From Liolophura sinensis (Eukaryota > Mollusca > Polyplacophora > Chitonida > Chitonidae), in the NCBI RefSeq assembly GCF_032854445.1, contig NC_088295.1:51137385-51201384 (forward strand): DNA of 64,000 nucleotides, given 5' to 3'. The position numbers were made by a program, and so were the translations under genes. How positions within the stretch are numbered: position 1 is the first letter of the stretch; every line of letters starts with the position of its first letter. The notes under the pieces are model-generated. The model did no database searches and was not told the origin of the DNA. It saw only the letters and a list, made by a program, of their open reading frames with translations. Below are positions 1 through 64,000 of the stretch, one piece after another.

Positions 1-255
1 CCATATCAATAAACAGGTGTTCTTCTACGAATGTTACGGTAAGTGTTCTTCCGGGAACGTTACGGTAAGTGGTCTTCAAAGAAAGTTACGAATTGTGGTC
101 TATAACGAATGTTACGGTTAGTGGTCTTCAGAGAAAGTTACGACAGGTTGTCTATAACGAACGTTGCAATATGTGGTCTACAAAGAACGTTGCAGTATTT
201 AAAGTGGTCCTCAACAAAGGCTATGACAAGTAGTCTTCAAGGGATGTTGCGTAAA
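1..255. repeat. Degenerate tandem repeat, about 28 to 30 bp unit
   Basis: Units alternate around gaatgttacggtaagtggtc and aaagttacgaattgtggtct. About eight diverged copies. The left edge is cut by the window. Confidence 0.7.
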
Positions 256-2016
256 GACTGTGCAAACGGACCCGCGATCGACTGCGACTGAACGCTTAAT
301 GTGACCATGCATGCATGGCGGGGAATTTAAAATCCCCTATTTCATATACACACTTGGGAACACAATGTAAATACGTGAGCATTGTAATAAATGATAAGTA
401 TCCGATATCTGTGTGAAGGACACACGAAGAGCACCACAGATAATCATGCCACGCTTAAATGCCAGATTTCAGATTTGACAGTCATTATAATCGAGTTCAT
501 ACGAGTTCCCTGCAGTCGCCATCGTGCATGCACCTTAAAATTTGAACTGGTTATTATTACGCATGCCTGTACAGTCAAATTAAATGAAACCACCGGGTAT
601 GAATTTCAAATAGAGTTGTGTCTTACTCGCATAGGTTTGTTTAGGAATTATATTACCACTGGCTAATTTTGAAACCATTGATATTACTGTCTAAAACGTA
701 GAAATAATATTTGTAAGTAGTTTATTATTACTTGGAGATTAAAATATATGTATCACGATATGCATTTTGGACGCATAGGACAGCACTATATATAAAAATA
801 GCACTACTGAACAACACTGTAAACAATAACACTATTGAACAGCACTGTAAGAAAATAACATTGCTGAACAGCACTAAAGGTGCAACGTTAGTAACTCTGT
901 GGCTAGTGTACTCTTCCGTCTCTTTGTTCACAGGTGATGCCTCGTCAGGTGATATATTTCACTATATACTCCGTAAATTTAATCAGCTTACCTGACATAA
1001 GGGGGGCGAAATCCAACCGTAAAGATACAAGCACGTGGACGATACAGATTACAACAGTAGCAGATGCACACCGAATCACTGGAAGATATATAACTGGTCA
1101 GGCAAGACACATTTTCCGTACGGTGATCATACACTGCTTCCACATCAACAACTTAACTTGTACTTCACGGTTATGCAGCAGAGAAGAGTGTGCAGTGCGG
1201 CCTGCCACGTGACCCACGCGCGCGTCCCTTAACAAACACACCTCAAATGGCCCGTGTCCTCGCTTGATTGTATTGATGTCGTGTGGTCCCGGAGAATGGA
1301 CGCTAGACCCGAGCGTGGGGCAGGTGCAGGCTTCATGTCTATTGTTGTCTACCGCTGAGGGTCTCCGGCACCATTAGCATAGACGGTTCGCTACACTGAT
1401 CCGCTTTCGGGATCTCCAGAGCCACACGTACAGTACTGTACACAGTCCCATCTGTCAGTATTATCAGCGTAAACGGGGAAAATGGACCTCGCCTTCTGAG
1501 GCGCTATATGTACACCACTGTTAACAGTAATATCATTCTGTGGATTTTTTTTTTAATGTATAAAAAATTCTACAAGCCTAAACATGAATACGTATTGTTT
1601 ATTTTTAGAAAATGGAAAAGCATGAGAAATCTATACATTAAAGTACTCAGTACCTGTGCATGTCTATGTATTGTCAGAAGTATATAAACAGAGAAGTTTG
1701 CCACTGTATATGATTTGCCATATGCGTGCCCAAGTGCACACTAACAGGTGCATAAAATCACCGTAACAGCCGATTTCCTGTTCCCTTTCACAGATAATTG
1801 CGTAGTGATGAATTTTGGTAAAAGCGGGAGTCGCTAGTTCGAATGACACCAAATGACCAGTAACATTAAACAAAACTATGTAGACATATATAATGAATGA
1901 TCCCTGACATGAACAAAAACGACTGACATGTAGAGATAGGGATGACGGGATATGTGGATGTCTTTATCCTGATGACCTCAGGGATGGGGATTAAGTGGTG
2001 AAGAAAGGCGAATGAT
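256..2016. other. Unassigned sequence
   Basis: No gene that I can support. 1200 to 1500 is less AT-rich with several CpG sites and is open on both strands over about 150 bp near 1390 to 1550 (see findings). The rest is AT-rich and unremarkable. Confidence 0.4.
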
Positions 2017-2024
2017 ATGTTGTA

Positions 2025-2165
2025 TCCATGTCATTTATGGGATGGTATCCATGTCATTTATGGTGATATTCATGTCATTTATGGTGATATCCGTGTCATT
2101 TCAGGTGATATCCAAGTCATTTCAGGTGATATCCCTGTCATATCCGTGTTATTTCAGGTGATGTC
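2025..2165. repeat. 21-bp tandem repeat
   Basis: About six copies of a unit like ttatggtgatatccatgtca, the later copies having ttcagg in place of ttatgg. Confidence 0.8.
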
Positions 2166-2694
2166 ACTGTCATTCTTATTATCATTTGTAGAATTGGGAT
2201 TTACATTGATGTAGAAAGATGAATGACAAGTGATATCGGCGTCACTCTGGATGTAAATTGACATCCACGGATGTCAAATTGGATGTAAAATATAAATTGG
2301 ATGTAAAAGAGAACCTGGACGTATTGATCAAGGCAACATAAGACTTCCAGTCATACATCACACATCACACTGTCGTCTCTGCTCTGGTTTTACTCTCTAT
2401 ATGATGTAGTCTTATGTGAATTCCGTTTCTTAGCATGGTTGATTACATCCATGATATCGGTGATAAATATTCTGTGTGACTTCTCATCATTTATCATCAA
2501 CTCTCAAGTCCCTGTCCTCTAATGAAGGGCCTTAATTAGCCCTGGTTATCAATTAACCAAATCAACCAAACCAACGCCAAAACTTTCTTTCGGGTACTCC
2601 AACGGATTATCCCGGACAAGCTGAGAGTTTCATGGAGACTGAGAAGTGAGTGATATCGTGCACAACAAGTTCCGCCGATATTTTAACCAAGGCA

Positions 2695-3527
2695 TTTGTC
2701 ACAACCCCTATTGAAATAAATTACCCATATTGAAACAATTACTTCAATAGGGGTTGCAGCCGCGACCTCTAATGAAATAATATTTCATTAGGGGTTGCAG
2801 TTGAAGCCCCAGTTGAAATATTTTTTCAAAAATACAGCAACCCCTCTTGAAACAATGTTGTTTCAATAAGCACTTTGTTTTACCTTTATGACCCTTATTG
2901 AAAGAAGGCGACTAGACACCAAATTATGATCGTTTGAATGTTCTACTCGTTAGTACTGTGTAAAGTTGTAATATTGCTAGGTTTGATATAAATATACTTT
3001 TTGGGGACAGGGAATGGGCAAGGATTAGGATATATGTAATACGGTCGAATATTCTTGTCCTACTTGAGGTACACAGCTCTGCGCCCAGAATTAGGGGAAA
3101 ATAGCCATTTCCTATTATAATCCATACTGGTTCTACTGTTCACCAAATTAAATATGAACTACCATAAAACAGGGCTTTCAGTAATATTTAAGCACCCTCC
3201 CCCCCCTCCCCAATGCCACTAACGCGTAGTGGAAAAATCAACAGCTCAAAATATTTGTAGAAAATAAAACAGTTTCTGATATTTTGAACACGTGATATTC
3301 TATCAGTTAGAGAGATAATGCCTTTGAAACTATAATATTACAATGGTGTGAAATATTTCAAATGGCGAGAAGAATATGCGCAAAAGTGCCTTATTGAAAT
3401 AAGTCTTCTTTACTTTAAAAGAAGTTGCAGTCGCAACGAAATATTATTTCGTTAGGAGTTGCGACTACAACCCCTATTGAAGTAATTGTTTCATTAGGGG
3501 TAATTTACTTCAACAGGGGTTGCGACA
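2695..3527. mobile_element. Foldback-type element with long terminal inverted repeats
   Basis: Roughly 100 bp at each end are inverted copies of each other. The left end runs caacccctattgaaataaat..., and the reverse complement of the right end reads caacccctgttgaagtaaat.... Each arm itself contains nested palindromes (taatgaaataatatttcatta). The interior is AT-rich without an ORF. A non-autonomous DNA transposon is the likely explanation. Confidence 0.65.
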
Positions 3528-3807
3528 TTTTGTTGGAAAAGTACAAGAAGAAAGAAGACGTCAGTGTCTTTGCAATCGACAATGACACATATACGCATTT
3601 GGTGGCTTCTAAAATGGAAAATATTGTAGGGTATCCGCGTCTTCTTCAAAGTAGCAAGATCACCTCGTTAATCAGGTTTTCTTAGTTCAAAGAAGTAAAG
3701 CCTCCATCGACCATCAACTCACAACCGTCTGGAACTTTAACATAACCGATCATAAGGTCATCTGACAGGAGATCATAAGGTCATCTGACAAGAATGAATC
3801 AGTTTTG

Positions 3808-4052
3808 GGGGGCCTCCGTGGCTCAGTTGGTTAGCACCCTAGATCAGCGTAATGACCCAGGAGCCTCTCACCAAAGCGGTCGCTGCGAGTTCAAGTCCAG
3901 CTCATGCTGGCTTCCTCTTCGGCCGTAAGTGGGAAGGTCTTGCAGCAACCTGCGGATGGTCGTGGTTTCCCCCGGGTTCTGCCCGGTTTCCACCCACCAT
4001 AATATTCTTGAGTACGGCGTAAAACACCAATCAAATAAATAATAAATAAATA
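3808..4052 (+). mobile_element. tRNA-derived SINE, full-length, copy 1
   Basis: Starts ggcctccgtggctcagttgg (tRNA-like A box) with ttcaagtcc as B box, then a conserved body, and ends in gtaaaacaccaatcaaataa plus AAATA repeats. Same family as nine or more other pieces in the window. It resembles the molluscan V-SINE/RUDI type, from memory. Confidence 0.9.
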
Positions 4053-5608
4053 ATCAGTTTTTGGCCAAGGGATATTAACGTTGGACGAAGGAGTTCAAAC
4101 TAGTGGAAGTGAGATCTTCTCGTGGCTTATCATTTTCCGCCTTTTTGCTTCACTACACTCCAAACTGGTATTTGATTGAAATAGAGCCAAGATGCGGGTC
4201 ATAAATCACGTGTACTCGCGTGGCACCACGACCTCATATAAGTGTTCGCGGAGTAATCTCAAATTCATTTTCAACCAATTGGTTCTCCTGATCTCTGAAT
4301 TAAAGCATGTCCGCCAATCAGTACACGTCTCCTTCACAGGGTTGCCCTGATCCGGGAAAGCGGGAGAAGCTTGTACGGGTACATCCATACTCAGAATGCC
4401 ATGTTAATCTGATTTGGTGGTTTAAGTCATCGTCCAGTCTGTCTTTGCCAGATAGGGACAGGTGAGCAGCACAATACTTGTTTCTGAGTACTTGGCATGT
4501 CCACAACTCGCCACTATGGTGGGTGTATGAGTTTGCATACACGTCACCTTTGCTTTGATCTTACACACAAAGAGACTAACGAATGTTTTTTTTTTTTTTT
4601 TTTTTTACTTTTTATCGAAGAAAGATTCATTTCTCTCCAATCGGTTTTTAACGTCCTGGAATACGCGATCCATTTCTTGCAAGTTTTCACCATGGATATC
4701 TGCCTCGAATTCGTTCGTGGCCATTTGTTCTCCAATTTGACTTGTTTCAGGGCTCCTACATCCTTTCAATAACAACGCTAGTTGAATTTTGAGCCAAGAT
4801 TCCAGGTTCATTCTGGACGTCTTGAAGATCACAAGATGTTGCCATTCGCCTTGAAGAATGTAAACATGTGTATGTGTTACAATTACATACTCTATTTCAA
4901 CGGGTTGGTCCACATCGATTCAGTTCTTTGGTTCTGTCGCACAAAGGTTAGTCTCCAGTAACGAGCAAGTGTTTTGTAAAGATGCTTTGTAATTTTATAA
5001 GGGAATACTAATAGTTCTCATTGTCCACGCTGCCAAAGGACACACTGAGTCGCGTGAAAAACTGTTCTTTCCGTCAACACGACGTCAAATGATGCCAAGA
5101 TCAACCTCAAAAGGCACATATACAAGAAACCGCATTGTTTAAATTGTTGGAAATATTTGTGTGTTCATCATTCCTTTACTCTTTAGGCTCACATTATAAC
5201 AATTTTATATCTTCAGAGGAATGTTGAACAAAAATAAACCAAATGTCTGAAAAGCGATTAAATGGTGCTTTTGGACACTTTTTTTTTTGTTTTTAAAATT
5301 TTTTATACTACCGGTCAAAGTCAAACTCCAGTACTGTCGCACAGGACCACGCCAACGTGCTCTGTTTGTATCAGAAAGATACCATGAAATGATAAAACGA
5401 GCCTGTTGGCTGGCTGACTATAATGACCAAGAGCTAACCACATAGCGATTATATGACAATTGTGCTGGGTTATCTTTCACTTTTTACTATAGAATTATAT
5501 TCTTGAAGCTCAAACGTCCATAATCGTTTCTGTATGACGGCTTACAAAGCATTTACCTCAACAAAATGTATTCAAAATATCAGAGCACATCATCACATAT
5601 TATCTCAG
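4053..5608. other. Unassigned sequence with an ORF followed by poly(A) on the minus strand
   Basis: On the minus strand an open stretch from about 4913 ends ESFFDKK and stop, followed immediately by about 22 A residues (4582 to 4604 on the plus strand are T). This could be a degenerate retrocopy. Nothing else stands out. Confidence 0.4.
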
Positions 5609-5618
5609 CAGACATGTT

Positions 5619-5899
5619 TAGAGGGCTTCTGTGGCTCAGTCGGTTAGCGCGCTAGCGCAGCGTAGTGACCCAGAAGCATCTCACCAATGCGGTCGCTGTG
5701 AATTTAAGTCCAATTCTACTGGCTTCCTCTCCGGCCGTACGTGGGAAGGTCTTCCAGTAACCTGCGGATGGCCATGGGCTTCCCCCGTGCTCTGCCTGGT
5801 TTCCACCCACCATAATACTGGTCGCCGTCGTATAAGTGAAATATTCTTAAGTACGGTGTAAAACACCAATCAAATAATAATAATAATAAAATAAATAAG
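5619..5899 (+). mobile_element. tRNA-derived SINE, full-length, copy 2
   Basis: Full head, body and aataataataa tail. Flanked by a 10-bp target-site duplication, cagacatgtt on the left and caggcatgtt on the right, with one mismatch. Confidence 0.92.
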
Positions 5900-5909
5900 C
5901 AGGCATGTT

Positions 5910-7909
5910 CAATGTCAACGCTCATTTCGTTTTAGTAAAAGCCAGCTTTATGAATGAAGAATATCGGGTAAAATTCCCTAAATCATCTCGAGGATCATGC
6001 AGTCAGCCGGCGGGGAAATTACCATTACGTGACGATCGCTTTTGGGTGATGGGGTTTTCGTCACTCAACCAGTGTGCATTTGAGAACATACCACTTATCC
6101 CTCATGTACCGTACACAACTTCACCTTACCCCAACACTTATTTCAAATCTTTTTCGAATGCATCTCTGTTGCTCTGAGCTCGTAACACATCCGCAGTCTG
6201 TAAGACTATTCAAATATGCATATGATTGTGCCAAAGTAAATATCGTCTTGTACGCATTAGGGCTGTGATATGCATCACAATATACAGAATGAAGAAATGA
6301 TTATGGCTTAACGCCACAACGGCAATATTTCAACCCTATTTAGATAACACTTTACAGATGAGCAAACGAGTGAAGGAAGATATAGAATCACCAGTGTTGT
6401 AAAGAATATACTAATTCCTCAACCTTTACGCTGAAACTTGCAGTGCATCGCATACCGCTTTTTAATTGGATTTTGAAGACAAAACTACATTACAGGGCTG
6501 CAGAAAAAGTATAGTTTTTTCAGCCTACAGAATATTATTCCTCCAGAACATGCTTGAATGAACATCTTGCAAACATGCGACAAGGGTGAAGAACTACGGG
6601 AGCTGCATTATTTGAAAATTTCTTCACTGGCATGATTGCTGTTTTATGCCATATAAAGTTGAGGATGATGGATGGAGAAAACTGCCATCAGATAGGATGA
6701 AGGCACGCTTTACACACCATCTCGTAAAGACAAAGTCACTTGAACATCAGTGTTGGGAAAGCTGTAACATGTTTTTCTTTCACAAGCAACAAAACATTCG
6801 TTCTTTAACTCTTTAAACTGTACACATGAGCATTCTTCCATATTTCAACACCTTGATGGAAATGTAAATGAAGAATTTCTGAGTTAACTTTCTGTAGCAC
6901 TAAAATCCATGACTTTCTTCACACCAGGCCCTTCCTTTTAACCGAGTCAATTAACTAATAACAGCTTAGTTGGTAAAGTAATAGGGAGAAAAACTACAAC
7001 AGCAATCAGATAATCTACTGAAAAATGTCAATGTTATCGTTGCCTTGTTGCAACACCACTCTAGATAAGATTATTATGAATTTTATCATTCTGTCTGGTC
7101 TTATCCAGCCATTAAGTCCCCTGGCATCTCATTCTTAAAGTTTACAGCCAATTTTTGAGAGCGTAAGCAATTTGAAGAAGAAATGATAATGGAAATTTAC
7201 GTCACAGTTAATTGGCACCTTAAACTTCTCTTAACACACATGCATATACTGATACAAATGAGCAATAAATTATCACACTTTCAAGAAGAAGGCATTACCA
7301 ACAGGACACATTGTCAGCATAGTTATATGTGTACATAAGGTACCTAAAGGTACCACTTTACCGTTGACACAAATGAAGATAACATTTCTTACCATAAATA
7401 AGGACTGGTAATTGTGGCCAAATACGCCATTTGATTTTTAAACAGTATACAATTCTTAAAAGATCAAAAGGATAGCATGCAAGCATGTATAAAACTTCAT
7501 GTAACACCTGTTAAAGGCTATTTATCAGTTTCTAAGAAAGGGAGACAAATATCAGCAACAGTTTAGTCCTGCTCACTTTGCACTTTCTTCGAAAACCACA
7601 CACTTTGTTTACAAAAAAATTATACAATGAGAACAACAAAATATGACACAGTTCCTAGAAAAATATATGATCTGTCTACACAAGAATAGATGTAACAGAA
7701 ATAAACAAATAAATTTCTCATTCTGAAAAATATAGCACTTATTAACATTGCCAAAAATATACATGGTTTTATATACATAAACTCTGAGCAGTAGTACATC
7801 GTCCATGATAAAAAATATTTATAACATTTAAAGTATGAAACACCATAGATTTCGGTTATGGTGACTCTTTCCTCTGATAGACCATGGGATTGAAATATTG
7901 ACCTACTGT
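5910..7909. other. Unassigned AT-rich sequence
   Basis: No gene seen. A 50-bp stretch near 6550 to 6600 (tgcttgaatgaacatcttgc) has a diverged match near 34347 to 34400, so part of this is a dispersed repeat. Near 6300 a short stretch (acgccacaacggcaatattt) resembles 47310 to 47330. Confidence 0.4.
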
Positions 7910-8482
7910 TAAATCTGAATATTACAACCGTTTTATTATTCATAACTTTGCACACACAAGCATGAATATTTACTAGACATGATAATAAAGCCAATGTGTA
8001 ATCTCTTTCCGTAATTAAGCTGAAACTGCTGTGATCCATCTCTTTAGGCTGTGACACCCACTTGATTTGGATACTATTTGGCATACTTTAGCCATGTACC
8101 TTGTCTGAGGTCATTCATTTGATGGAACTAACTAGTCTCTCATGATCACTTTGTGAATCAACATATCAAACATTTTCAAACATCTAGATGATAGGGACAG
8201 GAAGACAAAGTCACATTTTTGACTTCTGAATCCTTAGGTTTTTTATGAATCCCTTTCCACAAATGAATTGCCAACAATCTCATCCCTGTACATGTATGGC
8301 AACAAAATCACTTTCAGCATTGAAAAAAAAGAGCAAAAAATCTGCTTCATCCAACAAAGCTAAGAGCATAACCTAAACATCAGTTTTTAAATGTTCATTG
8401 ATTTCTATGGTTTTTTGTTCTCAGAAGGCGATCCAACAAGTGTTGAGCAAATCCATGGGAAACACTTGGAATGAAGCTGAAG
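7910..8482 (-). other. Probable 3'UTR
   Basis: AT-rich sequence downstream of the stop with no convincing exon. An AATAAA on the minus strand is at 7932 to 7937, so the transcript could end near 7915. This is inference from position and signal only. Confidence 0.35.
7932..7937 (-). promoter_or_regulatory. Candidate polyadenylation signal AATAAA
   Basis: First exact minus-strand AATAAA found downstream of the stop codon candidates. In AT-rich DNA the hexamer is common by chance. Confidence 0.3.
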
Positions 8483-8541
8483 TTAGAGTTCTTGAGTGTC
8501 TCTCACATTTTCGTCAGTCCCATATGCTGCCCTCGGACCAT
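8483..8541 (-). CDS. e54: last exon with stop codon (reading frame uncertain)
   Basis: A strong acceptor (TTTGCAG) precedes a short open stretch. Joined to e53 in phase 0 it reads MVRGQHMGLTKM then stop (ending at 8503). In phase 1 it reads DGPRAAYGTDENVRDTQEL then stop at 8483, which looks more protein-like but needs an exon I could not find. Joined directly to e52 (skipping e53) it reads KWSEGSIWD then stop. In any frame the tail is short. 3'UTR probably follows to lower coordinates. Confidence 0.5.
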
Positions 8542-11500
8542 CTGCAAATCAAAACAGAAATATGATCAGGACTTTAAAAATCATCATAAACAAGACTTCT
8601 TCCTATTATAAAAATCTTCAAAGCCATTTTAATATTTACATCTTGCCATGTAACCCCTGATATTAATCAAAGCACTTTGACATGTTTTTGTCAGTAGAAT
8701 ATAATTATGAGTATTTATCTGAATTTCCAAAGCTAACAAATAAGTTACAGCCTAGTCAGTATATGAGGAAAAGAAAACTGTGTGATGTTGTGTGATGTAA
8801 AGTGAGCTTCTCTTTCCTGCTAAAAACAATTTACACAGCATTGCATAATTTAAGCTACCATTAACTTTGGATGAGATATTTTGAGCTAGAATTCAGGTTG
8901 TATGGATCTGACTGTAAGCTGGTAAAGATATACAACAGACAGGCAGTGAGAAATTAAGATATTTTTCACAGATGCAGATTCAGTTAGTCCTCTATCTACA
9001 GTTAGTGATCTTTTCTGTCTATGTTTAACACACTGATACATGTGCACATATAAACACATCTGCACGTTACTCAAGTAGCCAATTCGTTATCCAAACCCAA
9101 ACAAATGAATTAGTACATTTACTTGCTTTTTCATATCATTGAATGCTGTTTTATACTCAAGAGTATTTATTTATTTGTTTATTTGATTGGTGTTTTACGC
9201 CGTACTCAAGAATATTCACTTATACGACGGCGGCCAGTATTATGGTGGGTGGAAACCGGGCAGAGCCTGGGGGAAAACCACGACCATCCGCAGGTTGCTG
9301 ACAGACCTTCCCACTTACAGCCGGAGAGGAAGCCAGCATGAGCTGGACTTGAACTCACAACGACCGCATTGGTGAGAGACTCCTGGGTCATTAAGCTGCG
9401 CTAGCGCGCTAACCAACTGAGCCACAGAGGCCTACTCAAGAGTACATCCAGCACATATACATATATATATACAGCTGTCTGGTTTACAGGAAGATAAATC
9501 CTCTCAGGGTCATATTTTAAACAGCCACTTGTAATACCTAAACAGACATACAAGATTAATACAGATAAACTAGTGAGAGCTGGTCAATAGCATACATATA
9601 ATCATCAAAGGGCTTAAGCGGACAGCTCAGTTCAAAGATGCTTCCCAGGGTGGCGTTCACATATATACCAGAAGTTGGGAGAATAACGCTACAGTTTATA
9701 AATGATGCATGCTTTGTGTCATCCAAACAAACTACCAAAACAATTCATAAGTAAAGGTAGTGTTTCTGTTTTGACTGGAAAAGACAAAAAAACATGTTAG
9801 ATTTGCTCCATTTGCATACAAGCGTAGGCTGTGAACTTTTATGCAATTCTCCAAACTTTTCTTATCTGTGCAAGCGCCCCCAAGCGGAAATTCCCTGAAT
9901 GAGGAACCCGCTTAAGGCATACAGCAATAGTTTCCATCAATAAAATACAAAACAGACCACGGAAGTCTACTGAAGGGTCCTTATTAACCTAACAGTTACA
10001 TATCTCATGTACAATGTAGATGTTCACATACATGCACTAATCTGAGGTGTGTTTAATCATCCTACAGCAGAGAATCCTCCTTTTGTCATCGCAAATGTAT
10101 GTGGATGATGGACATGACTCTAGCAATAACACTGGAGAACAATATATCTGAACTGTGAAATATATCTGAAACTGTGAAGATGGCTGCACCAGCCATTTAG
10201 CTGTACACACAGCTCTAATGTAATCGCAGCTGTCCGCTCATTGATGTGATACCACTGTCCAAGTGTGAATGCAATTGGTTAAAGTACTCAACTTTTTGTT
10301 GGGAAACCAAGATGGCTGTAGGGGGTATCCTGTTTTTACGCACATATATGAAGCTGAAAACCTAGCCTGTCATTTTCTTTGATGATGTCATACCACTATT
10401 CAAGACTTTTGGACATTCGCCAGGACAATGTTATAAATGACTAGAAACCAAAGATCCTCGCAGTGCACACATTTTTTTCATGCACACGTCTGATAACCAA
10501 TCCTAGTCGACCTAGCTTTCATTTATGTCACTCGACTGTCCAAGAAGACAAGATTATTGAAGACAAGCGGTCACAATGTCGAATTATTGCTCAGACAAAG
10601 TCCAGGCAGTCGCATTGTTTTCAGTTGATGACACAAACTTCATCTATATGTACTCATGATAAGACTGTTAACACTATTTAACTCTTAACTCTATAGTTTT
10701 ATAGTTTGGCTGTTGCCAACAATCTGGAAACAAAACCCTACTGAGTATACACATTTGAAAAATTTCAGCCAGCAACACTGACAGCCACGCAAATTCTGTA
10801 AAAGTGATCATAGTTTTGAGTTCATATGATGAGATGTTTATGACCACACTGAATTATGCTAAATGTTTGTTTTTCAAAGAAACAACTGCCCATAAAAATG
10901 CTACATGCTGAAGAGATTTAAGTGCTGTCTGATTATACTAAATTATAATGAACCGTCTGAGTTCAAAAACACTGTGAGTCTATGGTGTATATAGCACACC
11001 TGTTTGCACACACACAATTTATTAGTCACAATCATTATACTTGTAGAACGGAAAACAGGTACAAAAGTTAGTGGACAGAAACTGCAAGATTACCGTATCA
11101 TGACCATCGTTAAGTTCCCCTTTTACTAATCGGCCTTCCTTTTGCCTGCAATGAGCATTGATGATATACACATCATAGAAAACAGATAGGGAAGAAGCAA
11201 AAGAACTTTAAAAATACACAGATTACTTTCAGAATCAACCTGATAAGACTAGATATGTATGTATGTGGATGTATAACTGGAAAGAAGATTGATTGTCCAT
11301 GCATGGAACAAGTCCAACACTTAACGTGGTGAAGAAAACCTGCAACTGAATTTCAGTCAGGAGAGGAGTAGGGAGTGAATTTACTTTCACAACTCTTGCA
11401 TTGTTTATAGTATTATACAATGCTTTAACCGAAACAACTGCAGAGCTATTTCAGATTTTGCCCTAAAGAAGATAGGCACACTCAAAACATTTTTAGCTGT

Positions 11501-14500
11501 AAGAATGCCCATGAAATCTGGATTTCATTACAGAATTGGTGTATGATACAATAAAACTTTATGGGAAATATAATTTCAAAAACTATACATGCTGTTGCCA
11601 TGATAATAAAACGTACATGCAAACAACTCTGACAATGACATGCATTTGTAAAGGAGTACCGCAGCTGCGCAGCGAAATTTTGCTTTTATGACACCAAATC
11701 TACTGTTTTTTCTGGAGATGACAACAAAAAGCCTCACTCATATCTTTTCCAAGACCTTTTCACCAACTGCCTTTCCTTTCAAGCCTGTATGTATGTACTT
11801 ACTAAACTGCACGTATTAAAAAACCAACTGTATCATCAAAACACTTATTCATTTATTTATTTAATTGATTGTTGTTTTATGCCGTACTCAAGAATATTTC
11901 ACTTATACGACGGCAGCCACCATTATGGTGGGAGCAAACCGGGCAGAGTCCGGGGAAAACCCATGACCATCCACAGGTTGCTGGCAGACCTTCCCACATA
12001 CATCAAAACACTTGTATATAAGCATATAAACTATGGACGTAACGTAACACTTACTTCTGTTTCCTCAGATGGAGTATAAGGACCAGCACTATCATGATGA
12101 TAAGCAGTAAAATGAGTATAGCTACGACGATGATGAGAGCCAGCTCCAGATCTGTGTACTGGGAAAGGATTCGGTCAGTTGTCACTGTACAGGCTGTCAA
12201 ATACAAGCAATCCTCACAAGTCACATGTACATAGGCCTACATATGGGTTAATCTTTATCATTTTCACAACACATCACATTAGAGAAAGCGAACAGCATTA
12301 CGAAATTCAAATATCTACGATGCCATTTATTTAATTGGTGTTTTATTGCGTTCTAAAGAATAGTTTACTTTCATATGGCACCACCTGATTGGTCAAGTGT
12401 CATCATCCTGGAATATTCATTAGTTGGTTAGCATCACATGACAGAATACATGAAAGAGAAGGAGACACCATTTTTCCTTTCCCATGTGGCCAAATATTTA
12501 TCATACAATATGTGAATCTTTACCTCCTTCCCTTGGCCCAACTGTAAAACCATCATAAAATTTGGTCTCTGTACACCCAGCTGCAGTGCAGGTGAAGCCT
12601 TTAATGCTGAAAGTGAAGAGAAATGCTTGACCATAAGTATAGCTCTACATTACATGGTATCTTCATGAGACAAGCTCAAGGTACAGATCCGCATGACCCC
12701 ACTCTCATTTAGGGTCTGAGGGCTGTGTTGTGATTGGACATCAGAGATCCTTGACAAGTGAAGTATATCAACAGTATGTTAATATTGATCAGCTGAGGTT
12801 CTACATCCGCAAATTTGTTATGTACATGTATATGTATATATTCTGTTCCATTAACTTGATCAAAACAACTGTAACTGATGAGAATACAGTAAAATTGAAA
12901 AAAAACCCCAAAATGAGTGATTTTGAGACAGGAAAGGAAACTATTACGTATATGTTTAGACTGTACCTGTACTGTTTGGAAGGATCTAACTCTCCATTGC
13001 AAAACTCTGTGTTAAGACCAGTACACTGGCCATCCTGCCCAACAGTGAAGATGGCCTGGGACATGCTAGAATCTGAAATCAACAGACAATTAATGTATAC
13101 CAACAGCGCTCATATCCACTGAAGACAGATATCACAGAAATTATCAAGTTTGAAGTAAAAAAAAACATGACCATTCACGCCCATATTCTCTGGTGCTGAT
13201 TGACAACAGATGATCTGATGTATGTGTATATGCATGTATACCACTATTACATACAGTCACCAGTTATTAAATATGATGAAGAAAATAACTTGTATACACT
13301 AATACTTGTGTATTCTGTAGGAATCGAAATGCAAGAGTTTTGATAGTTCTGTTTATCTGGCTATCTATTGGACTGATCTGAACATCCCAAAATGGCCCAT
13401 GAGCAGGGCATTTTAGGTCAGAAAACTGAACTTTACAATTGCATGTGTAATGTTCTTCTCTCCATGTCTCAACTATCATGACATCATCTCAATTTTAGAA
13501 CAAGGGAGAGCTCAGTTGGAAGAGCAACTTACCAAGATTCCAGTCTTTAGGCGTAGCTCTGTACGCGGCTGTCTGACCTTTGTTGGCATCATTCCAGTTT
13601 GTGTATTTACTGTAATACTCTGGTGATTGTCCATTCATTACAGGATCTGCAAAATCCAGCATACATGGTCACATACACTGATCTCTGGTGTCATGACCCG
13701 ATCACTTCATCACCTTTAGCACACAACATGGTCACACACACTGATTTTTCATTTCATGACCCAATTACTTCATCACCCCCATAAAATTTATGTCTTAGCA
13801 CCATAAGTTATATATTACAACCTATATTTGCTTCCAAATATGCTCTTCCTCAAGCAAAGTTTTTATCAGTTAAGGGATACCCAGTACTAGCTATAGGTAA
13901 TGTGGACACCTTATACTTCTAGTCATAGGCCTACCTGAGGCTACTTCAGAATTTTTAACCACTAAGCCATAGTCAACGATTTCTCCATGAGAACTGTCCA
14001 TGAAGAAAGTTGGGTTAACAGAAACTGTGAGTTGATTGGAGCCGTCTTGGTCTGTAACCAGGGTAACCACAGGTGGATAATCTTTCTGTGGCAATGGAGG
14101 GGCTGCAATGCAAGAAAACACACAGTTAACATATATATAATTGACATATTTTTCAGCACACATTTAAATTAAAATTACATATGCACCATTTTTTGCATAC
14201 TAAAACGCATCTATCTTAAACCGTTTTTCAGAAATTGCATCAACATATATTTGTTAGTGCAGACCTACCCACAGTGTAATACTCAACTCATGTAAATTTC
14301 AATATCATTAAAGAGAACATAAAATTTGCCACTAAATATATATACATAGAAAAAATGATATAGGACACAGTTATCACAGAAAATTATGTAAAAATTCTAT
14401 AAAGTCTTGAAAGCTGAGAAGAAGCCATGTTGTAGAAGAACTTATGAACTTGGCCAATCAGTAGTGCTTAAAGTGTCATGTGATAATTGGCTGTCATGTC

Positions 14501-17500
14501 AACTTATGAACTTGGCCAATCACTAGAATTGAAAGTGTCATGTGACAATTGGCTGTCATGTCAACTTACGAACTTGGCCAATCACTAGAGTTGAAAGTGT
14601 CATGTGATAATTGGCTGTCATGTCAAAAAAACCTATTAGCTCTTGATTGTCAGTGTGGTGTCTTATAATGGATAGACAGATATCGATGCAGCATATTGAA
14701 TTTTGCGCTTAGTTTAAGTGTTAACGTGATGCTTTTGAGCCACACATTCATGAGCAGGGAATTCAGAATGGCTGCCTGAGTCACAATGTGTGCATGTTTG
14801 ACAGGACACTGCAGTAACTTGCCAAGGTGAGCTAACAAAAAAACCACCTCGGGAGAGTCATTGCTTGAAGAAAAATATTGTGACTTTGCATTATTTTTCC
14901 TTAGTACAGTCAGATTTATTACGAAGATATCTTTTGTTATCAATCGCAAGGTCCTGTTATGTTTGGTAAATTCCCTGAAGTAGGTACAGCAAGCTAGGCC
15001 AAATGCTGACACCCATGCAGGACAAGGACCAGCAGAACCTCTAAAACATTGTGCTTGTGTCCACGAACATTGCCCTGACCGAGTGACAAACTAAAAGAAA
15101 CATTGGCCCCTTGAACACGAAACAGAGCTAATACTCTGTGGTCGGACATCAGGCGTTTTTGTTTGTATTTTCTCAGTGTCACATTGTTTAATACCGATGA
15201 TACAGGAGAGCTCCTAGGTTTTGTGACATCACTCAAGATTGCCACAACATGGCAAAATGGCGTCACCAAATAAGTGGCTAAGTATTGATAATTGTTTGCT
15301 ATTTATTTTGTTAATAAGCATTGTAGAACTATTAACATATTTTTAGAACATTTCTGACATACTACTACTAAATGATTAATTTTACTTTATTGGCTGACTT
15401 CATGTTCACTTTAAAATTGGGTAAAAACCCCAAAAATATGAAGTAAATAAATCACACCATGACAATAGTGGTAATTTGAGTAAACAAACTAAATATCTAT
15501 CTCACAAGATTACGCCACAAACACCCACTGCACCCATCAAGAATGTGTAAGATCACAGAAATGAAGCTGTAACAGACAAGACAAGTTGTTACACAGAATA
15601 AGGTTCTTACGTCCTATTTCAGAAGCAAAGGTGACATTTTGTGTTACGTTTCCAACCAGGCCTGTTGCTGTCAATGCTCCAACCTACAATGTAAACATCA
15701 CCATATTGGGAGTCGATGACATGATGTAACAAAACGTGATGCTAAGATACTGTAGGTAAACTTTAGTTCAATTTTATTTATTTATTTATTTATTTGATTG
15801 GTGTTTTACGCCGTACTCAAGAATATTTCACTTATACGACGGCAGCCAGCATTATGGTGGGTGGAAACCTGGCAGAGCCTGGGGGGAAACCCACGACCAT
15901 CCACAGGTTGCTGGCAGACCTTCCCACGTACGGCCGAAGAGGAAGCCAGCACGAGCTGGACTTGAACTCACAGCGCCCGCATTGGTGAGAGACTGCTAGG
16001 TCATCACGCTGCGCTAGCGCGCTTAGTTCAATTTTATGAGGATACACTTACATCATCATTTTCAATTTGTCAACATATTTATTTAATACTGTATTTCACT
16101 TAAAATTTAGTAATTTTTAAATGACAGATATTGGTCGATTCTGATTCATTCAACCAGTACCTTATAGAGCCACCTAAGCATTTTTCTTTTACATGTGATT
16201 AATTTCTTATCGCACAAACTTATGTGTTGACATCAAACACATCATTTTTATTTATTTTTTACATGCCAAGCTTTAGGTGAAATGCAGCACTTCACATTGA
16301 ACAACAAGAAAAACCACAACCATTTACCAAATATGCATTCAGATTATTATGTAATGTATTAGAAATGGATTTAATATTGACTATATAGAAATAGACTGTA
16401 GTGAAGTTAGTTGACAGCTGTCTAACCTGTATGCTGTAGTTGTACTCTGGTTTGATGGGAATGTCAGTCATCAGGTGGCCATCGATAAATGTAATACCAG
16501 ACAGCTCTCGGATGATTGTCTCTTCATAGAGCCCAGTCCCATTGGAGTTGGTGCCATTCTTGCCAGTATCAGGCTGTGAAATATGAATAGGGTGTGAAAT
16601 GTTAATGTCTAGAGCCTTGGAACGAATATGGCACTTCTTCTCAAAGGTTGGAAAAAGACATCCAAAAAGGATGATAATTAAGGTAGAGCCCAATATAAAG
16701 CCTTATCAAGATTGAAAAAATAATTGTTTTTGACCTGTTCAACAAATAAGAACTACATGTAAGTGTTTTTCTTGGTATGAATAGGACTGCCTCAAATTAC
16801 ATGTATATCCAGTGGCTTCTTTGAAAAACTGCTTATGTTTTAAAGAGAAAGGTGTAACAGTCAAGAAATCCACTGCAATGATGATGGCCATCAAAGTTAC
16901 TTAATCAGACCAGGTCTGGTGATGCTACACAGTTCATCAGGGGATGCTGGAGTCGTACTGCAAATTTTTTGGCAAATCATGACCCCAAAATTTCCTGAGG
17001 ACAGTGCGCCCTGCTAGGATCGTGTTTTACGATGTAACATATAGTTTTCCCGAATGAAGAACTCTTATATCCAGAAATTTAGGTTTTGGGGCATGCTGAT
17101 TTTATTTATTTATTTCACTGTTTTTTAACACCATACTAAACAATTTTTCACTTACATGATGTCAGTTTTATGGTTTGAGTAAAAAAGAAAACACCATTTT
17201 CGATGGACATTAAGTTGCAAAAACAACTTTGTCAAGGGCTTAGGGTCACCAAGGCTGCATGAACAAAGAGAGCTCATTCCCTATCCATGATCAGGATTGA
17301 ACCTGGACCTTTTGGGTCCTTGTGATTTCAAGACAAGTCCCTTTAGCCACGACTTGCTCCCTCATGTGTAAAGTAAACCTTTTCAATTCAAGCATACTCT
17401 GAGAGAAGAAGCAGCGAAAATTGCTCACAGTATAAAATGCTCTCATTTAACCTGCTAAAACTAGTGGGTAATAAGAAAGTTTGACGATTTTTTATTGAAT

Positions 17501-20500
17501 ACGTTTGCAAAGAATTCATGCTGATACATTCACAGTATTAGCATAAAAACCTTGTGCTTAATAAATACGAAATTGTTATTCGTAAGAAATGCCACTTAAA
17601 CAGTTAAATATATTGAATTGATGATATAATTTTAAGTATACATTAAACACATGTCAGATATAACATCATTAGCGAGTAACAACGTAGTGAATTGTCTCAC
17701 CTCCTCTCTCCAGTAACGGATAATATAACCTGTGATGTTTGCTCCCAGCTGGTCTTGTCCTGGATAATCCCAGACCAGTCGCACAGCAGAGTAGTTATAG
17801 GGGATTGTCTGAACTCTAAAATTCCTCACAGCTCCAGGCGCTGACAATGAATAAAATGTAGTTGTAACAGCGAGAGTGAAGAGTATGAGGTGCTGACAAT
17901 GAATAGAGTGTAGTTGTAACAGCGAGAGTGAAGAGTATGAGGTGCTGACATTGAATAAAGTGTAGTTGTTACAGCGAGAGTGAAGAGTATGAGGTACTGA
18001 CAATGAATAAAGTGTAGTTGTTACAGTGAGAGTGAGGAGTATGAGGCACTGACAATAAATAAAGTGTAGTTGTAATAGCGGGAGTGAAGAAGGTGAGGTG
18101 CAGACAATGAATAAAGTGTAGTTGTAACAGGTAGAGTGAAGAGTATGAGGTGATGACAATGAATAAAATGTAGTTGTAATTGGGAGAGTGAGGAGTATGA
18201 GGTGCTGACAATGATTAAAGTGTAGTTGTAAGAGCGGGAGTGAAGAGTATGAGGTACTGACAATGAATAAAGTGTAGTTGTAACAGTGATAGTGAAAATT
18301 ATGAGGTGCTGCCAATGAATAAAGTGTAGTTGTAATAGCGAGAATATGAGGCGCTGACAATAAATAAAGTGTAGTTGTAATAGCGAGAGTGAAGAGTATG
18401 AGGTGCTGACAATGAATAAAGTGTAGTTGTTACAGCGAGAGTGAAGAGTATGAGGTGCTGACAATGAATAAACTGTAGTTGTAACAGCGAGAGTGAAGAG
18501 TATGAGGTTCTGACAATGAATAAAGTGTAGTTGTAATAGCGAGAGTGAAGAGTATGAAGCGCTGACAATGAATAAAATGTAGTTGTAACAGCGAGAGTGA
18601 AGAGTATGAGGTGCTGACAATGAATAAAGTGTAGTTGTAACAGCGAGAGTGAAGAGTATGAGGTGCTGACAATAAATAAAGTGTAGTTGTACAGTGAGAG
18701 TGAAGAGTATGAGGTGCTGACAATGAATAAACTGTAGTTGTAACAGGGAGAGTGAAGAGTATGAGGTGCTGACAATGAATAAACTGTAGTTGTAACAGGG
18801 AGAGTGAAGATTATGAGGTGCTGACAATGAATAAAGTGTAGTTGTAACAGCGAGAGTGAAGAGTATGAGGTGCTGACAATGAATAAAGTGTAGTTGTAAC
18901 AGGGAGAGTGAAGAGTATGACAGTTCATCTCTAACATAAATAAACAACGCGGCTGTGCTAACCATTATATTTGGTAGAAAGTATTAAAAACCTGTACAAA
19001 TGAGTTTTTTTTGAGTTTTTAGAAATACATGGACAAATTTTAAGCAGACCTTTTACTGTTTACAGGTTGTGGGTATGCGTTTAAGGTGGCATCAGCCCCT
19101 CATGTAAATCTAAGTGTTTTCTTTTCAGTGCTTTTCTGAAGTTTTTGACTTCAGATGAACATTATAACATTAGTAACAAAATAATCCTTACTTCTCCATA
19201 ATTTGTCATTTATTCATCACTGAGGAAATTACATTTTTAAACATAGCTAGAATCGCTACTTGGACCTTGAACACTTTCTTGGTACAGCAGAGCTACTAGT
19301 GCAGAAAACTGGCTGAGGCCACTCCACAAATTACTAGTACATGTAACAACTTTCTGAACGAAAACCCAACAATCTGGTTTGGCGTGTTTAGCTACATGTA
19401 CAGGAACTGAAGGTGTTGTTTGTGATGATTAGACGGATAATGCATGTAAAGTTTACCTGTCAACTGTATTTAATGTACCTCCTATTTTTTGAGAGACCAG
19501 CTGGTTGAATTTTCTAGACATCCAAAACATGTATACAGCGTCAGATGTTACTTGTTCAGAACACACTACTAGAAGCTATGCTATATCCAGACAGTGTAAA
19601 TCATAAATAATAATTATGCTACCTTAAACCACTTTCTGAGTGAAGTCCAAAACATTTGACCTGAACTCTTATTTGTCTAAATACAATGGAATAAAAAACG
19701 CTTAACAGCAAATTTGTCCAACAACCATAAATGTCTAAAAATAAAGCACGCACATGAAGACCATAAATGTGGGTTGTGGTTAATGGATTACAGCCAGTTT
19801 CACTGACAGTTAAACTGATAATACTAATGTCAAATTACATCATACATGTTAATACTTGGGCCCAGAACAAACACAAATTCCTCTGGGACAGTCTAACACA
19901 TCTAACACATCTATCTAACATTTATCTAACACATACCTGATTCTGGTGTCTGGAAGACTGTGTCATTAGACTGAAGTGAGCCCATCTCTGTGGAGGCCAC
20001 AACAATAAACCTATAACTCCAGAACGACTGGCTGATTGTGATAAAACAGTGCGTCAAATTACCACTGACCGAAGCAGCATCTGAAGAAGATCACACAAAA
20101 CAATATAGATAACAGAAAAATATAGGTATCAGAAAATGGCAGAATATTATGTTTCTGAAAATGGTAATTTAGTTCCATAACTGAAACTGCACTCAAAATT
20201 GCCTACAGATGGAAACTTAACAATTAACTTCAGCTTCTGTTTCTTGTCTCAAACTTCCTCAACTTCGGCAATAAATCTTATAATTCGCTAATCAAATTAT
20301 GTTTTCTGTATTTAACAAGAATGGTTTAAATTATTGTCTTTCAATAAATATCACACTTGCACCTGTGGTAATAAAATGATTCAAAGGCTTGCAAAATTTA
20401 TAACGCAATTTACAAATTTTAAGAGCTTAATGTCACCGACTTTAAACGTTAAACTTACTCAGAATTTTGTGAAAGGTAGTTATTTGGGTTAGCTATTCTA

Positions 20501-23500
20501 AAATTAACAGCAAAAATTCGATCAGATTTGTATGGATCAATTTTTTGCCTAAAATCTCTGGTGTCGCCTGTTTAACTCTTACTACTTGTCCGTGTACATA
20601 ATGGCACCGACCTGACAATGTTTCGTTGAGGAGAGACTGGCCACTACTGCCAGGTTGATTATCAAACACCTCCACTCTGTAGGTGACCGGCCCTGGGTAA
20701 GGCTCAGGGGGTAGCACACACACTTCCATGTGGTCTTGGTTCAGCATGCGAACAACAGGGGGAGAGATGGAGGCAGGAGCTGAAATAAAACCACAAGCAC
20801 TTCGTAACACTTCCATGTACCACTGTAATTGCCAGGATTATCACACTTGGCAAAATGTGCAATAATCCCGTATCAAATCCAGAAAACAACACAGGATTAA
20901 CCTTCTTGCAAACTTTGTGAGTACATAATGTATAATACACTGCCACTTACAAACATGAACATATATCATTCTTTTTCGTGACTATTGCAAAAAAAAATTT
21001 CTTAATCACATCACTTTTGTGCTTGTAGACTTAACCTTGGTCTGCAATGGTTATATCAAGGTGTCTGTGTAAATAGGTTGAACTGGTGACATCATATCAG
21101 CGTTAATAGATCTCTGCCATTCTGACCAATCAGAAAGCTGCTATTGCCTTGATGCTTTCTTAAAAACCAGACCAATGGGTCTCAGCATCATCATTCAGTG
21201 TGTCTCTGATGATTTATTTTTCTAAGCATCCTGACAGGGGGTTTGCCCCATCACCGTGCAGAATTTTAAGCAAGGATTTAATATTTTTTATTCTCAGGAT
21301 CCAAGTCAAGATCTTTTTTCATTTCAAGCAATATAATTATTGCTATTCAAATAAAAATGTCATTCTAATGAATGACCCTTTCAGTCAATGTTGAAAACCT
21401 GTGTTTTTTCATTCCTGCAACTTTCATTCCTGCAAAGCACCATGGGTTGATTTATGCTCTGTGTATAAAGGTTATATTTAGAGTTATGCAAAGGACAATA
21501 AGAGCAGTCCTACAAATACTCCAGGATCAAAAATTTATTTATTTATTTATTTCATTGGTGTTTTACGCCGTACTCAAGAATATTTAACTCCACGACGACG
21601 GCCAGCATTAAGGTGGGAGGACACCGACTCAGCCCAGGGGAAACCGACAACTATCTGCAAGTTACCGGCAGACCTTCCCACTTACGACCATCCAAAGAAA
21701 AAAGGTTACAAACTTACCCTCAATACTGGTTTGTGCCGTGACAACTGTTCCAGGAGATGACCTGCCTCCTTCTGGGTACAGTATCACCTTGTAGTTGGAG
21801 TAAGGGTTGAGGCCTGTCACATTGTAAGTTACATTTTCTGAAACAGGTAGCTCTTCACGAACTGTTTCTGCACAAGGGGAAGCACTGCTGTCAGCAGAAG
21901 GGGACTGATAATGAATTGAGGTAGTGTTCCCCTGGAAAAAATTGACACAATACAACAGACAATTACAGCATTTCTACTCTGCATGACGTGAATGGCTGTG
22001 CTCATCCAGTGATCAGTTTATACATTCTGAAATATCAAGACAAAAATATGATGTTCTTGTTTCATCTACATTTGTATGTTGTATGTGTTACTTTGAGGTG
22101 GGTCAGATCCTGCTATGATGACTGCAGAGGTCTAAGACAAAAGTAGTTCTGACCTCTAAATGCTTCTTTAAATGAGCTTGAACTGAACTAAAACTACTCA
22201 AAGTGAACAAACCATATTTACCACCATAATGCTGACCGTCGTCGTATAAGTGAAATATTCTTGAGTACGGCGTAAAACACCAATCAAAAAAAAAAAAAAA
22301 AAAAATCAAACCATATTTATATTGTAGGTTTCATACTGGTTACACTCAGAAGCTTACAAGTTTTTAGATCTCTTGATGTAGGTATAGTTTAGCCCAAGCA
22401 CGTTGGCCATGCGTAATTACAGTTTGTGGTAGAGTTCCATTTTTGAATGACCAGATCTCACAGTGTTACAATTTAAGGCTACGGCAATTCATCTCGCTGC
22501 TCCCTCCCAAACAGAGACATCTCCAAATATGAGTGTGAACGAATACATTACATGACATCTGCTCTTACCGTTGGACAGTAACGACAGAATCCCACAATGA
22601 TCTCCTTTACACAGGCAAACTCATCCACAACGTCAGGGGAGATCACTCTGATGCGATACTTGTCCTTGACAGGTAACGGTGCTGGGGGCAGGTTTTCAGT
22701 GGACATGGGCCAGGTCAGGGCTGCACTTCGTGAGGTCACCTTAACATCAGTGTTTGGGACTGTAGATGCCAGAGCTGCAAATGTAATTGGCAAATGATGC
22801 ATTATGCAAGCCCAATATATAGCAATACAAACATACACTGACAAAACATCTTCGTCAAAACAGAGTACCTGGTTTAAACCACCTACCTTTGGCAAGCTAC
22901 TGATGAACTTTCCCACAGAAGACAACTGAGTGGTCTTCAATGTAACCCTGGTGACTGACAAAGACTCAGGCATAATTCACCCTCTCACAATACCTAGCAC
23001 TACATCGTAAAAATAGGCATCGTGCACAACTTGTATGTGTTGTCAATGAATGGAGAATGCAAACTTACGTATTGTGACAGGTAATGAAATTGATCTTGCC
23101 CCCTGCACGCCCTGAGAACCAGTAGCCACACTGATGTCATATCTTAGCTCTTCCTTCAGATTTGTCACCACATGATGATGAACGCGATGGGTGTTTCCTA
23201 AAGGCGTAGTGATGGGTATCTCTATTTGTTTAGCTGTAAAACCGTCATCGACGTAGACATAAGCTGTGTCCGCTTCGCCTTCCCCAAATACCCAGCCTAC
23301 CCCGATGTTAGAGTCAGCTGTGGGTTCTGCATACACCACCCTGGGCACAGACGGAGCTGAAAATAGCCACAGTTTCATTATTTATTTACTTATTTATTTA
23401 TTTGATTGGTGTTTTACGCCGTACTTAAGAATATTTCACTTACACGACGGCGGCCAGCATTATGGTGGGTGGAAACCGGGCACAGCCCGCGGGAAACCCA

Positions 23501-26500
23501 CAACCATCCGCGGGTTGCTGGCAGACCTTCCCACATACTAATTTCATTATAAAACAGTAAATAAGACATGGGTAGGTCAAACAATGTATGTATCTACCAT
23601 CATATTTTTTATTACCAGCAAGATTTTAAAAAGAAACCCAGAGCTGTATTCTTTATGTCTTCAAGTAGTGATCTTTATATTTAAATTTCTGAAGATGCAT
23701 TTCTTCTGATGTGCTAAAGATTATGAGTACAAGAGTAGGCCAACTTAACTTCTAAAAAAAGTTTTGATTTCTTTGATGCAAATTTGAGTCTTTATGTTCA
23801 CACCTTTTCTTTGTCAAAGTGAAGAGAATGTTTTCTAAAAACTCTTTCCTACAACTGATTGAGACTGGAATTCCGTGCCACTTAAAACTGGCTATAGACA
23901 AACAGTACGTCTACCACTAAGAGCCTACATGTAGTTATGAAATGAAAAACCTGATCTCAATTCATGGAGTACTTTCTGAGATACCACCCTTAACACTGAA
24001 CAGACTAAGATATTGAGTGTTCAATGTTGAATTAGGATTCCAATTTATTATTCAATAAGAAAATAATACACATGATCTTTGAATACTTCAATCCTTGAAT
24101 ATTAGAAATTGATACATCAAAGGGAAGGTTAGATCTGAATAACAAAAGTAACCCTATCACTTGCTTTACATGGCATCAGACAATGGCTCCAAGGCTCATA
24201 GTATGACATCAGTTCCTGTTGTACAGGTGAAATAAACTATCAGACTAATTACCGAGATGAATGCTTTCCTGGACTGATTCACTGGGGCTGTCCCACGCCA
24301 CTGACTGTACAGAGATGTTGTAGGTGGTACCAGCATGTAAGTTTCTGATGGTAGCAGATGTTGCTCTTCTGCTGTTGACAGTAAGCTCTGAGGTATTGTC
24401 AGCTGCAGCAGGCTCCCAGCTAATCCTGTAACCCTGAATGTAGCTGGTTGGGGGATCCCATCTCAGGTTGACAGAGCTGCTGGGTTCCAGTCCCCTGTCC
24501 AGGGCTAGGTTTCTCGGGGGCTCAGGAGCTGGGGAGACAATTATAATAGGTTAAAGTATCTGAACAGTTTTACTTGGTTACTATATTTGATCATAACACT
24601 GAATATTCATTTATTTATATCACTGGTGTTTTACGTCATACTCAAGAACATCATACATATACCACAGTGACCAGCATTATGGTAGGACGAAAACAGTGAT
24701 CATCTGAAGACATATGCACTCATCTTGCAGGCAGTGTATCCAAAAAGTTTAGCTGTCCAGTCAGTTCACAAATATGGGATCTCTAATATAATAGGTGCAT
24801 CCATAATTGTTTTTTTTTTTTTTATTTGACGCTTGATTAATAGGAAATATTACATTTTCTAAGAGCCAAGGCAGGCATTTAGGGGCATGGAGTGGCTCTT
24901 ACCATGTCTTCATTTCAACTTGAAACCCTAGCTGCCTTTTGTATTACATTACTTAGAGGGTGTTACATTTCTTATGTATTATTACATGGCATGGTGTAAC
25001 TAGATGCATAACTCACCTGTGATGACTGTTTTGGTCATGGCAGGGCTTTCCTTTCCCCCGGACACAGACTGCACGGTGAAGACGTAGCGAGCCCCTGGAG
25101 GGAGAGAGAAGGAGCTGTTCTTACCCTCAGCTTGTTCAGCTGAGAGACGGGCCTCTCCAGGACGTTGCTGATCAGACTTCCACTGGAATAGGTATGAGTC
25201 AGCTAACCCCTCCCCGGGCTTTACATTCACCATCACTCCATCCTGCGTCGTCATAAACACAGCAGGACTGTGGCGCCACAGGCTCTGGATAGAGAAAATA
25301 AAGAGAAGCGTTGATAAATAAGATTTGTATTTCATTTATTTATTGTTTTGGGGAAAACATGTATGTAGATTTAAATGCAAATACGAGGATAGCATCAACT
25401 ACAGATCCTTGTCGCTTACAGGCCAACCTGAATGGATGACATTTGGCAGTGCGAGACTGACACGGCAATCCTTATCTCGCATAAACCTGATTCCCTACTG
25501 TGATCCCAAATATGCAGTATAGTAGCTAATTTATAAAATGAAAAAGAAACCAATGAAATTTTATCAATCGATGTTATCAATGTTAGGAGCAGTTACTGCA
25601 CGGAAACCAACAACCAGCGCATATCATGGAATTCATTCAATATGCAAAACCTGTACACAGATCAACCTGGTTTTCACACATCTTCTGCCGCCTATTATTT
25701 GACAGATGACGTATGGACAAGCTCAAATTAAAACCTTTCCCTATTTGCGAAAGCCGTTGAAATTGGGCAGAGGAGAAACACTGGAAGTACCTGTGACAAA
25801 GAGCTGTGTATCTCCACTAGTGGTCACAAGGTCTCCGTCTGTGTTTTGTACCTGGGAGTTGACCCCGATTATATAGGATGTCCCTGGTAACAGTCCATCC
25901 AGCGTGGACGTCTGCTGACTGGGTCTGTACAATTGACTGCCGTTGTGAGATCCTGACAGACTCATCCAAGACAGCTCCACATTATCTACCTTACCCTCCT
26001 CTACAGGCTCCCATATTATCACAACTCCTAACTCTGGGTCTTCCTTAACGCTGACCAGTTTCATCTTTGGAGGATCTGAAACCAAAAAATACAGATATTT
26101 ACATTATTAATTTTTTTATACACATACACTCTACATGTGAACAGTGTGAACAAATGTTGTGCAAATTAACAGTTGTTTGTATTAACTGGAAACAAATGCT
26201 ATCACGACATCTGTAGGAAATAAATATACGCACACATAGTAACTGGCACCCAGGCTTTCTCTGACTGGAGTCCACTCTGTTCACTGTTAATACCCGTCCA
26301 GTAGGTTTCTCCAGGCAGTAGACCTGAATAGCTGATCTGGTGAGTCTCTCCTGTACCCTTTGCTGGCAGACAGATGTGATCCGCCACAAAGGCAAATTGG
26401 GGGCGTGGCCATATCGTTGTGTTGAAGCACTCCACAGAACCGTTCCCTTGACTCCATCGTACAGTTACCTGCGGATCCACTTCACTCCTCACAGCAGTCA

Positions 26501-29500
26501 CATCCACGGGCAGGGCAGGTACTGACAACATAGATTAGTCATTCGCATCACTGTTGTACTCGAGATTACTGGATATTTGAAGTAAGGCTTATAGTGGAAG
26601 AATTCAGACTAGATTTAGCAAAGTTAAGAGGGAATATCTTCAGCCACTCGAGTCCAATGATTATACTGACAAATGCAAAAAGAACAATAGAACTGCAGCT
26701 CTCCTCAGCCCTGCTTATTCTATGTTTATTTATTTATTTATTTGATTGGTGTTTTATGCCGTACTCAAGAATATTTCACTATTACAGCAGTCACAAACAT
26801 GGGGTTAAACAGGCAGATAAAGGCTGTAAAAAAAACATTATTTGTGACAAAAGGTCAAGTTTTTTCCTTGCTCTTGATAAAGGATAATATCTGGGGAAAA
26901 GTCCATGTCAAATACCAGTCTGTTGCATGAAGGTTATATTTAAAATAAAAGTAAATCCTTTTGCATACTAAGCCAAGTCAAAAGCCACAGCAAAAAAAAC
27001 AAACCTATAGCCTAAACTACCATCTGGTACCAGTAAGGGACAGGCTAATAATTCCATCATTTGACTTCATACTTCAGCCAGTAAATATGTTAATCCGTTC
27101 AACATAATTAACAAAAACAAGATATGATTGCAGGACAAAAGCACACTTCTGCAGACCTCTTTATCATTTCCATATATCTGACGCAATCCTCTTGTGTTCT
27201 AACCAGTGTATTCCCAACATCTGGCTGAATCCTCTTGTGTTCTAAACAGTGTATTCCCAACATCTGACTCAACCCTCTTGTGCTCTAAACACTGTATCGC
27301 CAACATTTGACTCAATCCTTTGGTGCTCTCATCAGTGTATTCCCCACATTTGACTCAATCCTCTTGTGCCTTAATCAGTGTATTCCCCCCATTTGACTGC
27401 ATTCTCTTGTGCTCTAACCAATGTTTCTGCACTCACCCATCCTCTTGTACTCTGGTACACTGGCAGCTTCTCTCTTATCAAATCCAGTGGCAATCACCCA
27501 TACAGCATACATGTCTCCTGGAGACAGCTCTGTTACATTAGCATCCATCAACGTTGGGGATCCCATCACATCCTGCTCTTCCACATCCGGTGAGTCAACT
27601 TGTGACCATCTGACGGTGAACTTGTCCGCGAGATCACTGCCTGGTAGCCAGTACACAGTCAGGGTCGTGTTAGGGCTAACAGGATGACGCTCCACAGATA
27701 GTATGTGGGGAGTTAGAGGATCTGTAACAGACAAGGGCAACGGTATGCGCTTATTCCTACACAGCTACACACTAATTACACCTTTTACTTACAATATTTC
27801 ATATATCAGGTAAAGTATAAAGTTCATTAAAATGACACTTTTAGAAGCATATAAAGGCTTTAAAATGAATATCTTGATGCCAATACCTAAATTTTAAAAA
27901 AATTGATCACCCTTTACTAACTTTAAATAATGATCTAAAAAAGAAAAACCTCTTAGAATCAAGCATAGGGATGTATAACTTGGAAGAAATTAAACTTTAA
28001 GCAAAAAACAGCATTCATTTCCTGACCTAATTTATCCTTACTCACACAATCATAATTAATAACTCTAATACCTAATCTTATTGCTGAACTGAGAAAGGAG
28101 ATTTATACACCGTATCAAGATGTCCTAAGTCCCAATTCTGTAGTCTACACCTTCATTCTAAATCCTAACAGCCATACAATCATTTAGTTACAAATTGATC
28201 AACATATCTGTAATAATGACATACCTAATAATGTGTGTTCACTGCGAAGATTAAGCACAGGGACACCCTGGGAATCTAGCTGAGCATCCACCAAGTACGT
28301 ATTGTTTACTGGCAGGGGGTCTTGGAAATACAGTCTGAAGATTTGTCCCCCTTGCTCTGAGAACTCAGTGAGGTTCTTCTGTGCTGAGGGTATGTACTCC
28401 AAACCATCCTGGTCGCTCACGGCCACTGTCACGTTCATGTCATCATACACATTCCCGAACAGATCTAGTTCTACGTCCATGGAGGTGGGCGTTATCCCAA
28501 CGATGTTCACTGATGGACCTACAACAGTACATCCAAGCGACTATGTAAATCAAGTGATGTGACTGAGCCTACGACCATCATGATCGAACCGGCCACAGGG
28601 TGATCGAGGTAAGTAAGTGAACATGTACTTATATACAGAAATATCAGCCACAGTTATATCTCTCCTGGTTGGTGTTCTTATTTCCTTCAGAGTTTTTCAG
28701 TTTTGTGGCTTCTAGGTGAAGGAATGAAAGCTGCTCACGAGCTGTCCTGGACAAGGTACACAGTGATACCTGCTCACATAACATCACAGGCGGCTAGACC
28801 AATGACAGCTGTATGTGATCAGTCAACCTCTTAGGTCGGGCCAGCATTAACAAATTTGGTCAGTATGGAATTTGTTAGAATACTAAAGGTGCATCAGGAG
28901 AAAACGTGACAGTGAGAAACCCTGATTTCAAATTCTGGCTAAATCTATGAGGTCACTGTACAGCGTAAATAACTCGATGAATAGGCCCCCTAAAGGTTCC
29001 CAGAATTCGAAGGAGTGGAGTTTCTCTCAAATCAGTACCATATATGAAGTACGTGTTTAAATAAGAACAATGAACAATTTTATCAGGAGAATACCCAAAC
29101 TTCAATCTTCAACATCAAGCTTTTTTCCCCCTGGATGTCCATTAAGGCTGTTTGATTCATAGAAAATGTACTTAGCTTGTATCTCTTTATTCACAGAACA
29201 TTGTGACCTCATTGGTGGTGATGGTCAGAGCTGCATGTTCTTAACGACTCCTTACAGGATACACTTTGGTTTTATTTTGTAATGTGCAGATTATCTTGTG
29301 TAATAACATATAACAGTACAAACAAATTTTTCAACTTTCACTTTGGGGGGATAAAAATGGCTTCAGTTAAAGTACAGTTTTCTTAAGGCCTCTATTAAGT
29401 AGCTGGCAGCACTCAGCGATGATCCCTACTTACAAAGAGTTCGGTGGGGGTTAGACCGAACGGGTCTGGCCGAATGGGGGCAGGGGTGTGGGGAACAGAC

Positions 29501-32500
29501 CAAATTTGGGCGGGTGTAGGGGTGCGGAAGGGGCACTAAGCTGGCTCCAAGAAGCCATGCATGTCACCTTGCCCAAACTGTGGCGACACGGTTCATCGGG
29601 CTCGGGCACTTCGGGGGTGTTCACTGAGTTCCGAGCAAGATCAATGATGACATAATTTCTGAAAAAATCTGACCTTTGTCGGAAAATATGCATACTATAT
29701 AGAAGTAGTTAACAGGTATAAAAATACCTCCACAATGCAATTTTTTTTTACAAAAATTACGCGGCATAATTTTCTTTATTTGGCATAGAAACATAGTCTT
29801 TGTTTGACAGTTCCTTTTCATGTATCCTTTAACAGTGTGTTTTCAACTAACACAGTAGGAGTAGGCCTACTACTGCAATAAACCACATGTGACATTACCA
29901 ACAGTTGAAGCCGTCTTCGCAGTGCCAGATGACAACTCCCCGACAACGGCTGTTATGGTGACCTCGTATCGCTCGCCTTTGGTCAATGATCCCAGCGTGA
30001 TGGTATAAGGCTCGCTGACTTGAGGAACTTCCTGCACAGTGTAGTGAAGGCCTCGGCCCTTAGAGAGCATCACCGTGATGTTAAAATAGTCTACTTTACC
30101 ACCCCTTGGCATCCATGTCAACAGAAGGGTATTATTTGGAGACGGCTCATACTTTTTCAGCTTAACATCATAGGGTTTCCCCGGATCTGCAAAAATTATA
30201 CACAAATGAGAAGGGCGGTAGAACGACGCATTAAAAACAGCCCTTAAGGGCTAAAGAGAACAAACACTAAAATAATATGGAGTTTAAATGAGACGGACTC
30301 TTATGATCATGGACATGTGATATGATTTTTCAACTGCTAGCCATGTTTATGAGGTGAACTTTTTGTAATTATTATAATATATAACCATATTAAATTTAAA
30401 CTACGAATTACTGAATGAAGAGAAAACTAACAAAGTACAAACATTGAAATATATGTAAAAAATGGACGAAACAGTAAGAACTCAAAATTGGTCTCTAAGT
30501 CATTATGGTAAAATTATGAATTCAGTCGAACCATTTTGCAAATAAGACCCCACTCTTCTTATTCATTAATTTTTCGCCAAGTTGGACAACAAGTTTGATG
30601 TAGGATTCCTATATTTCAATTTGATTTGAAATTTGTTACCATGTAGCAAGAATCAATATGAGAGTTTTGAGTTTGAACTCTTTTATTGCTAAACAAAAAA
30701 AAAAGTCCAACACTGCCATGTGACCTGTCAGATGTGTTAGTTAACTATTTTTAATTACATATATTATAGCAAGGGCGAGAAGAGAAATGTTACATAAAAA
30801 GTTATTTGGAGCCAACAAATGATAAGGACAATTGAAAAGCTGAGTGCTTGTGAACTATCTGAAGGAAAGGTGTTTCATCTGTGCCTCTGGAACACAGTGG
30901 GGTAGGTAATTTGTAGATATACGTTAACAAAAGTTACCTACACAATTTTAGCACAGTCACATGATACAGGACTTTTTTTTAACCTTGGTGACAAAAAAGG
31001 TTTTATCTTAAAACTGCCCAATTTAATGATGAACCAAAGTCTGCAAAACTTGTGTAACACATTGACACACAGGGAGCAAACTTGTACTATAGATGCTGGT
31101 GTGAGAACACTTACAAAGTGAGACATTGACGTAGGGACTTGCTGAAGAGAGATGGCCGTCTACAGCTCTCACTCTGACCAAGTAGGTGTCCCCTCGCTCT
31201 AGTGACCACACTGTGTAGTTATATACTCCATTCACAGCTTTCAGACCACGGACCACCTGCTCAAACCTCACCCGTGGGTCGTTGACTGACTGCCCTTCCA
31301 CAACAAAGTGATCAACAACACCCCGTGCCCTCCAGGAGAAGGCAAGTTCATCTGCTCTGTCTCTCGACCTTGTGATGTTCACATCGGCAGGAGTGGGTGG
31401 GTCTGACAAAGGAAAGAGAAATATCTACAGTCAAATGGAGATGTATTTATTTATTTACTTATTTCTCTGATGTACTTGAACACAGTACTCAAGAATTTTT
31501 CACCTCTACACTCACGGTGAGTTTTATGGTTGACAAAAACTACTTGGTCCAAGTTTAAATATCAGGAACACCCATGTTCTCACAGACATTCAGCTGTACA
31601 GATCTTCAATACAGGGGACAAAATGTTTTGACAATATGCCTGCGAAATGAATCTTACAATCTCGCTGTGTTCCTCCACTTACACAACTGTACTGTAGCAT
31701 TGAGAGCTGAGGCGTTTTTGTTTCCCATGATGGCAGTGAGCTGGACAATGTACTGCTGACCCGGAGTGAGGTTACTGAAGGTGTAGTTCTGTATAGACTC
31801 TGTGCTCTGAGTGCTGGGGTAAACCTCTGCCTCTCTCTTCTCTGAATCATCTACAGCATACACCCTCAGAAGGAAGACATCTGTCTGGTTAGAGCCTGCC
31901 ACCCATGTCACAGTGAAAGCTGTACTAGGAGAGTCCACAACTGTCTCCACATCAACAATAGCTGGGGTCAACGAATCTGAAACATAACATTTGGTTATTA
32001 GCTTATTTTAATAGTGTTTATCAATTATCCTCTTAAAAAGTTGGGATACAACTCAATAGACGAAAATGCCCAATAAAAAGCAAAATCTTAACCTGCTAGG
32101 TATAAAACCAACTTAAGGATGTAGAGTTCTAATTGGAACCACTGTTCAATTCAATGCGACCAACTGACTTGACCATTGTTCTCTCGCAATGAATGAGTAG
32201 TCCGTTACCGGTTTGCCCGCAAAACATAGCCATATGGCCAGAACGAGCACTCCATGACCTGTTTGCCCACAAAACATAGCCAAACGGCTGGAACGAGCCC
32301 TCCATTACCTGTTTGCCCACAAAACATAGCCAAACGGCTGGAACGAGCCCTCCATGACCTGTTTGCCCACAAAACATAGCCATACAATGGGAACGAGTGC
32401 TCCATGACCTGTTTGCCCACAAAACATAGTCATAGGGCAAGAACGAGCGCTCCATGACCTGTTTGCCCACAAAACATAGCCATAAGGCCGGAACAATTGC

Positions 32501-35500
32501 TCCATGACCTGTTTGCCCACATAACATAGCCATACGGCAGGAAGGATTGCTCCATGACCTGTTTGCCCGCTAAACATAGCCATAAGGCCGGAACGATTGC
32601 TCCATTACCTGTTTGCCCACAAAACATAGCCATACCGCAGGAAGGATTGCTCCATGACCTGTTTGCCCACTAAACATAGCCATAAGGCCGGAACGAGTGC
32701 TCCATGACCTGTCTGCCCACAAAACATAGTCATAAGGGGGGAACGAGTGCTCCATGACCTGTCTGCCCACAAAACATAGTCATAAGGCCGGAACGAGTGC
32801 TCCATGACCTGTCTGCCCACAAAACATAGTCAAAAGGCCAGAACGAGTGCTCCATGACCTGTTTTCCCACAAAACATAGCCATAAGGCAGGAATGAACAA
32901 CAGACTACACAGATTTAACCCAAATTAAAAAAATCAAAACAGGTTCCCATTCCAGTACAAGGTCTGTACTTGCAGGAAGCTTACCCAGCGATATAGTAGA
33001 GGTGACTGGGTAAGTCCAGGTGTCATTGTACATGGTCCGTAAGCTGACAGTGTAGTTTCTGCCAGAAGGCAAACGATCGTTCTTCAGAATCATCCTGGTG
33101 AGTCCATGTCGGCCTTCTGTCCTCGCCACAGTGATGTTATCCGGGAGGTAGGTGTTACCCATACTGTCATTCACCTGGGCCTGTAGGGTGATGTTTTCCC
33201 ACGCCTCCCCAAACAGCGACACGTTCATCCCAACAGAAAAAGGTGTCACTCCTCTCAAATGCAGATTGGTCGGGGAAGTTGGAGCTGCAAATATGGACCA
33301 CAACTTTGGTTACATACAGGTACATGGGTGAAAATGTCATTCCTTGAGAAAAAAACTGTAATATTTATACAGTCCATTCCTTACATGTACATTATGTGTT
33401 ATTGTTTAAAATTTTACTATACTGATTTGTAATTCTGCATTATTGCAGTCAATTTCAGATAGTGTGTCTCTCAACTGTAGCATATTGATGGAATTACATG
33501 TACAATACAACTGTGACCATTCAATTTTTCATACAGGACACCTGAGAAAAAGTTATAATTTCAAGGACCTTTGTATGTTACAATCCATGACCCAGTTACA
33601 ATCTATGATCAAGTTACAATCTATGACCCAGTTAGAATTTATGATCCTGTTACAATCTATGATCCTGTTACAATCTATGATCCAGTTACAATCTATGGTC
33701 CAGTTCTTAATAGTTTACAAAATAGAGGTAAACTAATTGATGCACTCTGACCAGACAAACACACAACTAAAGGAAAGATTTTCATGGAACAGACAGACAT
33801 CGGTTCAACAGACCAAAAATATGCACCAACCACAAGTCTATCACATATTCAATGTAACATGTAATTTTTAGGATTCTCTTATTTTTAGTTTACAGGATAT
33901 GAGACAATTACAAAAAGCCTCACCCACAGAGACACAGTATAAGTAATGACTATACAATCCACTTCCTTTCAAGAATGCATGAATAAATGAAACCTTTATT
34001 TAAAGAGGCTTAATCTGTAAAACTGCATAATTTGCTCTTCCCAGAGGCCCTCCTTAACAATACATGAACAAATAAAAGCATAATAAAACACTTACTAACA
34101 TATACATGTATCACCCTAATTTTCCAGTTAAAAGATCAGCTGTCAGTGCAATTTACACACTTTTTAAATCAAGGGCCAGTTGTTCAAAAGTGTATTAAAG
34201 TTAAGCCAGGCTTAAATCTTAATACCGGTCTCATCCTAATACAAAATAAATGACACTTCAGTCTAGATTAATGTTAATACTGGGCTTATGTCCTAATACA
34301 CTTTTGAACAACTGGTCCCTGTCTACAGAGAATGATGTCCTTAGAATGTGCTTGAATAATCATCTTGTAAACATGTAAAAAGGTTGAAGAATTACGGTTA
34401 CTCGTCATAAAATGCATCACAATAGTATACTGACCAAATGTAAAGATTCTCTCCACAGGCTGGCTTGGCTGTCCACTGGCCAGTGCTTCCAGCATAACAT
34501 GGTAGGTTTGACCAGTGCTCAGCGGATAGAGCTGGTGACTGTAGGATGTCACTGACCGGTCCCGGGTGGTGTTGGGCAGGACATCCTCTGTGACACGGTC
34601 AGTGGACTGATCAAGCGGTGACCATGTGACGCGGAAGGAGTCGTGTAGGTTGTCTGCATACTGCCAGAGTAGAGTGGCTGAGTCCGCAGGAGAAATCTCT
34701 GAACGGTCAATCTTTACACCAGAGGGTGGCGCGGGTACTGTGGAAATGAACACTATGTTAGCCTGGTGAAGCAACATACATCCTGAAGCCATATTAAACT
34801 ATTAAAGTCTGTAGGGAGAGAAATGGGGAGAAATTTTAGGTTATTTACCTTAGATTACTTTGTTTTTCTTACGAGCCGAAGAGTTCCACTCTGGAACAAC
34901 CTGTGTCAATTGACTCCTCAAATGGTACAAAAGCTCTACTTTTTTTTGCTCTATCACCTTTCTTGGCTCACTCTATGGTCCCTTTATACTCAGTTCATGG
35001 TTTACTTTATCAATTTATGGTTCATTTTCCTACATTCTGATTTTCTGATACTGGTAGATGAAAGCTATGGACTTACACATCTGTATGGTGCGATTCAGAG
35101 CTGAGGCTGACTGGTTGAGACCTATAGCTGTCAGCCTGAAGATGTACTTCTGACCAGGTCTCAGATTGGTGAAAGTGTAATTCAGTTCCTTGTTCACATC
35201 TTGCACGTCCTCTGTGATTGTGTCATTCTGATATTCAGTGCCATCCACAGACATGAGCTCCAGGGAGAAGCTCTGACTGCCATTACGACCAGCCAGCCAC
35301 ACAACTGTGAAGACTGTCTCTGGGGACAACTCATCATGCCTCACCTGTGTTATGGCAGGTGAAAGGGAATCTGTGGAAAAGTTTCATTTAGAAAAATGTA
35401 CATTATTCTTGCAGCTCTTTAAATGTTTGTTCCATCATCACAGGTGAACTGCAAAGTACCCAGTTTCATGCAAATTGTTGCCAGCAGGTTTCTGTTACAG

Positions 35501-38500
35501 CATAAGATGGCTGAGGAAGTCTTCTGCATGTAAATAATTCATTATGTATTCTTAATATAAATCTCAACATAATTAAGCAATAAATTGCATAGAGGTGCAA
35601 GAAATAACAGAGATGTGTAACACACTCTTCACCATATATTTACTGTGATAATTATCTTACAGTTTCGGAGTGAAAACATGGGAAGACACATGTTTTCTTG
35701 TCTTTGTATTTTAGTAGATCAACTTACCAAGTGGTGAAGAGACTGTGATGGGGAAACTCCAGCTGTTGTTATATAGGGTCTGAAGGCTGATGTCATACTC
35801 TTGTCCTGGGGGTAGGCGTTCTACACTGGGGGTAATCCTCACCAGAGCATGGCGCCCTGCAACTTCTTCCACCACAGCAGACTCTATGGGGTACTGATTG
35901 CCCCCTCTGTCACTGATTTGTGCCAGCATTGTGACATTCTCCCAAGCTTCGTCAAACAGAGACACATTCAGGACAGCACCACTGGGAGTCAAACCAAGCA
36001 CCTGTACATCAATGGGAGCTGTGGGGGCTACAAGAAGTACACATAACATGTGTGTCATGAAATCGTGATTGGAAAAATATACATCATTTTCAATGATTGA
36101 TAGGCCAGATCTGCATCATAGAAATCTCACAACAGAAAAATACTGAAAACTCAAGAGAACTAGTCATTGGTATTAAGTATGGGAGTAGAAGGCCAGGTAC
36201 AGGTGTCTTACCCAGGGTGAAAATTTTCTCCACTGGATTTCCCAAAGTGTCCTCCATCTTAGACTGAATGTGTACCCAGTATGTCTGGCCTACTGTGAGA
36301 GGGGAGATTAGGAAAGAGTGCTGTTCCATGCTTGGCCTCAATGACTGTCCGATCTGAAAGTCAGTGGTTGTCCCCTCTGCCGAGTCAAGCTCTCCCCAGC
36401 TGATGACAAAACTCGAATCCTTGTCTGTCAGATAGTCCCACTGAAGCACCACGGAATTCTCTAAAGAGTTTGCTGGAGGAGTTATCTGCACATTGACTGG
36501 GGGTACATTATCTGAAATATCAGTGACACATGGCAATCAACAACCAGAGAGAAACAGATAACCAAAAAGATGCCAAGACACAACCAAATTGTTACTTGTT
36601 CCAAATGGGAAATTATCATCAAAATGTTGATTTATTTATTTGACAGTTGTTTCATGTTATACTCAGGAATTTTTCACTGGCAATGTTGATTAGTTTCATG
36701 GAAGGAAGAAACCACTGACCACAGTGTCAACCACCGGCCTTTGGTCAGTTAATGACAAACAATCCTACATGTACAGATATATACATTATACTTGCGAAAG
36801 TAAGTTGAACTGCGAAAACAGCCGTGCAAGTGTTTTTGATAGTTTACTGTTACTAAAATCCCAATAGCAGTGAGAGGAAAGGAATCTACAAATTTCATCG
36901 TTTGAACCTGCAGCTTGTGTGTGCTGGTGATTTAAAGACCAATGCCTTTATCCACTAGACTCTGCTCCCCATAAAAATGTGTATACATCTGTGAATGACT
37001 GAAGTTGCCTTACGCGTCAGGACATTCCAGGTGAGTGAGGATGCCGTCTTGTTGTCACCATCTGCTGTAACATATACTCTGTAGTGCTGACCCGCTAGAA
37101 GATCTCTGAACGTGTAGTTTAGGGGTGTGTCTCCATCCCCCATACCAGACATTACAGGGACATCCCTACGGTCAAGGCCGTCTCTTGCAATAAGAGTGAC
37201 AATGAAATCATCCGTCTGACTGGTTCCTGGTATCCAGCTAACATGCATGACCTCATGTGGGGCAGTGTTGTCCAGCCTGACGTCCACAATGGCAGGGGTA
37301 AGAGGATCTGGAACATGTTAAACAGGGCAATACAATCTCCTCAGATTCATATGTACACATAGGTAAGTGTCTGTCAAGATGAATAACATGTATACACTAT
37401 AAAAGTTGTTATTTATTTATTTATTTGATTGATGTTATACGCTGTACTCAAGAATATTTCACTTATACGACGGCAGCCAGTATTATGGTGGGTGGAATCG
37501 AAACCCACGACCATCCGCAGGTTGCTGCAAGGCCTTCCCAAGTTCCCAAGAGGAAGCCAGTATGAGCTGGACTTGAACTCACAGTGACCGCATTGGTGAG
37601 GGGCTATTGGGTCACTTACGCTGCACTAGCGCGCTAACCCTATAAAAGTTGTCCAAGTCCATTAAATATACAACTCCAAAAGTTAACAGTTTGATATCCT
37701 TGTACACAACAGTCAAAATAGCAGCAAGATTGTGTGTTTCAAATTTATTTGCTTTACCACTTATTTCCGTCCCATCACAAAGGTTTTTTTCTTGTAGCAG
37801 GTCAGTTACACCAACAACATCTTTCTGTATAAATACAGTGCTACTTCACTGGCCCAAAGTGCTACCTTACTGGATAAATACCAAGCAATCCAGTACTGGG
37901 CCTAGTACCACTGTACTGAGGGCAAGGTCAACAAAAAGTCATTTATTTCTATTCGTCAGCATTGTGTTTAATGCTAAGTTAAAGAATTTTTCACCTGTGA
38001 TGGTGGCGGAATTTGAGATCTGGATACAAGCACATGATTCACTATTCAAAAGCCTGAATGCCGCAGCAAGTCAGCATTTTAACATTAAGAAATATGACAC
38101 AGACCATTCTAAGAAACAATTCACAAACATTTAAAGGCAAAGTGTCTATTAATTGAAATCATAATTTCCCACCTAAAGAGACTAAAGATGTGATAGGATA
38201 ACTCCAGGTGTAGTTGTCCACTCTGGTCTGAAGGCTAAGTGTGTAGTTCTCTCCAGGTACCATGAGCGTGTCATTGCGATAGGAGACCCTTATTACTCCT
38301 GTGCTTCCATCATCTCTCACCACGCGGACATCACTAACTGGGTACGACATGTTCTGACTGTCAGTCACATCCACTCTTATTGGAACATCTTTCAGCGAGT
38401 CTCCAAAAACTTCCACATTGACATCCACCCCGTATGGGCTAACACTTTGTACTGTCACAGCAGAAGGAGCAGTAGGGGCTGAAGGAAACACAGAAGCAGT

Positions 38501-41500
38501 TGTACTTCATGAATATTCATGCAAATTCATACATAGTTTCACTTTACACTAATTAAGTAGAAAATTCCAGTTTTCGAGATTAGGTTCAAAACAATAGTTT
38601 CTTAACATCACATAAACATGTTCCACTGAAGAAAATAGCAATTATACCCACTTAGTTGTTTTCCTGTGAAACTTTGACAACTTCATGCGCATCTTCATAC
38701 TGTAACCAATACTTTAGCCAAGTTTCATGAAATTATGTTGAGAACTTTAGGAGATGCACTGACAAGGTCTTAACTCCTAAAATGCAATGTAAAACATGCA
38801 GTCATGCACATCTATCTACATACTGTCTCTATCAAATTTGCCATGTTTCATGAAAAAATGTAGGAGCTGTTATCATACACGCGATTGACAGACAAAGCTG
38901 ACACCAGTATCTATATTTCCCCACAACGCATTGCGTTGTACAATTTGAAAGTCCTATTTCCAATAGTTTCTTGAGAAATCTTGTCTACAAGTAACGCACT
39001 GATGGGATGGGTGCAAAATTCTTCTATTGCATATGCATAAATGTTGCTTTTGAACAGTTTTTACCAACAGGCTATAGATTAGATGAATATCAGAATGCAT
39101 TCAGAAACTTATGTACTTTATGTATTATTTAGTAATTAAATTAAGTTAAGTATTAATTTAAATTAAATTAAGCTATTATTAAATAGCTTACTGTATTTGC
39201 TCAACCTTTATATGAAACTTTAAATGTAATTTATGCACCTTAACGTTTTGATTATGGCAACAATTCATGTTTTGATGGTCAACATAAGGGCTTCACAGAA
39301 AATATAAGTTTTAAAGTCTGACCAGGGAAATGCCCCCACAATATATCCTAATAACACCGGTTAAAGATGTGAATAGATTGAAAAAAACAGAGTATATAAA
39401 TCAGTACCATGTCCTTTTCACAGTGTACAAGTCTTGTAACATACCGAAAGTGAAAATGGTCGAGACAGGATAGCCAGTTCTTCCTCCAGACACAGTTTCT
39501 AGAGTCAGGTTGTAAGTCTGTCCAGAAATCAGCGGTGAGAGCACATGCTCAAATTCCTCCCCTTCCATTACAGGCTGAGGGACTGGTGATATCAACTTAG
39601 CCAGTGCGATACTGTCCTCCACTCCATACTCTGACAGGGTCAGTTTAAAGCCATCTTGATCTCCTTGTCGGAGATTCCAGCGTAAGAGAGCGGAATCTGA
39701 AGGAGACTGATCATTACGGCTGATCACGACGTCTGATGGGGAGCTTGGAGCTGCAGGAGACAAACAAGTATGTGTACAACATTATTTGATATAATACGGT
39801 ACTTACAAGTAACACAGAAACTGAAAGTGCTGTTTGGATAATACTACCATGTACTTCAAGTAGTTTTGATTAATGCCACTTAGACATGCTGCAATCGTAA
39901 AAACTGGCTGAAAACAACATGCAAGAGGTGGTCGCTTGCGATTGGCTGACTGATTTTGACTTCAAGCTGACGTTGACGGACTATTACAGAGAGATCTCTC
40001 TAGTTTTAATGACAAATTTATCAAGGTATGAATTCAATCTCATCCTTCTCATAAATAATTTTATGATTACTTGCCAATGTGGGTTGGCATGGCATATAAT
40101 TAAGATTCTACAGACTTCATAATGTCTTACACACCAGGATAAACTTACGCATTTGGATGCCATAGTCGAGGGCCTTAGCAGATGCATTTGGTGTGACAGA
40201 AGTAAGCATGACATTGTAGCTCTGTCCTGGTGTGAGCCCTGTGAAGGTGAACTGCTGTGGTCTGTCCACGTCTTGTATGTCAGTGTACAGGGTCTCTGAT
40301 TTCATCTCTGAACCATCTGTGGACTGTAGCTCAAGTCTGAACTGGTTGCGGTGAAGTTCGCCTGGCACCCACACAACAGTGATGGCAGTGTCAGGTGCAA
40401 CTGGGTCTTCACTGACAGACAATATGGCCGGAGTAAGAGGATCTGAAACGCCACATCACACAGTCTAACAGTCAAACAGTCAAAAAGTTAGTCCTGCTTC
40501 AAACATATAAAGAGATGAATCCTTTAAATTGCACAGTTGTCGCAGAGTAGAAAAGCTAATCACCGTACCTCAACAAAAAATTTTCACATTCATTGACATT
40601 TATTTTTCAGGATTATGATTACCATTCTATCATCTGCAGAAAGATTACGAAAAATACGCAGGCCAGTTTGCAAGGTCTGCTATTATGGACTTATTAAGGA
40701 AATAAGCAGCAGACCAATGTTGTGTGTATATATGCAAATCCACAAGGTACATTCACATTACACATGTGTACACGGCACAAATGCCCACTTTTATTGTCAA
40801 TAAAACCTTTAATAAAAACACAGTTGAAATGTATGAACAATTCAACAGAAATATATACACAATAGAATGTCAAAAAATGTAAACCAACTTATGTCCTGCC
40901 AGTTTTGGCTCACAGAATGACAATCTAAACCATTGTTTTCATATGCTGGGCACTTCTGATTGACCTTACCTAAAGTAACTTGTCTTGTGAAGGGATAACT
41001 TGAGACATTCTCATGTATGGTCCAGGCTTTGACAGAGTAGTTTTGGTAAGCTTGAAGGCGCGTCCCATTGACAGCCAGGGTGAAGATGCCATGATAACCA
41101 TCGGCTGACCACAAGATGGCTTCAGACGGGTAAGACATGTTATCTCCATCCACAATTTCTGCCTGTAGCGTGACATTCTCCCAGGTATCTCCAAACAGCG
41201 ATACATTCATTCCAACAGAGTACGGTGTTACACCAGTCAATGACACCCCTGTGGGAGCTGATGGGGCTAAGAAAGAAAAAGTCAGTTATGACAGATCTGT
41301 AATTAATGTTAGTCAAACTGAAAGGTGTTAATAAACGTTTTCAGATTTAGTATTAAAATTATACAACACTGGCCAGTGTTCTGCAGGTTCAAGATGAAAA
41401 AAATGTAAAATGTGAATTTAAAACCACACACTTCTTCATTACCGTACAGAATGTCTTGGAGCAAACCTTCCATATTCATGTAACCAGTCTTTAACACTGG

Positions 41501-44500
41501 CTGCTCATCCTTTCATAACTTGTTGGATTATTCTTACCAAATGTGAAAATGCTTTCCACCGGCTGTCCTGGCATGTCCGCTGATATAGCCCGAGTCATCA
41601 CTCTGTAGGTGTTTCCAGAAGACAATGGTGACAGGACGTGATCAATCGCTCCAGTCATAAGTCCATCTGAGGGCACTACATCCTGTACAACGGTGTCCGG
41701 GTAGATAACCTCTTCTTGTGGATCATACAGAGACCAAGTAACATTGTACTGGTCTACTTTTCCCTCTCCCTTTGTCCACCTGATCATCGCCGCATCATTG
41801 GGAGATATCTCGTAACGGTCAACAGCCACATCTCTTGGAGCCGATGGATCTGTAAGTATATAGTGATGTACAAAATTATCTTATGCAATTTAAAATCCTG
41901 TTTTAGGTTTAAATATAGAGGCACATATTTATGAGGCATCAAATCATCTGTTAAGAATGGTTAAATGATTTGTTCTGAAAACTTCTAAGTCCATAGCAGA
42001 TTCAATTAATAAACAGCCTCACAAACTAATTCTACTTTATCTACTTAAGATTACAGACCAGTGCTTCTGCCATAGTTTGATTATTACATTATCTTAATTG
42101 AGGCTCCATGTTCATTAACAGTTTCTGTACTCAGAAAATACTTTTTGGCAAAATCTAAGAAGTCAACATAACATTTATTGTCTCGATCATTATTGTGGTC
42201 TGTCAAACACTTTAAAAAATTACCAAAATATCATGAATGATTTACATAAAAGTCAGACCAAACTTCGCAAACTAAATTTCTTCTGTAACAACTAATACAA
42301 AGCTTTGTGCCCTACATGTGCAACACTTCTGAACTCACTCATTGCCAGTCTGTGCAAGAGACCCGACATCCGCTGGTCTCCCTGAACGGCCACCAGTTCT
42401 ACAATGTACTCTTGCCCTGGTGTCAGTTGAGTCACTGTGTAGTTGAGGGGTGTGTCCAGGTCAGTGATCTCAGCTGGAATGTCATAGTGCCAATTTTCGA
42501 TCCCATCAGTGGAGTTGACAGTCAATACAAAAGACTGTGTGTCAATAGAGCCAGGAACCCAGCTGACAGTCAGCACAGACTCTGGTGCCATTACAGATTT
42601 ATCTACCTTCAGCAATGCTGGGGTCAGCGCATCTGAAAACAATATCAGTTAAAGGTTACATAAAATGGAACAAAACAAGGTACATCAAGCGAATTATGCA
42701 AAATGTTGCCTCATTTTTGAGGTAGATCTCTTAATTACCCCCTCTGTTTTATTTCTTGTCTCTATAATGACTAAAATCTTAACAACCCTATTTTGACTAT
42801 TTTCTCCACACAGAGGTTTTGACAACTACCTCTGTTCACATATCAACTGCAGGGTACATCATTTCTGGAGAGATGGATGGACCTACATGACTACATGAAC
42901 GTGTATGACATGCATACAGCAATGTTAAAAACAGAAAATATGATGTCTCCAGGTTCAAACTTTACTCGAGTCATGTTTACAATGAAAAGAATATGTGTAC
43001 AAAATTTTTGAGTCCTATCTCAATAATATGTTTTAAGAATTAGTGCCAACAATTAACACAAACACTTTTGGTTTTTTCACCATTCACATGAACAACTACA
43101 TTTCAAAATGGCTCATGGTTACAGCAATGCCTTGATGCAACTATCAGGACCTTGGTAAATGAGGTCACATGTTTGAATCTAACCCCTTCTGTTTAGGTTG
43201 AAAATTTTAATTCAAGTGGTTTGTCAAACATCTGGCAAAAGTCATTTACTGCAGGCACTGCAGTTTCCTCAACTTGTAAGCCTTTATCTTTATGTAGATC
43301 ATAAAATCTCCAACACTAATCAAATAAAGTTAAGTGAGCAGCCTCGCGACCTCAGATGGTTAAAGCACTGGCTCAAAGTAATTATCAGGCCACTGGCCAA
43401 TAAATGTGTTTGAATCCAGTTCTCGCTGTTTTGGGCGTGGATTAGAGTCAAGAGGTTTGTCGGGTAACTGTGGAACGACAGTGGTTTACTTCAGGTGTTC
43501 AGGTTTCCTTCACTCATAAACCTGATAGTTAGCATACAAGTCATAAAATCTCCAACACTAATCAAATAAATACATAACTAAATTTCATAAAATAAATTAT
43601 CATTACAGTACATCACATAGACAGGCAAACATTTCGTTTCTGAACTGCCTTGAACTGTGATGAATACTGTTGTTTCTAGCCCATCACAAAGTACTTAACC
43701 ACCTCACCTAGGTAAAAAGATGACATGATCGGGTAACTCCATTCCCCATTGTACTCAGTCTGAACAGTCACAGTAAAGTTCCTGCCTGCAGGTAATCGAG
43801 TCTCATTCACTTTCAACCAAGCAGAGCCGTGACGGCCATCAATTTCCCAGACAACCTCGCTGTCTATTGCATAAGTGTTGTTATCATCATCGTTCACTGA
43901 AGTTCTCAGTGTGATGTTCTCCCAGGCAGTGTCAAACAGTGACATGTTTAGCTTGATGTCGTACGGTGTAGCTCCGACTATTGTGACACTGCTAGCAGAT
44001 GTAGGCGCTGAAACCACAATAAAAAGCGTTTTACTGAATACATTTAATTCTCTTCCTTACTCAAAATCATATCGTATATGCCAGCAGAATTATTTGATGC
44101 ACACTGAAGAAACTAAACATAATGTGTTTGATCATGTTTTCCTGTGCTCAGCCTACACTTCATGCTGAAGGATATGATAATGTTTCCCTAAAACACACCT
44201 GTAAGTCTTTTTCTGTTTTAATGCAAATGCTGATATGCATGGAATGGATGTATGAACGGCTGTGGTTTCACTCTACATTGTTGAGATTTAACTAGTATTG
44301 TGCTGAGAGCATCATGTTAATTTCAAACAGGCAACAGTTGTCTTTCAACATGAGAATGAAAATATCCCAAATCAGAACAATAATCCAGAAAAAAGATGCT
44401 GTTTATACCAGGTAGAATACACATGCATCAGCTAAAATTCAAAAAATCACATTAAACACAGTATATAACCTTAAGAAACACTCTTAAATAGAGAGTTATC

Positions 44501-47500
44501 TGTCACATGAAACCTGTTTGGTGGCAAACGAGGTCAAAATTACGTTTTAATACTCTATAAGAACTCTATAGGTTAATCGCTGTTTACAACTAGCTTGCCT
44601 AGAGTGCTCATGTCTTATGCTCTTCACACATGATACCCCGTGGGAAAAAATGCGGAGGTGGTGATTACCTGATTAAATTTAGCATGTATGATTTCCTTTG
44701 CTTGTGGGGCCTCCGTGGCTCAGTTGGTTAGCGCGCTAGCGCAGCATAATGACCCAGGAGTCTCTCACCAATGCGGTTGCTCTGAGTTCAAGTCCAGCTC
44801 ATGCTGGCTTCCTCTCCGGCCGTACGTGGGAAGGTCTGTCAGCAACCTGTGGATGGTTGTGGGATTCCCCTGGGCTCTGCCCGGTTTCCACCCACCATAA
44901 TGCTGGCTGCCGCCGTATAAGTGAAATATTCTTGAGTACGACGTAAAACACCAATCAAATAAATAAATAATCTTTTGCTTACGCAAAATAAATAATCCTA
45001 CGATGCATCACAGAATGCAGGACAAAATCTTGCTCTTAAAAAAGAGGCAGTTTCAGTGTATGTTAAAACATGAATGAAATTTTACAAAAGAATAAATTAT
45101 TGCCTTTATATCCTAGCTTCGTATACCATTACACTACATAATTTGCATACCACAATTAAGTCAAAACACGCGTCATTCTTGATGTACAAATTTGAACATG
45201 GTCGTTTTTACAAAGAAGAATTAATATAGACCCCGTCTTTGCGAATCATAAATTCTAAATCATTTTTCCCGCCCAGGAAGATAATTAGATCTAAAATAAT
45301 GACAGAGACATTATATATTATTACCAAATGTGAAAATTTTTTCCACAAATTTGCCTGGCCTGGCACTGGAAACTGTTTGCAGGAGGACTCTGTATGTTTC
45401 ACCGGGCTGTAGAGGAGAGAGACTGTGCTCATATGTAGCCCGCCCATTCACCACTGTGGCATTGGGAAGAACGTCAATAGTGGAACTGACTGTACTATCG
45501 ATAGGGGACCATGTAATCCTGAAGAAATCTGCCTCTCCGTCATCAAAGTCCCAGATTATCATTGCAGAATTAGAAGGGGACACATCTGAGAAACCCACGC
45601 GCAAGTTAGATGGAGAGACTGGATCTGCAAAATAAGCACACATATTAAAATATCTGATGATGAAGTATTCATTACTGACGAATTTGAAATGAGTGTTTGC
45701 ATGTCTAAAACTGGTGCAAAGAAGGCAATGCAATACTGAGACAATGTGAGAAATACTTTGTGACATGCCAATCACAATCGGTATCAGTGGTGCCAATTCT
45801 TACACACCTGCTAATTATTTAGCCTACAAAGCATAGATTAAAATGATAAAGATCTTCTGAAAACAATGGTGACCGAGTAATACTACAGTATAGACAAACC
45901 TAAAGTGTAAGGGTAGGGAAAGCTTTCTGAACGCTGGCTGCCTTGGAAAGCCACAACGGTGAACAGATACTCGTGGCCTGATCTTAAGTTATCATACGCA
46001 GTCTCCACTCTCTGTTCAGGTCCACGCTGGCCTTCGTCCTGCGTCTGGATATAGCCTGATAATTGAGCCCTCATCTCCACTGTGTACGAGTCTGCTGGCA
46101 AGGCACCCGTCCTCCAGACTACAATCACGGACTGCCCAACACCACGGACCACTTCAAGGATGGATGGTTTGAGAATATCTAGATAACCATAAAGGAAAGC
46201 AATGAGTCTAACATCACTTTTGTTTGCTAGAAAAAACTTTGAAAATCCTAGCTGTGGTATAGAAAGCTCTTGTCAGATCTGTCACCTGTTTTGTGCGCTG
46301 CTCCAATGAATAGATGATCATCTGGATGTTAAAAGTGTCTGCATATACTCATGAAGATTTCAGTAGTCAATTCCAGGTAGATGTCCCCATGTATTAAGTC
46401 CACAAGAGCTTAACAGTAGTCGATCGCAAAACCATGTTTGAATGAGTACTCATCACAGTGGGAAACAATACAAGGGAGATAACTTAGGGGCAAGGTTTGC
46501 GTGGATTTACCATGAAGGGAGTAAGTGAGTGTTTTTTTTTTTTTTTACTGAACAATTTTTCAGTCATATGACGACAAAGGAGTCTTTTGAGTGCATGTAA
46601 TGTGCCTACTTGTTGCAGGACGAATTTCCAATGCTCTTTTATCTAGTGCTGCTTCACTGAGACTACTTACTGAAGGCAAGTAAGCCGCTTGCCCAAGCCA
46701 TTATAGTGATATGGGTCAACCAGTCTTTATACTATAATGTTGAAGGCCAAGCGAGGAAGCTACCACTTCCTCTTTTAAGGTTTTAGGTGTGGCCCAACCC
46801 AGGACTTACCCTGGATCTACCCCCAACCCCCACACTTATTTCATGTATTTCAATGCTGACCGACAAAGAGCAAATAACTTTACATCGCCTTCTCTCTCCA
46901 CAAAGACCTCCAAAAGGCACTCACCTATACAGCTTCTTTTACACATTTTTACTACTCTGATAAATACACACGTAACAATATTGTCTTTAGTTAAGGTGAT
47001 CCCATTTACATTGCTGTATTGGACTCTTTTGTTTTTCAAAACTTTAGTTTCATTCAATAATTTCGTTCCTGAAAATACACTTTCTAGGTATACATGTATA
47101 TGTGAAATAACTTGGCTTAACATATTCACAAAGATTGTCATTATATGTCATGGATAAGCGTCAAGGATTATGTGAGCAAAACAGTTCCAACCTTGATGTA
47201 TTTATTATGAGTTAAACTATTATTATAGGTGAAACTAGCTACTACAGTGTAGTTGCTATTTGTACCAGTTGCACATTGCTTTTTCTAGAATGAATGGTTA
47301 TGGCCAGATTAATGCCACATCGGCAATTTTGCTGCCATATCATGGCTTTCTCTTGATTTCATAATCATCACATACAGAAGTGATACTAAAGGTAAGATGA
47401 GGCTGAAGGACTTTAACAATATCTACTCTTTTTTTAGTACCGGTATGACAATATTTAAAATTTTATATTGTTCAAATAATATAGACTGATCATTAACGCA

Positions 47501-50500
47501 TTATTTTATGCAGGGTGTGAGCATGAATGATGTATGTAACAGGGCCCCGTGGGAGACCATGCAGTGTCACTCCCCTGAGGACGCATTCCCTGTATAAATG
47601 CGATAACATAAATAAATAAATACACCACAGCCTATGTTTCCAGCTAACTCACCGACGGCGACACGCGTAGTCGTGGCGACAGGCTCAGTCCACGTGCCAT
47701 TTATATGGGAGATGGCTGTGGCTGTGAAAGTTTGATTGGTGGGAAGCCCTCGGTCAAACCACAGACGCAAATGGCTACGACGTCCGTCCCTCTTCCACTC
47801 CAGCACCCTGTCTGGGATGTGGCTGTTCCCTTCCTCGTCTTGCAAAGAGACATTCAGAGACTTGGTCACATCACTTCTGATCGTATCAAACATGTCGACT
47901 TCTATCTCAGCTGAGTTTCCTCCTACTTCTCTTAGATTCAGCGAGGTTGGTGCAGTTGGGGCTGCAAAAAAATCAGACAGTAAAAATATAGGTGCCGAAA
48001 CAGACATTTGTACATCAGCCGTCAACCAGAGTCATGGTCCACATCAGTGATCGCAAGACCAACTTCCAAAAAAACATTCAACACAAACCATTGAAGAATT
48101 ACGGAAGAATAAAAAAGAAAGAGATTTAGGTCAACTGATGTGAAAAGAAGCAGTCAACAGTTTTCAATGATGACGGAAAGACACAACAAAGATATAAGGG
48201 GAATGAATTATGTCATCCAAAATCGTGTACCATGTTTGTAATATATAGATGTTTTGTAGATGCTCATATATCCAATATTGCAATCTTTTTCCACACGATG
48301 GGTAGCTCCAGGTGAAATGATATATTAGACACAATTATGAAGCAGAGTGCCAGAGATTCTGTACACTCCGCACATATTTATTTACAAAGGACTGTATTTA
48401 TTGTACATTTGAAGAAACTCAGAATGCATGCATTTGACGGAGTATCCTTGCCATGTTAGTTTATGCAGTTATACATTTGTAACTTGTGACAATGATTGAA
48501 ACTGTCACATGAGACACAAGATCTAATAAAGCTACAAGATGAGATGTGCACACGCCATATACAGGACACTTCCAATGGCATTGGCTAAAATTCAGATTAA
48601 TTTGGGAACCTGAGTGGCATGGCCATTTCTACACTTAATCTACTAGTCTGTTTTCAACAACAGTATTTTACAGATTCGCCGATGGCCAATGAAAACCCAC
48701 TTAAGAAGAGTAAATCTTACACAATGTACTTATTTATGATATCTTTCATCCAAGTTCTCCACAACCGACATGCAAACTTACATCTGTGCTATAAACAATT
48801 CACAACTTACCAAACATAAAGCGAACCACTGCAGGAGAGGATAGGACATCCTTGTTGACCACTTATTTATGATATCTTTCATCCAAGTTCTCCACAATCG
48901 ACATGCAAACTTACATCTATGCTATAAACAATTCACAACTTACCAAACATAAAGCGAACCACTGCAGGAGAGGATAGGACATCCTTGTTGACCACGCTCC
49001 AGATGGTCACCTGATACTGGGCACCAATAACGACTGGAGACAAAGAGACATTGTGCAGGTTTGTGTCAGAGCCCTCGGCGACAGGCACATCTGCATGGAA
49101 CACCACCCCGTCCTGTCCCTTCATGGAGATGCGGTGAAAGTCTACGACCCCATCTCCTTTCTCCCAGGTCATGGTCACTGTATCTTCTGGGGAAGTGCTA
49201 GATGGCTTAATACTCACAGATTTGATAGGTGATGGACCTGATGCAGAGAAGACAAAACATTCGCAGGATGAGTCTGGGTTATGAATAGCTCGGTATGTTG
49301 AAAAGTAAAAATACACTTTCTCCCTCAAAATAACGCACTCGTCTGTACCCAAAAAATTTATATCGTGTTGTAATCAAATCCGTGCAAAATCGAATCCTGA
49401 CAAGACAGATAATTTGTAATGGCTGGAATAAGCAGAATTCTGAATGTGACTGACAACAGTTGTATGGTATGAAACAAAATGTCCACAAGAATTTCAGGTA
49501 CTTGTGTTGATTGAGTTACCCCGTTTAATAAAACAATAACAACTATAAAAATTCTCGCAATAAAGTCTTGAAATAATGGAACATTATCATGTGTAAAGTG
49601 ATTCACCATTGCTTTATCCGCGAATTGAGAGTCTGTTATCTCCGACAAAGGCAAACTTTAGGCCTGTATGACAAGAGTATGTCAACAATTCTTGACTTTG
49701 ATTATGGAATAATGTATTTGGAAGAGAATAAACCTTAATCCTTAATGCACTGACCGGACAGACCACATACCAGGAGAATCCATATTTATGCGCAGAAAGT
49801 CACGTCACCCAAAATTACCAAAACATGTGTGCAACTTTTGAATTTTATCGCTGAAGCTTTACGTTTTAGAAAATAAAAGTAAACAACTTTAAGTCAACGG
49901 CAACATCATATGTGGAGGGCTTTAACAGCGCCCAACAAGCGTCAAGGGAACTTGATATACACTCAAATCTGGTCAATTGTGATGCCTTACGACTTACTTG
50001 TGACAACAATTTTGCCCTTTTTGCTGTGAAAATTTTGATATTAGTACAAAAAAAAAAAATGGGGAACCCCACACCATCGCGTTAAATTTGATTTCGCGGT
50101 AAATCGATCCGCGTAAATTCAAGGGAGCAGCGTATATCTTTAGAAATAATGTACCATGATCGAGGCACCTTTTCAAAGGCAAGAATGAAAAACAGGCTAC
50201 ACGGCTTGGGCCCAAGACTCTTTGTGGGAAAGGTTCCCCATTGCTACTAGAAGTAAGAGCACTTACGCATGGACAGTGTGAAATTAGAGCTGGTTGATGA
50301 CAAATTAGCTGTCAGAGCTGTGGCAAAAAAAGTGTAGGTCTCTCCAGGGGTGAGGTCATTGATGATGGTCACTCTCCTCTGTTCCTTCTCCGTTACCATT
50401 TCCACCATTTGCCCACTTCCTCCAGGACTTGCCGACTCCCAGCTGATGGTAAGTATATCAGGAATTGTCGATCCACTCTCCCAGGTCAGGATGGCCGTCC

Positions 50501-53500
50501 GTGTTCCGTTGGCCTCTGTCTGTGTAGTCACACTTAGTAAAGATGGAGCAAGGGGGTCTGTTCAAGAGAAAATTAACACACAAAAACATTTACAAACAAA
50601 CCATTTGATTATTTCAATAATTTATACGTAATCTTAAAAACGTAACATCTGCAAAAAGAGCTACATCAGTACATATATTCATTTAGAGACGGGGCAATTT
50701 TTAAGATGCGTGCACCCATTTGCACAGAGAACAGACCACCTAATCCTGAAGAACACTAACCAAGACACTGCCAAAATGACCACCTAATCTTGAAGAACAC
50801 TAACCAAGACACTGCCAAAATGACCACCTAATCTTGAAGAACACTAACAAAGACACTGCCAAAATGGCCACCTAATCTTGAAGAACACTAACCAAGACAC
50901 TGGCAAAATGGTGTTAAGCTAAAATCATTCATTCAAAGAACGCAGCAGTGTTCTTAAGCCTGCATGATACATGCAAACATACAACATGTAAGCAAAGCCA
51001 GCTACAAACACAAGCAAGTATATGTACACTGATAAAGCTCAGTACCAACATGCACAAATCAAGTTAAGCAGTAACTGTATCTTATGCATTTGTATTTTGA
51101 CTTGCTTATGGACATACTTTTTCTTACTCTGGAGGTCTAAATGAATGTTTATATGAATTCATACTCTGTTTGCCACCGATGTAACAATTTCATATCTGTA
51201 ACTAGAATTGTTTACAGTGTTCATTAAAACACAGTACAAATTTGCCCTTGCAATGGAAGCCAGGTTGCACAGTGTATTCTTGTAATAACACTTACCCACA
51301 ATTAGTGGCAATGTTGTTACAATGGGTGAGCTCCACACACCATTAGAGTAGGTCCTTATGGTAGCAATGTACGTACGGTTTTCAGGCAAACTTGTCTCAT
51401 TATATGGAAAACGAACAACCTGAAATGTTCCAGATTTTTGAATGACTGTTCCATTGATACTTGGGTAAACATTTCCTGCTTCGTCCGTAAGCTCCACTTG
51501 AACTTGTGGAGCGTCTGTGTTTACCCCTAGCATGGTAACATTCATCTCAAAGGCATCCTGGTATACCTTACCCACGCTGGCGCGACTTGGAGCAGCTTTA
51601 TCTGTAGAACAAGTAACAATATGTACAATTTTAAATCGTCAACAAGAAAACAAACTGTAGCTTTTAAGAAATTGATGCCATACATGTATATGAAAACCAG
51701 TTAGAAAGCTATCTTGCCAATCTGCAGAAAATGGCCTCATATTACCACATGTATTGGCTGGTCGCTGAAAACACATACATAATTATTACTTGCACATTTA
51801 AATGGACATACTTGATGTTTAACTTTATCAAAGTCAAATGGACATACTTGATGTTTAACTTCATCAAAGTCAAATGGACACACTTGATGTTTAACTTCAT
51901 CAAAGACAAATGGACATACTTGATGTTTAACTTCATCAAAGTCAAATGGGCAAAAAAAGTAAAAAAATAATAATAATAAAAAAAAATACAGAGAGAGTAA
52001 ACTGTTAAAGGTATGAATTAAATACTAATTACAACCTTTGTGCAATAAATACCTTGTACAAATACGTAGAATATAATCTCACTCAAGCTGTAAACTGGCC
52101 ATCATGGTGTCAAAATATAAGTGTTCAGCAGTGACATGCCACCTACCGTAAACAAAGAAGAGAGAAGAGGCAGATGACCTGGCATCATTGTTGACAGCTG
52201 CCACGCTGACCACGTACTCCGCTCCCTGCGACAGGGCAGGGAGTGGAACGCTTAGCTTAGTTGTCTCTTCCACATAAGGATTCTTTGGGATAACAAAAGT
52301 GTCAAAGACCTCCACACCGGCTTCTGCCAGTTTCACTTCATAGCCGTTAACTCTGCCTGACCTTCCTGGATACCAGGTGAACAGAATGTCATTGGTGCCG
52401 CGTGCTGGCTCCACAGCAAGAGACTCAGGTGTTGGAGGCTCTGTAATGAAGTACATCACATTTGTAAATAGTGAACAAGTATAGGGTAGTGTGGGTATGA
52501 GAGAAAAGGACAGATGTTACAAGTAACAGTTGTTCCTTGCAGTTAACTGGGTTTATTTGGCAGAGATGAAAGATGTTCAGATCAGTGCACTGTTTCCACA
52601 GGTAACCTGGAAAGGGCTTTGCATGGTTACTCACCTAATGCTACCAGTGTTGCAATGCCTGGTGAGGTTTGGTCAGCTGTGATGGCCGTCACCTGGAACA
52701 CATAACTCTGTCCAGGTGTTAGGTTATCAAATGTGGCACTTAGGGACCCGTCTGGGTTCACACTGGTGGGTATGTATGTCCTATTGCCTGCCTCCGAGCC
52801 GTCCTCTGTCCTCCACTCTATCAGGTATCCCTCTGCAAATTGGTCTCCAGGCATCCAAACCAGGGTATAGGAGCCAGCAGTTGATCTGGGTGGCTGTCTT
52901 GCCAATATTGATGGAGCCAGGGGATCTGGTGACAAACACACAGCTATTACAGAGCAGCAAAAAGTCATCAAGTCATTGTCTCTATCATCACCACTCAGAA
53001 AAATTGTCTTATTGAGTGACTAAGACTGAAAAGTACAGATAACCTTTCATGGAAAATAACCTTTTGCTAGGTAACAAATGATACAACATATACAGAGCTA
53101 AAAGCCCCAACATTAATGTGGGCATTTCATGAACAGAAGGCTGGAAAATATATAATGGATTTTTTTAGAGACATAGAGCATCACTACACTCATAACTCTG
53201 AATTAATTAACACGTTCCCATACACCGAGCTGAGCCCCACATTCCTACCCCTGAACAAGCCACTGTCATTTAGTGCTGAGCGGACAGGCACCCAAAGGGG
53301 GAGGTGTTCTTAGGACTTATTACATACTAATTTAGTTTAGCATGTCTCTAGGGCTGGGATGCAGGTGTTGAAATCACCTAACTGAGGGTGAGCTATGGAA
53401 ACCAGTTACAAATTGTTAAAATCACGTAACTGCAGGTGAGTTACGGAAACTAGTTACAATTTGTTAAAATCACGTAACCGAAGGTGAGTTACGGAAACTA

Positions 53501-56500
53501 GTTACAATTTTCTTTCCTTCCCACCTGTGCCTTTCACAAGGAAAAAAGAAAAAAAAAATACAAAGTCCCGTTAGGTTAAGATGACCAAGGGAAAACCCAT
53601 GATGCAAGACCCATTGGGAAAGGTAACACTAATCGACCATATATCAGTGGATAAAATCAAAAACATGGACCATCATTAACAGGTTACCAGTATCGGAACA
53701 GGTGTCATTAACAGGTTACCAGTATCAGAACAGGTGTCATTAACAGGTTACCAGTATCAGAACAGGTGTCATTAACAGGTTACCAGTATCGGAACAGGCA
53801 TCATTAACTTGTTACCAGTACTGAAACAGGCATCATTAACAGGTTACCAGTATCGGAACAGGTGTCATTAACAGGTTACCAGTATCGGAACAGGCATCAT
53901 TAACTGGTTACCAGTACTGAAACAGGCATCATTGACAGGTTACCAGTATCGGAACAGGTGTCATTAACAGGTTACCAGTATCGGAACAGGCATCATTAAC
54001 AGGTTACCAGTACTGAAACAGGCATCATTAACAGGTTACCAGTACCGGAACATTAACAAGGAGTTGTGCAGCAACGCCACCTCCCATCAAGAATAAGCGA
54101 TTAAGCCACATTGTACAGTCACATAGAGAAACAAAGTGAATGTTCTCGGACAGTGCCATGCACAAGCCACAAGAAAGTTTAATTCTGGCTTATTTCTAGG
54201 TTACAGTCGTCGGCCCTGCGAAGCAAGACCAAAGCGGAGCGTGTCAACACAAGATCAAACCAGAGCTGTTCCACACAAGATCAAAGTGGAACGCTTCCAG
54301 ATGAGGCCAAAGTGGAGTACCTCAACACGAGACCAAACTGGAGCAGTTCCTCACAAGACCAAAGCAGAGCACTTCCCATCAAGATCAAAGTGGAACGCTT
54401 CCAGACGAGGCCAAAGTGGAGTACCTCAACACGAGACCAAACTGGAGCAGTTCCTCACAAGATCAAAACAGAGCACTTCCCATCAAGATCAAAGTGGGGC
54501 GCTTCCAGACGAGGCCAAAGTGGAGTACCTCAACACGAAACCAAACTGGAGCAGTTCCACACAAGATCAAAGCAGAACACTTCCCATCAAGATCAAAGCG
54601 GAACACTTCCAGGCTAGGCCAAAGTGGAGTACCTCAACATGAAACCAAAGCTGAGAACGTCAACACGAGACCAAAACGGAATGTGGCAAGACCAATTCAC
54701 TGGGAGAGTAAAGAGGTCCAGAAATCAGGTAGAATATACTCAGTTAATGGTGAATCTTCTGAGAAAACTCTCGTGAGTAGGGCCTGTGGTCTGAAAAAGT
54801 AGCCCATTATCCAGCATCGACTCCCACTGCTAAATCGCTTGATACATGAACAGAGGTAACTGACAGTGACAGGAAAGCCGGAATTCACTTTGTGCTGCAA
54901 AAAACTGAGGGCCATCAAAAGGTGCCACAAACAGCTGATAGAGAGCACGAGAACAAGAGGACTGGATATAGGCATCTGTCACACTGAAACAGTCATCTTG
55001 GTAGTGGGCTGGACGGGGTTACATGCGTCATTGCTAAAACGTGACATCTCGGTTCGATTCACCTTTCGTCAAGCAGTTCGTGACAGTAAAGCATAGACAA
55101 TGGGGCACAATGAAACTATATTCCATGGAAAACTCGAGGTACAGACACTGCCATTTCCAAAAGTAACAGCAGACGGTGAAGAAAAGGAAGAGGCTGGTTA
55201 CAGTGGGATGAAGGGGAGTCCTATAAAGGTTCAATATCACTGTCTGTGGAGGTGAGGTATTTAACCCATCAGAAATAAGAACAGTGGCATTTGAACCTTT
55301 TCTCCACACCATGTTTCTTAATCAGAAGAATTCATGTACCTGAAAATCAGTTTGAGACGCACGTTAACACACGAGCAGATATATGTAAAGATATCGTCAA
55401 TGAAACTCGTAATCAAGTAAAGGTAGACACCTCACCTAGAACCGTCTGTTCCTGAGATGTGGCAGGCATTGTCCAGGTGCCATTGTAAGCCGTCCTCACG
55501 CTAACAGTGTAACTTGTGTTGGCAGGCAGGGGAGTGTCCTCAAAGTTCACCCGTACCAACCTCTGTCGTCCTGTCCCCTCCCACACAGTGTTGTTACTGG
55601 TGTATGCTCTCCCCTGACTATCTCTCAGGGTAACCTCTAGGTTTGGGGTCACCGTAGTGTTTCCTAACAAGGTCACCTCTAGCTCGCCACCATACTGGGT
55701 GATCTGGGTCAGCTTCACCTCTGTGGGGGCCACAGGCACTAAGGAAAAGAAAACATAAAACATACCAAAATCGGTTCAAGCCAGTTTGACATGAAACACT
55801 TTCCCCAAATAATTCAATAGACGACTGTTTTTTTTCCATGAAATCGGGGAGATTTTGCTTCCATTTGTTTCAAAACAATCAGCATTTTACAGCAGCAGGT
55901 ACATCTTAATACGGTTATCTGAATAGTGACACAGAAAACTTTGCTCTACCATCCTGCTCAGTACATAGAACACTGTCAATATAAAACAAATAACAGGCAC
56001 TTACATGAAGTAAAAGTGAGGAAAGCTGGCGTTGATCTGACATCTGGCTCTACCACGGCCTCTACAAAAGCCCCATAGTTTTCCCCAGGGATAGTGTAAG
56101 GCAAGGTCATGGTGTAGGGCTGGGTCATGTCATGATCAGGTGAGGGGATGTAATCCTGCTCCAGTCTCATCCCATCTGTACCCTCAATACGGATACCATA
56201 ATAATCTACCATTCCCCCTCCCGACCTCCAGCTTAGCACAAGGCTACCATTGGCTGGATCAGGGTGGGGCTCTACTGTTAGGAACATTGGTGTTGCTGGT
56301 CCTGGAAGTTGTGAACAAAAATACAAACTTATTACTGCTTTTAGAGTTTCTTTGCAACAAAGAAAGACTACTGGTGTTAAAGAGATCTCAATGTGCATTT
56401 CATGTCTTCACAATATTCCATGTTCCAAAAACCTTACCTGTGGAATTTGTTGGGCTTACTTCAATTTGGCAGTTTGAAAAAAGCTGTCAGTGAACTTATA

Positions 56501-59500
56501 AATTCATGCAGGCCAGATATCTTTATATATGATGATGTATGGTACCCGCCGTGAGTTACGACAGAATACCAAGCGTAAAAAATTAAGACTGAATTTATTA
56601 TCAATGAAGCATTATTATCAATGAACAAATTATTTCTGATACAAAATGTTTTCTATTTAAGATTTTTACCAACCACCATGTTCTCTCCGTGCAAGATTTT
56701 TGTTTTCGTCCAAGAACTCATTCTTTGGTCGAAGATGTATGATTGCCAAATGGACATTCATGTCAAACGTAAGATGGGACATTCGATGCCACTTGAATTA
56801 TACCTTTGTTCCATAACTGAGGACAACCTAGCTATGACTGTTCATGTTGTAGACTTTGACTTTGTTGTTCATTATTAAGAAAACTGGGTAATAAATGTAT
56901 TTATTTATATTCATCTGCTATTGGGTGGGGTGGATCAGCATCTTCTGCTTGATGAATTTTGGGAGTGAATGAAGCTCCAACCAAAATCTCTGAATGGATA
57001 AAATGATGATGTCATGCACTTGAGAGGTCCATGTAAATGACTTCTATTTTAACATTGCAAACCAGGCCATAGTGACTTCTGATATCTTCTATGATTCCCG
57101 GGAACTTACTCTGTGGCACCAAAGTTGCAATGCCTGGTGAGGTTTGGTCAGCTGTGATGGCCGTCACCTGGAACACATAACTCTGTCCAGGTGTTAGGTT
57201 ATCAAACGTGGCACTTAGGGACCCGTCTGGGTTCACACTGGTGGGTATGTATGTCCTATTGCCTGCCTCCGAGCCATCCTCTGTCCTCCATTCTATCAGG
57301 TATTCCTCTGCAAGCTGGTCTCCAGGCATCCAAACCAGGGTATAGGAGCCAGCAGTTGACCTGGATGGCTGTGTGGCCATTATTGACGGAGCCAGGGGAT
57401 CTGGTGAGGAATATCCCATATGTTAAAATTTTATTTTTTAATCAGAATAGACTGGGGAGAAGTATCCCTCAAGACACCAAAATTATGTTACTGAAAGTAT
57501 TCCCAACAGCCTAAAATGAATTACGTTATCGGAGATTACAATCATATTAAACTCATGTGCTCCTTTGTCGCTCAGATATGGCTTAATAATTTCGTGAGAA
57601 CCTATAGTCTTCACACGAACTCATGGATCAAATACAATGAACTTTGGCCTAAAAAAGTAGGTTGAAGGTCATCATGTTATGTGACAATTTCAATCAATGT
57701 AACCAGTTGTTACTATCGTTTGATCCATCAAGCGCCTTTACTTTATGTTTCTTAGGCCTTACGATGAGTATAATTCTCTTGTGAGTACATATGGACAGAG
57801 CATCCAGAGTCTCTGGCACTCTTATTCATGATTCTGTCTAATTCCACTTAACCCAGAGAAAGGGGCATTATACTTAACCTACTGATTTAGCATGCCACAT
57901 TGGATACATGAACATTACATCCACAGATTCATGCAGGCAACTTAATTCCATCTGGGTCTGTCAGCAGCCTGCGGATGCTCGTGGGTTTCCCTCGGGCTCT
58001 GCCCGGTTTCCTCCCACCATAAATGCTGGCCGCCGTCGTATATTGGAAATATTCTTGTGTACGGCGTAAAACACCAATCAAATAAATCAAATAATTCCGT
58101 ATATATGATCCACCAGTGACCTGGAACGTTTGTCTTGGTTGATGACTGGAATATGAATGCCTGTTTCGATGCATGAATTCATAAACATATAGGATTGTTT
58201 CTCTGAAGATTGCTCTGTATTTTCGGGGATATAATGTTGACAAGAGTTAAACCTGAACTCTAAAGCCTGAAAACAATGTCTGTTTAAAGAGCTATAATTA
58301 AATGCCTCTTCAAAAAGCAAAAAGCGCTGCTAAACCATTTGTATTAGTGAAAGTTGTTGGAACCTGCAAGAAATTCAGTTTTAGAAAAACTACACCTATG
58401 TACCCAGAATAGTCTGTTCTTGAGATGTGGCAGGCATTGTCCAGGTGCCATTGTAAGCCGTCCTCACGCTAACAGTGTAACTTGTGTTGGCAGGCAGGGG
58501 AGTGTCCTCAAAGTTCACCCGCACCAACCTCTGTCGTCCTGTCCCCTCCCACACAGTCTTGTTACTGGTGTATGCTCTCCCCTGACTATCTCTCAGGGTA
58601 ACCTCTAGGTTAGGGGTCACCGTACTGTTTCCTAACAAGGTCACCTCTAGCTCGCCACCATACTGGGTAACCTGGGTCAGTTTCACATCTGTGGGGGCTG
58701 AGGGTACTAAGGAAAAGAACACACAAAACATACTAAAATATGTTTACGCCTGCTTGACATGAAATAGTTCCCAAAGTCATTCTGTAGAGTACTGTTATTT
58801 TTCCATTTTTACTCCCTTTTGTTTCAATCTTCAACATCCATATCGTAATACACTGAGACATTATTATCAGCATTCTAAAGCAGCAGTTAAAAAATGTTAA
58901 TACAATTATCTACATAGGGACACACCCAACGTTTCACTACCATACTAATCAGTAACTAGAATAGCTTAAAAACAATCTAGCAACATAAAACAAATAACAG
59001 GCACTTACATGAAGTAAAAGTAAGGAAAGCTGGTGTTGACCTCAGATCCTGATCTACCACAGCCTCTACAAAAGCCCCATAGTTTTCCCCAGGGATAGTG
59101 TAAGGCAAGGTCATGGTGTAGGGCTGGGTCATGTCATGATCAGGTGAGGGGATGTAATCCTGCTCCAGTCTCATCCCATCTGTACCCTCAATACGGATAC
59201 CATAATAATCTACCATTCCCCCTCCCGACATCCAGCTTAACACAAGGCTACCATTGGCTGGATCAGGGTGGGGCTCTACTGTTAGGAACATTGGTGTTGC
59301 TGGTCCTGGATAATATCAACAAAAATACAAATTTATAACAGCTTTAAGGGTGTCCCTGCAATGAAGAAAAGACTACTCTTGTAAAAGAGCACTCGATGTG
59401 CATTTCGTGTTCGATCAAAACATTTAGTTGAGGCCATTTGGTCAAACCTTACATGTGAAATTTCTTGGTCTTAATTATGGCTCTTTGGAAAAGCTGTCAA

Positions 59501-62500
59501 TAAACTCAAAAATACACATGCACTTGCAGGCTACATAAGGCTACATGATAATGCACATACTCCCAATAAGTTACAGCTGTTTGGAATTCTAATGCGGTAA
59601 AATGAAGACTTAAGTGCTTCCCCTAAAAAGTTTGATGTTTCCGTCCAAAATGTATCAATGTCATGTCATTATTGCCGCAAAATGTTTTCTATTTAAGATC
59701 TTTCCCAATCCAAATTTTTTCGTGCAAACGTTTTTGTTCTTATCAAAGACTTTTTCATTCCAGATTCATATGTTCAGTAAAAAAAATTGACTTAACCACG
59801 AAGACTATGACATCCCATTGAACCAATTTAGAACACATTAAGAAGAACTGCATGCTGTTATTGAAGAGCGATGGCCACGGAGAGCCTGATCAGAGTTCAC
59901 GAACACGTGTTAGGCTTTGCGGTATTCTTCACTTTCTAACTGCTCTATTACTTTAAATGTTGGACGCCACGTGAAACACTGCCAGGTTGTTTGGGGGAGT
60001 ACCATGATATGAAATAGACATCAATGCAAAATGAAAAAAGATGGGACATTCGCGGTCATGTGAATTTAACCTGCATGCTGTAAATGCTGACGGCCTATAT
60101 CTGGCCATGTTGCTAATCTTACCTTTGCTGTCCATCAATAAGAAAACTTCTATTTGGGTGGGTAATAAATGTATTTATTAATATTCATCAGCTAACAAGT
60201 CAAGCAAAACTGCTTCTGTATGTTGTGTCATTAACTGCAGCTATATGCGAATTCTCTGACTTAATAAAACCAAGATGATGTGCACTTGAGAAGTACTTTG
60301 TAAATGAGTTTTCAACATTTCAAAACCAGTCATAGTGACTTCTGATATCTTGTTTGATTCCCGGGAACTTACTCTGTGGCACCAAAGTTGCAATGCCTGG
60401 TGAAGTTTGATCAGCTGTGATGGCCGTCACCTGGAACACATAACTCTGTCCAGGTGTTAGGTTATCAAATGTGGCACTTAGGGACCCGTCTGGGTTCACA
60501 CTGGTGGGTATGTATGTCCTATTGCCTGCCTCCGAGCCGTCCTCTGTCCTCCACTCTATCAGGTATTCCTCTGCAAGCTGGTCTCCAGGCATCCAAACCA
60601 GGGTATAGGAGCCAGCAGTTGACCTGGATGGCTGTGTGGCCATTATTGACGGAGTCAGTGGATCTGGTGATAGACATGTAATATGTTAGAATGTTATTTG
60701 CTCTCAACAGATTGGGAAGAAGTAGTACTCAAGGGACACAAAAGTTATGCTTTATATAATATCTCTAAAATCTAAAACGAATTGCACTGCGGTAGGCTAC
60801 ATATTAAACTCCCTTGGCCTTCAAATATGTGTCAAACACCCAGTCAATACAAGTTATCCAGTAGATAATCAAACCCATATAGAAAATGCATGCAGATACC
60901 ATTCGAATAGTAAGTTTGTGAGAAATTATAATTTTATATGCTTATCAGCTCATGATTGTAACACCCCATGAGTGAAATGCAAATAACTCTGACTTGACAA
61001 AGTATTGGAAGGTCACTCATGTAAACAACAATTTACTGTTGGTGTCTGGCTGTCTACCAATGGCCACGTGAACATGTAAAATTGCTGGACTGAATTCTGC
61101 CAGGTATTTGTTGGGACATGATGATGAAAAGGGTTTAACATGAACTTTAGCTCATCAAAATAAATGTCCGCTGATAAGAGCTAATTCAGTTTTAGACAAA
61201 CTACACGTATGTACCCAGAATAGTCTGTTCTTGAGATGTGGCAGGCATTGTCCAGGTGCCATTGTAAGCCGTCCTCACGCTAACAGTGTAACTTGTGTTG
61301 GCAGGCAGGGGAGTGTCCTCAAAGTTCACCCGTACCAACCTCCGTCGTCCTGTCCCCTCCCACACAGTCTTGTTACTGGTGTATGCTCTCCCCTGACTAT
61401 CTCTCAGGGTAACCTCTAGGTTAGGGGTCACCGTACTGTTTCCTAACAAGGTCACCTCCAGCTCTCCACCATACTGGGTGACCTGGGTCAGTTTCACCTC
61501 TGTGGGTGCTGTAGGTACTAAGAAAAAGAAAACATAAAACATACCAAAATCGGTTCAAGCCAGTTTGACAAAAAAAAAGGAGAACACAAAACATACCAAA
61601 TTATGTTTACGCCAGCTTGACAAGAAACTAACTTTCAAAATAATACAGAGTACAGAACAGCTAGTTCCCATGATGTCTGGAAGATTTTAGTACCTTCGTT
61701 TCCATCGTAATCAACAACATAACGCACGAAGAATTATCAGCATCTTGGAGCAACAAACAAATTTTAGTACGGTTATCTACAGAGAAAACACTTCACTACC
61801 AGCTGTCTCATTTTCAAAAATCTAGAAAAAATAAAAACAAATAACAGGCACTTACATGAAGTAAAAGTAAGGAAAGCTGCTGTTGACCTCAGATCCTGAT
61901 CTACCACGGCCTCTACAAAAGCCCCATAGTTTTCCCCAGGGATAGTGTAAGGCAAGGTCATGGTGTAGGGCTGGGTCATGTCATGATCAGGTGAGGGGAT
62001 GTAATCCTGCTCCAGTCTCATCCCATCTGTACCCTCAATACGGATACCATAATAATCTACCATTCCCCCTCCCGACCTCCAGCTTAACACAAGGCTACCA
62101 TTGGCTGGATCAGGGTGGGGCTCTACTGTTAGGAACACTGGTGTTGCTGGAGCTGTAATGAAGAATGGTACTTACACATAACCATGAACAAACCCTGACG
62201 CACAAGCTCAATAAGCCAAATTGCAATTTTTATTGTGGGCTAAAAACAAATGTGTGATGCATGTGCAAGATAGCCCCAGGTGTCATGTCGGATTAAGTTG
62301 GGTTTGTGTGGGTTTTTGTTTTTAGTTTGATTTGGGTTTCATGTTGCCTTTTTATTTCCATCATATCACCTATCTCACTTAAGAACTGTTCAGCATATCT
62401 CATCCACAAAGTGTGAGGAAAACCAACAAAAGCTGACAAAAGCTATACTAGATTACAGCAGGTCACAAAAATCAAACTCAGCAGTCAACTCACGGATCCC

Positions 62501-63326
62501 AGACTGGCATGTAAATATTAACTAAAGATAGTCACTAAAAATGGTCAAGACATCTCATCTGCAAAACAGGTGTGACAGAGAGGAAGTTCAGGATGACCAA
62601 CAGCAGCCCCTCTAATGGATCTCGTAGAGTGACAAATATCGTAGAGTGTAAATATGAACATATTTGGTGGAAAACTGCTAAGCATATCTTGTTCACAAGA
62701 ATAAGTTTGACAGACGGATAGACGGAAGCACGTGCACATGAAAAGCATTTACATGTACCCAACCACTTTCATGGCTGACAATAGTTATTATACTTATATG
62801 ACTGGAATCTGTACAATGTTTACCCACAAATATAGACGTCATTAAATCATGTATAGTGTGGCTGCTCACAGGTATTTGCATGTAGTTCTGTCACACAGCA
62901 GTAATACTTCAGTTATAAAAATATTTTCCTCAAGAATTAGTAGAATCTCTGTTCATAACTACTTGAAAAAAAAATGACGCATAAATTTGTATGACGCTGG
63001 AGGTTTCCAAGAGCTATTCTCACCTTGAGTGTAAAGATAGTTAAGGCCTTTGGCAGTCTGGTTCCCCTGTGTGGCAGTCACAGTGAAGATGTACTGTTCC
63101 CCAGGCGTAAGATCTGTGACTGGGATGGACACTGGCCTATAGTACTCCTGAGTAGTTGGTATAAAGGTGGAGCTGTTCCTAACACCACTGCTATCTATCC
63201 ACTCCACAAGGTAACTCTCCACCAGGCTCTCCCCAGGCAGAACTCTTACAAGAGCAGAATCAGAAGTTTGTAAAGTGTTCCTACTTGGACCCAACTGGAT
63301 GCTGGCGACTGTTGGGGTAAGAGGGC
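8483..63326 (-). CDS. Giant FN3-repeat single-pass membrane receptor (5' end outside the window)
   Basis: This entry spans the whole gene; its exons are listed separately as e1 to e54. The spliced reading frame stays open and in phase across the exons, except for one problem at e38. Order: 40 single-exon FN3 modules, three FN3 modules split over e41 to e47, a juxtamembrane module (e48 to e51), one transmembrane helix (e52) and a short tail (e53, e54). Total in the window is about 4,500 residues. No signal peptide is present, so the start lies to the right of the window. The juxtamembrane part (GEIVDYGLVV, CNGELDPSKQY, GFTCTAAGC) resembles R3-class receptor tyrosine phosphatases such as PTPRB and PTPRJ. 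No phosphatase domain was found, so it may be a catalysis-free relative, or the catalytic exons may be elsewhere. Likely role, by inference: cell-surface adhesion or ligand binding. Confidence 0.85.
9166..9432 (-). mobile_element. tRNA-derived SINE, full-length, copy 3
   Basis: Complete element on the minus strand in the intron between e53 and e54, flanked by a perfect 12-bp duplication tactcaagagta (9154 to 9165 and 9433 to 9444). Confidence 0.95.
9445..11093. other. Long intron between e53 and e54
   Basis: No exon that I can support. A missing phase 0-1 exon could lie here, since the final exon reads best in phase 1. No phosphatase motif (HCSAG, WPDHG) was recognised by eye. Confidence 0.4.
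11094..11145 (-). CDS. e53: cytoplasmic tail exon (probable)
   Basis: Acceptor CATTGCAG, donor GTAATC, phase 2 to 0. Reads QKEGRLVKGELNDGHDT after the junction Lys. A basic then acidic composition fits a juxtamembrane cytoplasmic segment. It is small and rests only on splice sites and an open frame. Confidence 0.6.
11847..12000 (-). mobile_element. 5'-truncated SINE, copy 4
   Basis: Contains only the 3' body and tail, no tRNA head. Flanked by a perfect 13-bp duplication catcaaaacactt (11834 to 11846 and 12001 to 12013), so it was inserted as a truncated copy. It ends about 40 bp from e52. Confidence 0.93.
12055..12193 (-). CDS. e52: transmembrane exon
   Basis: Phase 1 to 2, donor GTAAGT. 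Reads ACTVTTDRILSQYTDLE, then an uncharged stretch of about 24 residues rich in Leu, Ile and Val (LALIIVV to VLVLIL), then HLRKQK as stop-transfer. This places all FN3 modules outside the cell and the C-terminus inside. Confidence 0.88.
12321..12395 (-). mobile_element. Diverged SINE tail fragment
   Basis: Reads ttaattggtgttttattgcg and ctaaagaatagtttacttt, recognisable as the 3' tail of the SINE family but old. Confidence 0.6.
12524..12606 (-). CDS. e51: juxtamembrane module, part 4
   Basis: Phase 2 to 1, donor GTAAAG. Reads SIKGFTCTAAGCTETKF and then YDGFTVGPREGG. Two Cys, probably pairing with those of e50. It ends just before the transmembrane exon. Confidence 0.82.
12967..13072 (-). CDS. 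e50: juxtamembrane module, part 3
   Basis: Phase 1 to 2, donor GTACAG. Contains QAIFTVGQDGQCTG and NTEFCNGELDPSKQY. The Cys-Asn-Gly-x-Leu-x-Pro-x-x-x-Tyr pattern is the most family-specific match to R3 receptor phosphatases. Confidence 0.84.
13533..13646 (-). CDS. e49: juxtamembrane module, part 2
   Basis: Phase 1-1, 38 residues, donor GTAAGT. Reads DPVMNGQSPEYYSKYTNW and then NDANKGQTAAYRATPKDW. Tyr/Trp-rich, matching the linker between the two halves of the R3-type juxtamembrane module. Confidence 0.82.
13655..13790. repeat. Two-copy tandem repeat, about 68 bp
   Basis: catggtcacatacactgatc and catggtcacacacactgatt start the two copies; both continue with catgaccc and ttcatcacc. Lies between e48 and e49, just upstream of e49. 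Confidence 0.65.
13935..14102 (-). CDS. e48: juxtamembrane module, part 1 (R3 receptor-phosphatase-like)
   Basis: Phase 1-1, 56 residues, donor GTAGGC. Contains PPPLPQKDYPPVVTLV, TVSVNPTFFMDSSHGEI and VDYGLVVKNSE. The Gly-x-Ile-x-x-Tyr-x-x-x-Val pattern after a Phe-Phe stretch resembles the last ectodomain module of R3-class receptor phosphatases, by memory of that family. Confidence 0.82.
14439..14626. repeat. 62-bp tandem repeat, three copies
   Basis: Unit contains gaacttggccaatcactaga and gtgtcatgtgataattggct. Copies begin at about 14441, 14503 and 14565. Intron between e47 and e48. Confidence 0.85.
14640..15600. other. Intron sequence between e47 and e48
   Basis: No exon supported. The minus strand is open for about 120 codons at 14650 to 15012 but shows no family motif and no matching splice sites were found. 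Confidence 0.4.
15611..15683 (-). CDS. e47: FN3 module, part 3
   Basis: Phase 0 to 1, 24 codons plus one base, donor GTAAGA. Reads VGALTATGLVGNVTQNVT and then FASEIG. Joined to e46 it gives a normal strand F-G segment. Two sequons. Confidence 0.83.
15777..16022 (-). mobile_element. tRNA-derived SINE, nearly full-length, copy 5
   Basis: Lacks only about 25 bases of the head. Flanked by a perfect 14-bp duplication ttagttcaatttta (15763 to 15776 and 16023 to 16036). Confidence 0.95.
16427..16573 (-). CDS. e46: FN3 module, part 2
   Basis: Phase 0-0, exactly 49 codons, donor GTTAGA. Starts PDTGKNGTNSNGTGLYEE, with two sequons, and ends IKPEYNYSIQ, which joins to e47 to complete strand F. Confidence 0.84.
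17098..17362 (-). mobile_element. Second SINE-like family with tRNA-like head
   Basis: Minus-strand head gagcaagtcgtggctaaagg with B box ggttcaatcc, ending in a tail related to the first family (cagtgaaataaataaataaa) but different in the body. Confidence 0.65.
17701..17840 (-). CDS. e45: FN3 module, part 1
   Basis: Phase 1 to 0, donor GTGAGA. Starts APGAVRNFRVQTIPY; has SAVRLVWDYPGQDQLGAN and ITGYIIRYWREE, the most canonical FN3 N-half near the membrane. The acceptor (CATTGTCAG) lies inside the first unit of a 52-bp minisatellite that fills the next 1.1 kb of intron. Confidence 0.87.
17838..18925. repeat. 52-bp minisatellite, about 21 copies, abutting e45
   Basis: Unit gtgctgacaatgaataaagt / gtagttgtaacagcgagagt / gaagagtatgag. 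The authentic acceptor of e45 sits in the first unit. On the minus strand each unit carries a pyrimidine-rich stretch and TTCATTGTCAG. All three minus frames are open across most of the block because 52 is not divisible by three. Confidence 0.95.
18960..19936. other. Intron sequence between e44 and e45
   Basis: AT-rich with no exon or recognised repeat. Confidence 0.45.
19937..20080 (-). CDS. e44: second half of a split FN3 module
   Basis: Phase 1-1, 48 residues, donor GTATGT. Contains NLTHCFITISQSFWSYRF and IVVASTEMGSLQSNDTV, matching strands E to G of FN3. Its Cys may pair with that of e43. Confidence 0.82.
20612..20779 (-). CDS. e43: first half of a split FN3 module
   Basis: Phase 1-1, 56 residues, donor GTCGGT (weak). 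Starts APASISPPVVRML; contains MEVCVLPPEPYPGPVTYRVE and the sequon NETLSG. Strand-B Trp is replaced by Val-Leu. Confidence 0.8.
21535..21692 (-). mobile_element. 5'-truncated SINE, copy 6
   Basis: Body and tail only (tttcattggtgttttacgcc at the left). Its truncated end lies about 20 bp from the donor of e42. Confidence 0.85.
21718..21931 (-). CDS. e42: second half of a split FN3 module
   Basis: Phase 0 to 1, 71 codons plus one base, donor GTAAGT. Contains a Cys (SPCAETV), sequons NTT and NVT, and the FN3 strand-F motif LNPYSNYKVILYPEGG. Its donor is about 25 bp from a truncated SINE copy. Confidence 0.85.
22221..22306 (+). mobile_element. Very short SINE copy (86 bp, tail only), copy 7
   Basis: Begins in the 3' body (ccaccataatgctgaccgtc) and ends in a run of A instead of AAATA repeats. 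Perfect 13-bp duplication caaaccatattta at 22208 to 22220 and 22307 to 22319. Confidence 0.93.
22569..22774 (-). CDS. e41: first half of a split FN3 module
   Basis: Enters in phase 1 and leaves in phase 0, donor GTAAGA, 68 codons plus two bases. Contains TVPNTDVKVTSRSAALTW and a Cys-rich end (FACVKEII, GFCRYCPT). The phase-0 border fits e42 exactly. From here the exon pattern changes from one exon per domain to two or three. Confidence 0.83.
23069..23356 (-). CDS. e40: FN3 module
   Basis: Phase 1-1, 96 residues, donor GTAAGT. Starts APSVPRVVYAEPTAD; strand B SNIGVGWVFGEGEADTAY; strand F LKEELRYDISVATGS. Last of the one-exon FN3 modules. A truncated SINE lies just upstream in the intron. Confidence 0.85.
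23382..23541 (-). mobile_element. 5'-truncated SINE, copy 8
   Basis: Tail and body without tRNA head; flanked by tttcattat on both sides (23373 to 23381 and 23542 to 23550). Starts about 25 bp upstream of the e40 acceptor. Confidence 0.9.
24253..24528 (-). CDS. e39: canonical FN3 module
   Basis: Phase 1-1, 92 residues, donor GTAATT. It starts APEPPRNLALDRGLEPS and has SSVNLRWDPPTSYIQGYR and LHAGTTYNISVQSVAWD, a textbook FN3 pattern (PPxN, W, YxI, G-T-x-Y). It contains no Met codon. Confidence 0.87.
24606..24692 (-). mobile_element. Diverged SINE tail fragment
   Basis: atcactggtgttttacgtca and cagcattatggtagg match the family tail with many changes. Confidence 0.65.
25017..25284 (-). CDS. 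e38: FN3 module, B-like, with a frame anomaly
   Basis: The core is clear: GVMVNVKPGEGLADSYLF and LPPGARYVFTVQSVSG, with donor GTGAGT in phase 1. The best acceptor (CTATCCAG) gives an exon of 268 bp, not divisible by three, unlike the other single-module exons. Entering in phase 1 reads the expected linker EPVAPQS but reaches a stop; the FN3 core is in the next frame. Either there is a one-base indel near 25265 to 25284, a phase-0 link to an unseen exon, or an assembly error. Trp of strand B is absent (VNVKPG). Confidence 0.7.
25791..26075 (-). CDS. e37: FN3 module, A-like
   Basis: Phase 1-1, 95 residues, donor GTACTT (weak). Contains PPKMKLVSVKEDPE, LGVVIIWEPVEEGKVDNV and LLPGTSYIIGVNSQV. 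The frame remains open for 18 codons past the donor, so donor choice is less certain than elsewhere. Confidence 0.82.
26234..26521 (-). CDS. e36: FN3 module, A-like
   Basis: Phase 1-1, 96 residues, donor GTGCGT. Contains LPVDVTAVRSEVD, PQVTVRWSQGNGSVECFN and LLPGETYWTGINSEQ. It has two cysteines (VECFN and DHICLP), unusual for the array, so an intramodule disulphide is possible. Confidence 0.85.
26722..26800 (-). mobile_element. SINE tail fragment
   Basis: tttgattggtgttttatgcc, then a homology-losing stretch after tttcac. No clear target-site duplication seen. Confidence 0.75.
27178..27425. repeat. 43-bp tandem repeat, about six copies, next to the donor of e35
   Basis: Unit contains gaatcctcttgtgttctaaa and cagtgtattcccaacatctg. 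It begins within about 15 bp of the e35 donor on the intron side. Confidence 0.85.
27437..27721 (-). CDS. e35: FN3 module, type B
   Basis: Phase 1-1, 95 residues, donor GTGAGT. Starts DPLTPHILSVERHPVSP; strand B NTTLTVYWLPGSDLADKF; tyrosine corner LSPGDMYAVWVIATGFD. A 43-bp tandem repeat starts about 15 bp downstream of its donor. Confidence 0.88.
28225..28518 (-). CDS. e34: FN3-like module, type C
   Basis: Phase 1-1, 98 residues, donor GTATGT. Starts GPSVNIVGITPTS; strand B SMDVELDLFGNVYDDMNV; then LPVNNTYLVDAQLD. It lacks the NxTW ending of other C modules. Confidence 0.86.
28570..29898. other. Intron between e33 and e34
   Basis: This is where a type-C or B module might be expected by rhythm, but I see no FN3-coding stretch. 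29450 to 29640 is GC-richer and open on the minus strand without a family match. Confidence 0.4.
29899..30186 (-). CDS. e33: FN3 module, A-like
   Basis: Phase 1-1, 96 residues, donor GTAATG. Contains PGKPYDVKLKKYEPSP, NNTLLLTWMPRGGKVDYFNI and LTKGERYEVTITAVVG. The GKVDYFN core matches A modules (compare GMVDYYG in e2), so two A modules stand side by side here and a C is missing. Confidence 0.87.
30250..31114. other. Intron between e32 and e33
   Basis: AT-rich, no exon recognised. A type-C module would be expected here by the B-A-C order and is absent. Confidence 0.45.
31115..31402 (-). CDS. e32: FN3 module, type A
   Basis: Phase 1-1, 96 residues, donor GTAAGT. Contains PPTPADVNITRSRDRA, DELAFSWRARGVVDHFVV and LERGDTYLVRVRAVDG. 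A type-C module would be expected next but the following exon is again A-like. Confidence 0.88.
31443..31570 (-). mobile_element. SINE-like fragment, second family
   Basis: tttatttatttacttatttc, then gtactcaagaatttttcacc and ggtgagttttatggttgac, like the tail of the element at 17.1 kb. Confidence 0.55.
31683..31976 (-). CDS. e31: FN3 module, type B
   Basis: Phase 1-1, 98 residues, donor GTAAGT. Starts DSLTPAIVDVETVVDSP; strand B STAFTVTWVAGSNQTDVF; tyrosine corner LTPGQQYIVQLTAIMGN. Last module of the strict B-A-C rhythm. Confidence 0.89.
32195..32890. repeat. 50-bp minisatellite, about 14 copies
   Basis: Unit tccatgacctgtttgcccac / aaaacatagccataaggccg / gaacgagtgc. It fills the intron between e30 and e31, ending about 95 bp from the e30 donor. 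Open in all minus frames for long stretches, so the ORFs seen there are repeat artefacts. Confidence 0.95.
32985..33284 (-). CDS. e30: FN3-like module, type C
   Basis: Phase 1-1, 100 residues, donor GTAAGC. Starts APTSPTNLHLRGVTPFS; strand B VGMNVSLFGEAWENITL; ends LPSGRNYTVSLRTMYNDTW. About 100 bp downstream of its donor a 50-bp minisatellite begins. Confidence 0.89.
33578..33705. repeat. 18-bp tandem repeat, about seven copies
   Basis: Unit gttacaatctatgatcca with variants. Intron between e29 and e30. Confidence 0.85.
34172..34320. mobile_element. 149-bp MITE-like element
   Basis: Ends are inverted repeats of nearly 30 bp: agggccagttgttcaaaagt at the left and, on the opposite strand, agggaccagttgttcaaaag at the right. 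No ORF. I found no clear target-site duplication. Confidence 0.8.
34435..34737 (-). CDS. e29: FN3 module, type A
   Basis: Phase 1-1, 101 residues, donor GTCAGT. Contains PAPPSGVKIDRSEISPA, DSATLLWQYADNL and LSTGQTYHVMLEAL; ends ERIFTFG. A 149-bp MITE lies just downstream in the intron. Confidence 0.89.
35077..35370 (-). CDS. e28: FN3 module, type B
   Basis: Phase 1-1, 98 residues, donor GTAAGT. Starts DSLSPAITQVRHDELSP; strand B ETVFTVVWLAGRN; tyrosine corner LRPGQKYIFRLTAIGLN. Ends in QM plus the first base of a codon, as do e13, e22 and e31 or their near relatives. Confidence 0.89.
35728..36027 (-). CDS. e27: FN3-like module, type C
   Basis: Phase 1-1, 100 residues, donor GTAAGT. Starts APTAPIDVQVLGLTPSG; strand B AVLNVSLFDEAWENVTM; ends LPPGQEYDISLQTLYNNSW. 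Confidence 0.89.
36212..36511 (-). CDS. e26: FN3 module, type A
   Basis: Phase 1-1, 100 residues, donor GTAAGA. Contains NVPPVNVQITPPANS, ENSVVLQWDYLTDKDSSF and LTVGQTYWVHIQSK; ends EKIFTLG. Confidence 0.89.
36628..36970 (-). mobile_element. SINE-like element, second type
   Basis: Minus-strand head ggggagcagagtctagtgga and B box ggttcaaacga, with a tail ending in tttatttattt on the plus strand. aaaatgt flanks both ends, a weak candidate duplication. Confidence 0.55.
37014..37307 (-). CDS. e25: FN3 module, type B
   Basis: Phase 1-1, 98 residues, donor GTAAGG. Starts DPLTPAIVDVRLDNTAP; strand B HEVMHVSWIPGTSQTDDF; tyrosine corner LLAGQHYRVYVTADGDN. Confidence 0.89.
37410..37639 (-). mobile_element. 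tRNA-derived SINE, nearly full-length, copy 9
   Basis: Body with a small internal deletion, head truncated at gcgcgctaacc. Perfect 13-bp duplication ctataaaagttgt at 37397 to 37409 and 37640 to 37652. Confidence 0.93.
38173..38478 (-). CDS. e24: FN3-like module, type C
   Basis: Phase 1-1, 102 residues, donor GTGGGA. Starts APTAPSAVTVQSVSPYG; strand B VDVNVEVFGDS without Trp; ends MVPGENYTLSLQTRVDNYTW. Confidence 0.88.
38600..38950. repeat. Probable dispersed repeat
   Basis: Phrases such as agccaagtttcatgaaatta, tgacagacaaagctgacacc and acaacgcattgcgttgt look like a dispersed element common in mollusc-like genomes. This is recognition from memory without a second copy in the window. Confidence 0.35.
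39445..39750 (-). CDS. e23: FN3 module, type A
   Basis: Phase 1-1, 102 residues, donor GTATGT. Contains SPSDVVISRNDQSPS, DSALLRWNLRQGDQDGFKL and LISGQTYNLTLETV; ends STIFTFG. Confidence 0.89.
40149..40442 (-). CDS. e22: FN3 module, type B
   Basis: Phase 1-1, 98 residues, donor GTAAGT. Starts DPLTPAILSVSEDPVAP; strand B DTAITVVWVPGE; tyrosine corner LTPGQSYNVMLTSVTPN. Confidence 0.89.
40970..41266 (-). CDS. e21: FN3-like module, type C
   Basis: Phase 1-1, 99 residues, donor GTAAGG. Starts APSAPTGVSLTGVTPYS; strand B VGMNVSLFGDTWENVTL; ends LQAYQNYSVKAWTIHENVSS. The usual NxTW is altered to NVSSYP, so the Trp of this motif is lost while the sequon stays. Confidence 0.88.
41538..41849 (-). CDS. 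e20: FN3 module, type A
   Basis: Phase 1-1, 104 residues, donor GTAAGA. Starts NPSAPRDVAVDRYEISPN; strand B AAMIRWTKGEGKVDQYNV; tyrosine corner LSSGNTYRVMTRAI; ends ESIFTFG. Confidence 0.89.
42339..42632 (-). CDS. e19: FN3 module, type B
   Basis: Phase 1-1, 98 residues, donor GTGAGT. Starts DALTPALLKVDKSV; strand B ESVLTVSWVPGS; tyrosine corner LTPGQEYIVELVAVQGD. The junction codon uses an A, giving Asn-Pro at the start of e20. Confidence 0.89.
43105..43330 (+). mobile_element. SINE-like element, third family, copy 1
   Basis: Ends ctccaacactaatcaaataa, with gtcacatgtttgaatctaac as a B-box-like stretch. It is followed directly by a second copy. Confidence 0.6.
43337..43575 (+). mobile_element. 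SINE-like element, third family, copy 2
   Basis: Head cctcgcgacctcagatggtt, B box gtttgaatccag, and the same 3' end ctccaacactaatcaaataa. It is adjacent to copy 1 in the same orientation. Confidence 0.65.
43708..44007 (-). CDS. e18: FN3-like module, type C
   Basis: Phase 1-1, 100 residues, donor GTGAGG. Starts APTSASSVTIVGATPYD; strand B IKLNMSLFDTAWENITL; ends LPAGRNFTVTVQTEYNGEW. The AWENxT motif recurs in e21, e27 and e30. Confidence 0.89.
44706..44970 (+). mobile_element. tRNA-derived SINE, full-length, copy 10
   Basis: Complete head (gcctccgtggctcagttggt), body and AAATA tail; flanks share tttgctt. The copy is close to consensus, so fairly recent. Intron between e17 and e18. Confidence 0.92.
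45325..45624 (-). CDS. e17: FN3 module, type A
   Basis: Phase 1-1, 100 residues, donor GTAATA (weak). Starts DPVSPSNLRVGFSDVSPS; strand B NSAMIIWDFDDGEADFFRI; tyrosine corner LQPGETYRVLLQTV; ends VEKIFTFG. The IFTFG ending recurs in e20, e23, e26 and e29, defining an A sub-family. Confidence 0.89.
45900..46178 (-). CDS. e16: FN3 module, type B
   Basis: Phase 1-1, 93 residues, donor GTTTGT (weak). Starts DILKPSILEVVRGVG; strand B QSVIVVWRTGALPADSY; tyrosine corner LRSGHEYLFTVVAFQGS. The shortest of the regular B modules. Confidence 0.86.
46530..46790 (-). mobile_element. Possible SINE-like element, second type
   Basis: Poly(T) followed by actgaacaatttttcagtca and, at the far end, ggaagctaccacttcc. 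The layout matches the element at 17.1 kb but conservation is weak. Confidence 0.35.
47000..47640. other. Intron between e15 and e16
   Basis: AT-rich. A short stretch at 47310 to 47345 (ccacatcggcaattttgctg) resembles 6310 to 6330. No exon seen. Confidence 0.4.
47653..47961 (-). CDS. e15: FN3-like module, type C
   Basis: Phase 1-1, 103 residues, donor GTGAGT. Starts APTAPTSLNLREVGG; strand B SAEIEVDMFDT without Trp; ends LPTNQTFTATAISHINGTW. Confidence 0.88.
48728..48993 (-). repeat. 133-bp direct duplication containing the 3' part and donor of e14
   Basis: Two adjacent copies differing at about two bases. The copy at 48861 to 48993 includes the real end and donor of e14 (donor at 48938 to 48943); the copy at 48728 to 48860 carries a second donor (48805 to 48810) and the same 3' exon fragment without an acceptor. 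Confidence 0.93.
48944..49237 (-). CDS. e14: FN3 module, type A
   Basis: Phase 1-1, 98 residues, donor GTAAGT. Core EDTVTMTWEKGDGVVDFH and VIGAQYQVTIWSVVNKD. The 3' part of this exon with its donor has been tandemly duplicated downstream (133-bp unit), leaving a second donor and an exon fragment in the intron. Confidence 0.88.
49240..50266. other. Intron between e13 and e14
   Basis: No exon or recognised repeat. Several short ORFs on the minus strand lack family motifs. Confidence 0.45.
50267..50557 (-). CDS. e13: FN3 module, type B
   Basis: Phase 1-1, 97 residues, donor GTAAGT. Starts DPLAPSLLSVTTQTEANG; strand B RTAILTWESGST; tyrosine corner LTPGETYTFFATALTAN. It has the B-type linker DPLAP but a diverged core. 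Confidence 0.88.
50735..50911. repeat. 44-bp tandem repeat, four copies
   Basis: Unit ccacctaatcttgaagaaca / ctaaccaagacactgccaaa / atga. Intron between e12 and e13. Confidence 0.9.
51296..51601 (-). CDS. e12: FN3-like module, type C
   Basis: Phase 1-1, 102 residues, donor GTAAGT. Starts DKAAPSRASVGKVYQ; Trp-less strand B FEMNVTMLGVN; ends LPENRTYIATIRTYSNGVW, where the sequon Thr is replaced by Val. Preceded in the intron by a short 36-bp tandem repeat. Confidence 0.87.
51799..51950. repeat. 36-bp tandem repeat, about four copies
   Basis: Unit aaatggacatacttgatgtt / taacttcatcaaagtc. Because 36 is divisible by three it looks like a repetitive ORF (KWTYLMFNFIKV on the plus strand), but it lies in an intron and needs no coding explanation. 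Confidence 0.92.
52147..52440 (-). CDS. e11: FN3 module, type A
   Basis: Phase 1-1, 98 residues, donor GTAGGT. Starts EPPTPESLAVEPARG; strand B NDILFTWYPGRS, then RVNGYEVKLAEAG and LSQGAEYVVSVAAVNND. Diverged from e2/e5/e8 but with the same place in the B-A-C order. Confidence 0.88.
52635..52925 (-). CDS. e10: FN3 module, type B
   Basis: Phase 1-1, 97 residues, donor GTGAGT. Starts DPLAPSILARQPPRS and has FAEGYLIEWRTEDGSE and NLTPGQSYVFQVTAI. Very close to e4 and e7 although its A and C neighbours (e11, e12) are clearly diverged. This suggests a gene-conversion or duplication border between e9 and e11. Confidence 0.9.
53365..53512. repeat. 48-bp tandem repeat, three copies
   Basis: Unit aaatcacgtaactgcaggtg / agttacggaaactagttaca / atttgtta. 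Intron between e9 and e10. Confidence 0.85.
53665..54055. repeat. 32-bp minisatellite, about 12 copies
   Basis: Unit cattaacaggttaccagtat / cggaacaggtgt, with a second variant (tactgaaacaggcat) mixed in. Intron between e9 and e10. Confidence 0.93.
54218..54690. repeat. Higher-order repeat: 104-bp unit built of four 26-bp subunits
   Basis: The four subunits start caacacgagaccaaactgga, cctcacaagaccaaagcaga, cccatcaagatcaaagtgga and ccagacgaggccaaagtgga. The order repeats about four times, roughly 18 subunits in all. The plus strand is open through the block (168 codons) only because of the repeat. Confidence 0.93.
55436..55738 (-). CDS. e9: FN3-like module, type C
   Basis: Phase 1-1, 101 residues, donor GTGAGG. 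Starts LPVAPTEVKLTQITQYGG; strand B is ELEVTLLGNTT with no Trp; ends TSYTVSVRTAYNGTW. Last member of the near-identical array. The next exon is about 2.5 kb away, across an intron filled with tandem repeats. Confidence 0.9.
56005..56301 (-). CDS. e8: FN3 module, type A
   Basis: Phase 1-1, 99 residues, donor GTAAGT. Starts GPATPMFLTVEPHPDPANG, with SLVLSWRSGGG and IPGENYGAFVEAVVEPD. The third near-identical copy of this module (with e2 and e5). Confidence 0.9.
57110..57400 (-). CDS. e7: FN3 module, type B
   Basis: Phase 1-1, 97 residues, donor GTAAGT. Starts DPLAPSIMATQPSRS; strand B is SYTLVWMPGDQ and the tyrosine corner NLTPGQSYVFQVTAI. Only a handful of base differences separate it from e4. 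Confidence 0.9.
57956..58096 (+). mobile_element. 5'-truncated SINE, copy 11
   Basis: Begins gtctgtcagcagcctgcgga and ends gtaaaacaccaatcaaataa. Flanks share taattcc. Intron between e6 and e7, one of the features that separates that intron from its duplicated counterparts. Confidence 0.88.
58404..58706 (-). CDS. e6: FN3-like module, type C
   Basis: Phase 1-1, 101 residues, donor GTACAT. Contains GGELEVTLLGNSTVTPN and TSYTVSVRTAYNGTW. Near-identical to e3 and e9; it shares the weak donor GTACAT with e3 while e9 uses GTGAGG. Confidence 0.9.
59009..59305 (-). CDS. e5: FN3 module, type A
   Basis: Phase 1-1, 99 residues, donor GTAAGT. Copy of e2 and e8, with SLVLSWMSGGG in place of SLVLSWRSGGG. 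The acceptor border (CCAG followed by GACCAGC) gives Arg-Pro at the junction. Differences from e8 cluster in the last 60 coding bases. Confidence 0.9.
59310..60372. other. Intron between e4 and e5
   Basis: Diverged but alignable with the intron between e7 and e8 near both exon borders (for example tttctatttaagatttttac versus tttctatttaagatctttcc). No exon inside. Confidence 0.6.
60373..60663 (-). CDS. e4: FN3 module, type B
   Basis: Phase 1-1, 97 residues, donor GTAAGT. Starts DPLTPSIMATQPSRS and has STAGSYTLVWMPGDQ, LAEEYLIEWRTEDGSE and NLTPGQSYVFQVTAI. Nearly identical to e7 and very similar to e10. No cysteine in the module, as in most of the distal array. Confidence 0.9.
61215..61517 (-). 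CDS. e3: FN3-like module, type C
   Basis: Phase 1-1, 101 residues, donor GTACAT. Type C modules lack the strand-B Trp: here GGELEVTLLGN. The body continues with RLVRVNFEDTPLPAN and ends TSYTVSVRTAYNGTW, a Trp-containing sequon typical of the C class. Near-identical to e6 and e9. The intron on its 5' side has a mosaic structure, described in the findings. Confidence 0.88.
61856..62152 (-). CDS. e2: FN3 module, type A
   Basis: Phase 1-1, 99 residues, donor GTAAGT. It begins APATPVFLTVEPHPDPANG and shows SLVLSWRSGGG, MVDYYGIRIEG and IPGENYGAFVEAV. It is nearly identical in nucleotide sequence to e5 and e8, including silent sites, so it belongs to the recently duplicated or homogenised array. 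N-glycosylation sequon NGS before strand B. Confidence 0.9.
62160..63023. other. Intron between e1 and e2
   Basis: No repeat or exon recognised. It does not match the other B-to-A introns of the duplicated array. Confidence 0.5.
63024..63326 (-). CDS. e1: FN3 module, type B
   Basis: The acceptor follows TTTCAG and the donor is GTGAGA; phase 1-1, 101 residues. It opens with GPLTPTVASI and carries the type-B signature SLVESYLVEW and the tyrosine corner LTPGEQYIFTVTATQGN. The usual strand-B Trp is missing: other B modules have TLVW or TVVW, here the residues are ALVRVLPG. It is the 5'-most exon visible. The frame requires an upstream exon ending in phase 1 beyond the window. Confidence 0.88.
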
Positions 63327-64000
63327 CTGAAAGATAGATAAATACAGACATTACAGACAAAAAATACAACTGGAACTGAATTGTTACTATGTGCAAATTT
63401 CCTCAGCACATATGTTCGAAGGACTGACACACTGCCACTGAGAGAGCTGTTCAAATAAAAAAAAAAACAGACTTCCATTCCCTGTATTATGCATTCTTTG
63501 GCTCTCATTTTAACTGTATTCAAATAGGCTTTCCCCATTTTGATCTATTCAATATCAGACAATAATTTAACTAGTGAAGAAATTTCAAGTAATACTTAAA
63601 TCAAATATTATGATCATTCGTAATGAAGTTTTGATAATATGAAATAAATGACTAGAAAATAAACAAGGCATTCGGAGAAGACCAACAGCTCTTCTGATCG
63701 AGCACTTAGCATAACTGTAAGATTTACAAGTTAATATAAAAGACTGGAGCAAACAGAGTAAAACCAAAGCGCTGACACCAATGTGATAGTTGGCCATTGG
63801 ACGCGTTTCCATCCAAAAAGCACATTTAGTTTTTAACCATGTCTTCCGACACAAATCATAAGATAGACGCAATATGCTTAATGTAGATAGTAGGCTAGCC
63901 CTTACAAGGAGTTTTAATCTGACTGGGCACACAGACAGCACCTGAGCACCCTCTTGCAAAACGATTATGTTTTCAAGTTTTCAGATATCCACTTACTTAA
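63327..64000. other. Intron upstream of e1, cut by the window
   Basis: No exon seen. The gene must continue to the right since e1 starts in phase 1 and no signal peptide has appeared. A type-C module is expected next by the B-A-C order. Confidence 0.6.

Follow-up and report, generated by a model that had tools for sequence, protein, structure and literature searches.

The stretch of Liolophura sinensis DNA above raises three linked questions: what kind of receptor carries dozens of fibronectin type III (FN3) modules in a fixed three-part order, from which family did it arise, and what might such a molecule do? The window, by which we mean the whole 64,000-nucleotide stretch, is C1:51137385-51201384. 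Eight tandem matches to the haemocyanin beta-sandwich family, a marker of molluscs, occur on C8 of the same genome. The gene is read on the (-) strand, positions are in window coordinates, and flanks on both sides of the window were included. An HMM seeded with 13 typed modules and iterated, with matches taken at E 0.01, gave 56 matches. These represent 55 single-exon FN3 modules (m01-m55) on the (-) strand from 79395 to 23066, because m08 is split by a frame change into two matches. Forty of them (m16-m55) lie inside the window and 15 to its right, with the gene continuing rightward. The initial annotation had counted at least 43 FN3 modules ahead of one transmembrane helix, and the 40 single-exon modules plus three split modules in the window give the same 43. 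For the whole gene the total is about 58 (55 single-exon and three split), or about 59 with the juxtamembrane domain. A genome search with Pfam fn3 returned at least five matches in the window among the best 150 candidates scored. The array is made up as follows.

80262-80229 and 81154-81098, (-): candidate signal-peptide exon pair, right of the window; its phases (0, then 1) fit m01
63997..64000, (-): last bases of m15, class C; the exon continues to 64305, right of the window
63024..63326, (-): m16, class B (e1), a phase 1-1 exon that closes the unit A14-C15-B16
60373..62152, (-): A-C-B unit of m17 (A), m18 (C) and m19 (B); it and the two units that follow are near-identical
57110..59305, (-): A-C-B unit of m20 (A), m21 (C) and m22 (B)
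52635..56301, (-): A-C-B unit of m23 (A), m24 (C) and m25 (B)
50267..52440, (-): A-C-B unit of m26 (A), m27 (C) and m28 (B)
45900..49237, (-): A-C-B unit of m29 (A), m30 (C) and m31 (B)
42339..45624, (-): A-C-B unit of m32 (A), m33 (C) and m34 (B), the first of a five-unit sub-block
40149..41849, (-): A-C-B unit of m35 (A), m36 (C) and m37 (B)
37014..39750, (-): A-C-B unit of m38 (A), m39 (C) and m40 (B)
35077..36511, (-): A-C-B unit of m41 (A), m42 (C) and m43 (B)
31683..34737, (-): A-C-B unit of m44 (A), m45 (C) and m46 (B; m46 is e31)
31115..31402, (-): m47, an A-like FN3 module extra to the period
27437..30186, (-): further unit of m48 (A-like), m49 (C) and m50 (B)
23069..26521, (-): m51-m55, five diverged FN3 modules of one exon each that fall outside the strict period

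Of 54 modules tested (m08 left out), 46 have an acceptor and a donor in phase 1 no more than about 12 nt from their edges, while the same test in phases 0 and 2 finds 1/54 and 0/54. Under looser limits a phase 1-1 exon can be read in 53 of the 55, a count that is partly by construction because modules were sought in open frames. The exceptions are m53 (25269-25014), which lacks a phase-1 acceptor, and m08 (73077-72781, L002, right of the window), in which the reading frame shifts within the exon through an assembly error, a real frameshift or a skipped exon. An RGD motif occurs in m47 only, among the 55 modules. One could also read the locus as several shorter tandem genes. We consider this very improbable, given the candidate signal-peptide exon pair at the 5' end, the transmembrane exon at the 3' end and the phase 1-1 module exons through most of the array.

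The three-part order is strong at the level of sequence identity. Mean identity between modules is 0.359, 0.312, 0.275 and 0.259 at lags 3, 6, 9 and 12, and 0.155-0.168 at lags 1, 2, 4, 5, 7, 8, 10 and 11. The observed contrast of 0.085 was reached in 0/20000 shuffles of the order, the largest shuffled contrast being 0.030. The strict B-A-C order first described for e1 to e31 is found in the corresponding 31 modules, m16-m46, and extends past the window, running from m04 to m46 or m47 (43-44 modules). The proposal that the modules fall into three monophyletic classes stands for two of them. In a tree of 43 modules (m04-m46), class C is one side of a branch with support 100/100 and class B with 98/94, whereas class A is split in the best tree and needs two changes, although an AU test does not reject A as a single clade (p 0.224). 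In a tree of all 55 modules the B clade also includes m53, A needs four changes and the near-membrane modules scatter.

The sequence signatures first given for each class can be recognised in the alignments. The DPLxP linker of class B has the consensus DPLTP with P5 invariant in the 13 rows given, the GxVDxF/Y core of class A appears as GxGxVDxF in 12 rows, and the strand-B Trp is indeed absent from the class C consensus (14 rows). Pfam fn3 at E 0.01 recognises the classes very unequally, with 13/13 B, 8/12 A and 1/14 C modules, the input having been 13 of the 16 B, 12 of the 19 A or A-like and 14 of the 17 C modules. Searched against solved-structure sequences, a triad gave mostly fibronectin matches. 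Predicted structure models have a mean confidence of 94.7 for class A and 87.5 for class C, and FN3 chains are among the matches of both. The class A model has 20 structure matches at E 0.001, including the FN3 of CD148. The class C model consists entirely of strands and has three matches at E 0.001, the top one being an Ig-type chain (E 4.8e-4). We considered a non-FN3 fold for class C and set it aside, as the model is all-strand with good confidence and matches many FN3 chains, though Ig-type chains too. The prediction supports an FN3 fold for class C, less firmly than for A. Since the fn3 profile misses nearly all class C modules, arrays of this type are likely undercounted.

How was such an order produced? 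The initial annotation had proposed that the expansion unit was three exons, and this part of the proposal is borne out by tandem DNA duplications of about 3 kb that contain three exons with their introns, and by co-variation of the classes. The frame of the unit is a different matter. Comparing round-to-round distances over 14 rounds, we obtain r 0.88 for A with C. Against the B that follows, the values are 0.89 for A and 0.91 for C; against the B that precedes, they fall to 0.38 for A and 0.42 for C. Since A and C track the B after them more closely than the B before them, the copied unit is read as A-C-B in transcription order rather than B-A-C; the apparent B-A-C order arises because the window boundary cuts the gene at that point. 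We weighed B-A-C as the unit by dropping three rounds with recent copies, which leaves A-C at 0.54 and narrows the gap between following and preceding B (0.52 vs 0.29 for A, 0.70 vs 0.43 for C) with its sign unchanged.

Fourteen rounds are strict (m05-m46), and there are about 16 when m01-m04 (a first round with a doubled C) and m48-m50 (a late round whose A position holds an A-like module) are counted, plus the extra A-like m47. Two sub-blocks stand out in the tree: the five units of m32-m46 form a clade with support 100/99, and the three near-identical units of m17-m25 one with 100/100. The latter units lie within tandem DNA duplications, which are offset by about 2.8-3.3 kb and include the introns. 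With three near-identical tandem units next to old ones, the growth of a domain super-repeat can be read from the locus. When the genome was queried with two triads, strong matches fell at this locus only (38/44 and 35/35 among the matches listed), and the remaining six listed matches lay elsewhere at E 0.0017 to 0.043.

The recent copies show purifying selection. In two recent units the exons are 96% and the introns 58% identical over aligned bases, and the pooled dN/dS is 0.205 over nine non-independent pairs of recent copies; single pairs range from 0.05 to 0.92, the 0.92 pair having four changes. These values bear on whether the array is a decaying pseudogene, as might be suggested by the frame change in m08, the odd m53, the provisional membrane-proximal splice sites and a third split module whose end was not found. 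We think that there is only a small chance of this, in view of the pooled ratio, the splice sites preserved in 46 of 54 modules and, with the reservation on construction made above, the open phase 1-1 exons.

The family from which the gene came is best read from the part next to the membrane, where the features are these.

16427..22759, (-): three split FN3-like modules of several exons each, some splice sites provisional
12524..14102, (-): juxtamembrane FN3-like domain (PTP_tm) in four exons, bearing CNGEL
14102-13935, 13646-13533, 13072-12967 and 12606-12524, (-): the four juxtamembrane exons, phases 1-1, 1-1, 1-2 and 2-1, read by eye
12055..12193, (-): transmembrane exon, phase 1-2, ending in RKQ and a split codon
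11094..11145, (-): candidate, putative cytoplasmic exon, phase 2-0
8483..8541, (-): candidate last exon; all three frames end within 20 codons

The split modules can be pieced together from 22759 with 21931-21718, from 20779 with 20064-19937, and from 17840-17701 with 16573 on; the end of the third was sought and not found. They are weak in Pfam (best fn3 E 0.0024, under the cut-off), and three of their pieces can be aligned with pieces from a paralog (29-44% identity). The juxtamembrane exons match Pfam PTP_tm at E 1.2e-9 (39 bits, cut-off 26.3), while a search of this part against solved-structure sequences gave nothing useful. In R3 receptor tyrosine phosphatases the juxtamembrane FN3-like domain is long and its introns have the phases 1,1,2,1,2 (PMC5336234, PMC5242461), and the phases read by eye in the window gene, 1,1,1,2,1,2, are this series with one extra phase-1 intron. 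Because the juxtamembrane part matches PTP_tm and the exon phases are those of R3 receptors, the gene probably descends from R3-type receptor tyrosine phosphatases, a descent that the initial annotation had missed. At the signature position C3X(n)C4NGPL the window gene has CNGEL and two relatives have CNGPL.

The same juxtamembrane and transmembrane exon and phase pattern can be read in a tandem paralog at C1:32.95 Mb (L009), which is 38% identical to the window gene in the juxtamembrane domain over 154 columns; with the R3 neighbour at C1:51.34 Mb the identity is 28%. The paralog has phosphatase (PTP) exons, and Pfam confirms one of them at 1.2e-18. A single run of one C-like, one X and one A-like module also occurs within the 50 kb of it that were scanned. 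The C-like module falls within clade C (98/93), which makes class C, at least, older than the array; the X and A-like modules do not group with B or A. Placing module X in class B is not what the best tree shows, but is not rejected either (p 0.184). The paralog thus resembles the window gene in its juxtamembrane exon pattern, its split FN3-like pieces and its C-like and A-like modules. It differs in that the fetched copy has PTP exons, and elsewhere among the tandem paralogs one FN3 exon has been multiplied, not three.

Several observations on these relatives are of interest in themselves. The region C1:32.56-33.09 Mb (L009-L015) is a tandem array of R3 receptor phosphatase-like genes, with PTP exons at at least three places and weak A-like module matches at six. 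A single FN3 exon, not a triad, is present there in four near-identical copies (L011 2945-6072, L012 3817-7053), arranged as two pairs with 2.8-2.9 kb between the copies of each and about 8 kb between the pairs. The neighbouring gene at C1:51304000-51352100 (+) (L008, L016, L007), on the opposite strand, belongs to the R3 receptor phosphatases and has PTP exons as well as YCN near its C-terminus; about 86 kb separate its first listed FN3 match from the 5' end of the window gene. A single R3 type has been reported for protostomes (PMC5336234), and the paralog array and this neighbour differ from that picture. Juxtamembrane introns 2 and 3 are called a deuterostome gain in PMC5242461. The phases 1,1,2,1,2 (plus one) occur in the window at 12524-14102 and in the paralog at L009 7020-9436, the comparison with deuterostomes being of phases alone, and in the neighbouring gene (L016 457-999) the juxtamembrane domain occupies one exon. 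Such mollusc introns bear on the dating of these introns as a deuterostome gain.

If the gene is of R3 descent, where is its phosphatase? Downstream of the transmembrane exon we find only short frames, and exon chains assembled by hand end within about 40 codons. The last exon first placed at 8483 is a possible short end, and only one of several such ends. The provisional tail exons contain no YxN. Flanking (-) open reading frames at window -2506 and -3422 were tried as a possible cytoplasmic part and match no Pfam family at cut-off. Eight PTP peptides from one neighbouring R3 gene (one of them partly typed by pattern) gave a best E of 0.30 in C1:51,098,385-51,221,284, a stretch that extends from 51 kb downstream of the transmembrane exon to the 5' end of the gene; the positive control of this search is weak because it is a self-match to the peptides' own gene only. 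Likewise, a PF00102 genome search placed none in the searched stretch among the matches listed, with the best 150 of 397 candidates scored. From these sequence searches the window gene seems to have no phosphatase. The locus may instead hold an ordinary R3 phosphatase with a long ectodomain, whose PTP exons are beyond the searched stretch, missed, lost or misplaced in the assembly. In keeping with this, an exon of phase 2-0 can be read downstream of the transmembrane exon, which itself ends in phase 2, as in two PTP-bearing genes, and the PF00102 result is restricted to the candidates scored. In the paralog, however, the transmembrane exon is followed at 1.5 kb by the next exon and at about 3.5 kb by the PTP exon that Pfam confirms, while here none appears in the 51 kb downstream, and we hold an ordinary phosphatase to be improbable.

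Our preferred explanation, which we regard as reasonably probable, is one gene encoding a signal peptide, about 58 FN3 modules, an R3 juxtamembrane domain, one transmembrane helix and a short tail with no phosphatase, and serving as an extended tether or coat. Here we infer the single transcript, the signal peptide, the tail and the function. Its ancestor would have been an R3 receptor tyrosine phosphatase like those surviving in the tandem array at C1:32.56-33.09 Mb; an A-C-B unit of three exons would have been copied about 16 times over several episodes, and the exons for the phosphatase would have been lost. The product would be an extended surface tether or coat in which the three-module unit is the repeated structural or binding unit. 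Titin measures 43 nm for 11 domains (PMC10665226), from which we estimate a stretched length of about 230 nm for some 59 modules, or about 12 nm per triad. PTPRQ is needed for the shaft connectors of stereocilia, and a structural as well as an enzymatic role is under discussion for it (PMC9900141). A greatly lengthened R3 ectodomain with no phosphatase may be better suited to tethering or coating than to signalling.

The main functional rival keeps the same architecture and makes the protein mainly a ligand sink or a dominant-negative partner of the catalytic R3 receptors (C1:51.30-51.35 and 32.6-33.1 Mb). The R3 juxtamembrane domain is retained, PTP-bearing relatives are on the same chromosome, and a soluble PTPRJ splice form has been reported in angiogenesis (PMC5354644), all of which would suit this role. 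It leaves the ordered triad, copied about 16 times, unexplained, and no ligand is known; we rate it as unlikely, though deserving of attention. Returning to the tether or coat, a more speculative version, for which we would give long odds, is an extracellular molecular ruler: a tether about 230 nm long, with a period of about 12 nm that reads or sets the spacing of a partner filament or membrane. If true, this would be a cell-surface counterpart of the titin super-repeat, in an R3 receptor that gave up its enzyme.

How does the gene compare with known systems? The R3 receptors PTPRQ, PTPRB, PTPRJ and Ptp10D have an FN3-only ectodomain with mostly phase 1:1 exons, one transmembrane helix, and the long juxtamembrane FN3-like domain with its phase series 1,1,2,1,2 (PMC5336234), and an FN3-only ectodomain is likewise found in the window gene by the HMM, Pfam fn3 and the class A and C models. 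The window gene differs in having no PTP domain found, an ordered three-module unit and an extra phase-1 intron, and in its approximately 59 modules compared with the six to seventeen FNIII repeats given for PTPRB, H, J, O and Q (PMC9900141). The Ciona 'Nocat' and the uroplakins UPK2/3 resemble it in keeping the R3 juxtamembrane and transmembrane parts, having lost the phosphatase, and having a short tail, putative in our case (PMC5242461). The uroplakins retain the last FN3-like domain only (PMC5242461), whereas the FN3 array of the window gene is greatly expanded. The A-band of titin has FnIII types A, B and C in positional super-repeats that grew by recursive duplication (PMC10665226), and positional classes multiplied as one unit are also what we see in the window array. 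Titin is sarcomeric and mixes FnIII with Ig domains (PMC10665226), while the window gene is extracellular, purely FN3 and of period three. Usherin, with 32 FN3, is also a very long FN3-rich membrane protein (PMC7317166), but it has laminin-type domains and no ordered triad in the passages available from that source (PMC7317166).

In the open-licence literature we found titin, but neither a receptor whose FN3 modules have a period of three nor a study of mollusc R3 receptors. None of the three elements (R3 receptors, loss of the enzyme, FN3 super-repeats) is new by itself; it is their combination that is new to us. It would place R3 receptors on a path opposite to that of the uroplakins: both lose the enzyme, and where uroplakins shrink to the last domain, the window gene grows an ordered array.

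The introns and flanks of the locus contain repeats of other kinds. Intronic minisatellites with units of about 50-100 bp lie at 17836-18920, 32186-32896 and 54226-54681 in the window and at 80422-81005 outside it, and dispersed repeats of about 250-280 bp, common to introns and flanks, occur in the window at 3804-4053, 5617-5894, 9164-9432 and 44702-44971. In L005 (4461-5306, (-)), an open frame resembles a HES/Orange-type transcription factor, which is possibly the next gene downstream.
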